NCBI RefSeq assembly: GCF_000473105.1
Contig: NZ_KI421498.1
Location: 186,001 to 250,000 of the forward strand
Direction of reading: 5' to 3'
Length of the DNA stretch: 64,000 bases
Origin: Phaeobacter inhibens DSM 16374
Lineage (GTDB): Bacteria > Pseudomonadota > Alphaproteobacteria > Rhodobacterales > Rhodobacteraceae
Below are positions 1-64,000 of the stretch, one piece after another. Position numbers and translations under genes: made by a program. The number at the start of each line of letters is the position of its first letter. Within the stretch, counting starts at the first letter, position 1. The notes below the pieces were generated by a model. The model was given only the letters and a program-made list of their open reading frames with translations. It did no database searches and was not told the origin of the DNA.

Positions 1-2
1 GG

Positions 3-863
3 CATCATGCCGCGTTGGTGCTCGCAGTGCTTGCGGCGGTGCTGCACGCGGTGTTTGGCGCTTTGCAAAAGGGGCGATACGATCCCTGGCTGTCGCGCGG
101 GGCAATTGATTTTTCCTACGGGATGATGGCGATGCCATTGGCGCTGTTCGTGGTGCCCTGGCCGGAACCACATATGTGGCCAATCTTTGCGGCCGTCTGG
201 GGGATCCATATGCTCTACAAGATCCTGCAGGGGCTGGCTTACAGTAAGGGCAGCTATACTGTGGTCTATCCAGTGGTGCGCGGCACCGGGCCGCTGTTCA
301 CAGTGATTGGCGCCACGGTGCTGTTCGATGAGCGGTTTACGGCGGTACAGTGGCTGGGGGTTGCTGTCTTGCTGGCAGGTATCTTTGGTCTGGCGCTCTA
401 CAACTTCCGCAATCTGACCAGCAATCGCGAGACACTTGGCAGTGCGTTGGCACTGGCTGTGGCCACCGGTGTCTTCGTGGCGCTTTATACCACTTATGAT
501 GCCTATGGCATCCGGGCGACTGCGGATCCTTTCACCTTTCTGGCGTGGTTTTTCTTCATCGATGGGCTGGCGATGCCGCCCTATGCCTACATGCGTTGGC
601 GCGCGATGGTGCCACGCCCTGACCCGGGCCCCTTGATGGCCAAGGGGCTGCTCGGAGGTGTGATCGCCTTCGGTTCCTTTGGGGCGGTGATGCTGGCCAC
701 GCGGCTGGACAAGGTGGGCGAAGCGGCGGTGTTGCGCGAGACATCGACCGTGTTTGCGGCCCTGATTGGCTGGCTGGTCCTGAAAGAGACGGTCGGTCCG
801 CGCCGGATTGCGCTGATGGCTTTGATCGCGCTGGGGGCCGTGATAGTGGAGATGGGCGGCTGA
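3..863 (+). CDS. EamA/DMT-family transporter (5'-partial)
   Basis: This is an integral inner-membrane protein of the drug/metabolite transporter superfamily, which exports or exchanges small metabolites. About ten hydrophobic segments are visible, arranged as the two EamA halves typical of the family. A conserved stretch near residues 75-95 (YTVVYPVVRGTGPLFTVIGA) marks the end of the first half, and the second half ends with an ETVGPRR-like motif before the last helix. The frame is open to the left edge of the window. A TTG at position 15 could initiate, but the frame upstream of it still reads like the first helix of the family, so I treat the gene as truncated at its 5' end. The substrate cannot be predicted. 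The family call is firm. Confidence 0.85.
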   Translation, partial: HHAALVLAVLAAVLHAVFGALQKGRYDPWLSRGAIDFSYGMMAMPLALFVVPWPEPHMWPIFAAVWGIHMLYKILQGLAYSKGSYTVVYPVVRGTGPLFTVIGATVLFDERFTAVQWLGVAVLLAGIFGLALYNFRNLTSNRETLGSALALAVATGVFVALYTTYDAYGIRATADPFTFLAWFFFIDGLAMPPYAYMRWRAMVPRPDPGPLMAKGLLGGVIAFGSFGAVMLATRLDKVGEAAVLRETSTVFAALIGWLVLKETVGPRRIALMALIALGAVIVEMGG

Positions 864-986
864 TCCGCTGGCCCTTCACCACCCTATGATGATCCGACAG
901 GTTGAAGACCAGAGGCAGGCAACCCAGATTTCGCAGAACAGACCGCGACCGCTGATCACGCACGGGCGCAACAGGCAGGAGATCCC

Positions 987-1601
987 ATGGCGGGCAAACC
1001 CATCAACCCAACCCTGAAACTGGCGCTGGAATACGGCCCGCTTGTTGCGTTCTTCGCAGGCTATCTGTGGTTGCGCGACGAGATGTTTGTGATTGGTGGC
1101 GAAGAGTACCGGGGGTTTATTATTGCCACCGCAGGCTTCATCCCGCTGATGATCCTCTCAAGTCTGGCGCTGTGGCGGCTCACCGGACATATCTCCAAGA
1201 TGCAGGTCGGCACGCTGATTATCGTGGTGCTGTTTGGCGGGCTGTCTGTCTGGTTCAATGATGAACGGTTTTTCAAGATGAAGCCAACGATCCTCTATGT
1301 GCTGCTGGGCGGTGCCTTGGCGATCGGTCTGATGCGGGGCGAAAGCTATCTTAAGGTGGCAATGGATGAGTTGATGCCGCTGCAGGATGCCGGCTGGATG
1401 ATCCTGACCCGGCGGCTGTGTTATTTCTTCTTTGCCCTGGCGGTGACCAATGAGCTGGTCTGGCGCAGCCTGAGCGAGGAAACCTGGGTCTATTTTAAGA
1501 CGTTTGGCCTGTCGTTGGCGATGTTTGCCTTCTTTATGACCCAGGCGCGGGTGTTTCAGGCCTATGCGCTGCCGGATGCAGAGGTCGATGAGGCCGAGTG
1601 A
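987..1601 (+). CDS. yciB: Inner membrane-spanning protein YciB / septation protein A (IspZ)
   Basis: A 204-residue protein with about five hydrophobic segments and the family pattern: an N-terminal KLALEYGPLVAFF, a WFNDERFFKMKPT motif near residue 90, and a conserved RRLCYFFFALAVTNELVWR segment near residue 145. YciB proteins act in the inner membrane in envelope integrity and septation, but their biochemical role is not settled. The ATG at 987 follows an AGGAG ribosome-binding site ten bases upstream, and the length is normal for the family. It is 123 bp downstream of the EamA gene, in the same direction, and could share its transcript. Confidence 0.92.
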   Translation: MAGKPINPTLKLALEYGPLVAFFAGYLWLRDEMFVIGGEEYRGFIIATAGFIPLMILSSLALWRLTGHISKMQVGTLIIVVLFGGLSVWFNDERFFKMKPTILYVLLGGALAIGLMRGESYLKVAMDELMPLQDAGWMILTRRLCYFFFALAVTNELVWRSLSEETWVYFKTFGLSLAMFAFFMTQARVFQAYALPDAEVDEAE

Positions 1602-1770
1602 GCGGGGCGTGCTGGTTTTCTAAGGACCACTGGGATGTCGGATGTCGCAGGCTTCTCGTCGTCTTTGAATTTAGGTCACGCGGGTGTGATGTAACACCGG
1701 GAACTGAAGGGCGCGCAGCGCCGCTGCAGACTTGACCAAACGGCGGTTTCGGCTTATCCGGAGCTTACAT

Positions 1771-1826
1771 ATCGTGGCGATTTGTTACCGGATTGCGGGC
1801 CACGTAAAACAATCCCGCTAAAGAGG
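1771..1826 (+). promoter_or_regulatory. SAM-II riboswitch (metA/metZ-type aptamer)
   Basis: The sequence matches the alphaproteobacterial SAM-II aptamer. P1 is CGTGGC (1773-1778) pairing with GCCACG (1799-1804), with the conserved GATTTG and CCGGATTGC between the arms. The pseudoknot is GCGGG (1795-1799) pairing with CCCGC (1814-1818), and the aptamer ends in the conserved CGCTAAA. SAM-II elements bind S-adenosylmethionine and repress methionine biosynthesis genes. This one lies 75-130 bp upstream of metZ and is followed directly by a terminator hairpin. Confidence 0.92.
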
Positions 1827-1840
1827 TCAGGATGTGAAGG

Positions 1841-1873
1841 ACCCCCTTTCGCTTGGCCGAACGGGGGTTTTTT
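1841..1873 (+). terminator. Intrinsic terminator, expression platform of the SAM-II riboswitch
   Basis: The hairpin has an outer stem ACCCCC (1841-1846) with GGGGGT (1863-1868) and an inner stem TTCG (1848-1851) with CGAA (1858-1861), then a run of six T residues (1868-1873). It lies between the SAM-II aptamer and the metZ ribosome-binding site. SAM-dependent premature termination is therefore the likely control mechanism; this is inferred from position. Confidence 0.8.
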
Positions 1874-1902
1874 AATGCGCAATACGCGCAAGGAGACATG
1901 AG

Positions 1903-3093
1903 ATGAGCGAGACCTGGAACAAGCGCACCAAACTGGTCCATAGCGGCACCCGGCGCAGCCAGTACAATGAGGTCAGCGAAGCGATCTACCTGACCCAGGG
2001 TTTTGTCTATGACACTGCCGAACAGGCCGAGGCGCGGTTTATCGAGACCGGCCCGGATGAATTCATCTATGCCCGCTACGGTAACCCCACGGTGGCCATG
2101 TTCGAGGAACGTATCGCCGCGCTGGAAGGGGCCGAGGACGCCTTTGCCACCGCATCGGGCATGGCGGCGGTCAATGGCGCGCTCACTTCGATGTTGAAGG
2201 CTGGCGACCATGTCGTGTCAGCCAAGGCGCTGTTTGGCTCCTGTCTTTATATCCTGGAAAATATCCTGACCCGCTATGGGGTTGAGGTGACTTTTGTTGA
2301 TGGCACCGATCTTGACGCTTGGCGGGCGGCGCTGCGGCCGGATACCAAGGCGGTGTTTTTCGAATCCATGTCCAATCCGACGCTGGAAGTGATCGATATT
2401 GCGGCGGTTACCGAACTGGCCCATGCGGTCGGCGCCACTGTGGTGGTGGATAACGTGTTCTCGACCCCGGTGTTTTCAAACGCCATCGAACAGGGCGCGG
2501 ATGTGGTGATTTACTCCGCCACCAAGCATATCGACGGGCAGGGCCGGGTCTTGGGGGGGGTCATTCTGGGCACGCGCGATTTTATCCGCGGCACCGTTGA
2601 GCCCTATATGAAACACACCGGCGGAAGCCTCAGCCCGTTCAATGCCTGGACGTTGCTGAAAGGGCTGGAGACGATTTCCCTGCGGGTGAATGCCCAGGCG
2701 GAGACCGCGCTGGAACTGGCACAGGCGCTGAGTGGTCATCCTGCCCTCAGTCGACTGATGTATCCTGGCCTGGAAGATCACGCCCAGCACGCGCTGGTCC
2801 AGCGACAACTGGGGGGCAAAGGCGGGACTGTGCTGTCTCTGGATCTGAAGGGCGGCAAGGATGCAGCCTTTCGGTTCCTGAACGCGCTGACCATCCCGGT
2901 GATTTCCAACAATCTGGGGGATGCGAAATCTATCGCCACCCACCCGGCCACCACCACCCATCAGCGATTGTCTGAGGAGTTGAAGTCCGAACTGGGTATC
3001 ACCCCGGGGCTGGTGCGGTTTTCCGTCGGGCTGGAGGATGCAGGTGATCTGATTGCGGATCTGACGCAGGCGCTTGCGGTGGCCGAGGGCTGA
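1903..3093 (+). CDS. metZ: O-succinylhomoserine sulfhydrylase
   Basis: A PLP-dependent enzyme of the Cys/Met metabolism family. It makes homocysteine from O-succinylhomoserine and sulfide in the cytoplasm. The 396 residues have the usual length. An ARYGNPT motif near residue 60, the SNPTLEVIDI motif near 155 and the PLP lysine in SATKHIDGQGRVLGG near residue 210 are all present. The ATG at 1903 follows AGGAGA at 1891-1896. An ATG at 1898 is out of frame and stops at once. The SAM-II riboswitch and terminator directly upstream agree with a methionine biosynthesis role. MetZ rather than cystathionine gamma-synthase is preferred because of the HIDGQGR stretch characteristic of alphaproteobacterial MetZ. 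Confidence 0.93.
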   Translation: MSETWNKRTKLVHSGTRRSQYNEVSEAIYLTQGFVYDTAEQAEARFIETGPDEFIYARYGNPTVAMFEERIAALEGAEDAFATASGMAAVNGALTSMLKAGDHVVSAKALFGSCLYILENILTRYGVEVTFVDGTDLDAWRAALRPDTKAVFFESMSNPTLEVIDIAAVTELAHAVGATVVVDNVFSTPVFSNAIEQGADVVIYSATKHIDGQGRVLGGVILGTRDFIRGTVEPYMKHTGGSLSPFNAWTLLKGLETISLRVNAQAETALELAQALSGHPALSRLMYPGLEDHAQHALVQRQLGGKGGTVLSLDLKGGKDAAFRFLNALTIPVISNNLGDAKSIATHPATTTHQRLSEELKSELGITPGLVRFSVGLEDAGDLIADLTQALAVAEG

Positions 3094-3302
3094 ATGCAGC
3101 GCTATCAGGACACGGTTGGGGCAGGGGGCATAGTGGGCTGCCTGCCTCGATCAGGAAGCGATCCTGAGTGATCTTGGGTCAATCGCCGGAAATACGCAAA
3201 ACACGACGCTTTTGAATGATCTGTTTTGCGATCTGCAGCGTAACAGACTAAAACCAATCCTGCTGCCTGATGAACGGGCAGCGTCAGCGGAGGTCTCTGT
3301 TC

Positions 3303-4406
3303 ATGAACTCTCACTCGCGTAATCTGACCAAGGCGCCTGATCGAGCAGATGCAGAGGATGCGCTCGACCTGTTGCGCAAATGGGCCAGCACGGCAACCGA
3401 GACCGAAATTGCCCAGTTGAACCCGGCGGTTGCAAGGCTTTTGCCGAACTCACCTGTTGGCAATTACCCCGATCTGTCGCGCCATTACCCTGAGGAGTTT
3501 GAGGCTGACAGCAGCTATCGTGCGACCCTGCCGGACCTGCAGAACGGCCCCTCCAGCCTGATCCGCGGGGCACATGAGCAGATCCAGCACGTCGGAATTT
3601 CCAACTTTCGTCTGCCGATTCGCTTTCATACCCGCGACAATGGCGATCTGACGCTGGAAACCAGCGTCACCGGCACCGTCAGTCTGGACGCCGACAAGAA
3701 GGGCATCAATATGTCCCGGATCATGCGGTCGTTCTACAAACATGCCGAGCGCACCTTCAGCTTTGAGGTGATGGAAGCGGCGCTGGACGATTATCTGACC
3801 GATCTGGAGAGCCTGGATGCGCGACTTCAGATGCGGTTTTCCTTTCCGGTGAAGATCGAAAGCCTGCGGTCGGGTCTGTCGGGCTATCAGTACTATGATA
3901 TCGCACTGGAAATCGTCGATCACGATGGCGAGCGGACGAAGATTATTCACCTCGACTATGTCTATTCCTCGACCTGCCCCTGTTCACTTGAGTTGAGCGA
4001 ACATGCGCGCAGCGCGCGGGGACAGCTGGCGACACCGCATTCGCAGCGCTCTGTTGCGCGGATATCGCTGGTGCAGGAACCGGGGGCTCCGGTTCTGTGG
4101 TTTGAAGATGTGATTGATCACTGCCGCCGCGCGGTGCCGACTGAAACGCAGGTGATGGTGAAACGTGAGGATGAACAGGCCTTTGCCGAGTTGAATGCGG
4201 CCAATCCGATCTTTGTGGAAGATGCCGCACGGCTGTTTTGCGAGGCGCTGCAATCGGACCCGCGGATTGGCGACTTCCGCGTGGTGGCCAGCCACCAGGA
4301 GAGCCTGCACAGCCACGACGCCATCAGCGTTCTGACACAAGGGCCGACATTTGCCGCGCGTAGCATCGACCCGAAGATGTTTGCGACCCTCATTCATCAG
4401 GGCTGA
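3303..4406 (+). CDS. folE2: GTP cyclohydrolase FolE2 (type IB)
   Basis: This enzyme converts GTP to 7,8-dihydroneopterin triphosphate, the first step of folate and other pterin pathways. FolE2 does not strictly need zinc, unlike FolE1. The 367-residue chain has an N-terminal extension of about 70 residues before the catalytic core, which begins around VGISNFRLPI. The metal-site cysteine region STCPCSLELSEH lies near residue 230 and is followed by the family HSQRSVARI motif. The ATG at 3303 was chosen over an in-frame ATG at 3270 because GCGGAGG at 3287-3293 is correctly spaced for 3303 only. The gene stands alone with its own terminator. I looked for a Zur operator upstream and did not recognise one. 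Confidence 0.93.
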   Translation: MNSHSRNLTKAPDRADAEDALDLLRKWASTATETEIAQLNPAVARLLPNSPVGNYPDLSRHYPEEFEADSSYRATLPDLQNGPSSLIRGAHEQIQHVGISNFRLPIRFHTRDNGDLTLETSVTGTVSLDADKKGINMSRIMRSFYKHAERTFSFEVMEAALDDYLTDLESLDARLQMRFSFPVKIESLRSGLSGYQYYDIALEIVDHDGERTKIIHLDYVYSSTCPCSLELSEHARSARGQLATPHSQRSVARISLVQEPGAPVLWFEDVIDHCRRAVPTETQVMVKREDEQAFAELNAANPIFVEDAARLFCEALQSDPRIGDFRVVASHQESLHSHDAISVLTQGPTFAARSIDPKMFATLIHQG

Positions 4407-4453
4407 GGCTGCCCGAGGCGGCACATCCGCGCCGGGCTTACCCTCTCAACTGC

Positions 4454-4484
4454 AACCGCCTGCCCATCCGGGCGGCGGTTTCTT
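4454..4484 (+). terminator. Terminator after folE2
   Basis: A near-perfect hairpin: AACCGCC (4454-4460) pairs with GGCGGTT (4474-4480), and GCCC (4462-4465) with GGGC (4470-4473), with an ATCC loop and one bulged T. A short TTCTT tract follows. It lies 48 bp after the folE2 stop. Confidence 0.8.
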
Positions 4485-4630
4485 GCGGTTTTCAACGGTC
4501 ATTTGCGTTGCGGCATTTTTTTGCTGCGTTGCGGCGATAATCGGCTAAACTTGCAACCTGAAGGGGTGCACGCTTTGCGGCTCCCATCGTCAGGAGGCCG
4601 CAAAAGCTGCCCGCCAAACAGGAGATGTTG

Positions 4631-5389
4631 ATGATCCCTCTACTCGACTTCACAGACCTTCCCCGAACCCCTGCTGCGCTGGCTGGCACGATTGTCGGAA
4701 ACCAGTTGCGGTTCTGGCGTGGCGCCATGACCCTGATGGGGGCGATGCCTGCAGCGCAGATGGCCCTGGCCCGCGAGGCGATGGCTGCGACCTCCAGTGC
4801 CACTGGCGTCAAGACAGCGTTGACGCCATCGGCCAGCAATAGGGTCGCAACGCCCGCGCCGGTGAAAGCAACGTCACCCGCCCGCCGCAAGGCCACCCGC
4901 AAACCGGCCCGTCCGGCGCAATCCGCAGCGATCAAAACGATCAAAAAATCTGCCCCGGCCCCGGTCACGACCACAGAGGCGGCGGCCCCAAAGGACACCA
5001 AGGCAGCAGAAACGCCTACCCGGGCCACCGCTGGCCAGAGTGGGTTTTCCAGCCAAAGAGCCACCAGCGGCGGCAGCGCTGTAAAGCCGACCGCATCGAC
5101 ACCCCCTGCTGCGAACACAGCCAGCCGCAAAACACCCCGTGCGCCGTCGAAACCGGCGCAGATGCCGGCCCCGCTTAAGTCATCCGCAGCCAAACCTGAG
5201 GCAAAGCCCGCTGCGTCCGATAGCCGACAGGTAGGTGTCAAACAGGCCGGAACCACCAGCGCGCAGGCCTTGATCGCGGGTCAGGCCGCAGGGGTGGCCC
5301 CAGGACAACAGGATACTGGCAAACAGGTCGCCGCCAAGCCTGCCGCTGCGAAGGCCAAATCTGCGCCAAAGGCACGGACAAAACAATAG
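4631..5389 (+). CDS. Lys/Ala/Pro-rich low-complexity protein of unknown function
   Basis: I do not recognise a family. The first 50 residues form a short, partly hydrophobic segment (LPRTPAALAGTIVGNQLRFW and following) that could be a small helical domain. The remaining 200 residues are a disordered tail of Ala, Lys, Pro, Thr and Ser with short AAPK/KPA-like repeats, resembling histone H1 tails or the tails of PHA-granule proteins such as PhaF. The start at 4631 is preferred because AGGAG (4620-4624) abuts the earlier ATG at 4625 but is six bases from 4631. A DNA-binding or granule-associated role is possible from composition only. It stands alone between folE2 and trkH. Confidence 0.7.
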   Translation: MIPLLDFTDLPRTPAALAGTIVGNQLRFWRGAMTLMGAMPAAQMALAREAMAATSSATGVKTALTPSASNRVATPAPVKATSPARRKATRKPARPAQSAAIKTIKKSAPAPVTTTEAAAPKDTKAAETPTRATAGQSGFSSQRATSGGSAVKPTASTPPAANTASRKTPRAPSKPAQMPAPLKSSAAKPEAKPAASDSRQVGVKQAGTTSAQALIAGQAAGVAPGQQDTGKQVAAKPAAAKAKSAPKARTKQ

Positions 5390-5394
5390 CGTCA

Positions 5395-5418
5395 GCGCGC
5401 CGGACGCGCGCATTCTCT
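5395..5418 (+). terminator. Possible weak terminator
   Basis: GCGCGC (5395-5400) and GCGCGC (5406-5411) can form a 6-bp GC hairpin just after the preceding stop codon, followed by ATTCTCTT. The T-tract is poor, so termination is uncertain. Confidence 0.35.
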
Positions 5419-5453
5419 TGACACTCTGCGCGAGGGAGGCCAACGCTGCGCCC

Positions 5454-6902
5454 ATGTTGGATCTGCGTCCGGTTGGATATGTCATTGGCCTGTTGGTGGC
5501 CATTCTTGGGGCGACCATGGTGTTTCCTCTGGCCGTCGATCTGTACGACGGACAGGGGGAGTGGCCGGTTTTTCTCGAAAGCGCGGTGATCACCATCCTT
5601 GGGGGCGGGCTGATTGCGCTGTCCTGTGCCAATGGGGTGCGTGAGGGGCTGACCATCCAGCAGACCTTTCTGCTGACCACACTGGTCTGGGTGGCGCTGC
5701 CGCTGTTTGGAGCCATCCCACTGATGCTGGGCGCCACCGAGCTGCGGTTTGTTGACGCGTTTTTCGAGGCGATGTCGGGACTCACAACCACCGGCTCCAC
5801 AGTGATTTCCGGTCTGGACGATCTGCCGCGCGGATTGCTGCTGTGGCGCGGCATTCTGCAATGGTTGGGCGGCATCGGAATTATTGTGGTCGCGATGGTA
5901 TTCCTGCCCGAGCTACGGGTCGGCGGCATGCAGATCTTTCGCTCCGAAGCCTTTGACACCATGGGGAAAATCTTGCCCCGCGCTCAGGCAATCGCGAAGC
6001 AGATTTCACTGATCTATGTGGGGCTGACCGTCGCCTGCATGGTGGTCTATATGCTGTTGGGGATGGAGCCGTTCGACGCGCTGGTCCATGCGCTGACCAC
6101 CTGTTCGACCGGCGGTTTTTCAAATTATGATGCGTCTTTTGGCACCTTCACCGGCGCACCCGAATATGCGGCATCAGTGTTCATGATCCTCGCGGCGCTG
6201 CCGTTCGTGCGCTACGTCCAGATGATCAACGGCCATTCCAAACCGCTGTTTCGTGACAGCCAGATCCAGGCGTTTCTGGCGACAATTGCCCTGTTGGTCG
6301 TGGTGACGGCCTGTGTGCTGGTCTACGTCTTTCCGCATCATCCGGAACAGGCCGTACGCGAAGCGCTGTTTAATATCACCTCGATCATTTCCGGCACCGG
6401 CTACGCCAGTGTCGACTATATGCAATGGGGCAGTTTTCTGGTCATGCTGTTCTTCTTCATCGGGCTGATCGGGGGCTGTGCTGGCTCCACCGCCTGTTCG
6501 GTAAAGATCTTCCGCTATCAGTTGCTGTTTGCGTCGATCCGGGTGCAGATCCAGCGGATCCATTCGCCGCATGGGGTGTTCGTGCCGCGCTATCAGGGGC
6601 GGGCGGTGGATACCGAGGTGCTGAGCTCGGTGATCTCCTTCTTTATGTTCTTTGTTGTCACGCTGGGGATTGTGGCCTGGGCGCTGGCGCTGACGGGGTT
6701 GGATTTCGTGACTGCGGTGTCTGGTGCTGCAACGGCTGTGGCCAATATCGGCCCCGGTCTCGGCGATCGGATTGGGCCTGCTGGCAATTTCGCGACGCTG
6801 AACGACGGGGCCAAGTGGATTCTGAGTGCGGCGATGCTGATCGGACGGCTGGAATTGATGGCCGTCTATGCCATTCTGACCATCCGGTTCTGGCGCAATT
6901 AG
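5454..6902 (+). CDS. trkH: Potassium uptake protein TrkH
   Basis: The membrane subunit of a Trk-type K+ uptake system, which needs TrkA for regulation. The 482 residues carry the four pore-loop repeats, each with its filter glycine: SGLTTTGST near residue 105, TTCSTGGFS near 210, ITSIISGTGYA near 310 and VANIGPGLG near 430. Multiple transmembrane helices surround these loops. The ATG at 5454 was chosen over an upstream in-frame TTG because homology begins there and a GAGGGAGG purine tract (5432-5439) precedes it, although the spacing is long. No trkA lies next to it. Confidence 0.92.
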   Translation: MLDLRPVGYVIGLLVAILGATMVFPLAVDLYDGQGEWPVFLESAVITILGGGLIALSCANGVREGLTIQQTFLLTTLVWVALPLFGAIPLMLGATELRFVDAFFEAMSGLTTTGSTVISGLDDLPRGLLLWRGILQWLGGIGIIVVAMVFLPELRVGGMQIFRSEAFDTMGKILPRAQAIAKQISLIYVGLTVACMVVYMLLGMEPFDALVHALTTCSTGGFSNYDASFGTFTGAPEYAASVFMILAALPFVRYVQMINGHSKPLFRDSQIQAFLATIALLVVVTACVLVYVFPHHPEQAVREALFNITSIISGTGYASVDYMQWGSFLVMLFFFIGLIGGCAGSTACSVKIFRYQLLFASIRVQIQRIHSPHGVFVPRYQGRAVDTEVLSSVISFFMFFVVTLGIVAWALALTGLDFVTAVSGAATAVANIGPGLGDRIGPAGNFATLNDGAKWILSAAMLIGRLELMAVYAILTIRFWRN

Positions 6903-7059
6903 GCAGATCGACCGCAATGGGAGGCTCCGGCGCATCAATATTGCGTGTTGCCCCTGCGTTTCTATGTGTATCGCTACAATCCGTAGGCTTGCCCTCTTGG
7001 GGCCGCTCGCATAAGAGGCGGGGAGTTGAAACCCGCAAGCGCACGGAGAGTTTTGCCCA

Positions 7060-8298
7060 ATGCCCGTTCTTGTGATGAAATTCGGCGGTACATCTGTCGC
7101 CAATCTGGACCGCATCCGCCGCGCCGCCAAACGCGTTGGTGTCGAAGTGGCCAAGGGTTACGACGTGATTGTGATCGTCTCTGCGATGTCGGGCAAGACC
7201 AATGAACTGGTCGGCTGGGTCAATGAGACCTCGCCGCTGTTTGATGCGCGCGAATATGATGCCGTTGTGTCCTCTGGCGAGAATGTGACCGCCGGGCTGA
7301 TGGCGCTGACCCTGCAGGAAATGGATGTCCCGGCGCGCAGCTGGCAGGGCTGGCAGGTGCCGCTGAAGACCACCAGCGCCCATAGCCAAGCGCGGATTGA
7401 GGAAATCCCGCCGGAAAACATCAACGCCAAGTTCGGCGAAGGTATGCGTGTGGCCGTTGTTGCGGGTTTTCAGGGCATCAGTCCCGAAGGCCGCATCACC
7501 ACGCTGGGCCGGGGGGGATCGGACACCACCGCCGTTGCTTTTGCTGCGGCGTTTGAGGCCGAGCGTTGCGATATCTACACCGATGTGGACGGGGTCTATA
7601 CCACCGACCCGCGGATTTGCGACAAGGCGCGCAAGCTGGATAAAATCGCCTTTGAGGAAATGCTGGAGCTGGCGTCGCTGGGCGCCAAGGTTTTGCAGAC
7701 CCGCTCGGTTGAGCTGGCGATGCGTTACAAGGTGAAACTGCGCGTGCTGTCCAGTTTCGAGGAACAATCGGACGAGGCCGGAACCCTGGTCTGCGACGAG
7801 GAGGAAATCATGGAATCCAATGTTGTGGCCGGTGTGGCCTATTCCCGTGACGAAGCCAAGCTGACCGTCCAATCGGTTGCCGACCGTCCCGGTATTGCGG
7901 CCCATATCTTCACCGCGCTGAGCGAAGCGGGCGTGAATGTGGATATGATCGTGCAGGATATCTCTGACGAGGGCCGCACCGATATGACCTTCTCCTGCCC
8001 GACCGATCAGGTTGCGCGCGCAGAACAGGCGCTGCAGGCGGTGAAGGAGAAGGGCGAGCTGAACTACGCAGAGCTACTGGCTGACCGCGACGTCGCCAAG
8101 GTTTCTGTGGTCGGGATCGGCATGCGTTCGCAATCTGGGGTTGCGGCGAAGATGTTCAAGGTGCTGTCGGATGAGGGCATCAATATCAAGGTGATCACCA
8201 CCTCCGAAATCAAGATTTCGGTGCTGATAGACCGGAAATACATGGAACTTGCGGTGCAAGCACTGCATGATGCGTTTGAATTGGACAAGGCGGCCTGA
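7060..8298 (+). CDS. lysC: Aspartate kinase
   Basis: This enzyme phosphorylates aspartate, the first committed step to lysine, threonine, methionine and diaminopimelate. The 412 residues start with the diagnostic KFGGTSV motif (residues 7-13). The kinase domain contains GRGGSDTTAVAFA near residue 150 and the DVDGVYTTDPR motif. Two C-terminal ACT domains (from about residue 270), including DISDEGRTDMTF and TTSEIKISVLI, provide allosteric feedback. It is transcribed separately from trkH across 157 bp in which I see no leader peptide or known riboswitch. ptsP follows 45 bp later. Confidence 0.95.
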   Translation: MPVLVMKFGGTSVANLDRIRRAAKRVGVEVAKGYDVIVIVSAMSGKTNELVGWVNETSPLFDAREYDAVVSSGENVTAGLMALTLQEMDVPARSWQGWQVPLKTTSAHSQARIEEIPPENINAKFGEGMRVAVVAGFQGISPEGRITTLGRGGSDTTAVAFAAAFEAERCDIYTDVDGVYTTDPRICDKARKLDKIAFEEMLELASLGAKVLQTRSVELAMRYKVKLRVLSSFEEQSDEAGTLVCDEEEIMESNVVAGVAYSRDEAKLTVQSVADRPGIAAHIFTALSEAGVNVDMIVQDISDEGRTDMTFSCPTDQVARAEQALQAVKEKGELNYAELLADRDVAKVSVVGIGMRSQSGVAAKMFKVLSDEGINIKVITTSEIKISVLIDRKYMELAVQALHDAFELDKAA

Positions 8299-8343
8299 TC
8301 TGGACCTGGCCGCCTGACACCGAAACCTGTGTGAACGGCCCCC

Positions 8344-10584
8344 ATGGTAAAGACGACCGAATCCGAAAGTCGCAACTTATTGATGCGCTTGCGCGAGGCG
8401 ATGGCCGGTGATGATGCCGGTCAGGCCCGTCTGGACAAGATCACGCAGCTGATCGCCGACAGTATGCAGAGTGAGGTGTGCTCGGTCTATCTGTTCCGCG
8501 ATGATGAGACGCTTGAACTCTGCGCGACGCAGGGGCTGAACGTCGAATCCGTGCACCAGACGCGCATGCGTATCGGTGAGGGGCTGGTGGGCCGTGTGGC
8601 GCGCTATGGCAAGGTGATCAATACGCCGGACGCGCCCAACGCCAAGGGCTTTCGCTATATGCCGGAAACCGGGGAGGAACGCTTTTCCTCCTTCCTTGGT
8701 GTGCCGATCCAGCGCCTTGGCGAAATGCTGGGCGTCCTGGTGGTGCAGTCCAAAGAGGGGCGTGAATTTTCCTCTGATGCGGTCTACGCGCTGGAGGTGG
8801 TGGCCATGGTCATCGCCGAGATGACCGAGCTTGGCGCCTTTGTTGGCGAAGGCGCGGCCTTGTCACCGCTGCACCAACAGCCCGTCTTGTTGCGCGGGAC
8901 CATTGCGCAGGAAGGGGCCGTGGAGGGCCATGTCTGGCTGCACGAGCCGCGCGTTGTTGTAACCAACCCGATTGCCGATGACCCCCACCGCGAGCTGGAG
9001 CGCCTGCATGAGGCGGTTGAAGAGCTGCGGGTGGGTGTCGACAAGATGCTGGAGGTCACCCAGACCGGCGACAAAGAACAGTTGCAGGTGCTGGAAGCCT
9101 ACCGGATGTTTGCCAATTCCAAGGGCTGGATGCGCCGGATGGAAGAGGATATCGGTCGCGGGCTTAGCGCCGAAGCGGCTGTTGAAAAAGAACAATCGCA
9201 GGCCCGTGCCCGCATGGGGCAGGTGCAGGATGCCTATCTGCGCGAGCGCCTCAGCGATCTGGATGATCTGTCGAACCGCTTGTTGCGTATCCTGACCGGG
9301 CAGGGCAGCGAGACAGGCGCCGAATTGCCTGAGGACCCAGTTCTGATTGCGCGAAATATCGGTCCGGGAGAGCTGCTGGAGTATGGCCGCAATCTGCGTG
9401 GCATCGTGCTGGAAGAGGGTTCCGTCGGATCACATGCTGCAATCATTGCCCGCGCGCTGGCCATTCCGCTGGTGGTCCATACCAAACGCATTACGACAGA
9501 GGCGCTGAACGGCGACCACATCATGGTCGATGGCGAGCAAGGCGTAGTGCATCTGCGGCCGGATGATACCGTTGTCAGCGCCTTTCGGGACAAAATCGCC
9601 ATGCAGGCCAAAGCGCAGGAGCGTTATGCCTCGATCCGGGACAAACAGGCGCTGACCCGGGATGGCCGCCGCGTGCATCTGCTGATGAATGCCGGGTTGA
9701 TGGCGGATTTGCCTTCGCTGGAGAATTCCGGTGCCGAAGGTGTTGGTCTGTTCCGCACCGAACTGCAGTTTCTGGTGCGCAATCAGATGCCCAAACGCTC
9801 GGAATTGGTGGCGCTTTACCAGCGGGTGCTGGACGCGGCCGGGGGCAAGCGGGTGGTGTTTCGCACGCTGGACATCGGGTCGGACAAGGTGCTGCCCTAT
9901 ATGAAGCCCACGGATGAACCCAACCCGGCGCTTGGCTGGCGGGCGATCCGGGTCGGTCTGGACAAGCCTGGTGTGATGCGGATGCAGTTGCAGGCGCTGA
10001 TCCGGGCCGCGAATGGGCGTCCCCTGACGGTGATGTTCCCGTTTGTGGCTCAGTTCGAAGAGTTCCGAGATGCCAAGGCAGAGGTCGAAAAGACGCTGGA
10101 GCGGGAGCGCCGTCTCGGCCATGCTCTGCCCGAAAAGCTGGAAGTCGGGGCGATGCTGGAGACACCTTCTCTCGCCTTTGCGCCGCAGAAATTCTTTGAC
10201 GAGGTCGAATTCCTGTCGATTGGTGGCAATGATCTCAAGCAGTTCTTTTTTGCCGCTGACCGCGAGAATGAGCGGGTGCGCAAACGCTATGACACGTTGA
10301 ATGTCAGCTATCTGAGCTTCATTGCGCAGATCGTTGAACGCTGTGAGAAATCCGGCACGCCGCTCAGTTTCTGTGGCGAAGATGCTGGCCGCCCGATTGA
10401 GGCTGTCTGCCTTGCGGCGATGGGGTTGCGGGTGCTGTCGATGCGCCCTGCCTCAGTTGGTCCGGTGAAATCGCTGCTGATGCGTGTGGATCTGAATGAC
10501 ATCCGCAAAATCATCACCGATGCCCGGCACAGAGGGGAGCAGACGGTGCGTCCGGCGGTCATGCAGTATCTGCGAGAGCTCTGA
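8344..10584 (+). CDS. ptsP: Phosphoenolpyruvate-protein phosphotransferase PtsP (EI-Ntr)
   Basis: Enzyme I of the nitrogen-related phosphotransferase system. It autophosphorylates from PEP and passes phosphate to NPr, a regulatory rather than sugar-uptake role. Over 746 residues the order is: an N-terminal GAF domain (about 20-165), the EI N-terminal domain, the swivelling phosphohistidine domain with His364 in GSVGSHAAIIAR, and the PEP-binding TIM barrel ending with the SFCGEDAGRP active-site cysteine motif. The GAF domain separates EI-Ntr from sugar-PTS EI. The ATG at 8344 lacks a strong ribosome-binding site. Its position 45 bp after lysC suggests co-transcription. Confidence 0.94.
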   Translation: MVKTTESESRNLLMRLREAMAGDDAGQARLDKITQLIADSMQSEVCSVYLFRDDETLELCATQGLNVESVHQTRMRIGEGLVGRVARYGKVINTPDAPNAKGFRYMPETGEERFSSFLGVPIQRLGEMLGVLVVQSKEGREFSSDAVYALEVVAMVIAEMTELGAFVGEGAALSPLHQQPVLLRGTIAQEGAVEGHVWLHEPRVVVTNPIADDPHRELERLHEAVEELRVGVDKMLEVTQTGDKEQLQVLEAYRMFANSKGWMRRMEEDIGRGLSAEAAVEKEQSQARARMGQVQDAYLRERLSDLDDLSNRLLRILTGQGSETGAELPEDPVLIARNIGPGELLEYGRNLRGIVLEEGSVGSHAAIIARALAIPLVVHTKRITTEALNGDHIMVDGEQGVVHLRPDDTVVSAFRDKIAMQAKAQERYASIRDKQALTRDGRRVHLLMNAGLMADLPSLENSGAEGVGLFRTELQFLVRNQMPKRSELVALYQRVLDAAGGKRVVFRTLDIGSDKVLPYMKPTDEPNPALGWRAIRVGLDKPGVMRMQLQALIRAANGRPLTVMFPFVAQFEEFRDAKAEVEKTLERERRLGHALPEKLEVGAMLETPSLAFAPQKFFDEVEFLSIGGNDLKQFFFAADRENERVRKRYDTLNVSYLSFIAQIVERCEKSGTPLSFCGEDAGRPIEAVCLAAMGLRVLSMRPASVGPVKSLLMRVDLNDIRKIITDARHRGEQTVRPAVMQYLREL

Positions 10585-10618
10585 AGACGCCCCAATATAA
10601 CTAGGCCAGAGTCCTAAG

Positions 10619-10646
10619 ACCGCGCGGCATTTTCCGCGCGGTTTAT
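10619..10646 (+). terminator. Terminator after ptsP
   Basis: ACCGCGCGG (10619-10627) pairs perfectly with CCGCGCGGT (10634-10642) around a short loop, followed by a TTTATT tract. It ends the lysC-ptsP transcript. Confidence 0.85.
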
Positions 10647-11158
10647 TCTGGCTGCGACTGCAGCTTATGGGTGTCATAGGGGAGGCGCCTGTTGATGAAT
10701 TGCTGGAATTTTCCCGTCTGTCGATTGATGGATATCGATTTTTCATCCGAAAATATTCAATGAGAATTTTCGAAATCCCAAATGTTGTTGCAGAATGTTG
10801 ATAATACTTCAGATGTCGCAGGGTTTGAGACTAAGTCGCGTATCGGTTGAGAGTTCCTGAATTACCCCCTGACTTATCCACAGGGGTATCAGTGTGTCTA
10901 AGATGTACGTATCTTATTGAAATTAATCATTTAAATATCGTTCTGTTTGCGTTGAAGTGGGGTTGAATTACGAAGTTCTCAACATCAACTGTGGCGCCTA
11001 GGTAGCTGAAATATTGAGAGAAATCTCGGTCACATTTTGCAGGTTTCGTGCCCCCACAGGAAGAGATCCCGTGAAAACCGGGGAGGCCTGCCGCAATCTG
11101 AAGTCTTTCAGGGTTGGGTGAATATTCCCTTAACAGGCCAAACCTGCTGTGGAGGTAA
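10647..11158. other. AT-rich intergenic stretch without a recognisable gene
   Basis: About 510 bp, clearly richer in A and T than its surroundings. I find no convincing ORF, tRNA or known riboswitch. It contains a consensus DnaA-box sequence, TTATCCACA (10874-10882), inside an inverted repeat CCCCTG (10866-10871) / CAGGGG (10881-10886). It separates the housekeeping block from the aromatic-degradation operon and may hold a long upstream control region or a decayed gene. Confidence 0.5.
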
Positions 11159-11211
11159 AAGCTTCAAGTATAAAAGTTTAAGCTTGAAGTTTATTGTGAT
11201 CCGCTTATCCT
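11159..11211 (+). promoter_or_regulatory. Candidate operator and promoter of the aminobenzoyl-CoA operon
   Basis: Two near-identical decamers, AAGCTTCAAG (11159-11168) and AAGCTTGAAG (11180-11189), are spaced 21 bp apart, about two helical turns, so both face the same side of the DNA. Each has a quasi-palindromic CTTSAAG core, as expected for a winged-helix dimer. TTGAAG (11184-11189) and TATCCT (11206-11211), spaced 16 bp, could be the -35 and -10 boxes, so a bound repressor would block the promoter. The MarR protein encoded within the operon is the obvious candidate; this is inferred from position. Confidence 0.45.
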
Positions 11212-11246
11212 GTTTGCAGCTTAGACAGCAATAGGGGAATGGCATC

Positions 11247-13541
11247 ATGAAAATCGCCTGTTTGGGAGGCGGCCCAGCCGGCCTATATTTTGCAATCTCG
11301 ACCAAGCTGCGCCAGCCCGACGCTGAGATCACGGTTTTTGAGCGTAACAAACCGGATGACACGTTCGGTTGGGGGGTTGTGCTGTCTGATGATGCGCTTG
11401 AGAACCTGACAACAAACGACCCTGTCAGCGCCGGTCAGATCCGCGATAAATTTGCCTATTGGGATGATATTGCCGTGGTGCATGGCGGTGTGCGGACGGT
11501 CTCAGGCGGGCATGGTTTTGCCGGGATTGGTCGTAAGGCGATGCTGGTGATCCTGCAGGAACGGGCGCGTGAACTGGGCGTTGATCTGCAGTTCGAGACG
11601 GAGGTCGGGCCCGCGGCCTCCTATCAGGCGGAATATGATCTTGTGGTTGCCTGTGATGGGTTGAATTCGCGCGTCCGCAGCGAATTTGCGGAACACTTCA
11701 AACCCAACGTCGATGTGCGCCCCTGTAAATTCATATGGCTGGGCACGAAGCAGAAGTTTGATGATGCCTTCACCTTTATCTTTGAAAAGACACAGCACGG
11801 CTGGTTGTGGATCCATGCCTATCAATTTGATGCCGACACGGCGACTGTGATTGTCGAATGCTCTGCTCAGACCTGGGAAAACTGGGGGTTTGAAGCGATG
11901 AGCAAGGACGAGATCCTGCGGACCTGCGAGGAGATCTTTGCCAATCATCTCGGTGGGCATGCCCTGATCTCAAATGCGGATCATCTGCGCGGCTCCGCGG
12001 TCTGGATCAACTTCCCGCGGGTTCTGTGTGAGACCTGGCACCACGAAAACGTTGTACTGCTGGGCGATGCCTCGGCCACGGCGCATTTCTCGATCGGATC
12101 GGGAACCCGGCTTGCCTTTGACAGCGCGATCGCATTGGCAGAATTCATCACAACCGAACCGACGCTGGAGCAGGCTTTTGTGCGCTATCAGGAAGAACGG
12201 CGCCTGGACGTGCTGCGGCTACAATCGGCGGCGCGCAATTCACTGGAGTGGTTTGAAGAGGTCGAGCGATATCTGGATATGGATCCAGTGCAATTCAACT
12301 ACTCGCTACTGACCCGGTCGCAGCGGATCTCCCATGAAAACCTGCGCCTGCGGGATGCTGACTGGCTCGCCTCGGCGGAGAAATGGTTTCAGGAGACCGC
12401 AGGTGCGCCTGCGGATGCAGCGACCCGTGCGCCAATGTTTGCGCCTTATAAATTGCGGGAGATGCGGGTCAAGAACCGCATCGTGGTGTCGCCGATGGCG
12501 CAGTACAAGGCCAAGGATGGCTGCCCGACCGACTGGCATCTGATCCACTACGGAGAACGCGCTAAGGGGGGCGCCGGGCTGGTCTATACGGAAATGACCT
12601 GTGTCTCGGCCGAGGGACGGATTACACCCGGCTGTCCCGGCCTATACGCGCCAGAGCACGAGGCCGCGTGGGCGCGGCTGACGGGTTTTGTCCACGCTGA
12701 GACCGACGCGAAGATCTGCTGTCAGATTGGCCATTCGGGTCGCAAGGGATCCACCCAATTGGGCTGGGAGACCATGGATGCACCGCTGCGGGAAGGGAAC
12801 TGGGAGACGGTCTCCGCCTCGGCCATCGCGTGGTCCGATGGTAACGCACCTCCCCGGGAGATCACGCGGGCGGAAATGGACGCGATCAAGGGTGAATTCG
12901 TTGCCGCAGCACAGATGGCTGAGCGGGCAGGGTTTGATATGATCGAACTCCATGCGGCCCATGGCTATCTGATTTCTTCGTTTATTTCGCCAAAATCCAA
13001 CATTCGGACGGATGCCTATGGTGGGGCATTGGCAAACCGCCTTCGTTACCCGCTGGAGGTGTTTGAGGCCATGCGTGCGGTCTGGCCTGCGGACAAACCG
13101 ATGTCCGTTCGCATCTCTGCCAACGATTGGGTCGGCGACGAAGGCGTGACGCCGGAGGAGGCGGTCGAGATTGCGCGGGCCTTCACCGCGGCGGGTGCGG
13201 ATATCATTGACGTGTCTGCGGGGCAGACCTCAACGGAGGCGCAGCCGGTCTATGGCCGTATGTTCCAGACGCCATTTTCGGACCGGATCCGCAATGATGC
13301 CGGGATCGCGACCATGGCGGTGGGCAATATCTACGAAGCGGATCACGCCAACTCCATCCTGATGGCAGGGCGGGCTGATCTGGTCTGCGTTGGGCGCCCA
13401 CATCTGGCGGATCCCTATTGGACCCTGCATGAGGCAAGCCGGATTGGCGATCGTCATGCGGACTGGCCGCTGCCCTATCTGGCGGGACGGGATCAGGCCT
13501 GGCGTCTGGCAGACCGCGATGCAGAGGTGATCCGGGCATGA
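11247..13541 (+). CDS. Bifunctional aryl-CoA monooxygenase/reductase (2-aminobenzoyl-CoA monooxygenase/reductase type)
   Basis: A 764-residue fusion flavoprotein. The N-terminal half (1 to about 390) is an FAD aromatic hydroxylase with [12 protein letters not shown] near the start and the second FAD motif [16 protein letters not shown] near residue 270. The C-terminal half (about 395-764) is an old-yellow-enzyme barrel with [33 protein letters not shown] and [12 protein letters not shown]. This architecture is that of 2-aminobenzoyl-CoA monooxygenase/reductase and the related salicylyl-CoA 5-hydroxylases, which hydroxylate and dearomatise the CoA thioester. The neighbouring ligase and beta-oxidation-type genes favour the 2-aminobenzoate pathway. 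AGGGGAA precedes the start. The stop overlaps the next start (ATGA), so this is the first gene of an operon. Confidence 0.9.
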
Positions 13542-14311
13542 GCAATCTGGCGGGTAAAGATCTAGCTGGCAGACATGTGGTGGTTACCGGTGGTGGATCC
13601 GGCGTGGGCGCTGCACTGGCGCGCAGCTTTGCAGGGCAGGGCGCGCGGCTCACACTGCTTGGTCGGCGGATTGAAACGCTGGAGGAGGTGGCCGCTGAAA
13701 CAGGTGCCCTGCCGCTTGCCTGTGATGTTACCGAGGCAGAGGCGGTGCATGCGGTACTCGCTACGGCGCGACAGCAATATGGACCGGTGGCCGTCGCTAT
13801 TGCGAATGCAGGTGCTGCGCCGTCGAAACCCTTTGCCAAGATGGATCTGGCGGATTTCGAGGCAGCCCTAGCTGTCAACCTGTCGGGGGTGTTCAACCTG
13901 TGGCAGGCCGCCCTGTCTGATATGAAGTCGGCAGGCTGGGGGCGGATGATTGCCGTTGCCTCAACTGCCGGGCTCAAAGGCTATCCTTATGTTTCGGGGT
14001 ATTGCGCGGCAAAACATGGGGTTGTCGGCCTCACGCGGTCGCTTGCGCAGGAACTGGCACGCAGCGGCATCACCGTGAATGCGATTTGTCCGGGCTTCAT
14101 TGAGACGCCGCTGCTTGAGCGTTCGATTGCGACCATTGTGTCCACCACCGGGATGAGCGAGGAAGCGGCGGCAAAATCGCTGCGCGCAGGCAACCCGCAA
14201 GGCCGCTTTATCCAGCCGGAAGAGGTGGCGGATGCGGCGCTTTTCCTTGCCTCCTCTTCGGCAGCATCCATCAACGGCAGCGCGCTGCCCATCACCGGAG
14301 GTGAGATCTGA
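13538..14311 (+). CDS. Short-chain dehydrogenase/reductase (3-hydroxyacyl-CoA dehydrogenase-like)
   Basis: A 257-residue classical SDR. The Rossmann motif [14 protein letters not shown] begins near residue 15, a NAG motif lies in [12 protein letters not shown], and the catalytic Ser-Tyr-Lys is in [23 protein letters not shown] near residue 150. The C-terminus ends in the family [13 protein letters not shown] pattern. In the aminobenzoyl-CoA pathway an SDR oxidises the hydroxyacyl-CoA formed after ring hydration; this role is inferred from operon context. Its start overlaps the monooxygenase stop, and its own TGATG overlap couples it to the marR gene. Confidence 0.88.
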
Positions 14312-14769
14312 TGCAAACCGACCGTTCCAAGGATCGGCTGCGACTGTGGCTGAAAGTACTTAAGGCAACCCGCGCCGTGGAAAGCGAAATTCGCGAGAAC
14401 CTGCGACAGGAGTTCACCACCACGCTGCCCCGGTTTGACGTAATGGCAGCTCTCAGCCAGCATCTCGACGGGCTGAAGATGAGCGAGCTCTCCGGCGTGC
14501 TGAAAGTGTCCAATGGCAATGTCACCGGGATTGTTGAACGGCTGGTGGATGACGGCCATGTGCAGCGCGAGAAGGTCCCCGGAGACCGACGTGCCAGCCG
14601 GGTACGGCTGACGGAGGCGGGGATCGCGGAATTCGCCCGTCAGGCTGCCGCCCATGAGGCCTGGATTGACAAGATGTTTGACAGCGTGCCCGAAGCCGAG
14701 GTTCAGACGCTCTCTGATGCGCTGGATCAGGTGGCCAGACGGCTTGAAAATGAAGGACGCGACGGATGA
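14311..14769 (+). CDS. MarR-family transcriptional regulator
   Basis: A 152-residue winged-helix regulator. The recognition region [36 protein letters not shown] spans about residues 55-90 (quoted in part: [19 protein letters not shown]), followed by the wing [13 protein letters not shown]. MarR proteins in aromatic-acid operons often bind the aryl-CoA intermediate and release the promoter. Being encoded inside the operon, it is likely its autorepressor, acting at the repeat near 11159-11189. It overlaps both neighbours (TGATG at its start, ATGA at its end). Confidence 0.9.
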
Positions 14770-15569
14770 TTTCGACGGACACCAAGTATTTTCTGTGCAG
14801 TATTGAGGACGGCATCGCCACCGTGGCACTGGACCGCCCCGAGCGAAAGAACCCTCTGAGCTTTGACAGCTACGCGGAGCTGCGGGACTGGTTTCGTGAC
14901 CTGCATTATGATGACGACGTGAAGGCTGTGGTGTTCGCTCCCAATGGCGGCAACTTCAGCTCAGGTGGCGATGTCCATGATATCATTGGACCGTTGACAA
15001 GAATGTCGATGAAAGACCTGCTCGCCTTTACCCGGATGACCGGCGATCTGGTCAAGGCGATGGTGAATTGCGGCAAGCCGATCATCGCAGCGCTGGACGG
15101 TGTCTGCGTGGGGGCGGGTGCGATTATTGCCATGGCGTCGGACATCCGGATCGCCACGCCAGAAACCAAGACGGCGTTTCTGTTCACCCGCGTTGGACTG
15201 GCAGGCTGCGATATGGGGGCCTGTGCGATCCTGCCGCGCATCATTGGCCAGGGGCGTGCCGCAGAGCTGCTCTATACCGGGCGATCAATGAGCGCGGATG
15301 AAGGGGCGGCCTGGGGGTTTCATAACAAAGTGGTGCCCGCAGATTCACTGCTGGGCGAGGCACGCAGCTGGGCAGAGCGGATCGCGGCGGGGCCGAATTT
15401 TGGTCACATGATGACCAAGACAATGCTGGTGCAGGAATGGTCGATGTCGATTGAGCAAGCCATCGAGGCGGAGGCACAAGCACAGGCGATTTGCATGCAG
15501 ACAGCCGATTTCGAGCGCGCCTACCAGGCCTTCGTGAAAAAGGAAAAACCCCTGTTCGAAGGGGATTGA
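14766..15569 (+). CDS. Enoyl-CoA hydratase/isomerase family protein
   Basis: A 267-residue crotonase-fold enzyme. Oxyanion-hole motifs are visible in [14 protein letters not shown] near residue 62 and [16 protein letters not shown] near residue 115. The family's [16 protein letters not shown]-terminal pattern is present. In this operon it should hydrate the unsaturated, non-aromatic CoA thioester produced by the monooxygenase/reductase, or open the ring as a related hydrolase would; the exact step is inferred. It overlaps marR by four bases. The next gene begins after a repeat-containing gap of about 100 bp. Confidence 0.88.
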
Positions 15570-15580
15570 TACGGCCCTTG

Positions 15581-15640
15581 CGGGGCGCTGCGCCGGAGGA
15601 GGGTGCGGGGCCTCCGGCGGGAGTATTTAGAGAAAGATGA
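15581..15640 (+). repeat. Intergenic repeat element, copy 1
   Basis: A GC-rich arm starting GGGGCGCTGC, self-complementary GGAGG/CCTCC stretches, then the core GGGAGTATTTAGAGAAAGATGA (15619-15640, described in short as GAGTATTT-N3-GAAAGATGA). The same core recurs at 30543-30565 and, inverted, at 31996-32020. This copy lies between the enoyl-CoA hydratase and acyl-CoA dehydrogenase genes. Confidence 0.65.
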
Positions 15641-15673
15641 CAGGCGGCGTGTGCCGCTGCCGGGAGGAGCGAT

Positions 15674-16834
15674 ATGGCGGATAAGACATTTCTGAGCTGG
15701 CCGTTTTTTGAAGACCGCCACCGCGCACTGGCGGCGGATCTGGACAGGTGGGCAGAGGATGCGCTGGCGCATATTGATCACAGTGATACCGATGCTGCCT
15801 GCCGCGGGCTGGTGTCGGCCCTGGGGGCTGCGGGCTGGACGCAGCATTCCGGCGCCATGGCCGGGGAGGTGCTGGACGTGCGCACGCTGTGCCTGATCCG
15901 TGAGACCTTGGCCCGGCACGATGGTCTGGCAGATTTTGCCTTTGCGATGCAGGGGTTGGGAACAGGGGCGATTTCTCTCTTTGGCACGGAGGCCCAACAG
16001 GCAGAATGGCTGCCGCTCACACGCAGCGGCAAGGCGATTTCTGCCTTTGCGCTGACCGAACCGCAATCAGGATCCGATGTGGCCAATTCCACCATGACCG
16101 CGGTGCGGGATGGGGAACACTATGTTCTGAACGGCGAGAAGACCTGGATCTCCAACGGCGGGATTGCTGACGTCTATACGTTGTTTGCCCGTAGCGGCGA
16201 GGGGCCGGGGGCCAAGGGGCTCTCGGCCTTTGTCGTGCCTGCGGGGCTGCCGGGGTTTGAGGTGGTGGAGCGTCTGGAGACGCTGGCACCGCACCCGCTT
16301 GCGACCCTGCGGTTCAGCGATTGCCGTATCCCGCGCAGCGCGTTGCTGGGGGCGCCGGGCGCGGGCTTCAAGATTGCGATGTCGGTGCTGGATGTGTTTC
16401 GCTCCACTGTGGCGGCGGCAGCATTGGGGTTTGCGCGCCGGGCCCTGGATGAGGCGCTGGCACGCGTAACAAGCCGTCATGTGCAGGGGGCGCGGCTGGC
16501 GGATCTGCAGATGGTGCAGGGGCATATCGCGGATATGGCGCTGGATGTGGATGCAAGTGCCCTGCTGGTCTATCGCGCGGCCTGGGCCAAGGACAGTGGC
16601 GCCGCGCGCATCACCCGGGAGGCCGCGATGGCGAAGTTGTTCTCTACCGATCAGGCGCAGAAAATCATCGACAAGGCGGTTCAGTTGCATGGCGGTGACG
16701 GGGTGCGGCAGGGTCAGAAGGTCGAGGAACTCTACCGCGATATCAGAGCGTTGCGGATCTACGAAGGCGCATCTGACGTCCAACGTGTGGTGATTGCCCG
16801 TCAGGCGATTTCCACGTTTCAGAAGGGAAGCTGA
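15674..16834 (+). CDS. Acyl-CoA dehydrogenase
   Basis: A 386-residue FAD enzyme of normal family length. It contains the signature [15 protein letters not shown] near residue 120, [15 protein letters not shown] near 158, and the C-terminal [25 protein letters not shown] region with the flavin-contacting and catalytic-loop residues, ending in IYEGASDVQ. In this operon it should dehydrogenate an alicyclic CoA intermediate in the beta-oxidation-like lower pathway; the substrate is inferred. GGGAGGAG precedes the ATG. The ligase gene starts one base after its stop codon. Confidence 0.92.
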
Positions 16835-16835
16835 G

Positions 16836-18452
16836 ATGCTGGGACCAAGCGCACATACCGACACATTCACCCGCGACAACCTGCCGCCGGTGGATCAGTG
16901 GCCGGAGTTCCTGACCGACGGATATGACTATCCTGAGCGATTGAATGCGGCAGTCGAATTGACCGATGCCATGGTCGCCAAAGGGTTCGGGGATCATACG
17001 GCGCTGATCGGCAACGGGCGGCGGCGGACCTATAAGGAACTGACCGATTGGACCAACCGGCTGGCCCATGTTCTGGTGGAGGATCTGGGGGTGCAGCCCG
17101 GCAACCGGATCCTGATCCGCTCTGCCAACAATCCGGCGATGGTGGCCTGCTGGCTGGCGGCGACCAAGGCAGGCGCTGTGGTGGTGAACACCATGCCGAT
17201 GCTGCGGGCAGGCGAGCTGGCGAAGATCATCGACAAGGCAGAGATCAGCCATGCGCTGTGTGATACCCGGCTGATGGAGGAGCTGGTTGCCTGTGCCAAA
17301 ACCTCGGCGCATCTGAAGTCCGTCGTCGGGTTCGATGGCACCTCCAACCATGATGCGGAACTGGATCGGTTGGCGCTGGAAAAACCGGTGCGGTTTGAGG
17401 CGGTGGCGACGGGCCGCGATGATGTGGCCCTTCTGGGGTTCACCTCAGGCACCACGGGGTCACCGAAAGCGACGGTGCATTTTCACCGCGATCTTTTGAT
17501 GATTGCCGATGGTTATGCAGCCGAGGTGCTACAGGTCACGCCTGAGGATATCTTTGTCGGCTCGCCGCCGCTGGCGTTTACGTTTGGACTGGGCGGTCTG
17601 GCAATTTTTCCGCTGCGGTTTGGGGCGGCGGCGACCTTGCTGGAAAATGCCTCGCCGCCGAATCTTATTGAGATCATCGAGACATACAAGGCAACGGTCT
17701 GTTTTACCGCGCCGACCGCCTATCGGGTGATGCTGCGCGCGATGGAGGAGGGGGCAGATCTGTCATCGCTCAGGGCGGCAGTGTCCGCCGGGGAAACCCT
17801 GCCAGCGCCGGTTTATGACGAATGGATAGCCCAGACTGGCAAGCCGATGTTGGATGGGATGGGGGCGACGGAGATGCTGCATATCTTCATCTCCAACCGG
17901 TTTGACGACCACCGCCCCGCCTGCACCGGCAAACCTGTGAAGGGCTACCGGGTGCGGGTTCTGGACAGTGATGGCAATGAAGCCCCGCGCGGAGAGGTTG
18001 GCCGACTGGCAGTGAAGGGGCCGACCGGGTGCCGCTACCTCGCGGATGCGCGGCAGGGTGAGTACGTCAAGGATGGCTGGAACATCACCGGCGACAGTTT
18101 CGTGATGGACGTTGATGGCTATCTGCACTTTGCTGCACGCAACGATGATATGATCGTCTCTGCCGGGTATAACATAGCCGGTCCGGAGGTTGAGGCGGCG
18201 TTGCTGTCCCATGACCTGGTGACGGAATGTGCCGTGATCGGCGCCAGCGATGATGCGCGGGGCGAGATCGTGCAGGCCCATGTTGTGCTGGCCGAGGGGG
18301 CGCAGGCGTCGGAGGTCCTGACCAGGGCGCTGCAGGATCACGTCAAGGCAGCCATTGCACCCTATAAATACCCCCGCGATATCGTCTACACTGACGCCCT
18401 CCCGAAGACCGAGACCGGAAAGATTCAGCGGTTCCGCCTGAAATCGACATAA
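16836..18452 (+). CDS. Aryl-CoA ligase (2-aminobenzoate-/benzoate-CoA ligase type)
   Basis: This enzyme activates an aromatic acid with ATP and CoA, the entry step of the operon's pathway. The 538 residues carry the AMP-binding P-loop FTSGTTGSPKATVHFHRD near residue 200, DGMGATEMLHIFISN near 335, the ARNDDMIVSAGYNIAGPEVE hinge near 430, and the catalytic lysine in PKTETGKIQRF close to the C-terminus. The MGATEMLHIF segment fits the benzoate/aminobenzoate-CoA ligase branch. The start at 16836 was chosen over an earlier in-frame ATG inside the dehydrogenase because a GAAGGGA site precedes it. Anthranilate as substrate is inferred from the neighbouring monooxygenase/reductase. Confidence 0.88.
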   Translation: MLGPSAHTDTFTRDNLPPVDQWPEFLTDGYDYPERLNAAVELTDAMVAKGFGDHTALIGNGRRRTYKELTDWTNRLAHVLVEDLGVQPGNRILIRSANNPAMVACWLAATKAGAVVVNTMPMLRAGELAKIIDKAEISHALCDTRLMEELVACAKTSAHLKSVVGFDGTSNHDAELDRLALEKPVRFEAVATGRDDVALLGFTSGTTGSPKATVHFHRDLLMIADGYAAEVLQVTPEDIFVGSPPLAFTFGLGGLAIFPLRFGAAATLLENASPPNLIEIIETYKATVCFTAPTAYRVMLRAMEEGADLSSLRAAVSAGETLPAPVYDEWIAQTGKPMLDGMGATEMLHIFISNRFDDHRPACTGKPVKGYRVRVLDSDGNEAPRGEVGRLAVKGPTGCRYLADARQGEYVKDGWNITGDSFVMDVDGYLHFAARNDDMIVSAGYNIAGPEVEAALLSHDLVTECAVIGASDDARGEIVQAHVVLAEGAQASEVLTRALQDHVKAAIAPYKYPRDIVYTDALPKTETGKIQRFRLKST

Positions 18453-18484
18453 GAGGCAGCGGGTGCCAGTCTCTGGTCCTGATG

Positions 18485-19606
18485 CTAGAGCACTGGTACT
18501 TGTGCCAGCCGATCCATCAGGTCGGCAGAAATTGCGTCGGGGCCGTCGTTGAACTGCGCGCGGGAGGCAAAGTTCAGGTGCCGTGAGAGAAGCGTCAGCT
18601 TGGGTGATGTGATCTCATCGTAGAACCTCTTCATATCATCACGCGCCATCAGCTCTGTGATCTTGCTGTGATGGGCGGTGACGGCCGCCTCATGCAGTGC
18701 TTTGATGCCTTTGAGACGTTTGAGCCGGGTCAGTTCCTTTTTTGTGGCAGTAAGGCGGCGTTGAATGGAAAAGTCCTGCTCCATATTGAAGTTCATCCGC
18801 ATCCAATAGGCCAACCCCTGATCACGTTCCACGTGGTTCACGCGGCCACGGTCCCGTTTGACGAGGAAGCTTTCGGTGCTGCGTACAGCGTAGTGGTTGA
18901 GAGTGACCATGTCATAACCATGGTCGCGAATGCCAAAACGCCAGCCCTGATCTGCCATATCCTCAGGCACCGGTCGGCCGGTGCCCGCAACCCAGTTTGG
19001 CATACCTGCAATGCGCCGTTTCAGCGGACGGTGGACACCGATGCGGTCATAGCTTCCCGCCACATGATCACCAGCTGTTTTGAACAGGGTCTTGATGCCC
19101 CAGGCCTGGATCGGGGCAGGGCAGTATTTCGGTGCGCAGTAGCTGTGCCGTTGCGTTAGCAATACGTCGTCGTAGCTGTTTCGGAAGCTGTTGCCGAACA
19201 GGCGCCACTGCATCGAGATCATGTCAGGACCATTGGTAGCGGCAAAGAGGCTGTCGAGATCCCCATCCCCAACGTGGATATTCACGAATTCATCAACGTC
19301 GGAGACCAGAACCCACTCCGCCTGCTGGACCAGATCGAGGCTCTCGGCGAATTTGAGTGCGCCCTTTTGCGGATTATAGCCGCTGCCCATCTCCTGATAG
19401 GGGTTGTCCATCCTGGTAACATAGCCGCGCTCTGCCAGCCCATCCAGCAGTTCAACCGTGCCGTCGTCGCAATCGTTGGTGAAGACCAGCATATGATCGA
19501 ATCCGATAGCGCGGTGGTGGGCCACCCATTCCAGAATGAAGGGACCTTCGTTCTTCATACAGGTGATGATCAGGCGCTTTGCCTTGGCAGTTGGGGCGGC
19601 GGTCAT
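18485..19606 (-). CDS. Glycosyltransferase family 2-like protein
   Basis: A 373-residue protein of the Glyco_tranf_2_4 type. It has the N-terminal motif TCMKNEGPFILEWVAHHRAI (residues 15-34), NDCDDGTVELLDGL, and the DXD-like SDVDEFVNIHVGDG near residue 100 expected to bind a nucleotide sugar and metal. The RPLKR...NHYAVRSTESFLVKRDRGRVNH region is shared with the middle domain of the next gene. It probably acts on surface polysaccharide or another glycan; the substrate is unknown. Its start lies three bases after the stop of the large upstream gene, so the two form an operon. Confidence 0.8.
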   Translation of the reverse strand: MTAAPTAKAKRLIITCMKNEGPFILEWVAHHRAIGFDHMLVFTNDCDDGTVELLDGLAERGYVTRMDNPYQEMGSGYNPQKGALKFAESLDLVQQAEWVLVSDVDEFVNIHVGDGDLDSLFAATNGPDMISMQWRLFGNSFRNSYDDVLLTQRHSYCAPKYCPAPIQAWGIKTLFKTAGDHVAGSYDRIGVHRPLKRRIAGMPNWVAGTGRPVPEDMADQGWRFGIRDHGYDMVTLNHYAVRSTESFLVKRDRGRVNHVERDQGLAYWMRMNFNMEQDFSIQRRLTATKKELTRLKRLKGIKALHEAAVTAHHSKITELMARDDMKRFYDEITSPKLTLLSRHLNFASRAQFNDGPDAISADLMDRLAQVPVL

Positions 19607-19609
19607 GGC

Positions 19610-22600
19610 TTATCCTTCCGCTTTGGCAAGGTCGGCACGGAGGCGGTCAAGAGAATTGCGGATGTTCTTGGCATCGCGTTTTTTCAACGTGTATTCGCAG
19701 ACCTGAATGGCGAGCTTTGGGTGGTTTTTCTCCTCAGCCTTCATCAGCAGATCATGCTGGAATCGGGGAAGATCACGACGGGCGCGCAGCAATTGGTAGA
19801 ACCGCTGGGCGGTAAGGCGGCCCTCAAAAATCTCGCTCAGTATCGGTTTTAGAATGCCCATGTTGACCAGCGCCTGCGGCAGCTGATGGCCGAAAAATGG
19901 CATTCTCAACTTGCGGATATTGTCACCTTTCAGGCGGTCGACCTGCTGCACATCCGGTTCGAAGTAGGGGTCATATAGGACCACCATATCATCGGCGAGA
20001 TGGGTCGCCTCTGCGGCGTCCGCGTAGCGATCATCCCAGTCCAGTCGCGCGGTCCAGCCCCAGCGATCATCATCGGGCAGAAGGCGGCGGTCCAGCGTGG
20101 TTTGCGGCGCGATGGCAAATACCTTGGCCCCGGGCGCGCATTGTGAATAGGTCAGTGCGCCATATGCCCCCATGGAGGCGCCGTAAAACAGGACCTCATC
20201 GAATTGATCAAAGAAACCACTGTCGCGCAGGTGGTCAAAGCTATCATGAACAAAGGGGCTCCGGAACCAGTTGCGCTTGGAGCCGATCACACCGAGGACC
20301 GAACAGCCCAGCGTCTGCGATAGCAGTTTGTAGCCCCAGGGCCATCGCTGACCCTCTTTTTGCTGAACCACATGGATATTGTCGAAGGTGACCACAAGCC
20401 GCTTGCCAAAAGGTTCGAAGAACAGCGCGTTTTCATCACTCTCCCAGAAAAAACCGGCTCGCTGAGCAGCATGAGCCCGCATGTCGGTGAACCTCGGGTC
20501 ACCAGCAGCGGGTGCCGTGGTGTCTGGAGCCTTGGGAAGCCAGATTGGCGCATGATCAAGCCTATGCTGATCGCTGGGGTTGGGTGCAACGGGTGCAACC
20601 TTGACCACACGGGCCGCGGTGGGCTTCTGTGGCGTGGCAGCGGGCGCCACCCGAGGCGTTTGCTGCATTTTCTGGGCCAGATCCGAGACATCCATCGACA
20701 CGCCCAGCTCCGCTTCGCGGCTGCGCAGATCCGCAACACGGATCTTGCCTTGCACCATCTCCTTCAGCAGCTGTATCTTCGCCTCAATCTGGTCGGGAGA
20801 GAGCAGCAGCGCTTCAGGTTCGGGGATATGGACATCCGCCGGGGTTCCGGCCTCAGGCTGATCTTCCAGCTTGGTGAGATAGATCGCATCCGGGCGCGCG
20901 ACTTCGGTCAGGTTCTCGTAAAGTGCCGCGTATTCCGGTCTTGATTTCAGGTCAGCGATCTTGGCCTTGTGCCATTGAACCGCTTCTGCATGCAGGCTTG
21001 CCAGCTTGACGTCGGCCATCAGCGTGTCCAACTCGGCGCGCATCATCGGCGCGCGGTTGTGCATGCGTGCGTCGGTTTCGGAGGCGTAGTTGCGCCGGGC
21101 CCAGTAGTCGATACCCTGATCTTGTTCCGTATGGTTGATCCGGCCTCGGTCCCGTTTCACCAAAAAACTGTCGGCGGAGCGCAATACGTAGTGGTTAAGC
21201 GTCGCCATGCGATACCCAAGTGACCGCTTGGTTGAACGCCAGCCATTGTTGGTCAGCAACATCTCCGGCATGACACGCCCAGAGCCGTTGACCCAGCGCA
21301 CCTGCGAGATGTTTTCTTCGTCGTCGATTTTCAACGGACGGTGGACGCCGATCTTTGTGTAAGGTGCAGACTTATGCAGCATGCTTTTGAATCCCCAACC
21401 CAGTCGTGGCTTGGGAATGAACTCTGGAGCGCAGGCAGTGAACTGTTCGGTGATCGGGCGGTCTTCATAGTCGGCAACGCCACCATTGCCGAAAAATTTC
21501 CAGGTGAAGGAGATGACATTGGGGTCGCCAGCCGCTTTGAACAGGTCAGCAAAACGCCCATCGCCGACATGGATATTCACAAATTCATCGACATCAATGG
21601 TCAGAACCCAATCCGCAGCCTGGTACACGGGTTGCTGCATCGCGTCAGCCAGCGCCACATGCTGAGGCTTTTTGCCGGAGGTCGGATCCCAAGGGTTGGC
21701 GACGCGGGTGACCAGACCCAGCTCTGCCAAGCGATCCAGGATCTCATTCGTGTTATCGCTGCAATCGTTGGTGTAGACGAGGAAATGCTTGGCCCCGATC
21801 GCCTTGTGATAGGCGATCCACTCCAGAATGAAGGGCGCCTCGTTCTTCATTGAGGTCAGGATCAGGATATTGTCGTTTGAAATCGGCTCTGGCAGCGGTG
21901 ACAGCCGGTCGCCAATAGTCTCGATGCGCAGCTCAAGGTTATCAATCGCGCGTTGGTAATGCGGGCTTTGTACCAGTTGGTCCAGCGGCATCGTGAGACG
22001 CGGGTGCTGGCGGGGCTCAGCGGCAGGGGGGGAGACTGTGGCCGCCGGGGAGGAGGCTTTGGCTCTTGCTGCCAGCTCGGCCTGCGTCGGTTTTCCCTCT
22101 GGTGGGCGGTCGGGGATCGGGGCTGCAGCGGCATCAATGTCGTGACGGATCAACGCGCGGCCAAGATAGCTCTCCGGGTGGGGAATGCCGCCTTCATGGG
22201 TGATCAGGCGGCGGCTCAGTCGACGGTTCCAGAGATGCACACCGTAGCAGCCATCATTGATCTTCTTCTCGACGATATAGCCCGGCGATAGCAGGTTGCG
22301 GCGCTCCTTGAACGAAATCTGGAAAAAGGCCATCTGTGGCTTCACATGCGCCATCTCGCCAGTTTCATTGAGGAAATGCGTCAGCGCTGAGGGACCCCAG
22401 ACGCCCCATTTCAGCTCGGATACATGCACCGGATTGCCGGCTGCATGTGCGGCTTCAAGCTGTGCCCGTTCTTCCCCCTTTGCCCAGGGCGGGATCGGGT
22501 ATTCGTTTTCGCAAAAGGCATTGAGCCGCTGCAGCGTCCGGGAGAACCGGGGCAGGCCGAGGACGGCATTGCAGACCAGACGCCCGGTTTTTTCCCAACC

Positions 22601-22930
22601 AAAAACCCATTGATCCTGAAAATCCCACGGCTTCACGCAGAGAACATCAGCGTCCACCCAAATGACATTCTGCATCGAGATCATCTTGTAGCGAAAGGCA
22701 TCGGCATGAACGGCTGGGGAACCAGACACCTTGTGACGGATGAAGTCTGACGCCGGAAAAATTCGGTTCGCGTCCATCAGTTCAACACCGGGTGGGCAAT
22801 TGTCTACGGTTTCATAGGTGTAAAGAAGGGTGCGATGTCCGTGATCCGCAAATGATTTCAGACAGGTTTGCTCAAGATAGCTTAGATTTCCCCCAATCCA
22901 GAGGGAGGCGATTACCGGGAGGTCAGACAT
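19610..22930 (-). CDS. Three-domain protein: DXD glycosyltransferase, GT2-like domain and alpha/beta-hydrolase-like domain
   Basis: About 1106 residues with three recognisable parts. Residues 1-270 resemble sugar-transferase proteins with a DXD centre in VIWVDADVLCVKP (about 95). Residues 350-640 repeat the Glyco_tranf_2_4 domain of the downstream gene (TSMKNEAPFILEWIAYHKAI, TIDVDEFVNIHVGDG). After a Pro/Ala-rich linker (about 690-810), the C-terminal 300 residues look like an alpha/beta hydrolase with a nucleophile elbow GASMGAYGAL near residue 920. The ATG at 22930 is chosen; a GTG at 22942 is also possible, and neither has a strong ribosome-binding site. The three activities may act on one glycan, with the last part perhaps adding or removing an acyl group. 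That is inference. Confidence 0.75.
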   Translation of the reverse strand: MSDLPVIASLWIGGNLSYLEQTCLKSFADHGHRTLLYTYETVDNCPPGVELMDANRIFPASDFIRHKVSGSPAVHADAFRYKMISMQNVIWVDADVLCVKPWDFQDQWVFGWEKTGRLVCNAVLGLPRFSRTLQRLNAFCENEYPIPPWAKGEERAQLEAAHAAGNPVHVSELKWGVWGPSALTHFLNETGEMAHVKPQMAFFQISFKERRNLLSPGYIVEKKINDGCYGVHLWNRRLSRRLITHEGGIPHPESYLGRALIRHDIDAAAAPIPDRPPEGKPTQAELAARAKASSPAATVSPPAAEPRQHPRLTMPLDQLVQSPHYQRAIDNLELRIETIGDRLSPLPEPISNDNILILTSMKNEAPFILEWIAYHKAIGAKHFLVYTNDCSDNTNEILDRLAELGLVTRVANPWDPTSGKKPQHVALADAMQQPVYQAADWVLTIDVDEFVNIHVGDGRFADLFKAAGDPNVISFTWKFFGNGGVADYEDRPITEQFTACAPEFIPKPRLGWGFKSMLHKSAPYTKIGVHRPLKIDDEENISQVRWVNGSGRVMPEMLLTNNGWRSTKRSLGYRMATLNHYVLRSADSFLVKRDRGRINHTEQDQGIDYWARRNYASETDARMHNRAPMMRAELDTLMADVKLASLHAEAVQWHKAKIADLKSRPEYAALYENLTEVARPDAIYLTKLEDQPEAGTPADVHIPEPEALLLSPDQIEAKIQLLKEMVQGKIRVADLRSREAELGVSMDVSDLAQKMQQTPRVAPAATPQKPTAARVVKVAPVAPNPSDQHRLDHAPIWLPKAPDTTAPAAGDPRFTDMRAHAAQRAGFFWESDENALFFEPFGKRLVVTFDNIHVVQQKEGQRWPWGYKLLSQTLGCSVLGVIGSKRNWFRSPFVHDSFDHLRDSGFFDQFDEVLFYGASMGAYGALTYSQCAPGAKVFAIAPQTTLDRRLLPDDDRWGWTARLDWDDRYADAAEATHLADDMVVLYDPYFEPDVQQVDRLKGDNIRKLRMPFFGHQLPQALVNMGILKPILSEIFEGRLTAQRFYQLLRARRDLPRFQHDLLMKAEEKNHPKLAIQVCEYTLKKRDAKNIRNSLDRLRADLAKAEG

Positions 22931-23272
22931 TATATTCCGCACTGCTTCGTTGTTTTATGGAAAAGGCCAAGAGGGCGATAGTTGGGTCGCTTGGAAATCG
23001 CATCTTTCGCGGGGCGAAATTGACGAATTGCAAAGTCGAGCCTGAAAAACTGCTCCCTGTCCAGCAGTGCCTCGTCCGACACTCATCCTCATTACCACAA
23101 GGGGGGCTCCATGGGTATGTCGACACCAGTCTCTCAGCGTTGAGGTGGCTCGTGCGTATTCATACCTGCTTTATCAACCTCTTGGGCCGGTTGTCCGCCT
23201 GCCTGTGATCATTGCCCGAGGTCACCCCGCATGTCATAAGCGGACGATACCCTACCTTCTGAGCGCGTTCAA
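22931..23272. other. Divergent intergenic region
   Basis: About 340 bp between the large glycosyltransferase gene (- strand) and the sulfotransferase-like gene (+ strand). It must hold promoters for both directions. I see no RNA gene, repeat or recognisable operator. Confidence 0.4.
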
Positions 23273-24055
23273 ATGATTGTAAGCCACAAGCACAACTTTG
23301 TTTACGTGAAGCCGGGGAAGACTGCTGGCAGCTCAATCGAACTCGCGATCAGCCGATATTGCGGCCCGCAGGATATGATCACCAAATTGCGCCCGCGTGA
23401 GGAAACCCAGCGGGTGGATTGCGTCGCGCGGGTCGAAAATCCGCGATTTGTGAATATCAATTCCGGCGAAATGATCGAGCTGCAAAACCACTCCAGATAT
23501 TGTGATGCGCTGCGCATCTACGGTGAGGATATCGTGGATTACGATGTGGTCTGCACCGAGCGTAACCCTTGGGAGAAGGCGGTTTCCTCCTTTTTCTGGA
23601 AGGGTAACCGGCGCCCGGAGCGCCCGGTAGCACCGCGGTTCAAAAGGTTCGTCAGCGATGGCCGCTGGCCGCAGGATTTTGATGTCTATTCGCTAAATGG
23701 TGTCTGCGTTGCGGATCACATCATTCGGGTCGAGCGCCTGAAGGATGACTACCGTGACTTTTTGACGTTCCTCGGAATTCCAGTGGAGGGAGACATTGTG
23801 TTTCCATCATCCAAGGGCTTCCAGCGCCCGAAGGAGGCGACGCGAGAAGCGATGTACACGCGCCCCTGGGTGGTGCGAACTGTGTTTGAGCATACCGAAC
23901 AGCTGCGCGCAGTACTGCCTTACCGTTTTGAAGACCGCTCCGCGCCCGATATCCGGCTGCACGAGGATCGCAGGGCGGCGCGCTACAAGTTTCTCGAGGA
24001 GAATGACTGCGGTCCTGTCTACTGGGAGCCGGTTCAGGCATCTGCCTCGGTTTAG
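23273..24055 (+). CDS. Sulfotransferase-family protein
   Basis: A 260-residue protein. The N-terminal FVYVKPGKTAGSSIELAI (residues 8-25) matches the 5'-phosphosulfate-binding loop of PAPS-dependent sulfotransferases of the carbohydrate type, and VVCTERNPWEKAVSSFFWKG (about 100) matches the 3'-phosphate-binding motif. Such enzymes transfer sulfate from PAPS to hydroxyl groups of glycans or lipids. The adjacent glycosyltransferase genes suggest a sulfated surface glycan; this is inferred from context. The ATG at 23273 has no strong ribosome-binding site. Confidence 0.75.
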   Translation: MIVSHKHNFVYVKPGKTAGSSIELAISRYCGPQDMITKLRPREETQRVDCVARVENPRFVNINSGEMIELQNHSRYCDALRIYGEDIVDYDVVCTERNPWEKAVSSFFWKGNRRPERPVAPRFKRFVSDGRWPQDFDVYSLNGVCVADHIIRVERLKDDYRDFLTFLGIPVEGDIVFPSSKGFQRPKEATREAMYTRPWVVRTVFEHTEQLRAVLPYRFEDRSAPDIRLHEDRRAARYKFLEENDCGPVYWEPVQASASV

Positions 24056-24198
24056 GGCGGGTTTTGCAATCCCAGACAACGGGTGCTGCTTGAGCGTGTG
24101 TGACACCTTTCCGTCGTGAGCGGACGAAGAGGTTGGGGCAGCGGCAGAGTGGTATTGGGTATCGCAGATTGTGACGGCATCGGGTCTGCGGCGCATTT

Positions 24199-24990
24199 TC
24201 AGCTGCGGCTGCCACTCCCTGCAGTGGTAGATCCATCTGCGATCAGCAATTCTGCCTTTCCGGGGAGGGCGCGGTAGGCGGGCGGGGGGCGACGGTCGGT
24301 GACTATAAGGTCATGCGCTGCGAGTTCGGGCAGGCGCAGTGCGGGGGTGTTGTCGGCATCACTGAATTTCGTTGAGTCAACGGCCATGAACGTTCGCTCG
24401 GCAATGTCAGTCATTGCAAGTGCCATGTCCGCCTCGCACTGATCATACACCATGAAGCCTCTCACGGGGTGAACCAGAGAGGCGGAAAGCACAGCAGTCT
24501 GCACTGACACACCGGCAATCACGTCGTAGGCGGCCCTGTCGAAAGCAGCGCCGTCGTGATTGCGCAGTTGCGTGCCGGCCATGAAGACCCGGTTTCCCTC
24601 TTCCATCGACAGCGTAGCAGCGATGAAAGCTGAGTTGGTCACCACCGTGAGGTTCTTACGCCCGCGCAGGGCTTGGGCAACGAATCCGGAAGTAGAGCCA
24701 GTATCAATGGCGATAGCGGAGCCGTCAGGGATCCATTGAGCAACAGCATTGGCAATCGCCACCTTGGCCGCGCGGTTCTGCGACATCCGGGCGATGAAGG
24801 GGGGATCCAGTACGTTCTGGGTGCTGACCAATGCGCCATGCACTTTGGACAGGCGTCCGTCTTCGACCATCGGCTTTACGATTCGCCGGACGGTTTGATC
24901 CGAAACCTGGAGAATTCGGGCCAGATCCAAGACGGAAACACGCCCATGCAAGTTCACGGTGTTGAGGATGTCTTGCTCATATTTCGACAT
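24199..24990 (-). CDS. DeoR-family transcriptional regulator (left edge of the N-methyl catabolic region)
   Basis: A 263-residue regulator with an N-terminal DeoR helix-turn-helix (VLDLARILQVSDQTVRRIVKP, residues 19-39, then VHGALVS) and a C-terminal sugar-phosphate-isomerase-like sensor domain (IAIDTGSTSGFVAQAL, VVTNSAFIAATLS). DeoR proteins usually sense a phosphorylated metabolite. It is divergent from the demethylase gene at 25139, and the 148 bp between them hold tandem decamers likely to be its operator. A second DeoR gene at 43764 sits at the opposite end of the region. The two share architecture and short motifs (SNE/SDQTVRR-type recognition helix, FLAGG/FMAGT). Confidence 0.9.
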   Translation of the reverse strand: MSKYEQDILNTVNLHGRVSVLDLARILQVSDQTVRRIVKPMVEDGRLSKVHGALVSTQNVLDPPFIARMSQNRAAKVAIANAVAQWIPDGSAIAIDTGSTSGFVAQALRGRKNLTVVTNSAFIAATLSMEEGNRVFMAGTQLRNHDGAAFDRAAYDVIAGVSVQTAVLSASLVHPVRGFMVYDQCEADMALAMTDIAERTFMAVDSTKFSDADNTPALRLPELAAHDLIVTDRRPPPAYRALPGKAELLIADGSTTAGSGSRS

Positions 24991-25037
24991 TTTTGACGCT
25001 TTTACGTTGTTGGGTGGAGGTTATGGGCAGCGTTGCC

Positions 25038-25099
25038 CACAATCAACCGACAAATTTCAACGAAATATGACAATTGTGTTGATTTGTGTTGATTTGGTG
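25038..25099 (+). promoter_or_regulatory. Tandem decamer repeats, candidate DeoR operator
   Basis: TTGTGTTGAT occurs twice in perfect tandem (25074-25083, 25084-25093), followed by a degenerate third unit TTGGTGAGTT. Upstream, ACAATCAAC (25039 onward) and ACAAATTTCAAC resemble the reverse complement. Direct repeats spaced by one helical turn are typical of DeoR-family operators. The site lies between the divergent deoR-type and demethylase genes. Confidence 0.5.
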
Positions 25100-25138
25100 A
25101 GTTTGATGTCTCCAACTGTTTTTAACCAGGAAAACGCT

Positions 25139-27562
25139 ATGATCACTCATTCAGCCAAGCATCTCATTATTGGTGGCGGCATCATCGGATGTTCCATCGC
25201 CTATCATCTGGCCCGCGCGGGCGAAAAAGATGTGGTTCTGTTGGAAAAGGCATCGCTGACTGAAGGCGCGACCTGGCACGCGGCGGGTCTCGTCGGGCAG
25301 TTGCGCTCATCGCGCAACACGACGCGGATGCTGAAACGCTCAGTGGCGCTTTATGACCGGCTTGCGGATGAAACCGGAATGGAATTCGACTGGAAGAAAG
25401 TAGGCAGCCTGCGTCTTGCGGCAACCAGAGAGCGCCTGTTGGAGGCCAAGCGGCTGGCGACAATGGCGCGCAGCTTTGATCTGGAAATGGAGATCATTAC
25501 GGCAGCGGAGGCAAAGGAGTTATTCCCTTATATCGATGCGAAAGACCTCGAAGGGGCGGCATTCATTCCATCAGACGGTCATGTGGATCCTGCCAGTCTC
25601 TGCCAGGCGATTGCGGCAGGAGCCCGCATGCACGGGGCAAAGATCTGCCAGGGCGTCAAGGTTGAAGACTTCGAAGTGCACGGCGGACGCATTACCAAAG
25701 TGATGACATCCCATGGAGACTACGAAGCGGAAACCGTTGTTCTAGCTACCGGAATGTGGAGCCGGGAGCTGGCAGCAAAACTGGGTGTGGTGGTGCCTGC
25801 CTGTGCGGTCGAGCATCAGTATATCGTGACCGAACCGCTTCCGCAGCCAGAGCTAGTCAAAGGGCTTCCGACGCTGCGCGATCCGGAGCGGTTGGTGTAC
25901 TACAAACCCGACGCAGGCGGTCGGCTGGTGATCGGCGGTTACGAAGAGGGCACCTTGCCGTTTGGTGACAGGGGCATCCCGGGTGAATTCGTGCGCCAGC
26001 TGCTGCCGGACAATCTGGACAGGTTCGCGCCGTTGGCTGAGCTGGCAGGTCAGGTCACCCCGGTGGTCAATGAGGTTGGAATTCGTCAGGTTATCAATGG
26101 TCCTATTCCCTATTCCGCAGATGGTGATTTCGTCATGGGCTGGGCCCCTGAACTGAGGAACTTGATGCTGTCGACCGGCTTCCTTTACGGTATCGCCGCT
26201 GGTGGCGGTGCTGGGGAGATGATTGCAGAATGGATTTTGGAAGGCCGCCCGAGTTTGGATCTGTGGCCGCTGGATGTGCGCCGTTTCAGCCCGCATCATG
26301 CGACCCGTGCTTTCATGTATCCGCGCGCGGTGGAGCACTACGCGCATCACTACAAGATGCGCTATCCCGGTCAGGAGGCGGAAACCGCGAGAAACCTTAG
26401 ATTGTCGCCGCTACATGACCGCCTTAAGCAGCATGGCGCGGTGTTCGGGTCAAAGAATGGCTGGGAACGCCCACTGTGGTTCGCGCCCGAGGGGGTTGAG
26501 CCGGTAGACCAGCTGGACTTTCTGAACCCGGGTTGGAAGGTCTTTGCGGAGCAGGAGCATAGCGCCGTACGGAACGGTGTTGTCCTGATCGACCAGTCGA
26601 GCTTTTCGAAGTTCGAACTGATCGGCCCCGGGGCCTTGGCCGCTATCCAGAACCTCGCGGTGTCGAACATGGACAAGCCGGACGGTGCGGTCATCTATAC
26701 ACAGCTCTGCAACATGCAGGGCGGAACCGAGGCTGACATTACCGTAACGCGTCTGGGGCGCGATCATTTCTACATCGTGACCGGCGCTGGGTTTGGCGTC
26801 CATGATGCGGACTGGATTCGGCGCCACCTGCCTGAGGATGGGTCGGCGCAGCTGATTGAGATGACTTCGGCCCGTGCGGTAATAAATCTATGTGGGCCTA
26901 AGTCGCGCGAGGTGTTGCAGGCTGTTTCGGAAGAAGATGTCTCTAACAGGGCCTTTCCCTTTGCGACCGCGCAGGACATCACTCTGGGGGCTGCCACCGT
27001 GCGTGCTGCGCGGATCGGGTATACTGGCGAACTGGGATGGGAGCTCCATGTCCCTACAGAGTTTGCGCTGCATGTCTACGACCTTCTGTGGCAGGCAGGT
27101 CAAGAGCACGGTATCCGTGACATCGGCTATCGGGCGATCGAGTCGCTTCGACTTGAAAAAGGGTACGTGTATTGGAGCGCCGATATCACACCTGATTATT
27201 CCCCTGTCGAGGCAGGTCTTGCGGGTCGCGTGCATCTGAAGTCGAAGGAAGATTTTCTGGGCCGAGCGATCCTCGACCGGCAGAAAAGGGAGGGCACTAG
27301 CCAGCAACTCTGTACGTTTACGGTGGATGAGCGGCTGCCGATGACAGGTGGGGAGACCATCTTGCACAAAGGGACAGCAGTGTCCTTGGCTTCGAGTGGT
27401 GGCTACGGGCCGACTGCAGAAAAGACGATCGTTTATGGCTATCTTCCGACGGCGTTGGTTGGAGAACGGGATTTTGAACTGGAACTGTTTGGCAGACGTC
27501 AGGCGCTGCGCCAGGTGGACGGACCACTGTATGACCCGACCAATGATCGCCTGAAAGCCTGA
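25139..27562 (+). CDS. Dimethylglycine/sarcosine dehydrogenase-like FAD demethylase with T-protein domain (copy 1)
   Basis: An 807-residue flavoprotein. The N-terminal oxidoreductase domain starts with LIIGGGIIGCSIAYHLARAG, then ATWHAAGLVGQLRSS, whose His corresponds to the covalent FAD attachment residue of dimethylglycine dehydrogenase. From about residue 430 follow the FAO_M bridging region and aminomethyltransferase (GcvT-like) domains, with GYTGELGWELHVP and RLEKGYVYWSADITPDYSPVEAG. Such enzymes oxidatively remove an N-methyl group and load it on tetrahydrofolate. The ATG at 25139 follows CCAGGAAAA; longer in-frame starts would run through the operator repeats. It pairs with the kinase-like gene downstream. 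A paralogue with the same partner lies at 36130-38577. Confidence 0.9.
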   Translation: MITHSAKHLIIGGGIIGCSIAYHLARAGEKDVVLLEKASLTEGATWHAAGLVGQLRSSRNTTRMLKRSVALYDRLADETGMEFDWKKVGSLRLAATRERLLEAKRLATMARSFDLEMEIITAAEAKELFPYIDAKDLEGAAFIPSDGHVDPASLCQAIAAGARMHGAKICQGVKVEDFEVHGGRITKVMTSHGDYEAETVVLATGMWSRELAAKLGVVVPACAVEHQYIVTEPLPQPELVKGLPTLRDPERLVYYKPDAGGRLVIGGYEEGTLPFGDRGIPGEFVRQLLPDNLDRFAPLAELAGQVTPVVNEVGIRQVINGPIPYSADGDFVMGWAPELRNLMLSTGFLYGIAAGGGAGEMIAEWILEGRPSLDLWPLDVRRFSPHHATRAFMYPRAVEHYAHHYKMRYPGQEAETARNLRLSPLHDRLKQHGAVFGSKNGWERPLWFAPEGVEPVDQLDFLNPGWKVFAEQEHSAVRNGVVLIDQSSFSKFELIGPGALAAIQNLAVSNMDKPDGAVIYTQLCNMQGGTEADITVTRLGRDHFYIVTGAGFGVHDADWIRRHLPEDGSAQLIEMTSARAVINLCGPKSREVLQAVSEEDVSNRAFPFATAQDITLGAATVRAARIGYTGELGWELHVPTEFALHVYDLLWQAGQEHGIRDIGYRAIESLRLEKGYVYWSADITPDYSPVEAGLAGRVHLKSKEDFLGRAILDRQKREGTSQQLCTFTVDERLPMTGGETILHKGTAVSLASSGGYGPTAEKTIVYGYLPTALVGERDFELELFGRRQALRQVDGPLYDPTNDRLKA

Positions 27563-27573
27563 GTGAGGAGGCC

Positions 27574-28506
27574 ATGAATATGGAATATGTCACGCAAATT
27601 ACTGCCGCATTGCAAAATCTGGAGGGATTCGAAGGCCTTAACGCCCAGAAACTCGAGGTTCAGCGCCTGGGAGGTTTGACCAATCTTGTCTATCGTGTGG
27701 AATGCGGCCCGCAGATTGTGATCGTGCGTATTCCGGGGGAAGGAACGGAAGAATACATTGATCGTTCCGTGGAGATTCATAATGCTGAGGTGGCTGCGGA
27801 CGCCGGTGTCGGGCCATTGGTCTTATGGGCGGATCCTGAAACCGGGGTGATGATCAGCCAGTGCGTTCCAAATATCGCGACCATGACCCCGGAACTGTTT
27901 GCAACGCGCCGGGAGGCCCCGGCCCGGGCAGGGCGGGCGCTGCGAAGGCTGCATGACGCGCCTGCGCCTTTCAAATTTCGATTTGAGCTGTTCGCAATGA
28001 TCAACGGTTACATGAAGATCCTTGCGACAAAGGATGCGAGCCTCCCTGAAGGTTACGCAGAGGTTGTTGCTGAAGCCGCTCCCATCAGGGAGCTGTTGAG
28101 GAATAAGCCCGGCACGCTGGTGCCCAGCCATTGCGACCCGCTCTGTGAGAATTTTCTGGATGACGGGCGGCGGATGTGGATTGTTGATTTCGAATACTCA
28201 GGCATGAATGATGCACTTTGGGATTTGGGTGATCTGTCAGTCGAAGCGTGCATGACCACAGTCCAGGAGCAGGAAATGCTGACGGCCTATTTTGGCGCAC
28301 CGCCGAGTGCAGCACAATACGGGCGGATGGTCATCTATAAGGCGATGTGTGATTTGCTCTGGACGCTCTGGGGGCTGATCCAGAACGCCGACGGGAATCC
28401 AGCGGAGGATTTTTGGGCCTATGCCACACGTCGCTTCGACCGTTGCAAGGCCTTGATGCTGGGGCCCTCATTTGCCGAACATTTGGCGGCTGTTGCTGCT
28501 GAATAG
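27574..28506 (+). CDS. Choline/aminoglycoside-kinase-like phosphotransferase (copy 1)
   Basis: A 310-residue protein with a kinase-like fold. It has an N-terminal GGLTNLVYRVECG nucleotide-binding loop (about 32-45), the catalytic-loop region VPSHCDPLCENFLDDGRRMW (about 185), and the metal-binding IVDFEYSGMNDALWDLGDLS. In the catalytic loop the usual HND/HGD is HCD here; the paralogue at 38586 keeps HND. The family phosphorylates choline, ethanolamine or related amino alcohols. GAGGAGG precedes the ATG, 12 bp after the demethylase stop. The repeated pairing with a demethylase suggests the substrate carries an alcohol group. It may instead phosphorylate a different small metabolite. Confidence 0.82.
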   Translation: MNMEYVTQITAALQNLEGFEGLNAQKLEVQRLGGLTNLVYRVECGPQIVIVRIPGEGTEEYIDRSVEIHNAEVAADAGVGPLVLWADPETGVMISQCVPNIATMTPELFATRREAPARAGRALRRLHDAPAPFKFRFELFAMINGYMKILATKDASLPEGYAEVVAEAAPIRELLRNKPGTLVPSHCDPLCENFLDDGRRMWIVDFEYSGMNDALWDLGDLSVEACMTTVQEQEMLTAYFGAPPSAAQYGRMVIYKAMCDLLWTLWGLIQNADGNPAEDFWAYATRRFDRCKALMLGPSFAEHLAAVAAE

Positions 28507-28576
28507 TGGTATCGTTTCTGCCTGACACTTGCGGGCGGTGTTCCGCGCTGTACACGGGATTACTTGGGGGGAGCGT

Positions 28577-29184
28577 GTGATTGTCTTCGACTTCGACGGT
28601 GTGATTGCGGACTCGCTTAGAATGTGCGTGACAGCATGCGGTCGTGCTGCAAGGCGGCAGGGCTGCGAGCAGTCGCTCGCGGAAAATCCCTTTGCCAGTC
28701 TGAAACAGGTTAGTTTTGAAGGCTTGGCTATGAAACTGGGCTCCAGTCCCTGGCCTTTGCAGCGGATGCTTGTCGGTGTCTTGCTGATTGTGATGAGGTC
28801 GCACCGGTTTTTGAGAGTGTTCCCCAAACCTTGCAACGCGTCGCATCATTCAGTCCGATCATTATTCTGTCAGCCTCTGCACGGAGCAGCATAGAGCCCT
28901 TCCATTACTTCCACGGATGCGCAGCCCATGTCTCAGCGATACTCTCGCGGGATACAGCGGGTGGAAAGAGTGAGAAACTGAAAATCCTGCAGAACAAGGC
29001 GACGAGCCCAGTCTGTTGCATCGTAGGAGATGGTATCAGCGACATGGAGGCCGCAAAACTGGCGAATATTCCAGCAACTGGTGTGGCCTGGGGGTGGCAG
29101 GCACCGGATCTGTTGCGTCACGCCGGTGCGTATTTTATTGCCGATACTCCTGCAGATATCATCCAGATCCTGAACTCTCTCTGA
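28577..29184 (+). pseudogene. HAD-superfamily phosphatase, disrupted by a frameshift
   Basis: The first part reads VIVFDFDGVIADSLRMC, the HAD motif I with its nucleophile aspartates, and continues to about 28738 (EGLAMKL). From there the protein-like sequence continues in another frame (LQSLAFAADACRCLADC and so on) through SPIIILSASARSS (motif II) to CCIVGDGISDMEAAKLANI (motif IV) and a stop at 29184. A single-base loss near 28736-28742 would explain the shift. All HAD motifs survive, so the mutation is recent, or it is a sequencing error. The likely start is GTG 28577 after GGGGGGAG. It is the last gene of the demethylase-kinase operon. Confidence 0.7.
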
Positions 29185-29290
29185 TCAATATTCCGATCCG
29201 GATTAACGCGCCTATGCGGAATGGCGCCAGGATCTTGGTTCATTTGCCGGTTTTCTCTGCAGGCGCTTTGATCTGCTTCGCAATGATATA

Positions 29291-29322
29291 GCGCCTCCTG
29301 CGGATAGCCCTGCTGGAGGCGT
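29291..29322. terminator. Possible terminator between convergent operons
   Basis: CGCCTCC (29292-29298) pairs with GGAGGCG (29315-29321) around a 16-base loop, between the convergent HAD remnant and alcohol dehydrogenase genes. There is no clear T-run on either strand, so efficiency is doubtful. Confidence 0.4.
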
Positions 29323-29332
29323 TAGAGATAAC

Positions 29333-30478
29333 CTAGAGGGTATTCATAAACAGCTGGGTTAGGTTTGCTTGGTCCAGGACGACCGGGTTTCCGCCGCAGG
29401 AAGGGTCGATGAGGGCGCCTTTGACGAGTTCTGGAATGGCGGCTTCGGTGACGCCCAGTTCGGACAATCCGCGTGGGATGCCGAGGCTGTCGTTCAGCTC
29501 CTGCACATAGGCGCAGACGCCCTCAAAGCCGCCGTCGATGCCCAGATAATCTGCGGCGGTCTTGAAGCGGTCGGCGATCTCCGGTGCGTTGAAGGCCAGC
29601 ACCGCGGGCATGCAGACGGCGTTGGTGGTGCCGTGGTGGGTGTTGAAGAGCGCCCCGATCGGGTGGCTCATGGCGTGGATCGCGCCCAGCCCTTTCTGGA
29701 AGGCGGTGGCGCCCATGGCGGCGGCCGACATCATCTGCGCGCGGGCCTCAATGTCGGTGCCATCAGCATAGGCGCGCGGCAGGTACTCCTTCACCAGGCG
29801 CATGCCCTCCAGCGCGATACCCTGGGACATCGGGTGGTAATGGGGCGAGGAGAACGCCTCGACACAATGCGCAAAGGCATCCAGACCGGTGCCTGCGGTG
29901 ATGAACTTCGGCATGCCGACGGTCAGTTCGGGGTCGCAGATCACCACGGTGGGCAGCACCTTGGGGTGAAAGATGATCTTTTTCTGATGGGTCACGCTGT
30001 CGGTGATCACAGAGGCGCGGCCCACTTCGGAACCGGTCCCAGCCGTGGTCGGCACCGCGATGATCGGCGCGATGGCATCGGCATCGGCGCGAGTCCACCA
30101 GTCGCCGATATCCTCAAAATCCCACACCGGCCGGGTCTGGCCGCACATGAAGGCAACCATCTTGCCCAGATCCAGCCCCGAGCCGCCGCCAAAGGCAATC
30201 ACCCCGTCGTGATCGCCTGCCTTATAGGCGGCAACACCGGCTTCGAGGTTTTTCTCGTTCGGGTTGGGGTCAACCTCGCAGAACATCGCCCGACCAAGGC
30301 CCGCGGCCTCCAGGATGTCGAGGGTGGACTGGGTGACCGGCAGATCGGCCAGCCCCTTGTCCGTGACCAGCAGCGGTTTTTTCATGCCCGCTGTCGCGCA
30401 GGCCTCGGCCAGTTCCCTGATCCGGCCAGCGCCAAACTTGATTGCGGTCGGATAGGACCAGTTTCCAACAAGAGTCAT
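29333..30478 (-). CDS. Iron-containing alcohol dehydrogenase
   Basis: A 381-residue group III alcohol dehydrogenase. It has the NAD-binding GVIAFGGGSGLDLGK motif (about 90-105), PTTAGTGSEVGRAS near 143, and metal ligands in TGLDAFAHCVEAF (about 195) and GAIHAMSHPIGALFNTHHG (about 265-280). It oxidises an alcohol to an aldehyde with NAD(P)+ in the cytoplasm. It is the last gene of the long - strand operon, directly after an aldehyde dehydrogenase, so the pair probably turns an alcohol into an acid. The substrate may be a gamma-glutamylated amino alcohol made by the GlnT-like ligase two genes upstream; this is inferred. AGGAA precedes the ATG. Confidence 0.9.
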   Translation of the reverse strand: MTLVGNWSYPTAIKFGAGRIRELAEACATAGMKKPLLVTDKGLADLPVTQSTLDILEAAGLGRAMFCEVDPNPNEKNLEAGVAAYKAGDHDGVIAFGGGSGLDLGKMVAFMCGQTRPVWDFEDIGDWWTRADADAIAPIIAVPTTAGTGSEVGRASVITDSVTHQKKIIFHPKVLPTVVICDPELTVGMPKFITAGTGLDAFAHCVEAFSSPHYHPMSQGIALEGMRLVKEYLPRAYADGTDIEARAQMMSAAAMGATAFQKGLGAIHAMSHPIGALFNTHHGTTNAVCMPAVLAFNAPEIADRFKTAADYLGIDGGFEGVCAYVQELNDSLGIPRGLSELGVTEAAIPELVKGALIDPSCGGNPVVLDQANLTQLFMNTL

Positions 30479-30500
30479 AGGTGTGTTCCTGTGATGAAGC

Positions 30501-30565
30501 CGGGGAGGGGGCGCTGCCCCCGCTTGCCCTGCGGCAAGCCCCCCGGAGTATTTCGGGAAAGATGA
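30501..30565 (+). repeat. Intergenic repeat element, copy 2
   Basis: It shares the GGGGCGCTGC arm with copy 1, has CTTGCC/GGCAAG self-complementary arms, and ends with the core GGAGTATTT-CGG-GAAAGATGA (30544-30565). It lies between the alcohol and aldehyde dehydrogenase genes, inverted relative to copy 3 on the other side of the aldehyde dehydrogenase gene. Confidence 0.65.
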
Positions 30566-30571
30566 CGGGGC

Positions 30572-31954
30572 TCAGCCCGTGACCTTTTTCAGGTGATAGG
30601 ATTTCGGGCGGGTGAGGTTGTGATAGCCGATGACTGACAGGCCTCCCCCGCGGCCGGTGTTCTTGCAGCCGGTCCAGCACAGGCCCGGATCCAGATAATC
30701 GGCGCGGTTCATGAACACGGTGCCGGTTTCGATCTGATCGCCAACACGGGTCGCGCGCTCTACATCCCCGGTCCAGAGCGAGGCGGTGAGGCCAAATTCG
30801 CTGTCATTCATCAGGTCGATGGCTTCGGCGTCAGAGGAGACTTTCATGATGCCCACCACGGGGCCAAAGCTTTCGTCACGCATCACCCGCATGTCATGGG
30901 TCACATTGGTCAGGATCTGCGGTGTGAGATAGGCGCCCCCGTCATCTTCGGCAAAAGCCGCGATATGGGCCACAGCCCCCGCCGCAACCGCCTCGGCGAT
31001 CTGGCTGCGCACCTCAGCTGCAAAGCGTACGTTCGCCATCGGGCCGATGGTGGTTTCTGCCTCCAGCGGATTGCCCAGTTTGTAGGTGTTGACGATGGCC
31101 ACAGCCTTTTCGACGAAGGCGTCGTAAAGGCTCTCATGGACATAGATCCGCTCAATACCGCAGCAGCACTGGCCAGCGTTGAACATGGCGCCGTCGATCA
31201 GCGTGTCCACCGCCGCATCAAGATCGGCGTCTTCCATCACATAACCCGGATCCTTGCCGCCCAGCTCGGTGCCGACGCCGGTAAAGGTGCCTGCAGCCGC
31301 GCGCTCCATCGCCTGACCGCCACCGACGGAACCTGTGAAGTTCACGAAGTCGAAGGCGCGGTCTGCGATCAGTGCTGATGTGGTGTCATGGTCGAGGAAC
31401 ATATTCTGGAACACATCTGCCGGAATGCCCGCCGACTGGAAGGCCTGCGCCATGCGCTCGCCCACCAGCAGGGTCTGGGTGGCATGTTTCAGCACCACGG
31501 TATTGCCCGCAATCAGGGCAGGAGCCACGGTGTTGATGGCGGTCATATAGGGGTAGTTCCAGGGCGCCACCACCAACACCACGCCATGAGGGACATGTTT
31601 GATGTAGCGCTTGAAGGTTGCGTCTTCGCCGACCTGGATATCGGCCAGCGCCTCGGCGGCGATCTGCGCCATATGGCTGGCGCGCTCGTTGAAGCCGCCA
31701 AATTCGCCGCCATAACGCACCGGGCGCCCCATCATATGGGCCAGTTCCGGCACAATATCGTCGTTCATCGCGCCAACAGCCGCCACACCGGCCATCACCA
31801 GGTCAACCCGCTCCTGCAGGGGGCGCGCGGCCCAGGCGGCCTGGGCCGCGCGGGCTGCGGTCACGCGCTCCGCTGCGGCCTCCGGTGGCAGCGTCTCACG
31901 CTCGGCATAGACCGATCCGTCGATCGGTGAGATACATTTCAGGGTCTGGCCCAT
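30572..31954 (-). CDS. NAD-dependent aldehyde dehydrogenase
   Basis: A 460-residue aldehyde dehydrogenase with the catalytic glutamate in GVGTELGGKDPGYV (about 235) and the catalytic cysteine in FNAGQCCCGIERIYV (about 270), preceded by the NFTGSVGGGQ cofactor loop. It oxidises an aldehyde to a carboxylate. The ATG at 31954 is preferred because AGGAAG lies six bases upstream. The frame is open further upstream, but that part is translated repeat element. It lies between the gamma-glutamyl ligase and alcohol dehydrogenase genes, which suggests action on an aldehyde derived from an amino alcohol or amine. The gene is flanked by inverted copies of the intergenic repeat. Confidence 0.9.
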   Translation of the reverse strand: MGQTLKCISPIDGSVYAERETLPPEAAAERVTAARAAQAAWAARPLQERVDLVMAGVAAVGAMNDDIVPELAHMMGRPVRYGGEFGGFNERASHMAQIAAEALADIQVGEDATFKRYIKHVPHGVVLVVAPWNYPYMTAINTVAPALIAGNTVVLKHATQTLLVGERMAQAFQSAGIPADVFQNMFLDHDTTSALIADRAFDFVNFTGSVGGGQAMERAAAGTFTGVGTELGGKDPGYVMEDADLDAAVDTLIDGAMFNAGQCCCGIERIYVHESLYDAFVEKAVAIVNTYKLGNPLEAETTIGPMANVRFAAEVRSQIAEAVAAGAVAHIAAFAEDDGGAYLTPQILTNVTHDMRVMRDESFGPVVGIMKVSSDAEAIDLMNDSEFGLTASLWTGDVERATRVGDQIETGTVFMNRADYLDPGLCWTGCKNTGRGGGLSVIGYHNLTRPKSYHLKKVTG

Positions 31955-31995
31955 GGTCTTCCTCATGTGGTTTGACGGAGGCCACGCCCCCGTCG

Positions 31996-32036
31996 TCATC
32001 TTTCCAAAAATACTCTCGCCGAAGGCTCTGCGCGCC
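31996..32036 (-). repeat. Intergenic repeat element, copy 3
   Basis: Read on the - strand, GGCGAGAGTATTTTTGGAAAGATGA contains the GAGTATTT-N3-GAAAGATGA-type core (31996-32020). The GC-rich arm is short and differs from copies 1 and 2. It lies between the ligase stop and the aldehyde dehydrogenase start. Confidence 0.6.
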
Positions 32037-33398
32037 TCAGGCGCGCTCAAACCCGCGGGCAATCTCGTAATCGGTCACGATCCGCTCGAAATCCTCGATT
32101 TCCACTTCGGCAGCGCGCACGTAGTGGTCAACCACCGCATCACCCATGGCGGCCCGCAACATGGCCGAGCTTTTGAGTGCCGTCGCCGCATCCCGCAGGG
32201 TGCCGGGGATCATGCCGGTGTCGCCCTGATAGACATCGCCCGTGGTGGGCGCCTGCAGCTCAAGCCCTTCCTCGATGCCTGCAATGCCCGCAGCCAGCAT
32301 GCCTGCGATGGCCAGATAGGGGTTCATGTCCGAGCCCGGAATACGGCATTCGACGCGGATGGCCTTGCTGCCGACACCACAGAGACGATAGCCTGCGGTG
32401 CGGTTGTCCACCGACCAGATGATGCGGGTGGGGGCAAAGGTGCCCTTCATGAAGCGTTTGTAACTGTTGATATAGGGCGCCATGAAGGCGGTGTAATCCG
32501 GCGCGTATTTCAGCAGGCCACCCATGTAGGCCTTCATCAGCGGCGACATGCCCAGCTCATCCGACGGGTCATGAAACGCGGGCTTGCCGTCCTGCCACAG
32601 CGACTGATGCACATGAGAGGAGGAGCCGACTTTCTCGTGGCTCCATTTCGGCAGGAAGGTCACCGCATGGCCCTGTTGCTGGGCGATTTCCTTCACCGCA
32701 TGTTTGGCGATGGTGTGATAGGCGGCCGTGTCCATCGCGGCGGCGTATTTGATGTTCAGCTCTTCCTGACCGGTCTCGGCCTCGCCTTTGGAATTCTCAA
32801 TCGGCAGGCCCGCATCCCACAGGTGGTTGCGGATCGGGCGCAGCACGTGCTCCTCGCGGGAGGTCTGCAGGATGCTGTAGTCCTCATTATAGCCCGAGAT
32901 CGGCTCCAGATCGCGGAAGCCTGATTTGCGGATCGCATCGAAGCTCTTCTCGAAGAGGAAAAACTCCAGCTCGGTGGCGCACATCGCGTCAAAACCCATC
33001 TCTTTGAGACGGTTCACCTGACGTTTGAGGATGGCGCGCGGCGAATGCGGCACCTCTTCGTGGCTGTGGTGATCCAGTACGTCACAGAGCACCATCACCG
33101 TGCCTTCGAGCCAGGGCACCGGGCGCAAGGTTGCGAGGTCCGGCTTCATCACGTAATCGCCGTAGCCGTTTTCCCAGCTGGTCGAGGCATAGCCATCCGG
33201 TGTCGCCATCGCCAGATCGGTGGCCAGAAGATAGTTGCAGCAATGAGTCTCTTCCCAAGCGCCATTCACAAAATGCTTGGCGTGAAAACGCTTGCCCATC
33301 AGCCGCCCCTGCATGTCCACAAGGCACACAAGAACTGTGTCAACCGTGCCGTCGGCAACCTGGTCCTTAAGAGTGTCGAAGGAAAGCTGTTCGGTCAC
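32037..33398 (-). CDS. Glutamine synthetase-family gamma-glutamyl amine ligase (GlnT/GMAS/IpuC type)
   Basis: A 453-residue member of the glutamine synthetase superfamily. Metal and glutamate-site motifs include CATELEFFLFEKSFD (about 135), GQEELNIKYAA (about 205), SSSHVHQSLW (about 260) and the nucleotide-site region RIIWSVDNRTAGYRL with VECRIPGSDMNPYLA. The chain is close to gamma-glutamylmethylamide and gamma-glutamyl-alkanolamine ligases rather than housekeeping GlnA. It should couple glutamate to an amine with ATP. Its GTG start overlaps the stop of the amidohydrolase-like gene upstream. Downstream alcohol and aldehyde dehydrogenases suggest the amine is an alkanolamine, processed as its gamma-glutamyl derivative. 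The exact amine is unknown. Confidence 0.85.
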   Translation of the reverse strand: MTEQLSFDTLKDQVADGTVDTVLVCLVDMQGRLMGKRFHAKHFVNGAWEETHCCNYLLATDLAMATPDGYASTSWENGYGDYVMKPDLATLRPVPWLEGTVMVLCDVLDHHSHEEVPHSPRAILKRQVNRLKEMGFDAMCATELEFFLFEKSFDAIRKSGFRDLEPISGYNEDYSILQTSREEHVLRPIRNHLWDAGLPIENSKGEAETGQEELNIKYAAAMDTAAYHTIAKHAVKEIAQQQGHAVTFLPKWSHEKVGSSSHVHQSLWQDGKPAFHDPSDELGMSPLMKAYMGGLLKYAPDYTAFMAPYINSYKRFMKGTFAPTRIIWSVDNRTAGYRLCGVGSKAIRVECRIPGSDMNPYLAIAGMLAAGIAGIEEGLELQAPTTGDVYQGDTGMIPGTLRDAATALKSSAMLRAAMGDAVVDHYVRAAEVEIEDFERIVTDYEIARGFERA

Positions 33399-34147
33399 GA
33401 TGTTCTCTCCATGCTGTTCATATCCATCACTGCTGGTTCCAGAAGGAGCAGGATTTCACGCGCCCGTTCGGCGATGTCGTGCTCGCTGCGCATCAGGTCA
33501 CTGCGCACCTCAATCATCACATTTGGCAATCCGCGTGGCTGCGCATGGAGGCGCAACGTGTGGGTGACACCATCCCCTGGCCCGTAGGGCTCATTCCGCG
33601 CGACCTTGCGACCGGGCAGACGGCCTATATGCTCCAGCATCGCGTCCACCAGTCGGCTGTCGTCATCATGCAAAAGACCGATTTCCACCTCCCGCGGCTG
33701 GCCGAAGTAGACAGGGGTGAAGGAGTGAACGGTGACCAGTACTGTGTTCGAGCCGCGGGCGTCGAGGATCTGGGACACCGCAGCACAGAATGGGTCGTAG
33801 ACAGCAGTCGCGCGGGCCTGTCGGTCCGCAGGCGTCAGATCTCGGTTGCCGGGCACGTCGATGAGTTCCGAGCTTTCCGGCATGGCGCTTGTTGCCTCAG
33901 GCGGGCGGTTGCAGTCGTAGACCAGCCGTGACACGGTTGATGCCACAACTGGCGCGTCCAAGTCTGCGGACAACTTGAGAGAAAGATCCAAGGCGCCAGG
34001 GTCCCAAGCGGCATGGCTTTTCAGGTCGTCATGCGCCAGCCCGAGGTCATCATAGATCGCCGGGATGTACGCAGAAGCATGTTCACAAATAATCACAACA
34101 GGCCCCGCACCATCAGGATTGATGATTTGTAGAGGTTGCGGCATCAT
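33395..34147 (-). CDS. N-formylglutamate amidohydrolase-family protein
   Basis: A 250-residue zinc amidohydrolase-like protein with the family motifs VVIICEHASAYIP (about 18), a DPGALDLSLKLS region near 50, YDCNRPPEA near 80 and TVHSFTPVYF near 140. The family cleaves N-formylglutamate and related N-substituted glutamates. Next to a gamma-glutamyl ligase it might release the product from a glutamyl conjugate, or deformylate an intermediate; neither is proven. The ATG at 34147 is chosen because AGGAGG lies six bases upstream. The stop overlaps the next gene's GTG start. Confidence 0.8.
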   Translation of the reverse strand: MMPQPLQIINPDGAGPVVIICEHASAYIPAIYDDLGLAHDDLKSHAAWDPGALDLSLKLSADLDAPVVASTVSRLVYDCNRPPEATSAMPESSELIDVPGNRDLTPADRQARATAVYDPFCAAVSQILDARGSNTVLVTVHSFTPVYFGQPREVEIGLLHDDDSRLVDAMLEHIGRLPGRKVARNEPYGPGDGVTHTLRLHAQPRGLPNVMIEVRSDLMRSEHDIAERAREILLLLEPAVMDMNSMERTS

Positions 34148-34226
34148 AAATGGCCTCCTTTTCGGCACGACTTTGGGACGGGCGGCGGTGCCCGATCAAG
34201 TCTTTCAGACTGCGCGATGGCAAAGA

Positions 34227-35027
34227 TCAGCTGTTCAGAAGATCGACGAGAGTTGCATGAAGTTCCGGGGAGGCTGCGGACACAACCGCACCATCAGAGT
34301 CCAGCGTCAGCGTTTTACCCTGCCAGTCCGTCATCAGCCCACCTGCCGCTTCAATGACAGCTGAAACGGCCAGAAAGTCATAGGGTTTAAGATCATAATC
34401 GATCACCGCATCGACGTGGCCTGCCGCAAGAAGGGCATGGGGATAGCAATCGTAGCCGAAACGTCGTGTCTGCCCGGCCTGAAGCAGTCGGGTGGCGATG
34501 GCCGGGTGGTTTTCCAACAGTTTTTCACCCTCGTTGATGTAAAGAACCGCCGAGTTTAACTCGCGCTGGCCTGAAACCTGAATTGGAATTCCATTGCAAG
34601 TTGCGGGCACTCCGAGGCCCCCGCAATAGATTTCATTCAGTGCAGGCATGCTGATGGTGCCAGCCTGCAACTGGCCGTGACTGAGAAACGCAATCAGCAT
34701 GCCAAACAGCGGGTGGCCGGAAATGAAGGATCGGGTGCCATCAATAGGGTCGATGACCCAGAGATGATCCTTGCAGTCACCCTCGATCCCGGTTTCTTCG
34801 CCGAGGATCGCGTGATCCGGGTATCTGGCGGCAATCGCGGCCTTCAGTTCCCGCTCCACTGTCTGGTCGGCCAAGGTAACCGGGCTGAGGTCTGCCTTGA
34901 AATCAACGGCGGTACCTTGCCGGAAGAACGACAGCGCGGTTGATGCGGACAATTCCGCCCAAGCCACGCAGTCTTGCAAGATCTTTTCTGTAGCAGGCCG
35001 TTCGGGGGTAGAGGAGGTCATTGTCAT
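34227..35027 (-). CDS. Inositol monophosphatase-family phosphatase (HisN-like)
   Basis: A 266-residue protein with the Mg-dependent phosphatase motifs HAILGEETG (about 72), WVIDPIDGTRSFISGHP (about 90) and the C-terminal YDLKPYDFLAVSAVIEAAGG. The family hydrolyses inositol phosphate, histidinol phosphate and similar small phosphate esters. The ATG at 35027 follows CGGAAC; longer starts would run into the upstream regulator. Alongside two kinase-like genes and a HAD phosphatase in the same region, it may act on a phosphorylated amino alcohol. It lies 22 bp after the AraC-type regulator gene. Confidence 0.85.
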   Translation of the reverse strand: MTMTSSTPERPATEKILQDCVAWAELSASTALSFFRQGTAVDFKADLSPVTLADQTVERELKAAIAARYPDHAILGEETGIEGDCKDHLWVIDPIDGTRSFISGHPLFGMLIAFLSHGQLQAGTISMPALNEIYCGGLGVPATCNGIPIQVSGQRELNSAVLYINEGEKLLENHPAIATRLLQAGQTRRFGYDCYPHALLAAGHVDAVIDYDLKPYDFLAVSAVIEAAGGLMTDWQGKTLTLDSDGAVVSAASPELHATLVDLLNS

Positions 35028-35049
35028 GAGAGTATGTTCCGTGATCGCA

Positions 35050-36102
35050 TCAGGATTTTTGCCTGGCCTTGGCGCCGTTAAGGGACTTGCGCAGAGCGTT
35101 TGGAGTGGTGCCGTATACTTGCTGAAAGGCGGAGGCGAAGCTGGCGCTGGTGGAAAAACCGGCTGCGATTGCCACGTCAATCAGGGTCATATTGGTTCTC
35201 AGCAAAAGTCTGCGGGCATGATCAAGCCGCATCTGCCGGTAGTAGGTGCAGGGCGTTGTGCCGCAGTGCTGCTTGAAGTGCCGTTCAATACGGCGAGACG
35301 GCGACCCCAGAATACGGGACACCTCCGCCATCGGGAGCGGATTTTCCAAATGGCGTTGAAACAGCGTGATTGCTTCGTTGACGAGCGCAGAACCGGAGAC
35401 TGCAGCATGGAGAACTTCACCAGTCTGGGTGCTGTGGGGGTCGCTCAGGCGGGTGTGGATGAAGGTCTGAGCCAGTCGGGTGGCGGTCGGTTTTCCGTAG
35501 ATTTCGGTCACGACATGAAGAGCCAGATCCAGTGCGCCGGTTTTCCCGCAGGACGACCAGTCGCCGTCGTTGACCGCGCAGACCTGATCCGTCGGGGCCA
35601 GTGTGCTCATTAGACCGTTGAACAGTTCTCGGTTTTGCCAGTGAACCGCGCAGCGACTGCTTTCGAAGACGCCGTCCTTCGCCAGAGTCAGCGCCGCGCC
35701 GCCAACCGCAGCCACCTGACAGCCACTGCGACGCAGAAGCTGCAGCGCCGCCCTGAAATGCTGGTTCCGGCCGACGCTGAATTTGTGGCCACCGAATATC
35801 ACGAGATAGTCCAACTCTCTCAGCGCATCGGCCAGGGGGCTGGTCTTTACCGCCGCGTTACAACTGCCCTGCACAAAACCGCCGTTGCTGGACAATACGT
35901 TAACTTTCAGGCTTTGCCCGCAAGTGTCGCCAGCGTCATGCAGGGCTGACGCAAACAGGGCATACTCCTCCATCGGGAAACCGGAAAACACGTAGAGCCC
36001 GACGCGTGCAGTGTAACCCGGCGTTGCTGCGATGGCACGCACGGCCCTCCGGACCGGCGCAGGGTCGCGAAAATTGCTCTGTTCCAAGTGGTGCATCATC
36101 AT
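35050..36102 (-). CDS. GlxA-type AraC-family regulator (GbdR/CdhR-like architecture)
   Basis: A 350-residue regulator. The first 190 residues form a DJ-1/PfpI-like ligand domain (VGLYVFSGFPMEEYALFASA, then LDYLVIFGGHKF and AVGGAALTLAKDG). The C-terminal 100 residues are an AraC DNA-binding domain (PMAEVSRILGSPSRRIERHF, AIAAGFSTSASFASAFQQVYG). Regulators of this build include GbdR and CdhR, which activate glycine betaine and carnitine catabolism, so it supports an osmolyte-like or quaternary amine substrate. Three in-frame ATGs (36102, 36099, 36096) follow AGGGAA; the last two have better spacing. It sits between the demethylase and phosphatase genes of the - strand operon. Confidence 0.87.
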   Translation of the reverse strand: MMMHHLEQSNFRDPAPVRRAVRAIAATPGYTARVGLYVFSGFPMEEYALFASALHDAGDTCGQSLKVNVLSSNGGFVQGSCNAAVKTSPLADALRELDYLVIFGGHKFSVGRNQHFRAALQLLRRSGCQVAAVGGAALTLAKDGVFESSRCAVHWQNRELFNGLMSTLAPTDQVCAVNDGDWSSCGKTGALDLALHVVTEIYGKPTATRLAQTFIHTRLSDPHSTQTGEVLHAAVSGSALVNEAITLFQRHLENPLPMAEVSRILGSPSRRIERHFKQHCGTTPCTYYRQMRLDHARRLLLRTNMTLIDVAIAAGFSTSASFASAFQQVYGTTPNALRKSLNGAKARQKS

Positions 36103-36129
36103 ATTCCCTGGTGATGGACGAGCGGCGCT

Positions 36130-38577
36130 TCAGACTTTTACCCGGCTCATAGATGGGTCATAGAGCGGACCGAGCTGCACTTTACAGGGCACCCGCTGAG
36201 TGGCGACTTCCAGTTCATAGTCCCCGCTCAGCACATAATCTGGATCGACGCCATCAGGATTGCGGATATAGCCGTAGCCGATCGACTGACCGACGGTGTA
36301 GCCGTAGCCGCCGGAGGTGAGCCAGCCGACGCGTTTGCCGTTGCGATAGATGGTTTCGCGGCCCATCAGCACCACGCTGGGATCGGTGGTGAAACAGGCA
36401 AGCATCTTCTTCACCCCCCCGGCTTTCCGCGCTTCGGCAGCGGCGCGCCCCTTAAAGGCGATCTTCTTTCGGAGTTTCACCGCCCAGCCCAATCCGGCTT
36501 CGAACGGGGTGTGGTCCGGGCCAATATCTGAGCCCCAGGCGCGGTAGCCTTTTTCAAGGCGCAGGGACTCAATCGCACGGTAGCCGGCATCGACCAACCC
36601 AAGAGGCTGTCCAACACCCATCAGTGCTGCGTAAACAGTTTGGGCGTACTCCACCGGCAAATGCAGTTCCCAGCCTAACTCCCCGACATAGGTCACACGC
36701 AGCGCCTGAACTGGGCATCCGGCGATACCGATGGTGCGGATCGTGCCGAATTGGAAACCATCGTTGGAGACATCGTCCCGGGTCACCGCAGCCAGGATGT
36801 CGCGTGCCTTTGGTCCCATCAGCGACAGGACAGCGTTGGACGAGGTGATATCGAACAGCTGGCAGTTCATGCCCTCAGGAATGTTGCGGCGGATCCAGTC
36901 GAAGTCGTGTGTGGCATAGCCGGTTCCGGTGACGATATAGAACTCATCCTGGGCGACGCGACCGACGGTCAGATCGCATTCGATGCCGCCTTTGTCGTTC
37001 AGCATCTGGGTATAGATCAGCGATCCCACTGGCTTGTCTACATCGTTGGCACAGATCCAGTTCATGGCGGCCAGTGCATCCGGGCCTTTCAGCGTGAATT
37101 TGGCGAAGGACGTCTGGTCAAACAGGACTGCGGCCTCTCGTGCCGCCTTGTGCTCACGGCCTACCGCGTCAAACCAGTTCTGACGGCCAAAGCTGTAGAG
37201 ATCCTGAGGTGTCTCGCCTCTGGTGGCGTCGGCAAACCAGTTCGGGCGCTCCCAGCCAAGTTTCTCGCCGAAACAGGCGCCTTTGTTTTTCAACGTGTCG
37301 TAGAGCGGGGATTTGCGGCAGGGGCGGCCGCTGTCGTGTTCCTCATGTGGCCAAGCCATGGTGTAATGCTTGCCGTAAGCCTCCACCGTGCGTGTGCGGA
37401 TCCAGTCGGTATCGAAATGCGGGCGGCCAAAGCGACGGATATCGGCAGACCAAAGATCAAACGGCGGCTCGCCATTCTTCACCCATTCCGCAAGTGCCAT
37501 GCCGGCGCCACCGCCAGCGGCGATGCCGAAAGCGTTGAAACCCGCACCGACATAGAAATTGCTGAGTTCCGGCGCCTCGCCGATGATGAAGTTGCCATCT
37601 GGCGTGAAGCTTTCGGGCCCGTTTGTCAGCGTCTTGATACCGGCATGTTCCAGCGCTGGGACCCGGCCAAGCGCCTGTTCCATCAGCTGCTCGAAATGGT
37701 CGAAATTGCTGTCGAGCAGGCTGTAGTGGAACCCTTTGGGGATGCCATCAGTGGCCCAAGGGATCGGGTTCGGCTCATAGCCGCCCATCACCAGCCCGCC
37801 GACTTCCTCTTTGTAGTAAGTCAGCCGATCTGGGTCGCGTAGCGTGGGCAGATTGGAGGGCACGCCCTCGAACGGTTCCGTAACCATATACTGGTGCTCC
37901 ATCGGAACCAGGGGGACGTTGACACCAAATCGTTTTGCAAAGGTGCGAGTCCACTGACCGGCGCAGCAGATCACCTTTTCGCATTCGATGCGGCCATGTT
38001 CGGTGATCACGGCGCGGATCCTGCCGTCTTCGATTTCGATATCAATGACTTTTGTGTCCTCGAAAATCTTGGCGCCAGCCATCCGTGCGCCCTTCGCCAG
38101 CGCCTGAGTGATGTCGGAGGGGTTGGCCTGCCCGTCGGTGGGCATGAAGGCGGCGCCGATCACGTCGGAGATATCCATCAGCGGCCACAGGTCCTGGGCT
38201 TCCTTGGGGGTCAGCAGCTCCATCTCCAGACCGAAGGAGTGTGCGGTGGTGGCCTGACGTTTGACCTCAGTCCAGCGTTCCTCGTTACAGGCCAGGCGCA
38301 ACCCGCCGTTCATCTTCCAGCCGGTGCCTAGGCCGGTTTCTGCCTCAATCTTGTTGTATAGATCGACCGAATAGCCCAGCAACTGCGTAATGTTGGCGTT
38401 CGAGCGCAACTGTCCGACCAAACCGGCAGCGTGAAAGGTAGTACCAGAGGTTAGTTTTTTCCGCTCCAGCAGAACGGTGTCGGTCCAGCCCAGTTTGGCC
38501 AGGTGATAAGCGGTTGAGCAGCCGATGATGCCGCCACCGATGATGACTGCCTTGGCAGTTGAGGGGAGTTCAGTCAT
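36130..38577 (-). CDS. Dimethylglycine/sarcosine dehydrogenase-like FAD demethylase with T-protein domain (copy 2)
   Basis: An 815-residue paralogue of the protein encoded at 25139. AVIIGGGIIGCSTAYHLAKLG begins near residue 10. TTFHAAGLVGQLRSN contains the His expected to bind FAD covalently, and PEDGN-like THF-side motifs lie in the C-terminal aminomethyltransferase domain (VTYVGELGWELHLP, LEKGYRAWGSDIGPDHTPFEAG). The active-site region of the bridging part differs from copy 1 in many positions, so the two probably handle different methylated substrates or successive demethylations. The start at 38577 follows TGAGGA. The kinase-like gene upstream ends nine bases before it. Confidence 0.9.
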   Translation of the reverse strand: MTELPSTAKAVIIGGGIIGCSTAYHLAKLGWTDTVLLERKKLTSGTTFHAAGLVGQLRSNANITQLLGYSVDLYNKIEAETGLGTGWKMNGGLRLACNEERWTEVKRQATTAHSFGLEMELLTPKEAQDLWPLMDISDVIGAAFMPTDGQANPSDITQALAKGARMAGAKIFEDTKVIDIEIEDGRIRAVITEHGRIECEKVICCAGQWTRTFAKRFGVNVPLVPMEHQYMVTEPFEGVPSNLPTLRDPDRLTYYKEEVGGLVMGGYEPNPIPWATDGIPKGFHYSLLDSNFDHFEQLMEQALGRVPALEHAGIKTLTNGPESFTPDGNFIIGEAPELSNFYVGAGFNAFGIAAGGGAGMALAEWVKNGEPPFDLWSADIRRFGRPHFDTDWIRTRTVEAYGKHYTMAWPHEEHDSGRPCRKSPLYDTLKNKGACFGEKLGWERPNWFADATRGETPQDLYSFGRQNWFDAVGREHKAAREAAVLFDQTSFAKFTLKGPDALAAMNWICANDVDKPVGSLIYTQMLNDKGGIECDLTVGRVAQDEFYIVTGTGYATHDFDWIRRNIPEGMNCQLFDITSSNAVLSLMGPKARDILAAVTRDDVSNDGFQFGTIRTIGIAGCPVQALRVTYVGELGWELHLPVEYAQTVYAALMGVGQPLGLVDAGYRAIESLRLEKGYRAWGSDIGPDHTPFEAGLGWAVKLRKKIAFKGRAAAEARKAGGVKKMLACFTTDPSVVLMGRETIYRNGKRVGWLTSGGYGYTVGQSIGYGYIRNPDGVDPDYVLSGDYELEVATQRVPCKVQLGPLYDPSMSRVKV

Positions 38578-38585
38578 GTCAGTCC

Positions 38586-39467
38586 TCAGGTGTTTTGAAA
38601 GTCGTCAAGCGCCGCGCGGAAGCGCGCGAGATTGCTGGCGGTGTAGGCCGCGTAGTCAAATTCGATTTTGGAAGTGATCTCGGAAACCATGCTCCACATC
38701 GTTTCGCGAAGAAGCGATGCACATTTCATGGCGTTGTAGCGATGCAGCAGGTCATCGGTCACGGGTGCGCCGAAATAGGTCTCCAGAATCCAGAGCTCCT
38801 GCTGCTCTGACAGCCCGTTGTTGGACGCCAGCCCGCCGAGATCAAACAGTGGTGAGTTGAAACCGGCATAGTCATAGTCAATCAGCCAGAGTCTTGTACC
38901 GTCATCGAGAAAATTGCCGCATAGGAGGTCGTTGTGCCCAAAGACGATGTCGAACGGACCTGCAGCCTGTTCTAGACGATTGCCGATTGTGGCCAGTTCA
39001 GCGGCCAGAGCGGCATGGCGGCTATTCTTGTCCTGCAGGGCGGCTGTGTAGTCGCGGATCACATGGAAAACCCAGAACACCAATGCGGGACCGCGCAGAT
39101 GCCCGGGCACTTTTTGGTGGCAGGATTTTACCAACTCCAGCACCCGTGGCAGCATCGCGGGCGCGCGTATGTCATCCTCAGTCAAGGTATGGCTTTCGAT
39201 GTATTCCATCACCGTCAGCCCTTGCTGGGTGTGCACTACCGCGGGCGCTAAGCCGGCAGCGTGAGCGGCGCGGCTGGCTGACAGTTCGTTGAACCGCATC
39301 ACCTGGTGCAAGGGGATGTCATCGCCTGCGCGTACCACGTATTTGCCGGAATTGTCGGTAACCAGGTAGTTTATATTGGTGATACCACCGTTCAACGGTT
39401 CAGCCGTGATCTCTCCCTGCCAGATGGGCAGGGCGCGGATTTGATGAAGCAGATTGGATTGGCTCAT
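38586..39467 (-). CDS. Choline/ethanolamine-kinase-like phosphotransferase (copy 2)
   Basis: A 293-residue phosphotransferase with NGGITNINYLVTDNSGKYVVR at the N-terminus (about 25-45), the catalytic loop VFGHNDLLCGNFLDDGTRLW (about 180) with intact HND, and IDYDYAGFNSPLFDLGGLAS. It is the paralogue of the gene at 27574, and its catalytic loop is more canonical. Choline and ethanolamine kinases are the nearest functional group. It is in an operon with the demethylase downstream and the ABC permease upstream (three bases between stop and start), so it probably acts on the imported compound. GGAGA precedes the ATG. Confidence 0.85.
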   Translation of the reverse strand: MSQSNLLHQIRALPIWQGEITAEPLNGGITNINYLVTDNSGKYVVRAGDDIPLHQVMRFNELSASRAAHAAGLAPAVVHTQQGLTVMEYIESHTLTEDDIRAPAMLPRVLELVKSCHQKVPGHLRGPALVFWVFHVIRDYTAALQDKNSRHAALAAELATIGNRLEQAAGPFDIVFGHNDLLCGNFLDDGTRLWLIDYDYAGFNSPLFDLGGLASNNGLSEQQELWILETYFGAPVTDDLLHRYNAMKCASLLRETMWSMVSEITSKIEFDYAAYTASNLARFRAALDDFQNT

Positions 39468-39469
39468 GC

Positions 39470-41464
39470 TTAGGTCTCCAGTCCAAAGCGGATGCGGGCG
39501 CCACGGGCTCCTGCGTTGACCAGACGGTCGGCGATGATTGCGATAAAGGCGATGGCCAGCCCTGCCACCAACCCACGACCGGTGTCCGCCTTGGTCAGAG
39601 CGATATAGACTTCCTGACCGAGATCACGTGTGCCAACCAGAGCGGTGATCACCAGCATCGACAACGCCAGCATGATGGTCTGGTTGATACCCAGCAGGAT
39701 TTCCGGCAGCGCCATCGGTAGCCGTACCATTCGCAAGAGTTGCCAGCGGGTGCATCCCGAGACTAATCCGGCCTCGATCAGCTCGCCGCTGACACTACGC
39801 ATTCCGTGCGCCGCGTAACGGACAGCCGGTGCCAGCGCATAAAGAACGATAGCAATCATTGCGGTGAAGTCCCCAACCCGGAACAGCATCACCACCGGGA
39901 TCAGATAGACGAAGCTGGGCAGGGTTTGCAGCGTGTCGATAAACAGGCCGATCGCCACGCCTGCGCGCTTGTTCAGCGCCGCCAGCACACCGAGCGGTAC
40001 GCCGATCAAAGTTGCCAGGATTACCGAGGCACCGCAAAGGTAGACGGTAACCATCGCCTTGGCCCAAAGACCGCTGAAAGCGATCAGCGTGGACATGCTG
40101 CCGCACATCAATGCCAGCCGCAACCCGCCAGCGCGCCATCCGACCAGTGTCAGCATGGCGACGGCCCAAGGCCACGGGATGCCCAGCAATGTTTTCTTTA
40201 TTGGCAGCATGAACCAGTGAAGGAAGAAAACTTTTACCGCCTCGAACGCGTCGAAATAATTCACGTTCAGGTATTTTACTGTCTCGCTCCAGAAATCGCC
40301 CGTGGTGATGGTCTGGCTGATCGGGTATTGCAGCAACAGCGGGGAAAAACGGCCCAACCCCCAGGTGATAATCAGCAGAGACAGGACCAGCACCGTCCGC
40401 TTGTGGCGGGTGGCCTTGGATCCGGGTGCAATGTGGTGGACTTGGCCCATACGCTCTGCGAAGGCCTGGCTTAGCCGGTCGACCGCAATGGCCAGCACAA
40501 CGATGGCAATACCTGCCTCAAAACCCGCACCGATATCCAGACGGCGCAGCGCGGCCAGCACGTCAAAGCCGAGCCCGCCAGCGCCGATCATTGACGCAAT
40601 GATGACCATGTTGAGCGTGAGCATGATCACCTGGTTCACGCCAACCATCAGGCTTTGGCTTGCCGAGGGGACCAGGACCCGCCACATCAGCTGGCGCGGT
40701 GTGGTGCCAGCCATACGGCCGAAGTCGAGGATCTCCGGATCGACCGACTTGAGAGCCAAAATGGTAACGCGGATCATTGGCGGTGTTGCATAGATGATGG
40801 TTGCAACCAGCGCCGACACCGGGCCAAAGCCGAACATGAACAGGATCGGCACCAGATAGGCGAAGATTGGTATGGTCTGCATCAGATCCAGTAGGGGTGA
40901 CAGAATGCGCTCGCCCACGGGGTGGCGGTAGGCCCAGATCCCTGTCAACAGCCCGCCGCCGGCACCGATCGGCACCGCGATCAGCACGGAGGCAAGTGTG
41001 ACCATGGCACTGTCCCATTGCCCAAACACTGCAAGATAGGCAAAGCAGGCTCCTGCCACCGCCGCCAGACCCCAATTGCGGCAATAATGGCCGAGAGCTA
41101 TAACAGCCGCCGTCACAGCGATCCAGCTGGCGGCAGGCAGCAGGGCCTCCGCGCCGGGGCCGGAGGACACAAAAAAACCATTTGCCAGCAGGCTCAGCAT
41201 CAACTCGTAGGGCTGCTCAATCAGCCAGGCGACGGCGCGCGTGACATCAGTAAAGGATATCGGGCCGATGGCTGCGTCTTCTACGAGCCAGGTCATGGCG
41301 GATGAGATATGGCCCTTGAGCGGAAGCACCCAACTTGAAGGCACTTTGATCAGCCAGCGTGCATCCAGCGCTTTGGACAGATCACGGCCAAACCTGCCCA
41401 GAAGGATCGTGACAAGGATCAGCCCCCATACTGTCGCTGACTGAGGGGAGAGGCGGGCGCTCAT
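39470..41464 (-). CDS. Glycine betaine/proline-type ABC permease, two domains fused
   Basis: A 664-residue membrane protein made of two ProW-like permease halves. Each half has the inner-membrane coupling motif: YATPPMIRVTILALKSVDPE (about 228) with GRMAGTTPRQLMWRV, and LYALAPAVRYAAHGMRSV (about 545) with GLVSGCTRWQLLRMVRLP. OpuA/ProU importers usually contain two copies of one such subunit, so this chain may form the whole channel. It overlaps the ATPase gene (ATGA) and is followed by the kinase-like gene. It should import a quaternary or methylated amine with the binding protein encoded at 42600. Confidence 0.9.
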   Translation of the reverse strand: MSARLSPQSATVWGLILVTILLGRFGRDLSKALDARWLIKVPSSWVLPLKGHISSAMTWLVEDAAIGPISFTDVTRAVAWLIEQPYELMLSLLANGFFVSSGPGAEALLPAASWIAVTAAVIALGHYCRNWGLAAVAGACFAYLAVFGQWDSAMVTLASVLIAVPIGAGGGLLTGIWAYRHPVGERILSPLLDLMQTIPIFAYLVPILFMFGFGPVSALVATIIYATPPMIRVTILALKSVDPEILDFGRMAGTTPRQLMWRVLVPSASQSLMVGVNQVIMLTLNMVIIASMIGAGGLGFDVLAALRRLDIGAGFEAGIAIVVLAIAVDRLSQAFAERMGQVHHIAPGSKATRHKRTVLVLSLLIITWGLGRFSPLLLQYPISQTITTGDFWSETVKYLNVNYFDAFEAVKVFFLHWFMLPIKKTLLGIPWPWAVAMLTLVGWRAGGLRLALMCGSMSTLIAFSGLWAKAMVTVYLCGASVILATLIGVPLGVLAALNKRAGVAIGLFIDTLQTLPSFVYLIPVVMLFRVGDFTAMIAIVLYALAPAVRYAAHGMRSVSGELIEAGLVSGCTRWQLLRMVRLPMALPEILLGINQTIMLALSMLVITALVGTRDLGQEVYIALTKADTGRGLVAGLAIAFIAIIADRLVNAGARGARIRFGLET

Positions 41465-42495
41465 TCTATCCCTCCGGAGGTCTCGCCAGCGCCAAACAAT
41501 ACGCGGGCGACGGCTTGTCGGTTTATGCTGCCAATAATGCGGCCGCTATCGTCGCAGACCGGGCGCGGCGCATCGGCGGCAATGATCTGCTCCGCGACAT
41601 CCGAAACCCGGGCGGTTTGCGGAACAGGTGTACCCTCGCCGTCGGTACCGGAGGCCATGATGCCGCCCACGGTTAGAACCTTGGATCGTGGAATATGGCG
41701 GGTGAACTCGGCGACGTAGTCAGTGGCCGGGTTCAGTACCAATTCCTCCGGCGTTGCGATCTGGATGATGTGACCGTCTTTCATGATGGCAATTCGGTCG
41801 GCCAGGCGCACGGCTTCCTCAAAATCATGAGTGATGAAGACGATGGTTTTGTGGAGGCGCGCCTGCAAGCGCAGGAATTCATCCTGCATCTCGCGGCGGA
41901 TCAGCGGATCAAGCGCCGAAAACGGCTCATCTAGAAACCACAGGTCGGGTTCTGTCACCAGTGAACGGGCAATGCCGACACGCTGTTGCTGGCCGCCCGA
42001 CAGCTCACGCGGGTAGTAGTCCTCGCGCCCCTTCAGGCCTACCAGTTCCACGACTTCCCGGGCCTTCACTTCGGCTTCGCTTTTGGGTACGGCCTGAACT
42101 GTCAGTGGAAACATGACGTTCTGCAAGACCGTCAGATGCGGCAACAAGGCAAAATGCTGAAACACCATGCCCATCTTGTGGCGGCGGATTTCAATCAGTT
42201 CCTGTTCGCTCGCGGCCAGCAGATCGACACCATCAAACAGAACCTGTCCGCCGGTGGGTTCGATCAGTCGCGACAGGCAGCGCACCAGAGTTGATTTGCC
42301 GGAGCCGGAGAGCCCCATGATGATGAAAATCTCGCCCTCGGCAATGTCAATCCGGGCGTCCCGCACGGCGCCAATGATGCCGGCCTTGCGGATGTCCTCA
42401 CCGCTGGGCGTGGGGTTGGCGTTCAGAAAGGCTTCCGCATTGGCGCCATAAAGCTTCCAGATGTTGCGGCAAGAAAGTTTGGTCTTGGAGGTCAT
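41461..42495 (-). CDS. Glycine betaine/proline-type ABC transporter ATPase
   Basis: A 344-residue ProV/OpuAA-like ATPase. Walker A is MGLSGSGKST (about 60), the signature ELSGGQQQRVGIARSL lies near 155 and Walker B is LWFLDEPFSALDP near 180. A short C-terminal CBS-like segment (VSDVAEQIIAADAPRPVCDD) may sense ionic strength or nucleotide, as in OpuA. The ATG at 42495 is preferred over 42522 because a GGAG site lies upstream at suitable spacing. Its stop overlaps the permease start. It supplies energy for uptake of the compound degraded by this region. Confidence 0.9.
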   Translation of the reverse strand: MTSKTKLSCRNIWKLYGANAEAFLNANPTPSGEDIRKAGIIGAVRDARIDIAEGEIFIIMGLSGSGKSTLVRCLSRLIEPTGGQVLFDGVDLLAASEQELIEIRRHKMGMVFQHFALLPHLTVLQNVMFPLTVQAVPKSEAEVKAREVVELVGLKGREDYYPRELSGGQQQRVGIARSLVTEPDLWFLDEPFSALDPLIRREMQDEFLRLQARLHKTIVFITHDFEEAVRLADRIAIMKDGHIIQIATPEELVLNPATDYVAEFTRHIPRSKVLTVGGIMASGTDGEGTPVPQTARVSDVAEQIIAADAPRPVCDDSGRIIGSINRQAVARVLFGAGETSGGIE

Positions 42496-42599
42496 CAAGG
42501 CGGCTCCGGTGCCGGTCCGCATCGGCGGCCAGCGGGATTTGTCATGCGGGGAAGAAAGGGGCCGCCTTGAGAGCGGACAGCAGCCCCTAGGGAGTGAGA

Positions 42600-43547
42600 T
42601 CAGTTAGCGATCCAGCCAGACCAACGTTCCTTGTTGGCGGTCATCCAATCAGAGACGACGGCGTCGATATCGACGCCATCCAGGTCCGCCTTGCCGACCA
42701 TGGCGCTCATTTCGTCATTTGAAATGTTGTAGGCTTGCACAATTTCGTAGGCGCCGGGCCATTTTTCGGGCAAGCCCGCCCAAGCGGCTTTCCAGATCGG
42801 GCCGCGTGGTTTCCCGCAATCATACGCGAGATCCGGATTTACACCCACTGATGGATCAGAGTAGCACTCTGAGGAATAGGGCGGGAATTCCACAAACTCG
42901 CCTTCGTATTTGGCCGGTGCCCAATGAGGCACGTAGATCCAGAGCACAATGGGGTCCTGGCGTTGGTAGGCAGATTCCAGTTCGGCAAACAGGGCCGCGT
43001 CGGTGCCCGCGTGCACCACTTCAAAATCAAGTTCCAGCGCTTCTACGCGTTCTTCGTCGAAGCCTCCCCAAGTTACCGGGCCACCGACGTAGCGACCGTT
43101 TGGAGAGGTTTCAGCAGTCGAAAACTCATCGGCGCAGTCCTTGAGTGCCTGCCAGTCCGGCAGGCCCGGGCAGCGCTCTTTCATGTAGGAGGGATACCAC
43201 CATTCTTCGATCGCCATCAGACCGGTTTCGCCCGCGTTGACCACCTTGCCTGAGGCGGTCGCCTCGTCCAGCGCTTCACGCCCGGTGGTTTCCCAGATCT
43301 CCATAGCCAGATGCAGGTCGCCTGTCTTCAGTCCCGCGAATTGCGCTATATAGTCAGCCTGCACATATTCGACGTTGTATCCTGCCTCCTGCAGGATGCG
43401 GCCCATGATCTTGGTGTTGATCAACTGGCCAGACCAGTCGTGCAGAGTCAGTCTGATCGGGTCGGCGGATTCTGCAGACCAGGCGGATGATGCGGAAAAG
43501 GCGGCCGTCAGTGCCGCAGCTCCGAATATTCTGAGGTTCTGTCGCAT
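42600..43547 (-). CDS. Glycine betaine/osmolyte-type periplasmic substrate-binding protein
   Basis: A 315-residue OpuAC-family binding protein with a Sec signal peptide (FGAAALTAAFSASSAWSA, cleavage around residue 24). Trp-rich ligand-pocket segments of the aromatic-cage type can be seen, such as HDWSGQLINTKIMGRIL, AMEIWETTGREAL, EEWWYPSYM and VLWIYVPHWAPAKY. Such cages hold quaternary ammonium groups in this family, so a methylated amine ligand is plausible. AGGGAAA precedes the ATG. It is the first gene of the - strand operon, divergent from the DeoR gene at 43764. Confidence 0.9.
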   Translation of the reverse strand: MRQNLRIFGAAALTAAFSASSAWSAESADPIRLTLHDWSGQLINTKIMGRILQEAGYNVEYVQADYIAQFAGLKTGDLHLAMEIWETTGREALDEATASGKVVNAGETGLMAIEEWWYPSYMKERCPGLPDWQALKDCADEFSTAETSPNGRYVGGPVTWGGFDEERVEALELDFEVVHAGTDAALFAELESAYQRQDPIVLWIYVPHWAPAKYEGEFVEFPPYSSECYSDPSVGVNPDLAYDCGKPRGPIWKAAWAGLPEKWPGAYEIVQAYNISNDEMSAMVGKADLDGVDIDAVVSDWMTANKERWSGWIAN

Positions 43548-43560
43548 ATCGATTTCCCTG

Positions 43561-43716
43561 TTATGTGGCGTTATGTGTGATTCTTGGCGTCACGTAGAGG
43601 TATCGTGCAGTTGGCTTGGCTTTCAGTCAATATAAGCCACAAAAAACAACGTTTTTTCATTCAATACGTCAATTCACGCGCTGAAATATGCTGCTCGCTG
43701 TTGCATTGTGTGGCTT
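43561..43716. promoter_or_regulatory. Divergent control region with inverted repeats, candidate DeoR operator
   Basis: The 216-bp gap between the binding-protein gene (-) and the second deoR-type gene (+) contains a perfect inverted repeat AAAAAAC (43641-43647) / GTTTTTT (43651-43657). It also holds a wider inverted pair AAGCCACA (43634-43641) / TGTGGCTT (43709-43716) and a direct repeat TTATGTG (43561-43567, 43571-43577). These are candidate operators. They do not resemble the decamers near 25074, so the two DeoR proteins may have different sites. Confidence 0.4.
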
Positions 43717-43763
43717 TTTTGAATAGCGCTTAGCAAAACTAAGAGCTTTCCCCTGCATCCGAA

Positions 43764-44600
43764 ATGACCCAGAAAACCACCAACCAACGAGAAGAAGAGA
43801 TCTTGCGGGAGCTTCACCGCGCAGGTGGATCCTGCCGTGTGAGCGCGCTTGCGCAGAAGCTGAGCGTCTCTAACGAAACCATCCGGCGTAATGTCAAAAC
43901 GCTGCAGGAGCGCAGAATTGTGCGCAAGGTACACGGTGGTGTACATCTCAACGAAGAGGTCATTGAGCCGCCTTTTGAAAACCGCCTTAGTTCGCATGCA
44001 GATGTAAAAACTGCACTGGCCCAGGCCGTGGCGGAGACGATCAGCGATGGGGATTCTGTGTTTCTCGACATCGGTTCGACAACGGCCTACGTCGCGCTGG
44101 CGCTCAGAAATCACAGCAACCTCTTTGTGGTTACAAATTCCGTTTTTGTTGCCCAGACGCTGGCCATGCGGAACAATAACAGGGTTTTTCTCGCGGGTGG
44201 CGAATTGCGTGCACATGATGGCGGGGCCTTCGGAGCAGAGGCGCTGGATCTGCTGCGGCGTCTCAACGTTCAGCTAGCCGTGTTCTCAGTTGGCGCCGTG
44301 AATAGCGAACTGGGCTTTATGCTGCATGATCTTGAGGAGGCAAATATCGCGCGGGTCGCGGCAGAAAATGCGCAGGTCTGCATCGTCGTGGCTGACAGCG
44401 GCAAATTCAACAAACGCGCTCCCGTCTCTCTCGACAAGATGTCTTCGATTGACGTTTTCTTCACTGATAGCCCTCCACCGGACGGTATCCGTGAAATGCT
44501 GGACAAGAACGAGATCGAGACCGTTGTTGTCGAAGGCAAAGAGCGTCACGCCGGTTGGTCTAAGTTATTGGCAAAGAATAAGGCCTCTCCCACGCCATAA
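43764..44600 (+). CDS. DeoR-family transcriptional regulator (right edge of the N-methyl catabolic region)
   Basis: A 278-residue DeoR regulator. The helix-turn-helix is VSALAQKLSVSNETIRRNVKTLQ (residues about 25-47, quoted in part: SVSNETIRRNVKTL), followed by KVHGGVHLNEEVIEPPFENR and a C-terminal ligand domain (VFLDIGSTTAYVALAL, FLAGGELRAHDGGAFG). It is divergent from the ABC transporter operon, which it probably controls. Its counterpart at 24199 flanks the other end. DeoR ligands are usually phosphorylated, which fits the kinase-like genes in the region. The ATG at 43764 has only a weak ribosome-binding site. Confidence 0.9.
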   Translation: MTQKTTNQREEEILRELHRAGGSCRVSALAQKLSVSNETIRRNVKTLQERRIVRKVHGGVHLNEEVIEPPFENRLSSHADVKTALAQAVAETISDGDSVFLDIGSTTAYVALALRNHSNLFVVTNSVFVAQTLAMRNNNRVFLAGGELRAHDGGAFGAEALDLLRRLNVQLAVFSVGAVNSELGFMLHDLEEANIARVAAENAQVCIVVADSGKFNKRAPVSLDKMSSIDVFFTDSPPPDGIREMLDKNEIETVVVEGKERHAGWSKLLAKNKASPTP

Positions 44601-44719
44601 CGGCACAGGTCTGGGTGCTGGCCGGGTTGATGTCCAGCCGGTGAACTGCTTTGTCGCTCAGGCAGAATCTGCCACAAGCAAAGTGATTTGGTCTCCTGAC
44701 GTGTATGATTGGCCTGGGT
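44601..44719. other. Start of a decayed patch without a recognised gene
   Basis: The stretch after the deoR-type gene, continuing to the hipA remnant at 45380, has irregular codon use and no recognisable protein apart from the low-confidence open frame at 44720-45243. Confidence 0.4.
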
Positions 44720-45243
44720 GATCAGCATTCTTGCCCGCGAAACGGGGCCGGTTCGCAAGTCAATCTAGTTGCCGGGAGTGCTGTGTCGAGGGCTAGGGGG
44801 AGGTCTGCCGGACTGGTGCGATTGCCGCGGGGCAATCTTGAGAGCTTTGATGAAGTTATTTGCTTTCGGGTTCGATCGCAGAAGAGGCGGCGTGTGGTAC
44901 ATAGCCCCGTGAGGCCTGAGCTTAGGCGTTTGAATTGTTGCAGACGCTGACATTCTTCCCATACGGGTGGGCGTTCCTGGCAGCGTTTTGATTGTTCATC
45001 CCGATGCTGCTTGACCCAAGCTTTGACCGCTGAATGAAGCCTTTTGAAATCGTGCAGTTCCGTGAACTCAGCAATGACCTTCTTTGCCATGAACCGTGCG
45101 GTTTCGTCCTTAGGAGATTGCCACGTCCTTGGCGGAACAGGTATGATGTCGAAGGAAGCTAATTGACCTTTTCTAAGCGGCGGCAAAGGGGTTGTCTCAA
45201 CATCCTTGCCCGTCACCAATTTAGTCCAATGCCTCTGAGGCGG
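44720..45243 (-). CDS. Hypothetical protein or gene remnant, unrecognised
   Basis: An open frame of about 170 codons without a good start: a TTG at 45219 is the first candidate and a stop lies at 45244. The first 90 residues look protein-like (GQLASFDIIPVPPRTWQSPK, then FTELHDFKRLHSAVKAWVKQ), while the last 60 look like random translation. I do not recognise the family. It lies in a decayed patch beside a broken hipA and a transposase remnant, so a fragment of a lost mobile-region gene is the likeliest explanation. Confidence 0.3.
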
Positions 45244-45379
45244 TCAGGGGTTATCATGTCGGTCGCAGATTTTTGCAAGCCCCGTTGTCGTTACCCAAAT
45301 TCCTTCGAAAGCCTGGTAACGGGCTTATCCCAAACCGCACAATTTAACTCTTCTCGTGATACTTTGCGTGTGTTCAATG

Positions 45380-46195
45380 TCAGTCTTTCGCGTCATTTGT
45401 GCTGGTCTTTTCGTTTAGTCTACTCGCGATCCTTCGGGCGTTACTTTCAATCAGCCCCGCAACATGTTCGACCATGCCACGTTCGGCACCAGGCTGAGCG
45501 CACACGGCCTCCACGCGCTTCGCCACCATTGCATCGACGGGTTCCTGCACGCGCGGTCGGATGCCACGCGGGCTGAACCCTGCTGCATCGGCGATCCGTT
45601 CCCAATACAGCCGTGCCATGTCAGCGGGCTTGCGTTTGCGCCTTCCCAGTTTCTGAGCGTGGTATTGGTTTACGTGGTCACAGTGCAGGACAATCGATAC
45701 GTCATAGAGTGGTGCCAACCTTGGCCCGCCACTGAGCAGCATCGAATAGTCCTTTGCATGTGCATCGGTATTGGCGACAAGGATGTTGAAGATTACCTGA
45801 TCTTGCAGTGTTGGGGCATCTTGTGCGGGCAGATGCTGCGCAGTCGTAAGAAGTTGGTTCAGGTTCAAACCTGCCACGGTGCCTTGCTCATACTTCTGGC
45901 TGGGGAAAATACCATTGGCTTGTGCGAAATCCTCTTGATGAAGGCGTCGTAGTGACCCGTCCCTACGTGTCGTCCGATCATACCGTGCAACGGCAAGTAC
46001 GGTCCCGTTTCTAACATCCACGATGCCAGGAAGGTTTGGATTGTCGGGCTTGATGATTGTGGTCGATGGCGGACCCGACATTGGGGTGGCAAGCTGATCA
46101 GCCTTCTCTGGCAATCCCAACCTAGGCGCACCTGCGGCATCCAACACTGCAAGTGCAGTCTTCTTCTGCCCCCCAGAAAGGGACCGCCTGGCGAT
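45380..46195 (-). pseudogene. Truncated HipA-like kinase toxin
   Basis: The frame carries the HipA kinase core: SLSGGQKKTALAV (the SLAGAQ-K nucleotide loop), TTIIKPDNPNLPG, LAVARYDR, LHQEDFAQANG, the catalytic NTDAHAKDYSMLL and RLAPLYDVS, and an intact-looking C-terminal helical part. The N-terminal domain of about 130 residues is missing: upstream of about 46190 the sequence becomes transposase in the opposite direction. About 20 residues also seem to be lost between NLPGIVD and VRNGTVLAVARYDR. No hipB antitoxin gene is present. This is a broken remnant of a type II toxin-antitoxin locus, probably cut by an insertion sequence. Confidence 0.75.
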
Positions 46196-46353
46196 ACGAT
46201 TACAACAAGGTTGGTCCCCACTCATCACTGGAAAACCAAACACCTGCTGAAGCGCGTCGAGTGCCTGAGCAATTTGAGAGCTCCGCGCACGACGCGCTTG
46301 CCCAACACGAAGACGACGAATATGAAAAACACACCCACAAACTCTCGTTATGA
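46186..46353 (+). mobile_element. 3' remnant of an IS3-family transposase
   Basis: The frame reads AWRYDYNKVGPHSSLENQTPAEARR and ends at a stop at 46351-46353. This is the C-terminal integrase-core signature (D-Y-N-x-x-x-P-H-S-S-L) of IS3-type transposases. Only the last 55 or so codons remain, joined to the 5' side of the hipA remnant. The G-rich stretch just downstream (46362-46380) may be what is left of the IS end. No matching left end is visible. Confidence 0.75.
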
Positions 46354-46814
46354 ATGAGGGAGCCTTGGGGGGGGCGGGTCACATGGTCTGTGGGGCAACG
46401 TCGCCAATTTTCTGGCAATATGGAAAGAGGTAGCTCACGTCAGAGAGGCCCAATTCTCCTACCTCTGTCTGAAACGCGCTGCCTCTTGCTGAAAGCCGGT
46501 CCTCTTGAACCTTCCTCAAGATTTGTTGACGCATCTACAGATCAAGGTCGCAGCGTTTCTTCTCTGATCCCCAAACATGAGAGGTGCCGGTGGACATCCT
46601 CAATTGCGTACTTCCCACGGCGGCTCGTGCCTGCTTCGGGACTGTTAGCACAACATAGTATTCCTGGCCTCGGCGGCTCACTCTGGTGGCGTGCCAATTC
46701 AACATCGCACCTCTCGAATAATGTCGCCTGTAGTGTCAGGCATAATGTCAGTCCTAGTCCCTTCAGAGACTTTCTGACTATATTATCAAGGAATATAAGG
46801 TCCATATGGACATG
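46354..46814. other. Intergenic stretch between the IS remnant and tRNA-Cys
   Basis: About 460 bp in which I find no convincing gene. Open frames here lack ribosome-binding sites and protein-like sequence. It is probably decayed island DNA next to the tRNA. Confidence 0.4.
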
Positions 46815-46888
46815 TGGAGGCGAGTACCGGAATCGAACCGGTGTACACGGATTTGCAATCCGCTGCGTCACCACTCCGCCAACTCGCC
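46815..46888 (-). tRNA. tRNA-Cys (GCA)
   Basis: On the - strand the acceptor stem is GGCGAGT / ACTCGCC (46882-46888 and 46819-46825 on the + strand). The anticodon loop is TTGCAAA with anticodon GCA, the T-arm is ACCGGTTCGATTCCGGT, the discriminator is U and CCA is encoded (46815-46817). The total is 74 nt including CCA. The decayed hipA/IS patch lies immediately downstream of it, as often seen for tRNA-associated islands. Confidence 0.95.
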
Positions 46889-47145
46889 TTACCGGTGGTG
46901 TGAGGCGTGATTAATCACATGCGGGGAGGCGGTGCAAGGGGAGCTGTGCAGAACCGGGCGGAAAAATTGAAAAATTCTGTCATGGCGCTGTCTTGTACTT
47001 AAGGGCGCGCTGACCCGGGTGTCGGGGTGATGGAGACAGATGCCTGTGCCGGTGGCATGTGGCAGGAGAAAAATCCACCCTGGAATGATCATCGCGATGA
47101 TGCATGGCTGCAGGCAGAGTGCAGGAGAGCCCCGCCGCAACCAGA

Positions 47146-47895
47146 TCAAGTCCGCATGATGCCAGGGCCGGAAAGGGCCGTGTTGAGGGCGTTTGCAATC
47201 AGCTGTGGCACCTGCGGGAGCGCGCCGAGAACCGGCAGCGTATCACCACCAAAGCTTGCATCGGCCAGCGCATCGGGGATGTCGTCGCGCACATGTTCGC
47301 CCGCTTGCGCAAAAAACGGCAGGCAGAGGCTGGGCTGCGCTGGGGTGGTGTCCTCAAAAACTCGGGCGGTCTCTGCGATGCGTGGGTCTTCCTCGACATA
47401 GCCGGTGGCCAGCGTGGTGCCGGGAAGGCGGTCGCGCATCGCAGCTGCAAAGGTCTCTGCCGCTTCTGCGGCCTTGGGACCACGGGCTGACCCATGTGCC
47501 GCGAGCAGAATGTGGGTTTGGGAGAGGGACCAACCGCGTGCGGCACAGGCAAGGGCGAGCGCGTCGCAGGCCAAGTCTGGCAGGCTTGGATCCAGCCCAA
47601 AAGGGGGGAGAAGATGAACGTTATGGCCTTGCAGGCGTCGCGGCAGCACCGAACTGGTAAACCAGCCATTTGCCATGAAGAACGGGTAGATCAGCGCCCC
47701 CTCCGGGGTCACCTGCTCCAGCCGGTCGGACATGGCAAGGGTGGCCGAACGGATATCCCACTCTGGCATCAGTGATGCGACCGCATCTGCAAGCTCCGCC
47801 AGTGCGCGTTCCTGCGGGGCGGGATCGGATGGTTGTCCGTGCGCAGTGATGATCGCGGTGGGCCGGTGCGTCGGCATTGCGTGGAGAGAGGTCAT
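47146..47895 (-). CDS. CbiX/sirohydrochlorin chelatase-like protein
   Basis: A 249-residue protein of the CbiX/ferrochelatase-like fold. Two half motifs are seen: TAHGQPSDPAPQE near residue 18 and LLAAHGSARGPKAAE near residue 130, each with the His of the metal-insertion site. LCLPFFAQAGEHVRDDIP near 190 resembles the second-half ligand region. CbiX inserts cobalt into sirohydrochlorin for cobalamin synthesis. Other members have unproven metal-chelatase roles, and no cobalamin genes are nearby. It lies downstream of the sensor kinase operon on the same strand, across 186 bp containing NarL-like heptamers. Confidence 0.78.
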   Translation of the reverse strand: MTSLHAMPTHRPTAIITAHGQPSDPAPQERALAELADAVASLMPEWDIRSATLAMSDRLEQVTPEGALIYPFFMANGWFTSSVLPRRLQGHNVHLLPPFGLDPSLPDLACDALALACAARGWSLSQTHILLAAHGSARGPKAAEAAETFAAAMRDRLPGTTLATGYVEEDPRIAETARVFEDTTPAQPSLCLPFFAQAGEHVRDDIPDALADASFGGDTLPVLGALPQVPQLIANALNTALSGPGIMRT

Positions 47896-47937
47896 CTGGC
47901 GTGGGTTTCCGGCTGTGTGATGATCTTGGCGGCGGGA

Positions 47938-47962
47938 TAGGTATCGCAGATAGGTAGGTATC
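47938..47962. promoter_or_regulatory. Pair of NarL-like heptamers upstream of the cbiX-like gene
   Basis: ATAGGTA occurs twice (47938-47944 and 47951-47957), the reverse complement of TACCTAT, which fits the TACYNMT heptamer bound by NarL/FixJ-type regulators. It lies about 45 bp upstream of the cbiX-like start. The LuxR-type response regulator encoded at 51620 is a candidate binder. Evidence is pattern only. Confidence 0.35.
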
Positions 47963-48081
47963 TATAAATTTGCTACGTTTGGCCAGCACGGCCGGATCAC
48001 TTTTGCGGCGGTCAGGCGCGTCACCCCGTTGTCTTTGTCAGCGCGGCTGCTGGCTTCAGGCGGAGGTGCGCAGGTTGGGCG

Positions 48082-50352
48082 TCAGACTTGCGGGGACCGA
48101 AGGCCGTTAAGAAAGCTGCGCAGTTGCTCTGTGTTGATAGGCTTTGCAAACAGCTGGGCATCCAGTTTCTGTGCCAGCCTGGTGATGTCCGGGTTGGGGC
48201 TGGAGGAAATGAGGCAAGCGGGCAGTGGTCCAAAATCGCGACGCAGATCCTCAATGACTTTGGCGCCGCATTGATTTGACCCCAATTGCAGGTCAATCAG
48301 CAGAACATCCGGGGTGACTTCAATTTCGGCGAGCAAGGTCCGGGCCTCATCCTCGCTGGCACAGGGCAGCACGTCGATACCCCATTGTTCCATGGTGAGG
48401 CTCAGCGCCTGGCGCAGGTCCGCATCGGCAACGATCAACAACGCGATCAATTGGGGCAGCTGCGTGGGGGCAGGGTAAGGGGCATCTGTCCTGAGGCGGG
48501 ACACCTCCCCGATTGGCGGGCTGGCGGCGTCGCGGGGCAGATCGATGGCGAAGACCGTTCCACGGCCAACTTCAGATCTGAGTGTCAGGGGATGGCCAAG
48601 CAGCGCACAGGCACGTTCTACGATGGCCAGCCCCAGCCCCATGCCGTCTGCAGCACTTGCTGTGGCATTGAGGCGCTGGAATTCCGCGAAAATTCGGTTG
48701 CGGTCTTCGTCTGCAATGCCGGGGCCTGTGTCCCAGACCTCGACCCGGACGGAGGCCCGACGGGGCCGTATGCCGATCAGTACACCACCTTGATCGGTAT
48801 AGCGCAGCGCGTTGGAGATCAGGTTCTGCATGATACGCCTCAGATAGGTCACATCACTCAGCACGCGCGTGCGACTGGGCCTGAGGCGCAAGATCAGCCC
48901 CTTGGCATCGGCCATTGGGCGCATCTCGTCCTGCAGCTGACCCAACAGGTCATCCAGATCTACTGAGGTCACATGGACCTCTGCGCGACCGGAATCCAGC
49001 CGTGAGATATCAAGGAGGGCGGAGACCAGTGTTTCCACACTGTCCAGCGCATTGGCTGCCTTATGCAGCGTGTTCTGAGGCGAAGCGTCAGGCAATTCGC
49101 TTTTCAGAGCCGCAACAAAGAGTTTTGCGGCAGACAAGGGTTGTAGCAGATCATGGGATGCGGCAGCGACAAAGCGGGATTTGGACGCATTGGCCCGTTC
49201 AGCGGCTTGTAGCGCGTCTTCCAGCTCCAGCGTGCGCTCCAGCACACGTTGCTCCAATGTGTCGCGCGCTTCGCTCATGGCGCGGGCCGCCTGCCGTTCA
49301 GCTGTGACATCGGTGAAGCTGATCACAAAGCCCCCATCGGGCATATCCTGCATAAACACGGTCAGAACCCGCGTCGCGCCCTGCTGAATATCGAAAGAGA
49401 GCGGAGCGCGCGCGTGCTGATCAGCGGTGGTCTGTTCGGAAGCTGAGCCGACCGCCAATTCGGTGCGCGGGCGGGCCCAGTCTGTGACCTGATCGGCGAT
49501 ATCCACCTGCGCAAAGGTGAACGTCTCGCGCAGCCGCTCAAAAATACTCTCAAACCGGCTGCCGATGCGAAACCTCCCGATTGGGATCGACAGAAGATCC
49601 CCCATCAGCCGGTTCCACCCGACCAGCTGGGCCTGCTGATCGAAGATGCAGACTCCTTGATTCAGGTGTTCCAATGTGGCGCGGATCAGCCGCGCCTGAT
49701 CGTCCAGAATGCGTTCACGCTCCTGATGCTGAAGCCGCATGATATCGGTGACATCGGTCTGCAGAATGACCGTGCCGCCATCCGGCGTCCGGTGCTCACT
49801 CACCTGCACCCATCGACTGCCGGTCATGCGGACGTTGAACATGACGCTGCGATCCTGATGACGGGCCAGTCGGCGCGCAGCCCAAGTGGCGGGGGGCGTG
49901 CCCGCCGGGAGTGAAAGGGACGTGCTCGAACTGACCAGCTGCACATAACTGTCAAACCTCAGCCCCGGTCGCAGATCAGCGCGAATGTCTGGCATGTGCA
50001 TTCCAAAGCGGCTGTTGCACATCACCAGCACATCCTGCGCATTGAAGAGGGCGAAACCTTCCTGCACGGTTTCAATGGCATTGGCGAGATTTGCGCGCGC
50101 GGCTTCGGTCTCGCGATTGGCCTCGGCAAGCTTGGCATTCGAGAGATTGAGCAGATCCAGCGTGCGCTCCAGATCGCGGGTGCGGATGCGGATTTCCTCT
50201 TCCAGCAACACGGCGCGTTCGAACTGCGCATAGGCTAGGCCTGAGGCATCCGTATCCTGTTCCACCCTGCGCATCAGGGTGGCAGTGATTTTCAGCAACT
50301 TTTCATTCTGCCGTTCCAGCGAATCGCGCGGATCAATCAGGCCCGCGGTCAT
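48082..50352 (-). CDS. PAS-containing hybrid histidine kinase (NahK-like)
   Basis: A cytoplasmic 756-residue kinase with no membrane helix. An N-terminal coiled-coil (about 10-95) leads into two PAS domains (about 90-200 and 220-350), a second coiled-coil (355-390), the dimerisation domain with phospho-acceptor His400 in FVAAASHDLLQPLSAAKLF, an ATPase domain (NLISNALRYTDQGG, DGMGLGLAIVERA) and a C-terminal receiver domain (DVLLIDLQLG with the phospho-accepting Asp). The first acidic residues of the receiver are VADAD rather than the usual DDD. The ATG at 50352 overlaps the FIST gene stop. The same arrangement is known for NahK and its NO-sensing partner NosP; function here is inferred. Confidence 0.88.
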   Translation of the reverse strand: MTAGLIDPRDSLERQNEKLLKITATLMRRVEQDTDASGLAYAQFERAVLLEEEIRIRTRDLERTLDLLNLSNAKLAEANRETEAARANLANAIETVQEGFALFNAQDVLVMCNSRFGMHMPDIRADLRPGLRFDSYVQLVSSSTSLSLPAGTPPATWAARRLARHQDRSVMFNVRMTGSRWVQVSEHRTPDGGTVILQTDVTDIMRLQHQERERILDDQARLIRATLEHLNQGVCIFDQQAQLVGWNRLMGDLLSIPIGRFRIGSRFESIFERLRETFTFAQVDIADQVTDWARPRTELAVGSASEQTTADQHARAPLSFDIQQGATRVLTVFMQDMPDGGFVISFTDVTAERQAARAMSEARDTLEQRVLERTLELEDALQAAERANASKSRFVAAASHDLLQPLSAAKLFVAALKSELPDASPQNTLHKAANALDSVETLVSALLDISRLDSGRAEVHVTSVDLDDLLGQLQDEMRPMADAKGLILRLRPSRTRVLSDVTYLRRIMQNLISNALRYTDQGGVLIGIRPRRASVRVEVWDTGPGIADEDRNRIFAEFQRLNATASAADGMGLGLAIVERACALLGHPLTLRSEVGRGTVFAIDLPRDAASPPIGEVSRLRTDAPYPAPTQLPQLIALLIVADADLRQALSLTMEQWGIDVLPCASEDEARTLLAEIEVTPDVLLIDLQLGSNQCGAKVIEDLRRDFGPLPACLISSSPNPDITRLAQKLDAQLFAKPINTEQLRSFLNGLRSPQV

Positions 50353-51602
50353 GACTGGACCGCAGCGTCGTCTGTTTCGGGCGGGTAGATGGCGACACCG
50401 GTCAGGGTCTGGTTCACATGGATGGAGTTCACCTGCTCGCCGTAGGTGCAAAATCCCACTGCGCGGTGTTTGGCCAACAGCGCGGATATCTGCGGGGTGA
50501 GCTGTTTCTGCTGGGCTTCCATCCGTCGCAGAAGGCAATCGCAGGCCAGAATCACATCCGGTGTCCGGGTTTCTCCCAGTGAAGACAGCGCACGGTCGAG
50601 ATGATCCACCATGTCGAGAGGCTCTGCCAACGTCAGCACGACCCCTTCGTCGATGGCTGAGAAGAACACAAGATCGCCAGTGTCTGCGACCTGCTGGATG
50701 GCGCGGACATGATGCTGGCCCCCAATGCGCACCACCAGGGGATGGGCGGCAAAGGTAAAGGTGGTCAGCTGTTCCGGATCCTTGCCCAGCAGGCGCGCAT
50801 ATTCACGGGCCGCGGGTTCTGCGTTGATCTCATAGACCAATCTGCGGGCAGGATCAGCCCCGGTCACCACCATGCGCTGGGCCGTCGGTACAAGATGATC
50901 GGTGTTGAAGACTTTGATCGGGCAGTTGCTGCGGATCTGCAGCAAGACCGCAGCGTTCTGCCGGGCCTCTCCGTTGCAAAGAACATAGGTCGCGCCAAAA
51001 TCGGTGCTATCCCCGGCGGATCCTCCAAACAGTGGCACCGGGCCAAGCCCTGGCGCTAGATCGGCGGTGAGCGCGTCCTCCTTGACCGACAATCCATCCA
51101 CCAACAGAAAGGCAAATTCGGATCCCCACTGCGGTGTCTCCCGCGCCATGTCATTGCGATTGCGGATAATCTGGTCGATCTGGCTCTGGGCATCATAGGC
51201 GTTCAGATCGTCAATAGGCAGGACACGTGCGCAGAAATGGCTGCGCGGAAGGCCGATAGCGACAATCTCTCCGTCTGTGTAACCGGCTTCGCCGATTTCG
51301 CCTGCGGTGGTGCAGCCAATCACCCGTGCGGGGGCCAGATCACGTGTCGCCGCAGCGCTGAGCGCATGGATGTCGGCCTGCGGAGAAACAAAGAGAATGA
51401 CCAGCTCAAGATCATCCAGCGGCGCCAGCATCTGTGCCAACTTCGCCGGCGCATCGGGCGCGTCGGCCACAGCAAAACCGGTGCGGGTGATGCGACTGGC
51501 CTGGTGTAATGCGGAAGCCATCGCGGGCAGCGTGCGCCCAGCCTCAACCGGCGCGACTGCGGGGGAGCTGGCGTTGGCGCGGGGAGGGGCAGGGCGTGTC
51601 AT
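50349..51602 (-). CDS. FIST-domain sensory protein (NosP-like)
   Basis: A 417-residue cytosolic protein with FIST_N (IGCTTAGEIGEAGYTDGEIVA near 95, FAFLLVDGLSVKEDAL near 160, PLFGGSAGDSTDFG near 190) and FIST_C domains (C-terminal FFSAIDEGVVLTLAEPLDM and RAVGFCTYGEQVNSIHVNQT). FIST proteins are ligand sensors, and NosP members bind heme and nitric oxide and control a co-transcribed kinase. The direct coupling to a PAS hybrid kinase gene (ATGA overlap) supports that role, but heme binding cannot be seen from sequence reading. The first 25 residues are Ala/Pro-rich; an internal ATG near residue 28 is another possible start. Confidence 0.85.
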   Translation of the reverse strand: MTRPAPPRANASSPAVAPVEAGRTLPAMASALHQASRITRTGFAVADAPDAPAKLAQMLAPLDDLELVILFVSPQADIHALSAAATRDLAPARVIGCTTAGEIGEAGYTDGEIVAIGLPRSHFCARVLPIDDLNAYDAQSQIDQIIRNRNDMARETPQWGSEFAFLLVDGLSVKEDALTADLAPGLGPVPLFGGSAGDSTDFGATYVLCNGEARQNAAVLLQIRSNCPIKVFNTDHLVPTAQRMVVTGADPARRLVYEINAEPAAREYARLLGKDPEQLTTFTFAAHPLVVRIGGQHHVRAIQQVADTGDLVFFSAIDEGVVLTLAEPLDMVDHLDRALSSLGETRTPDVILACDCLLRRMEAQQKQLTPQISALLAKHRAVGFCTYGEQVNSIHVNQTLTGVAIYPPETDDAAVQS

Positions 51603-51619
51603 GGCGGATGGTAGGCAGG

Positions 51620-52336
51620 TCAGCCAAGATCTTTCAAGACGTTTGCAAAGCTGGTTTCCTTTGCGATCAGAACCGCTTGGGTACGGCTTTGCACGCCGAG
51701 TTTGCGCATGATTGCGGTGACATGGGCCTTGACCGTGGTTTCGGCAATCGACAGGTCATAGGCGATCTGTTTGTTCAGTTTGCCAGCACAAATCAGTTGC
51801 AAGATGCGCGCCTGCTGATTGGTCAGTGTCGCCAGTCGTCCGGTCGCGTCCTGCGTTTCGCTGTCGCGGGGTAGCAGCACGTAGCCGGGCGGGACAAAGG
51901 GCGTGCCCCTTGCGATCGCGTCAAATGCGCTGATGTAGATCTCGCGCTGACTGTGCTTGGGGACGAAACCTGCGGCGCCGGAGTGGATGGCGGCACTAAT
52001 CACCCGATTGTCCGCCATCGACGAGACGACAAGGATCGGCGCGCTGGTGGCGTTGCGCAACCGGATAAGCCCGTCCAGCCCATGAACATCCGGCAGGTTC
52101 AGATCCAGGACCACCGCATCCGGGGTGGCAGCATCGGCAATCTCGGCTATGGCCTGTTCCAGAGTCGGCGCGGTTGCGATGGTGCTGATCCCGACCGTCG
52201 CGCGCAACGTCATCGCCAGCGCATCGCAGAACAGCGGATGATCCTCGACGATCAGCGCGGTGACAAAGCGGGCCGATTTCGCAGGCTCGGCGTTACCGCT
52301 CTGGGTCGGGGGGCTTGTGGGGGGCGACTGTGTCAT
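51620..52336 (-). CDS. LuxR/NarL-family response regulator
   Basis: A 238-residue two-domain regulator. The receiver domain starts after a Pro/Thr-rich leader (ALIVEDHPLFCDALAMTL near 28, phospho-acceptor Asp in DAVVLDLNLPDVHGLDG near 78, APILVVSSMAD). The C-terminal LuxR helix-turn-helix (LTNQQARILQLICAGKLNKQ, IAETTVKAHVTAIMRKLGV) spans residues about 165-225. It is the first gene of the operon with the FIST sensor and hybrid kinase, and probably receives phosphate from that kinase. ErdR/AgmR-type regulators of acetate or alcohol metabolism have a similar build, so metabolic rather than NO signalling is an alternative. Confidence 0.9.
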   Translation of the reverse strand: MTQSPPTSPPTQSGNAEPAKSARFVTALIVEDHPLFCDALAMTLRATVGISTIATAPTLEQAIAEIADAATPDAVVLDLNLPDVHGLDGLIRLRNATSAPILVVSSMADNRVISAAIHSGAAGFVPKHSQREIYISAFDAIARGTPFVPPGYVLLPRDSETQDATGRLATLTNQQARILQLICAGKLNKQIAYDLSIAETTVKAHVTAIMRKLGVQSRTQAVLIAKETSFANVLKDLG

Positions 52337-52693
52337 CAGGCTCCTGAGATCGGTCGGGCGGTTCGTCCGTGGCGCAGGCCGGGACCGGCGGTGAATTAAG
52401 CGCCGCTTGCGGCAAGAATCATGCTAACAGCAGAGATGCAGACCTACCAATAGGCGAAAGGTCGAAGCCTATGATCAGCGCCTATGATCTGGTTAGAAAA
52501 TGGCCGGCAGCAGACCGATGGCGCGCGCTGGCCTCAAACGTTAGGGCGGCGCGCATCATCAGTCTGCTGGCTTGCAACCAATGTCGCATATCGGAGCGGT
52601 TATGGTTTCGGCTATGCAAATGTCACGCAGGCGGTCCGCTGCCTGCCAAGAAACCGCTCGTCAGCAGATAGCCAGAAGAAGGAAAAAGCGCTT
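52337..52693. other. Divergent intergenic region with a perfect direct repeat
   Basis: About 357 bp between the response regulator (-) and coxG-like (+) genes. GCCTATGATC occurs twice (52467-52476, 52480-52489) with 3 bp between, and TACCAAT/ATAGG-type sequence lies just upstream (52445-52454). These may be binding sites for the response regulator. No gene is seen. Confidence 0.4.
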
Positions 52694-53242
52694 ATGAAAC
52701 TTGCCGATACCCGCACCATAGATGCTCCGCGCGCCGAGGTCTGGCAGGGGCTTCTGGATGCCGAAACCCTGAAGAACGCGGTGCCCGGCTGTCAGGAAAT
52801 GGAAGGTTCCGCCGAGGACGGCTTTACGGCGGTTGTCGTGCAGAAAGTCGGCCCGGTGAGGGCGACATTTCGCGGTACTGTGATGCTCTCTGATCTTGAT
52901 GCGCCAAACAGTCTGACCCTGCGCGGCGAAGGCAAAGGTGGGGCGGCCGGGTTTGCCAAAGGGGATGCCCATGTGACCTTGAGCGACGGCGAAGATGGGC
53001 AAACCCTGCTGACCTATGAAGTGGAGGCCAAGGTCGGTGGCAAGCTGGCGCAGCTTGGCAGCCGTATCATTGATGGCTTTGCCAAGAAAATGGCCGATCA
53101 GTTCTTCGAGCGGTTTCAGGCGGCTGTTGAAGGCGAGGGGGCGGCTGGCGCCGACGTGGAGGCAAACGATGCGGGCGCAGAAACGCCTGCCGAAGGCGAC
53201 GCGCCGCGCAAGGGCTGGATCGGCCGCGTGCTGGGCAGCTGA
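52694..53242 (+). CDS. CoxG-like SRPBCC protein (carbon monoxide dehydrogenase subunit G family)
   Basis: A 182-residue protein. Residues 1-145 match the CoxG/SRPBCC fold (DTRTIDAPRAEVWQGLLDAE, AVPGCQEME, GDAHVTLSDGEDGQTLLTYE, KVGGKLAQLGSRIIDGFAKK). CoxG helps anchor CO dehydrogenase-type molybdoenzymes to the membrane. A Gly/Ala/Glu-rich tail ends with RKGWIGRVLGS, a possible membrane-association segment. No coxMSL genes lie nearby, so it may serve a distant enzyme. The ATG at 52694 follows AGAAGGAAAA. Confidence 0.85.
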   Translation: MKLADTRTIDAPRAEVWQGLLDAETLKNAVPGCQEMEGSAEDGFTAVVVQKVGPVRATFRGTVMLSDLDAPNSLTLRGEGKGGAAGFAKGDAHVTLSDGEDGQTLLTYEVEAKVGGKLAQLGSRIIDGFAKKMADQFFERFQAAVEGEGAAGADVEANDAGAETPAEGDAPRKGWIGRVLGS

Positions 53243-53363
53243 CGAGGCCGCAGATCAGATCTGCGGCAGTGGGTGGTTCCAAGCGAAGCTACGAAATGTG
53301 AGATTTTCACGTCAGATCTGCTTGACGCTCAGAAAGCACCGATTTATAGACCAAATTCCCTGA

Positions 53364-53437
53364 GCGGGTATGGTGAAATGGTATCATAAGAGCCTTCCAA
53401 GCTTAAGGTGCGGGTTCGATTCCCGCTACCCGCTCCA
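53364..53437 (+). tRNA. tRNA-Gly (UCC)
   Basis: The acceptor stem GCGGGTA (53364-53370) pairs with TACCCGC (53427-53433). The anticodon loop is CTTCCAA with anticodon TCC, the T-arm is GCGGGTTCGATTCCCGC, the discriminator is U (53434) and CCA is encoded (53435-53437). Confidence 0.95.
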
Positions 53438-53637
53438 GGACATCCCATATCAGCTGATATCTTGTTGTGTTCGCGTTGTATTTTCACCACGCGACACGGC
53501 TGTTTGATGTTCGGCATGCGGCGCTATGGCCGCGGATGATGACCTCTGTGCGCTTGACCTCAGAGGTTTGCGCAGTCATGAACCTTGGCGATGCGCAGGT
53601 CAGAGTTCCTGCCACACGGAACGTCGAAGGAGCTGAC

Positions 53638-55437
53638 ATGGCGGGAAATCAAGCGGTCCCGACTGCGGATGTAGAGCGCGAGAAATCACGCAAAGTTGGT
53701 GTTCTCTCTGCTCTGTGGCCATTCATGCGCCCCTATCGTGTGCTGATGGCCATGGCGACGCTGGCGCTGGTGTTGACAGCGGGCCTGTCGCTGACCTTGC
53801 CGCTGGCGGTACGTCGGGTGGTCGACAATTTCCGGATATCCGAAGCCGCGCTCCTTAATCAGTATTTCGCCGCCGCCCTTGTGATTGCAGCTCTGTTGGC
53901 GGTCGGCACCGGTCTGCGCTACGCGCTGGTCACACGGCTTGGAGAGCGGGTGGTTGCCGATATCCGTAAGGCGGTGTTTGACCGCGTCATTGGCATGAGC
54001 CCGGCATTCTTCGAACAGATCATGACCGGTGAGGTGCTGAGCCGGATCACCACGGATACGACGCTGATCCAGTCGGTTCTCGGATCGTCGGTGTCGATTG
54101 CCCTGCGCAACATGTTGATCTTCATCGGGGGGCTGGTGCTGATGCTGCTGACCTCGGCCAAACTGACCAGCCTTGTTCTGCTGATTGTGCCTGCGGTGAT
54201 CGTGCCGATCCTGGTGTTGGGGCGGCGCCTGCGCAAGATCAGCCGTGAGAACCAGGATTGGATCGCTGCCTCATCCGGCAATGCAGGGGAGGCGCTAGGC
54301 GCAGTGCAGACGGTTCAGGCCTATACCCATGAAGTGGCAAGCCGAAGCGAATTCAGCCGTCTGACCGAAACCGCCTTTGACGTGTCGATGCGACGTATCC
54401 AGACGCGCGCCTTTCTGACCGTCATCGTGATCTTCCTGGTGTTCTCCGGGGTGGTTGGGGTGTTGTGGATGGGCGCCAATGACGTGCGCGCAGGCGTGAT
54501 GACCGAAGGTACATTGGTGCAATTCGTGATCTATGCGGTGCTGGTGGCAGGATCCGTGGCCGCGCTGTCGGAAATCTGGAGCGAATTGCAGCGGGCCGCC
54601 GGCGCGACCGAGCGTTTGGTGGAGCTGCTGACGGCTGTGGATCAGGTTCAGGACCCCAAGTCGCCCCAAGCGCTTGCCGCACCGGTGCGCGGGGAAATCC
54701 GGTTTGACAACGTGTCCTTCCGCTATCCCGCACGGCCACAGATCCCGGCGTTGGTGGATGTTTCGCTTACCGTGCAGCCGGGTGAAACAGTCGCCTTTGT
54801 CGGGCCGTCTGGTGCAGGCAAGACAACGATCATCCAGATGATCCAGCGGTTTTACGATCCGACGTCTGGTGCTGTTTGCCTGGATGGTAGGCCGCTGCGG
54901 GAACTGCAACGGGATGACTTCCGCCAGCATATTGCGCTGGTGCCGCAGGATCCGGTGATCTTTGCGCTGTCCGCGCGCGACAATATTCGCTTTGGCCGTC
55001 CCGGTGCCAGTGATGCCGAGGTTGAGGCCGCTGCCCGGGCCGCTGCGGCCCATGACTTCATTTCTGCACTACCCGAAGGCTATGACAGCCAGGTTGGCGA
55101 GCGCGGTGTGATGCTGTCGGGTGGCCAGAAACAGCGGATCGCCATCGCGCGTGCCATCCTGCGTGACGCGCCGGTGCTGCTGCTGGACGAGGCGACCTCT
55201 GCGCTTGACGCCGAAAGCGAACGTCTGGTGCAGGCCGCCGTGGACGAGCTGAGCCAAGGCCGGACCACACTCATCGTGGCGCATCGTCTGGCGACCGTGA
55301 AAAAGGCTGACCGCATCGTGGTCATGGAAGAGGGGCGCATCATCGCCACCGGCACCCATGATCAGCTGGTTGCCGAGGACGGTCTTTACGCCCGCTTGGC
55401 GCGTTTGCAGTTCACCGACGGAATGGCGGCAGAATAG
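53638..55437 (+). CDS. MsbA-like ABC exporter (fused permease and ATPase)
   Basis: A 599-residue half-transporter that should work as a dimer. Six transmembrane helices fill residues 25-330. The ATPase domain has Walker A GPSGAGKTTI (about 393), the signature VMLSGGQKQRIAIARAIL (about 492), Walker B VLLLDEATSALD (about 515) and H-loop IVAHRLATV. The family exports lipids, drugs or peptides; the substrate is not evident. The ATG at 53638 is preferred over earlier in-frame codons because GAAGGAG is five bases upstream and homology starts there. It follows tRNA-Gly by 200 bp and appears to be a single gene. Confidence 0.92.
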   Translation: MAGNQAVPTADVEREKSRKVGVLSALWPFMRPYRVLMAMATLALVLTAGLSLTLPLAVRRVVDNFRISEAALLNQYFAAALVIAALLAVGTGLRYALVTRLGERVVADIRKAVFDRVIGMSPAFFEQIMTGEVLSRITTDTTLIQSVLGSSVSIALRNMLIFIGGLVLMLLTSAKLTSLVLLIVPAVIVPILVLGRRLRKISRENQDWIAASSGNAGEALGAVQTVQAYTHEVASRSEFSRLTETAFDVSMRRIQTRAFLTVIVIFLVFSGVVGVLWMGANDVRAGVMTEGTLVQFVIYAVLVAGSVAALSEIWSELQRAAGATERLVELLTAVDQVQDPKSPQALAAPVRGEIRFDNVSFRYPARPQIPALVDVSLTVQPGETVAFVGPSGAGKTTIIQMIQRFYDPTSGAVCLDGRPLRELQRDDFRQHIALVPQDPVIFALSARDNIRFGRPGASDAEVEAAARAAAAHDFISALPEGYDSQVGERGVMLSGGQKQRIAIARAILRDAPVLLLDEATSALDAESERLVQAAVDELSQGRTTLIVAHRLATVKKADRIVVMEEGRIIATGTHDQLVAEDGLYARLARLQFTDGMAAE

Positions 55438-55618
55438 GCAATACTGGCCTCGAACGCTCAGAAATTCGGTTTCAAGGTTGAAAACTGTCAAATGTCGCTG
55501 CGTCAAAGCGCAGGCTTCCTTGACGTGACCCTGTCGGCGCGCTTGCACGACGGGCCGTTTCAAATCATTTTGTGTTAACTGAAATTCCCCGGCACAAGGG
55601 GACTAGGGGAGGAAACCA

Positions 55619-57514
55619 ATGGGATTTGCCACGGCCGCGGACTGCTTGGCACTAGTGAATGAGATGCCTTTCGGGCAACGGAATATGCCGACAACGCTAT
55701 ACGGGCTGTTGTCCCGTACGGCCGGGAAGTTTCCCGACAACAAGGCAATAAGTTATCAGATCTTTTCCGGTCCGACCGATAAGGCTGAGACCCTGACCTG
55801 GCGCCAGTTGAAAGACAAGGTGACCCAAGCGGCGAATATGTTCCGTTCAATGGGCATCGGCGAAAAGGATGTGGTGGCCTATATTCTGCCCAACTGCAAC
55901 GAAACGGTTGTGACCCTGCTGGGCGGCGCCGTTGCGGGTATTGCCAATCCTATCAACCCATTGCTTGAGCCAGAACAGATCGCCTCGATCCTGCGCGAAA
56001 CCGGGGCCAAGGTCGTGGTGACGCTGAAACCCTTTCCCAAGACCGATGTGGCACAGAAGGTCGCCGAGGCCGTGCGCCATGCGCCCAAGGTGCATACGGT
56101 TCTGGAAATCGACCTCAACCGTTATCTGACACCGCCAAAATCCTGGATTGTGCCCCTGATCCGTCCCAAGCTTGAGGGCAAGGACAAGCTGGCGCATGCG
56201 AATTACAAAAACTTCAACCGCGAGCTGCGCAAACATCCTACCGAGCTGACGTTTGCGGATTCGGACAGTGACCGAGTGGCTTGCTATTTCCACACCGGCG
56301 GCACAACCGGCATGCCCAAAGTGGCGCAGCACACCTATTCCGGCATGAACTACAACGGCTGGTTGGGCAGCAAACTGCTGTTCACCGAAGAAGACAACAT
56401 CATGTGCCCGCTGCCGCTGTTCCATGTCTTTGCGTGCCATGTGATCCTGATGGCTGCTGTTGCGTCTGGCGCGCATGTGGTGTTCCCGACTCCGCAGGGC
56501 TATCGCGGCGAGGGGGTGTTCGACAATTTCTGGAAGCTGGTCGAACGGTGGAAAATTTCCTTTATCATTACAGTGCCAACGGCGATCTCGGCCAAGATGC
56601 AGCGGCCTGTTGATGCGGATGTCTCAACCGTGAAAACCGCCTTTTCCGGGTCCGCGCCGCTGCCGGTGGAGCTGTTCAGGCGGTTCGAAGAGGCAACGGG
56701 TGTGAAAATCGTTGAGGGCTATGGCCTGACCGAAGCCACATGTCTGGTGTCCTGCAACCCGGTGTTGGGTGAAAAGAAAATTGGGTCCATCGGCATTCCG
56801 CTGCCCTATACCGATGTGAAAATCGTCAAGGGCACCGACGAGGGAACCGTAGAACTGGGTGTGGATGAGATCGGCGAGATCTGCATCTCCAGCCCCGGTG
56901 TTTACGCCGGTCATACCTATACAGAGGTCGAGAAGAACGAAGGGTTGTTCTACCAAGACACGCATCTGCGGACCGGCGACCTTGGGAAGCTGGACAGCGA
57001 CGGGTATCTCTGGATCACCGGTCGTGCCAAGGATCTGATCATTCGCGGTGGTCACAATATCGACCCGGCCGAGATCGAAGAGGCGCTATTGGGCCATGAG
57101 GCCGTCGCCTTTGCCGGTGCTATCGGCCAGCCAGATGCCCATGCCGGCGAGGTGCCCTGCGCCTTTGTCGAGCTGGTGGACGGCGCAACTGTGACGCCTG
57201 ACGAGCTTCTGGCTTATTGCCAAATTCACGTACACGAGCGGGCTGCGATCCCCAAACATGTGACTGTGATGGATGAGCTCCCGAAAACGGCTGTGGGCAA
57301 GGTCTTCAAACCGGATCTGCGCAAGAATGCGATTACCCGGATCTACAACGACGCGCTGCTGAAGGCTGGTCTGCCTGCGCGCGTTGAACATGTGGTCGAT
57401 GACAAGGGCCGTGGACTGGTCGCGCAGGTTGAAGAAAACGGCGCCAAGGCCTCGGACATTTCCGATGTACTGGGCGTCTTTACCCGTCCATGGGAACCTA
57501 TGCCCAAGGCATGA
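55619..57514 (+). CDS. Acyl-CoA synthetase (AMP-dependent synthetase/ligase)
   Basis: A 631-residue adenylate-forming enzyme that activates a carboxylic acid to its CoA thioester. It has the P-loop FHTGGTTGMPKVAQHTYSG (about 222), the VEGYGLTEATCLVSCNP motif (about 365), the hinge TGRAKDLIIRGGHNIDPAEIE (about 465) and the catalytic lysine in ELPKTAVGKVFKPDLR (about 560). It is longer than acetyl-type ligases at its C-terminus. AGGAAACCA precedes the ATG. The substrate, possibly a medium- or long-chain acid, cannot be read from sequence. A strong terminator follows. Confidence 0.9.
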   Translation: MGFATAADCLALVNEMPFGQRNMPTTLYGLLSRTAGKFPDNKAISYQIFSGPTDKAETLTWRQLKDKVTQAANMFRSMGIGEKDVVAYILPNCNETVVTLLGGAVAGIANPINPLLEPEQIASILRETGAKVVVTLKPFPKTDVAQKVAEAVRHAPKVHTVLEIDLNRYLTPPKSWIVPLIRPKLEGKDKLAHANYKNFNRELRKHPTELTFADSDSDRVACYFHTGGTTGMPKVAQHTYSGMNYNGWLGSKLLFTEEDNIMCPLPLFHVFACHVILMAAVASGAHVVFPTPQGYRGEGVFDNFWKLVERWKISFIITVPTAISAKMQRPVDADVSTVKTAFSGSAPLPVELFRRFEEATGVKIVEGYGLTEATCLVSCNPVLGEKKIGSIGIPLPYTDVKIVKGTDEGTVELGVDEIGEICISSPGVYAGHTYTEVEKNEGLFYQDTHLRTGDLGKLDSDGYLWITGRAKDLIIRGGHNIDPAEIEEALLGHEAVAFAGAIGQPDAHAGEVPCAFVELVDGATVTPDELLAYCQIHVHERAAIPKHVTVMDELPKTAVGKVFKPDLRKNAITRIYNDALLKAGLPARVEHVVDDKGRGLVAQVEENGAKASDISDVLGVFTRPWEPMPKA

Positions 57515-57552
57515 TCACATGCCCTCGGTCTTGGCCGTTCACAGAGGTTGAG

Positions 57553-57578
57553 AAAGCGCCCCATTGGGGCGCTTTTTT
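57553..57578 (+). terminator. Strong terminator after the acyl-CoA synthetase gene
   Basis: AAAGCGCCCC (57553-57562) pairs perfectly with GGGGCGCTTT (57566-57575) around a three-base loop, running into six T residues (57573-57578). Confidence 0.93.
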
Positions 57579-57653
57579 CGATTGTGGGGCATGGTTTTTG
57601 GCCGCGGCGCTGCTAGGCTCATCCGGCGCACTACGAAACGGGGAACGGGCAAG

Positions 57654-58580
57654 ATGAATTACGAACGGCTGATCGACGAAGAAACCTGGGCCTTTATCAA
57701 AAAAACAGGTGAGTGTTATCCGGATGATGCCGTTGATCTGACCATCGAAGAGCAGCGAGAGGTCTACAACGCCATGGCCGCTGAGTTCCGTACGGCCCGC
57801 CCTGACATTGTCAGCTGTGAGGACCGTTTGGTCGGTGCCGTACCGGTGCGCATTTACACCGCCGGAGAGCCGGGCTGTACGGTAATGTTCTGTCACGGAG
57901 GCGGGTTTGTCGTGGGCGGTCTGGACAGCCATGATGATGTCTGCGCCGAACTCTGCGCCCAGACCGGTTATCGCGTGGTGGCGGTCGACTACCGGCTGGC
58001 ACCGGAACATCTGCATCCTGCTGCCTTTGACGACGCCTGGGCGGTCTGCCAGTGGATCCACGAGAGTTTTGATGGTGACCTTGTGCTGGCGGGTGACAGT
58101 GCTGGCGCAAATCTCTGCGCTGCAGTGGCGCATCATGCGCGTGGACGTCTCACGGGGCTGGTCGGTCAGGTGCTGATCTATGGGGCCTTTGGCGGTGATA
58201 TAGACGAAGGCTCATATCTTGAGCACGCCCAAGCCCCGATGCTGACGCGGGATGATCTTCTGTTTTATGGTGATATTCGCCGTCCTGATGGTGCAGGCGA
58301 TGCACCAGACCCGACCATGGCTCCGCTTTCGGACAGTGATTTCGCCGGGCTGCCTGCCACCGTGCTGGTCACCGCTGATTGCGATCCGGTGCGCGATGAC
58401 TCCCGCCACTACCGCGATAAGATTTTGGCCGCAGGGGGCAAGGCGCATTGGATCAATGAGCCGGGGCTGGTCCATGGCTACCTACGCGCCCGCCACAGCG
58501 TTGGCCGCGCCCGCGACAGTTTTGAGCGGATTTCTGTGGCCGTGGAAGCGCTGGGGCAGGGGCTCTGGCCTTACGAGTGA
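57654..58580 (+). CDS. Alpha/beta hydrolase of the hormone-sensitive lipase family
   Basis: A 308-residue esterase-type protein. The oxyanion motif MFCHGGGFVVGG lies near residue 82, the nucleophile elbow VLAGDSAGANLCAA near 145, the acid in TADCDPVRDD near 245 and the catalytic histidine in PGLVHGYLRAR near 275. The HGGG and GDSAG motifs place it in the HSL (family IV) group, which hydrolyses short-chain esters and amides. The ATG at 57654 is chosen because earlier in-frame starts would lie in the terminator. Its natural substrate is unknown. Confidence 0.9.
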   Translation: MNYERLIDEETWAFIKKTGECYPDDAVDLTIEEQREVYNAMAAEFRTARPDIVSCEDRLVGAVPVRIYTAGEPGCTVMFCHGGGFVVGGLDSHDDVCAELCAQTGYRVVAVDYRLAPEHLHPAAFDDAWAVCQWIHESFDGDLVLAGDSAGANLCAAVAHHARGRLTGLVGQVLIYGAFGGDIDEGSYLEHAQAPMLTRDDLLFYGDIRRPDGAGDAPDPTMAPLSDSDFAGLPATVLVTADCDPVRDDSRHYRDKILAAGGKAHWINEPGLVHGYLRARHSVGRARDSFERISVAVEALGQGLWPYE

Positions 58581-58588
58581 CGCCAGAC

Positions 58589-59152
58589 CTAACCTGCAAA
58601 ATCACGGCATTGTTCGGGTGCGGCACTGCGATCATACCACCCCCCGCTCTTGACGCGCCAATCGCTCGTGTGGGTGGTCACATAGGACCAATTGCCCACC
58701 GGAAGATGGGAGTACCCAATGACATCGCCGGGCTGGATCAGTCCAATGCGGGCGGTCCCCGCGCTGTGACCTGAGTAAAGCGGGACCGGCGCCCCCAGCC
58801 AGCCGAGGCAGGCGCTTTCAAACTCATCCCGGATCGGCAGATCGACAAGCAGGCGGCGCAGGTGGGTGTCATTAAGTGCCAGTTGACGGCGTTTGGTGTT
58901 GACCTTGCAGCCGTGAAATTGCTCTAGCCCCCGGATTTCCTGCACCTGTCGATTGCTATGTGGGTCAAGCGCAACCGATTTTCCCAGACAGTCGCTATTG
59001 TCAAAGACGCTTTGACCCAATGTCGACCCAAAGCAATAGCCCGCCCGGTCCATGATCAGGTTTCGGGTGAACCACAGATCATCACAGCCATCCTGCGCCA
59101 ATGCGGGCAATGGCAGAAGCAGTAGTATCAGGGCAAGGCAACGTCTGGTCAT
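58589..59152 (-). CDS. Small secreted Cys-containing protein (DUF4453-like)
   Basis: A 187-residue protein with a Sec signal peptide (CLALILLLLPLPALAQ, cleavage around residue 19). The mature part starts with CDDLWFTRNLIMDRAGYCFG, similar to the conserved block of a periplasmic domain of unknown function common in Rhodobacteraceae (DUF4453, from memory). The C-terminal half contains a short beta-rich, SH3-like stretch (PLYSGHSAGTARIGLIQPGD and following). Six cysteines suggest disulfides in the periplasm. It is convergent with the hydrolase gene, nine bases apart. Confidence 0.7.
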   Translation of the reverse strand: MTRRCLALILLLLPLPALAQDGCDDLWFTRNLIMDRAGYCFGSTLGQSVFDNSDCLGKSVALDPHSNRQVQEIRGLEQFHGCKVNTKRRQLALNDTHLRRLLVDLPIRDEFESACLGWLGAPVPLYSGHSAGTARIGLIQPGDVIGYSHLPVGNWSYVTTHTSDWRVKSGGWYDRSAAPEQCRDFAG

Positions 59153-59208
59153 GGCAGGCTCCTGTCGGGCGGATATAGTGATCGCCCAAAGAAGCCTGCC
59201 ACGGATCC

Positions 59209-60045
59209 TCAGCTGAGGAAAGATTTTGCCTTCATCGTGTCGGCAATTGGCGCGCCGAGACGGTTGAGAATGGTGGGGGCCAGTTGCAGCTGATCGATCA
59301 CCACATCCTCTGCGGGGCCTGTCGCATCCCCAAAGTAATAGAGCGCGGTTTCCTGCTGCAGGGGGCTGCGCCCGCCGTGGTGCCCGCGCTCATCCTGGCC
59401 ATGATCTGCGGTAACGATGATCTCGTAGCCCATTTCGCGCCATTTGATTATGAACGGGGCCAGCATCTCGTCCATCACGAAACAGGCGTGATCCATCTCC
59501 TGACAGTCGTGGAAGAACCGGTGCCCCATGCAATCCAGCGTGCAGGTGTGCAGCATGCCGTAGTTGAGGCCAAAGCGCAGGCAGAGGTTGGTCAGCGTGC
59601 CAAACAGATCCACATCGGACGGCGTCATCTGGTTCACCAATCCATAGCCGGTCATGGAATGAAACCGCCCATGATTGATGGTGGCGCTTTCGGGTTCGTC
59701 ATATTCCACATCGCGCACCGGATCATAGGGATGGCGATTGAAGAACGAGGACCAGAAACTATGCGCGACCGCACCGGTCACGCCGCCGCCGTCGCGGACC
59801 TGACTGAACACATCCTTGTGGCCCAGACGGAAGACATTGCCATTGCCGGTACAGCCATGTTCCGCAGGGACAACGCCGGTGTGGATCGAGGCATAGCAGC
59901 TGGCAGAGATCGACGGCAGCACTGCCCGGTGTTTCCAGACCCGCGCTTCGCCGCTGTCAACCCAGCCTTCCAGATTGCCAAACAGCCGACGGAAATTGCG
60001 CCAGGGGACGCCGTCCAAGATGATGAGGAGAAGTTTGTTGTCCAT
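59209..60045 (-). CDS. Alkaline phosphatase/nucleotide pyrophosphatase-superfamily protein
   Basis: A 278-residue member of the type I phosphodiesterase superfamily. It has LLLIILDGVPWRN with the first metal Asp (about 11), the nucleophile region LPSISASCYASIHTG (about 43-57), LHTCTLDCMGHRFFHD (about 165) and VTADHGQDERGHHGG (about 210) with the remaining metal ligands. Such enzymes hydrolyse phosphodiesters or phosphonates. No signal peptide is present, so it acts in the cytoplasm. It lies 125 bp downstream of the Dpp-type ABC transporter genes, but a terminator between them suggests separate transcription. It may process something the transporter imports; that is inference. Confidence 0.85.
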   Translation of the reverse strand: MDNKLLLIILDGVPWRNFRRLFGNLEGWVDSGEARVWKHRAVLPSISASCYASIHTGVVPAEHGCTGNGNVFRLGHKDVFSQVRDGGGVTGAVAHSFWSSFFNRHPYDPVRDVEYDEPESATINHGRFHSMTGYGLVNQMTPSDVDLFGTLTNLCLRFGLNYGMLHTCTLDCMGHRFFHDCQEMDHACFVMDEMLAPFIIKWREMGYEIIVTADHGQDERGHHGGRSPLQQETALYYFGDATGPAEDVVIDQLQLAPTILNRLGAPIADTMKAKSFLS

Positions 60046-60075
60046 CGCAGAACCCAGGGTCTTGTAAAGGTGAGG

Positions 60076-60115
60076 TAAAAAGGCGGTCGTGAGGAGTGTT
60101 CCTGCGACCGCCTTT
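60076..60115 (-). terminator. Terminator after the Dpp-type ABC operon
   Basis: On the - strand AAAGGCGGTCG (60115-60105) pairs perfectly with CGACCGCCTTT (60089-60079), followed by a run of T residues (to 60076). It lies 55 bp after the ATPase gene stop. Confidence 0.88.
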
Positions 60116-60170
60116 GATAGCGTTCCGCCGCAGTTGCCTGCGACGGGGGATGATATGTACTGCCTGCCCG

Positions 60171-61808
60171 CTAGTTGCCGGCACTTTCCATCTTGCGATT
60201 GGCGATGACTTCTTCCAGCCAGCCCAGGCGCATTTCCGGTACCGAGCTGAGCAACAGATCGGTATAGTCGTCAAAGGGTGGCGACAGCACCTCGGTCTTG
60301 CCGCCATAGCGTTGCACGCGCCCCTGATACATCACTGCGATATTGTCCGAAATCGCCCGCACTGTGGCGAGGTCATGGGTGATGAACAGGAAGGCGACAT
60401 TCTCGATCTTCTGCAGTTCCAGCAACAGCTTGAGGATGCCGTCTGCCACCAGCGGATCCAGCGCCGAGGTGACCTCGTCGCAGATGATCATCTTCGGTTT
60501 GGCGGCCAGAGCGCGGGCAATACAAACACGCTGTTTTTGCCCACCCGACAGCTCTGCCGGGTAGCGATCCATGAAGCTTTCGCCCAATTCGATCTCATCC
60601 AGCAGCTCAATGATCCGCTTGCGCTTCTCTGCGCCTTTCATGCCGAAGTAGAACTCCAGCGGGCGCCCGATGATGGTGCCGACGGTCTGGCGCGGGTTCA
60701 TGGCCACATCTGCCATCTGGTAGATCATCTGCAACTCGCGCAGGTCTTCGCGGCTGCGCCCCGCCAGATCGGAGGACAGGGTACGCCCTGCGAACTCGAT
60801 CTCGCCCTCGCGCGGTGGCAACAGACCGGTGATCACCCGTGCGAGTGTCGATTTCCCAGAGCCGGATTCCCCGACCACGGCCAGTGTCTGACCAGGGTGC
60901 AGATCAACGTTCACATTGTGCAGCACGTCGAATTTGGTGCCCTTGTAGCGCGCGGTGATATTGCGCACGCTGAGCACCGGCTCCGGGGTGGGGGCCTTCT
61001 CCTCATGGGTGATGGAGCGCACCGAGACCAGAGCCTGCGTATACTCCTCCTGCGGTGCGTTGATGATCTGATCGACGGGGCCGTATTCCACCATATTGCC
61101 ATGGCGCAGCACCATGATGTCGTCGCTCACCTGCGCCACAACCGCGAGGTCGTGGGTGATATAGAGCGCGGCGACACCGGTGTCGCGGATGGCTTCCTTG
61201 ATCGCCATCAGCACCTCGATCTGTGTGGTCACATCCAGCGCCGTGGTCGGTTCGTCAAACACCACCAGATCCGGCTCCGGGCAGAGCGCCAGCGCGGTCA
61301 TGCAGCGTTGCAGCTGCCCGCCGGAGACCTGATGCGGGTACCGCTCGCCGATATTGTCAGGATCAGGCAGACCCAGCTTGGCAAACAGCGCGCGCGCGCG
61401 CGCCTCGGCGTCCTTTTTGGAGAACTTGCCCTGCTCAACCGCTGCTTCGATCACTTGTTCCATGATTTTCTTGGCTGGGTTGAACGAGGCCGCCGCCGAT
61501 TGCGAGACATAGGTGACCTCGCCGCCGCGCAGACGGCGGATATCGCGCAGTTTGGATTGCAGGATATCGCGACCGTTCACCCAGACCTCGCCGCCGGTGA
61601 TTTTGACTCCACCGCGGCCATAGGCCATGGAGGCCAGACCGATGGTGGATTTGCCCGCGCCGGATTCCCCGATCAGCCCCAGCACCTTGCCCGGTTGCAG
61701 ATCAAAACTGACACCATGCACGATCTCGATGTCGTGGGGCTTTTCACCCGGCGGGTAGACAGTTGCGCCGATCTTGAGATCGCGCACTTTCACGAGAGGT
61801 TCGCTCAT
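60171..61808 (-). CDS. Dipeptide/oligopeptide ABC transporter ATPase, two domains fused (DppD-DppF)
   Basis: A 545-residue double ATPase. The first domain has Walker A IGESGAGKST (about 42), the signature VSGGQLQRCMTALAL (about 165) and Walker B LVVFDEPTTALDV. The second has VGESGSGKST (about 313), ELSGGQKQRVCIARAL (about 425) and MIICDEVTSALDP. The C-terminal extensions typical of peptide/nickel transporters follow each domain. It powers uptake through the two permeases encoded directly upstream, with which it overlaps by four bases. Peptides are the default substrate, but opines, nickel chelates or glycosides are possible. Confidence 0.92.
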   Translation of the reverse strand: MSEPLVKVRDLKIGATVYPPGEKPHDIEIVHGVSFDLQPGKVLGLIGESGAGKSTIGLASMAYGRGGVKITGGEVWVNGRDILQSKLRDIRRLRGGEVTYVSQSAAASFNPAKKIMEQVIEAAVEQGKFSKKDAEARARALFAKLGLPDPDNIGERYPHQVSGGQLQRCMTALALCPEPDLVVFDEPTTALDVTTQIEVLMAIKEAIRDTGVAALYITHDLAVVAQVSDDIMVLRHGNMVEYGPVDQIINAPQEEYTQALVSVRSITHEEKAPTPEPVLSVRNITARYKGTKFDVLHNVNVDLHPGQTLAVVGESGSGKSTLARVITGLLPPREGEIEFAGRTLSSDLAGRSREDLRELQMIYQMADVAMNPRQTVGTIIGRPLEFYFGMKGAEKRKRIIELLDEIELGESFMDRYPAELSGGQKQRVCIARALAAKPKMIICDEVTSALDPLVADGILKLLLELQKIENVAFLFITHDLATVRAISDNIAVMYQGRVQRYGGKTEVLSPPFDDYTDLLLSSVPEMRLGWLEEVIANRKMESAGN

Positions 61809-62620
61809 CCGCGGCCTCCTTTCAGTGATGTTGTGCGGTTCAGGACCCAGTCCGCGACAAGGTTGACCGAGATCGCAAGGGTGGCGATGGCGATGGCAGG
61901 CAGCAGAGCCGCCGGGATGCCATAGACAATGCCTTCCTTGTTTTCCTTCACGATCCCGCCCCAGTCTGCTTCGGGAGGTTGCACGCCAAGGCCAAGGAAC
62001 GACAGGGTCGAGACAAACAGCACCATAAAGATGAACCGAAGTCCCATTTCGGCCACCAGTGGTGACAATGCATTGGGCAGGATCTCACGGAAGATGATCC
62101 AGACGGTTTTCTCACCACGCAGACGGGCCGCCTCGACGTAGTCCATCACCTCAATATCGACCGCAACCGCACGGGCGAGACGATAGACACGCGTGGAGTC
62201 CAGCAGCCCCATGACCACGATCAGCACTGGCACGGTGACTGGCATCACTGACAGCACCACAAGGGCAAAAATCAGCGTTGGGATCGACATCACCAGATCG
62301 ACCAGCCGCGACATCACCTGATCCACCCAGCCGCCGGAGACGGCAGCAAAGAAACCCAGGATTGATCCCGTGGTAAAGGACAGAATGGTGGCCGCTGTCG
62401 CGATGAAGATGGTCGTCCGCCCGCCGTAGATCATTCGGCTGAGAAGATCGCGACCGATGTTATCGGTGCCAAGAAGATGCTCGGCTGTACGTGGCTCCCA
62501 GACGTCACCAACGATTTCGGCCATGCCGTAGGGGGCCAGCAGCGGGGCAAAGATCGCCATGAGAAAATAGAGGGCCGTGAACAACAGCCCAATCATTGCA
62601 GAGATAGGGATATTCTTCAT
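61805..62620 (-). CDS. Dpp-type ABC transporter permease (DppC-like)
   Basis: A 271-residue inner-membrane permease with about six helices, an N-terminal HLLGTDNIGRDLLSRMIYGGR motif (about 50-70, in part GTDNIGRDLLSRM) and the EAA loop DYVEAARLRGEKTVWIIFRE (about 160) that contacts the ATPase. It forms the channel with the DppB-like subunit. It overlaps both neighbours by four bases. Confidence 0.92.
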   Translation of the reverse strand: MKNIPISAMIGLLFTALYFLMAIFAPLLAPYGMAEIVGDVWEPRTAEHLLGTDNIGRDLLSRMIYGGRTTIFIATAATILSFTTGSILGFFAAVSGGWVDQVMSRLVDLVMSIPTLIFALVVLSVMPVTVPVLIVVMGLLDSTRVYRLARAVAVDIEVMDYVEAARLRGEKTVWIIFREILPNALSPLVAEMGLRFIFMVLFVSTLSFLGLGVQPPEADWGGIVKENKEGIVYGIPAALLPAIAIATLAISVNLVADWVLNRTTSLKGGRG

Positions 62621-63573
62621 TTCGGATGCCTCAGACGCGGGTTGGACAGGATGGCCACAATATCGGCGATCATGTTCAGAACGATATAGACCGCCGCAAA
62701 AATCAGACCGCAGGCCTGCACCACCGGCACGTCACGCTTGGACACATGGTCGACCAGATACTGCCCCATACCGGGGTAGACAAAGACCACTTCGATCACC
62801 ACGACGCCCACCACCAGATAGGCGAGGTTCAGCATCACCACGTTGACGATTGGTGCAATGGCGTTGGGGAACGCATGGCGGGCAATCACCTTAAATGTGC
62901 TGAGGCCCTTCAGTTCAGCGGTCTCAATATAGGCCGATTGCATCACATTGAGGATCGCGGCCCGCGTCATGCGCATCATATGCGCCAGAACCACCAGCGT
63001 CAGCACGGCGACGGGCAGGGCGATTGCGTTGAGTTTTTCCAGCAAGCTCATGGAATCATTGATCATCGCAACGGAGCTGAACCAGCCCAGCTGTACAGCG
63101 ACGAAATAGATCAGAAGATAGCCGATCAGGAATTCCGGGATCGAGATCGAGGCCAGGGTCACGGCCGAGATCAGTTTGTCAGGCCAGCGGTCACGGTAAC
63201 GCACCGCCAGAAGGCCGAGAAAGATTGCCAGCGGAACCGAGATGACAGCAGCCCAGAACGCCAGGAACAGCGTATTGCCAAGGCGGCGACCGATGCTGGT
63301 TGCAATGTCCTGACCATTGGTCAGCGCGGTGCCCAAATCGCCCTGCAGGGCGCCGAACAGCCAGTCGAAATAGCGCAGTACGGCAGGTTCATTCAGGCCC
63401 AGCTCTTCGCGCAGATTGGCGAGCGCCTCAGGGGTGGCCGACTGGCCCAGAATGGACTGCGCCACATCGCCGGGCAGGATCAAGGTGCCCACAAAGATGA
63501 GCACGGATGCGGCAATCAAGAGAATTAATCCCAGCGCTAGGCGCTGGGACACAAGTTTTACGACGGGGTGCAT
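62617..63573 (-). CDS. Dpp-type ABC transporter permease (DppB-like)
   Basis: A 318-residue permease with an N-terminal helix (LALGLILLIAASVLIFVGTL), a large periplasmic loop, and the EAA loop YIETAELKGLSTFKVIARHA (about 225) with the downstream AFPNAIAPIV. The start at 63573 is chosen because an AGAGG site lies upstream at normal spacing; a longer frame would overlap the binding-protein gene. It pairs with the DppC-like subunit. Confidence 0.9.
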   Translation of the reverse strand: MHPVVKLVSQRLALGLILLIAASVLIFVGTLILPGDVAQSILGQSATPEALANLREELGLNEPAVLRYFDWLFGALQGDLGTALTNGQDIATSIGRRLGNTLFLAFWAAVISVPLAIFLGLLAVRYRDRWPDKLISAVTLASISIPEFLIGYLLIYFVAVQLGWFSSVAMINDSMSLLEKLNAIALPVAVLTLVVLAHMMRMTRAAILNVMQSAYIETAELKGLSTFKVIARHAFPNAIAPIVNVVMLNLAYLVVGVVVIEVVFVYPGMGQYLVDHVSKRDVPVVQACGLIFAAVYIVLNMIADIVAILSNPRLRHPK

Positions 63574-63587
63574 GGCATAGACCTCTA

Positions 63588-64000
63588 TCAGGCCAACCAG
63601 CACTTATGCGACCATTTGCCGGCCATGGTGTCGCCGGTGGAATCCACCACCCAACCCTGGACCTTGCTGCTGGTCGCTTCGATGAAGTCGTTGAACATCG
63701 GGCAGATCAGACCACCCTCGTCCCGCACCATCATGCCCATCTGGCTATAGAGCGCCTTGCGCTTGGCTTCGTCCAGCTCGCCGCGGGCGGCAAACAACAG
63801 CTTGTCGAAGTCTTCGCGCTTGAAGCGGGTGTCGTTCCAGTCTGCGGTCGACAGATAAGCGGTCGAATACATTTGATCCTGCACAGGACGGCCACCCCAG
63901 TAGGAGGCGCAGAAGGGCTGTGCATTCCAGACTTCCGACCAGTAGCCATCACCGGGTTCACGCTTCAGCTCAAGCGGGATGCCGGCTGCGTTCGCGGACT
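63588..64000 (-). CDS. Dpp-type ABC transporter substrate-binding protein (partial, N-terminus off the window)
   Basis: The last 137 or so codons of an extracellular solute-binding protein (family 5). The sequence GDGYWSEVWNAQPFCASYWGG leads to the family C-terminal block (TDWND-like TADWNDTRFKREDFDKLL, ARGELDEAKRKALYSQMGMM and GGLICPMFNDFIEA). The frame stays open to the right edge, so the signal peptide and most of the ligand domain lie outside. It ends 15 bases before the DppB-like start, so it is the first gene of the transporter operon. Confidence 0.88.
   Translation of the reverse strand, partial: SANAAGIPLELKREPGDGYWSEVWNAQPFCASYWGGRPVQDQMYSTAYLSTADWNDTRFKREDFDKLLFAARGELDEAKRKALYSQMGMMVRDEGGLICPMFNDFIEATSSKVQGWVVDSTGDTMAGKWSHKCWLA

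Follow-up and report, generated by a model that had tools for sequence, protein, structure and literature searches.

The DNA analysed here (the window, a stretch of 64,000 nucleotides from contig NZ_KI421498.1 of Phaeobacter inhibens DSM 16374) holds 16 genes between positions 24199 and 44600, one of them broken, with two outward-reading DeoR genes as the outer limits. Open reading frames and family searches recovered every gene class that a sequence-only reading of the window had named, and the outward orientation of the two DeoR genes likewise. The features are as follows.

24199..24990, minus strand: DeoR/GlpR-family regulator, left, outward (NCBIfam DeoR-type models, E values to 1.5e-31, under equivalog cut-offs)
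25139..27562, plus strand: demethylase 1, DMGDH-like FAD/folate enzyme (Pfam DAO, FAO_M, GCV_T, GCV_T_C; start codon of our choosing)
27574..28506, plus strand: kinase 1, choline/ethanolamine-kinase-like (Pfam Choline_kinase, E 8.1e-21; HCDPLCEN motif)
28529..~29165 (approximate end), plus strand: broken HAD-type phosphatase gene (tblastn with a Salipiger HAD protein, two pieces in different frames)
29333..30478, minus strand: iron alcohol dehydrogenase, proposed gamma-glutamylethanolamide dehydrogenase (NCBIfam Fe-ADH models; near-identical to the copy in the etoX operon of contig C1)
30572..31963, minus strand: aldehyde dehydrogenase, proposed gamma-glutamyl-aminoacetaldehyde dehydrogenase (NCBIfam ALDH models; near-identical to the C1 copy; start uncertain, frame open to 32062)
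32037..33398, minus strand: glutamine-synthetase-like ligase, proposed ethanolamine gamma-glutamylase (PDB 5dm3, E 5.4e-233)
33395..34168, minus strand: N-formylglutamate-amidohydrolase-like enzyme, proposed gamma-glutamylglycine amidohydrolase (Pfam FGase, E 1.4e-39; start may be 34147)
34227..35030, minus strand: IMPase-family phosphatase (Pfam Inositol_P, E 3.9e-49; start uncertain, frame open to 35180)
35050..36102, minus strand: AraC regulator with DJ-1/PfpI domain, GbdR/GlxA architecture (NCBIfam GbdR, E 1.9e-35, under cut-off; Pfam HTH_18, DJ-1_PfpI)
36130..38577, minus strand: demethylase 2, DMGDH-like FAD/folate enzyme (phmmer 5l46, E 1.1e-162; Pfam DAO, FAO_M, GCV_T, GCV_T_C)
38586..39467, minus strand: kinase 2, choline/ethanolamine-kinase-like (Pfam Choline_kinase, E 3.2e-21; PDB 3dxq, E 4.7e-25; HNDLLCGN motif)
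39470..41464, minus strand: importer double permease (two BPD_transp_1 stretches; choline permease model above cut-off)
41461..42522, minus strand: importer ATPase, ProV family (TIGR01186 above cut-off)
42600..43547, minus strand: periplasmic binding protein, TmoX-like (PDB 4xz6, E 2.6e-79; Pfam OpuAC)
43764..44600, plus strand: DeoR/GlpR-family regulator, right, outward (NCBIfam DeoR-type models, E values to 6.9e-51, under equivalog cut-offs)
29349..33387, no strand: three-gene block 99.85% identical over 4039 bp (blastn, 6 mismatches) to the etoX-type operon on contig C1 of the same genome

The HAD phosphatase is present as a gene but has its halves in different frames, the first of them giving a weak NCBIfam match. 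An 11-gene run in the same order, from binding protein to alcohol dehydrogenase, occurs in Leisingera daeponensis (L020); there the contig stops within the alcohol dehydrogenase gene, and the stretch compared stops within that of the binding protein.

One part of the cluster lies at 29333-34168, where the amidohydrolase, ligase, aldehyde dehydrogenase and iron alcohol dehydrogenase genes stand together, as all four do at 64 of 80 ligase loci. The ethanolamine gamma-glutamyl pathway of Phaeobacter sp. MED193, in the portion of PMC10132767 available to us, comprises RpiR, GGAH, EtoVWX, ETAGA, GAADDH and GETADH, with a citation of Vetting et al.; on sequence grounds, the four window genes are a second copy of this ethanolamine-to-glycine module, matching it in gene order and in their proteins. 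The ligase is 100% identical over residues 4-453 to that of the C1 operon, which has the etoX layout (locus L186), while within L. daeponensis the three-gene block is 91.7% identical against about 80-83% between genomes. The window operon differs from the MED193 pathway, so far as that text describes it, in its transport and control: the EtoVWX TRAP transporter and RpiR gene, both present in the C1 copy, were not found in the window operon, which instead has a TmoX-like ABC importer, two kinases, two DMGDH-like enzymes, an IMPase, and AraC and DeoR regulators. A glutamine-synthetase-like enzyme, GlnA4, also gamma-glutamylates ethanolamine as the first step in Streptomyces coelicolor, but the accessible text of PMC6529630 makes no mention of a kinase, a demethylase or a methylated substrate. 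The ligase had earlier been typed as GlnT/GMAS; it is far closer to 5dm3 than to the glutamate-methylamine ligase 9qur (E 4.2e-43), and we reject the GMAS identity. EutB, of the cobalamin-dependent Eut pathway, had no match in the genome, the E. coli control being positive.

What distinguishes the cluster is the front end that precedes this module, in which both kinase genes have a demethylase gene as partner. Both kinases have a Choline_kinase domain and the HxDxxxxN catalytic motif (conserved in 87/87 rows of the kinase alignment), as in the choline/ethanolamine kinase family (PDB 3dxq, 4r77), from which they differ in this coupling to a demethylase. Demethylases 1 and 2 are 49% identical and combine an FAD amine-oxidase domain with a folate-binding GcvT domain (Pfam). 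The AlphaFold model of demethylase 2 (pLDDT 89.9) has 4p9s as its best Foldseek match, and it shares domain order and fold with mitochondrial DMGDH and Arthrobacter dimethylglycine oxidase (DMGO) (5l46, 4p9s, 1pj5; TM 0.94-0.95 to 4p9s/5l46; 0.95 for 4p9s), at 35-36% identity to DMGDH. The FAD-site histidine (His49) is kept, and His228, Tyr254 and the folate-domain Asp535 align with DMGO His225, Tyr259 and Asp552, the first two of which we take to be the active-site His and Tyr, so that the active-site residues are retained. A difference, apart from the pairing with a kinase, is Arg251, located between the strands 245-248 and 253-258 of the model, where human DMGDH has Gly and DMGO has Gln. 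This arginine, three residues before the active-site tyrosine, is found in 56 of 58 kinase-linked relatives of demethylase 2 (the other two have Asn) and in all 12 kinase-linked relatives of demethylase 1, but in none of 27 unlinked rows (24 distinct sequences). These counts exclude sequences that contain stops or do not exceed 700 aa; the 60 and 14 rows from which they come each hold the window protein twice, and L109 and L158, both with Arg, were filed under another label. Of the four clade members that have no kinase next to them, three also keep Arg and one has Asn, and two kinase-linked members lack it; Arg251 is therefore a marker of the clade.

The pairing itself is widely conserved. 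Genes were counted by tblastn, since the codon-usage gene caller still missed some of them. The kinase adjoins the demethylase at 29 of 31 loci in the family and 26 of 28 elsewhere in the class, and in all 19 plasmid records, where 11-26 bp separate the two genes; demethylase 1 is accompanied by kinase 1 at all 11 family loci that have it. The family loci come from 36 other genomes with the demethylase clade, five of which (G021, G022, G028, G111 and G119) were left out, the gene there being incomplete or close to the end of a contig. For the class sample the lower bound was about 62% identity. Next below it comes L180 (56.9%), which lacks a kinase and was placed among the unlinked rows; L181 and L182 (53-55%) do carry a kinase, of about 40% identity, and their residue 251 is Leu. 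Outside the family most neighbours of the pair are unrelated. In three small genomes the pair has EtfB, EtfA and an ETF-QO-type gene as neighbours, and EutH lies behind it in Nitratireductor OM-1 and G355. Among plasmid records, only 1 of the 22 with EutH belongs to the 19 with the kinase.

This association bears on whether phosphorylation precedes demethylation. DMGDH-type enzymes act on unphosphorylated amines, as is established for dimethylglycine, and the same substrates might be demethylated here as free amines, leaving the kinases and phosphatases to trap the substrate, to make an inducer for DeoR, or to pass phosphoethanolamine to lipids. Kinase-less DMGDH-like genes beside an iron alcohol dehydrogenase and a glutamine-synthetase-like gene (L184, L185; L187 has the alcohol dehydrogenase only) point the same way, and because of L184 and L185 the kinase may be dispensable for such chemistry. 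However, these three kinase-less proteins have Gly at position 251 rather than Arg, and the kinase is tied to the demethylase clade in all three samples, separately for both window pairs, which makes demethylation of the free amine rather unlikely in our judgement. That N-methylated ethanolamines are instead demethylated as phosphate esters, through a kinase, the Arg251-marked DMGDH-like clade with transfer to tetrahydrofolate, a phosphatase and the gamma-glutamyl route, is a proposal that we put forward tentatively, at a little under even odds.

The link between the front end and the ethanolamine module is less general. Conserved synteny had been suggested as a check, and it holds for the kinase-demethylase pair and for the Leisingera run, but not for the ligase, which is absent from the stretches around the demethylase at all 31 family and 28 class loci (0/59); local linkage of the two halves is therefore rare. 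It is seen in the window, L. daeponensis, Salipiger abyssi (L091) and G197, with remnants in L087. The S. abyssi operon has both halves together with EtfBA, FolD, PurU, GlyA and an L-serine ammonia-lyase. The rarity of linkage, and the mostly unrelated neighbours outside the family, would suit a kinase-demethylase module whose substrate is a different N-methylated amino alcohol, or the phosphate of one, and to which the ethanolamine module was joined by chance in a few lineages. We consider this distinctly improbable, as the linkage recurs in differing arrangements in Salipiger, Leisingera and G197, and the ethanolamine ligase is present in 33 of 37 genomes with the demethylase versus 81 of 161 without it (p 6.8e-6, not corrected for phylogeny; no significance in the size bins at either extreme). 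The earlier view of a single pathway for the whole cluster is plausible for all 16 genes, while depending on the few loci in which both halves are linked.

The importer raises the question of trimethylamine N-oxide (TMAO) or choline as substrate, taken up by a TmoX-like system and demethylated by the DMGDH-like enzymes. Flavin amine dehydrogenases require their substrate to be a secondary or tertiary amine, so quaternary choline and the N-oxide are unsuited to them, and the TMAO demethylase model covers the folate-binding half of the enzyme only, far under its cut-off. The solved protein nearest to the binding protein is 4xz6, the TmoX of R. pomeroyi, and TmoX of HTCC1062 binds choline too (Kd 2.5 uM), according to the part of PMC8918994 available to us. 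By the residues given there, four of seven pocket positions are kept (Trp38, Trp85, Trp160 and Glu114 for TmoX Trp55, Trp102, Trp177 and Glu131), but Gly89, Trp203 and Tyr205 stand in place of Phe106, Phe220 and Trp222; we do not regard the protein as TmoX proper, and a TMAO or choline system seems very improbable. Carnitine, homarine and trigonelline, which had been listed as candidates, are disfavoured because the ligase module indicates an ethanolamine backbone; homarine catabolism involves Mgd, according to the accessible text of PMC13390433 (2026). A classical Bet set was not found in the cluster, as previously stated, but betA occurs above the curated cut-off elsewhere in the genome (G000:C6:296936-298522).

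The gene content, the conserved pairing, the co-occurrence, the identity of the ethanolamine module and the intact catalytic motifs lead us to read the cluster as a catabolic system for methylated ethanolamines in which kinase and demethylase belong to one route, with a probability of roughly 0.6. The enzyme classes, together with the pairing and co-occurrence, likewise support the broader idea, already proposed, of catabolism of an N-methylated amino alcohol. N,N-dimethyl- and/or N-methylethanolamine would enter by the TmoX-like ABC importer and be O-phosphorylated by the choline-kinase-like enzymes; the DMGDH-like flavoenzymes would then strip the N-methyl groups, passing C1 units to tetrahydrofolate and electrons to ETF, before the IMPase-family phosphatase frees ethanolamine, which the known module (ligase, alcohol dehydrogenase, aldehyde dehydrogenase, amidohydrolase) could convert to glycine. 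The substrate, the order of phosphorylation and demethylation, the phosphatase role and the DeoR ligand are the parts that we infer. An IMPase gene is near the pair at only 11 of 31 family and 2 of 28 class loci. A phosphorylated intermediate is the probable signal for the DeoR regulators, and the AraC regulator scores 122.6 bits against NCBIfam GbdR, for which the curated cut-off is 480. The intergenic regions of the two DeoR genes share no common word of at least 9 bases that might serve as an operator. Separately, the 9-mer TGTGGCTTT recurs in 7 of 21 DeoR/binding-protein intergenic regions, a raw count without shuffle control.

How much of this is undescribed needs to be stated narrowly. 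The claim of an undescribed system stands for the import, kinase and demethylase front end, and is limited to it because the gamma-glutamyl half is the ethanolamine pathway published in PMC10132767, as its available text presents it. Among the matches listed for the open-licence literature, outside which most subscription papers lie, we found no description of a TmoX-like importer with two kinase/demethylase pairs, and the portion of PMC4744692 available to us mentions neither kinase, ethanolamine nor DeoR. The presence of two kinase-demethylase sets, of which one stands in a run of genes closing with those for ethanolamine-to-glycine conversion, suggests an undescribed route for methylated ethanolamines, possibly after phosphorylation.

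Marine bacteria use ethanolamine and choline derived from membrane lipids as nutrients, as the accessible part of PMC10132767 reports. If our reading is correct, the cluster would provide a branch for the N-methylated ethanolamines that are intermediate between these two compounds, and it would assign a function to a kinase-demethylase pair conserved at most loci both within the family and beyond the genus and family sample of the window. It would also be an example of phosphorylation enabling N-demethylation. Plants possess a phosphobase methylation pathway, of which phosphate-ester demethylation would be the catabolic reverse, occurring across Alphaproteobacteria, small low-GC genomes included.

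The gene set that the sequence-only reading had described at 24199-44600, between two outward-reading DeoR genes, was right in its gene classes. The plus strand holds demethylase 1 with kinase 1 and, after them, a broken HAD gene; the minus strand carries an 11-gene run of binding protein, ATPase, double permease, kinase 2, demethylase 2, AraC regulator and IMPase, then amidohydrolase, ligase, aldehyde dehydrogenase and iron alcohol dehydrogenase. The source genome comprises 4.13 Mb in 6 contigs, and the window is C6:186001-250000.

25139-28506, plus strand: demethylase 1 and kinase 1
28529-29165, plus strand: HAD-phosphatase gene with its parts in two different frames, through either decay or a sequencing error
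29349-33387, minus strand: ligase, aldehyde dehydrogenase and iron alcohol dehydrogenase
36130-39467, minus strand: kinase 2 and demethylase 2

Leisingera daeponensis keeps the 11-gene run in identical order at 72-94% identity, the outer two genes being cut, and the window ligase shares 92-93% identity with proteins of Leisingera; the source organism is therefore probably a member or close relative of that genus.

The interpretation first given to these genes, a single undescribed catabolic system, is partly right: it can apply to a front end predicted to remove N-methyl groups, but the gamma-glutamyl half is an ethanolamine module already published. Each enzyme family is known; the front end is the part for which no description was found in the open-licence literature.

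The genes of the front half are kept together across genomes. Among 31 demethylase-clade loci (at least 59% identity) fetched from a family sample of 198 genomes, kinase 2 is adjacent and on the same strand in 29, the exceptions being L124 and L126, and most of the loci have a permease homologue (26), binding protein (25), ATPase (25) and DeoR (26). IMPase and demethylase 1 each occur in 11, and kinase 1 accompanies demethylase 1 in all 11. Across the class, a demethylase match at E <= 1e-270 occurs in 41 of 385 genomes, counting the source genome; the 28 loci counted have an adjacent kinase in 26, a binding protein in only 11, DeoR in 10 and IMPase in two. All 19 plasmid records with the kinase (E <= 1e-50) have a demethylase match 11-26 bp further on. 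From these counts it follows that each demethylase has its own kinase. In five loci (L127, L129, L130, L133 and L134; Pfam on L129 only) a methyltransferase-domain gene stands beside the demethylase; in four it separates demethylase 2 from kinase 1.

Several features suggest that phosphate esters may be what the front end acts on. Each of the two kinases matches Pfam Choline_kinase, and the HxDxxxxN motif is present in 87/87 kinase rows (window copies counted twice). Phosphatases recur: an IMPase in the window, the broken HAD gene after kinase 1, and both types in Salipiger. Regulators of the DeoR family often respond to phosphorylated ligands. The predicted structure of demethylase 2 folds as DMGDH (pLDDT 89.9; TM 0.94-0.95 to 4p9s and 5l46), and Arg251 lies three residues before Tyr254, which aligns with Tyr259 of Arthrobacter dimethylglycine oxidase (DMGO), the active-site tyrosine of that enzyme. 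Position 251 is Gly in human DMGDH and Gln in DMGO, whereas Arg occupies it in the window demethylases, in 56/58 kinase-linked relatives of demethylase 2 and 12/12 of demethylase 1, and in 0/27 unlinked rows (24 distinct sequences). If it lies close to the substrate, such a positively charged residue could bind a phosphate. Against this, three of four clade members lacking an adjacent kinase keep Arg, and kinase-linked exceptions have Asn (two) or, in two more distant ones, Leu; Arg251 therefore marks the clade.

Kinase-free relatives also occur. DMGDH-like genes (~53% identical) with Gly at position 251 lie beside an iron alcohol dehydrogenase (56-59%) at L184:215-6812, L185:4781-11111 and L187:7401-11041, with a GS-like gene (33%) in the first two and a TRAP permease in L185; perhaps this is a kinase-free version of the route. 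Another recurrent cluster without kinase (L105, L137-L141) surrounds a DMGDH-like gene (49-54%), several of these loci having a Na/Pi-cotransporter-like and a class-V aminotransferase-like gene, and possibly serves another N-methyl compound.

For uptake, we aligned the binding protein to the TmoX structure, using the residue list of PMC8918994. Trp38, Trp85, Trp160 and Glu114 correspond to TmoX Trp55, Trp102, Trp177 and Glu131, whereas Gly89, Trp203 and Tyr205 replace Phe106, Phe220 and Trp222; all seven positions show at least 95% conservation across 40 rows. A TmoX-like pocket with more room would fit an amine bearing a hydroxyethyl group. HTCC1062 TmoX also binds choline, according to the same paper.

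The back half is a known module. The nearest solved structure to the window ligase is 5dm3, which we take to be Csal_0679 of Chromohalobacter salexigens. PMC10132767 names the neighbouring Csal_0678 an ethanolamine-binding homologue and describes in Phaeobacter MED193 an operon, RpiR-GGAH-EtoVWX-ETAGA-GAADDH-GETADH, whose proteins are more abundant on phosphorylethanolamine and whose EtoX binds ethanolamine (Kd 7.9 uM); the pathway is there termed predicted and similar to one that had been demonstrated for Chromohalobacter and Agrobacterium. The same layout recurs on contig C1 of the source genome. Elsewhere, that genome has no match for EutB and carries a betA. The four module genes occur together in 64/80 ligase loci. 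In Ruegeria sp. B32 (L097:16083-18314), the etoX-type operon is followed immediately by a gene annotated as a RiPP maturation radical SAM C-methyltransferase and by one for an Os1348-family NHLP-clan protein.

The ligase-aldehyde dehydrogenase-alcohol dehydrogenase block is near-identical to its C1 paralogue (99.85% over 4039 bp, 6 mismatches, no gaps), while the adjoining amidohydrolases have diverged, paralogues within one genome being only ~68-70% identical. L. daeponensis shows this to a lesser degree, its two copies being 91.7% identical to each other against ~80-83% between genomes. The pattern points to recent gene conversion or fresh duplication, and such homogenisation would be no surprise should both operons depend on these three enzyme activities.

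The two halves probably belong together, although they are rarely adjacent. The ligase occurs in 33/37 family genomes with the demethylase clade vs 81/161 without (n=198; Fisher p 6.8e-6; odds ratio 7.8 after adjusting for the size and completeness of the genomes; both ignore phylogeny), but not significantly so in the smallest and largest genome-size bins. Against linkage, none of the 31 family and 28 class stretches fetched contains the ligase, and of 22 plasmid records with EutH only one belongs to the 19 kinase-bearing records. In favour, EutH follows the kinase-demethylase pair in Nitratireductor OM-1 and in G355, the one genome of 385 with EutH of this type (E <= 1e-80). In one genome (G197) the ligase spans C7:750815-752164 and demethylase 1 spans C7:758041-760434, with amidohydrolase-like and RpiR-like genes between them at the start of L120, and Ruegeria haliotis has binding-protein and demethylase fragments beside IMPase, amidohydrolase, ligase and both dehydrogenases. 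Three 1.4-Mb alphaproteobacterial genomes (G227, G455, G532), which resemble SAR11 in size and GC (31-33% in the fetched stretch), have the kinase and demethylase together with EtfB, EtfA and an ETF-QO-type gene (Pfam on one). G227 also has the binding protein and permease ahead of the pair, and an EtoX homologue (58%); a ligase homologue (44-45%) adjoining an iron alcohol dehydrogenase occurs in G227 and G532 but not in G455.

Salipiger abyssi pPABY1 unites both halves with EtfB, EtfA, FolD, PurU, GlyA, L-serine ammonia-lyase and HAD, the extra genes being tools for CH2-THF, electrons and glycine. In Aminobacter NyZ550 and Paracoccus pantotrophus the ligase module adjoins bhc genes of the beta-hydroxyaspartate cycle, which fits glycine as the product.
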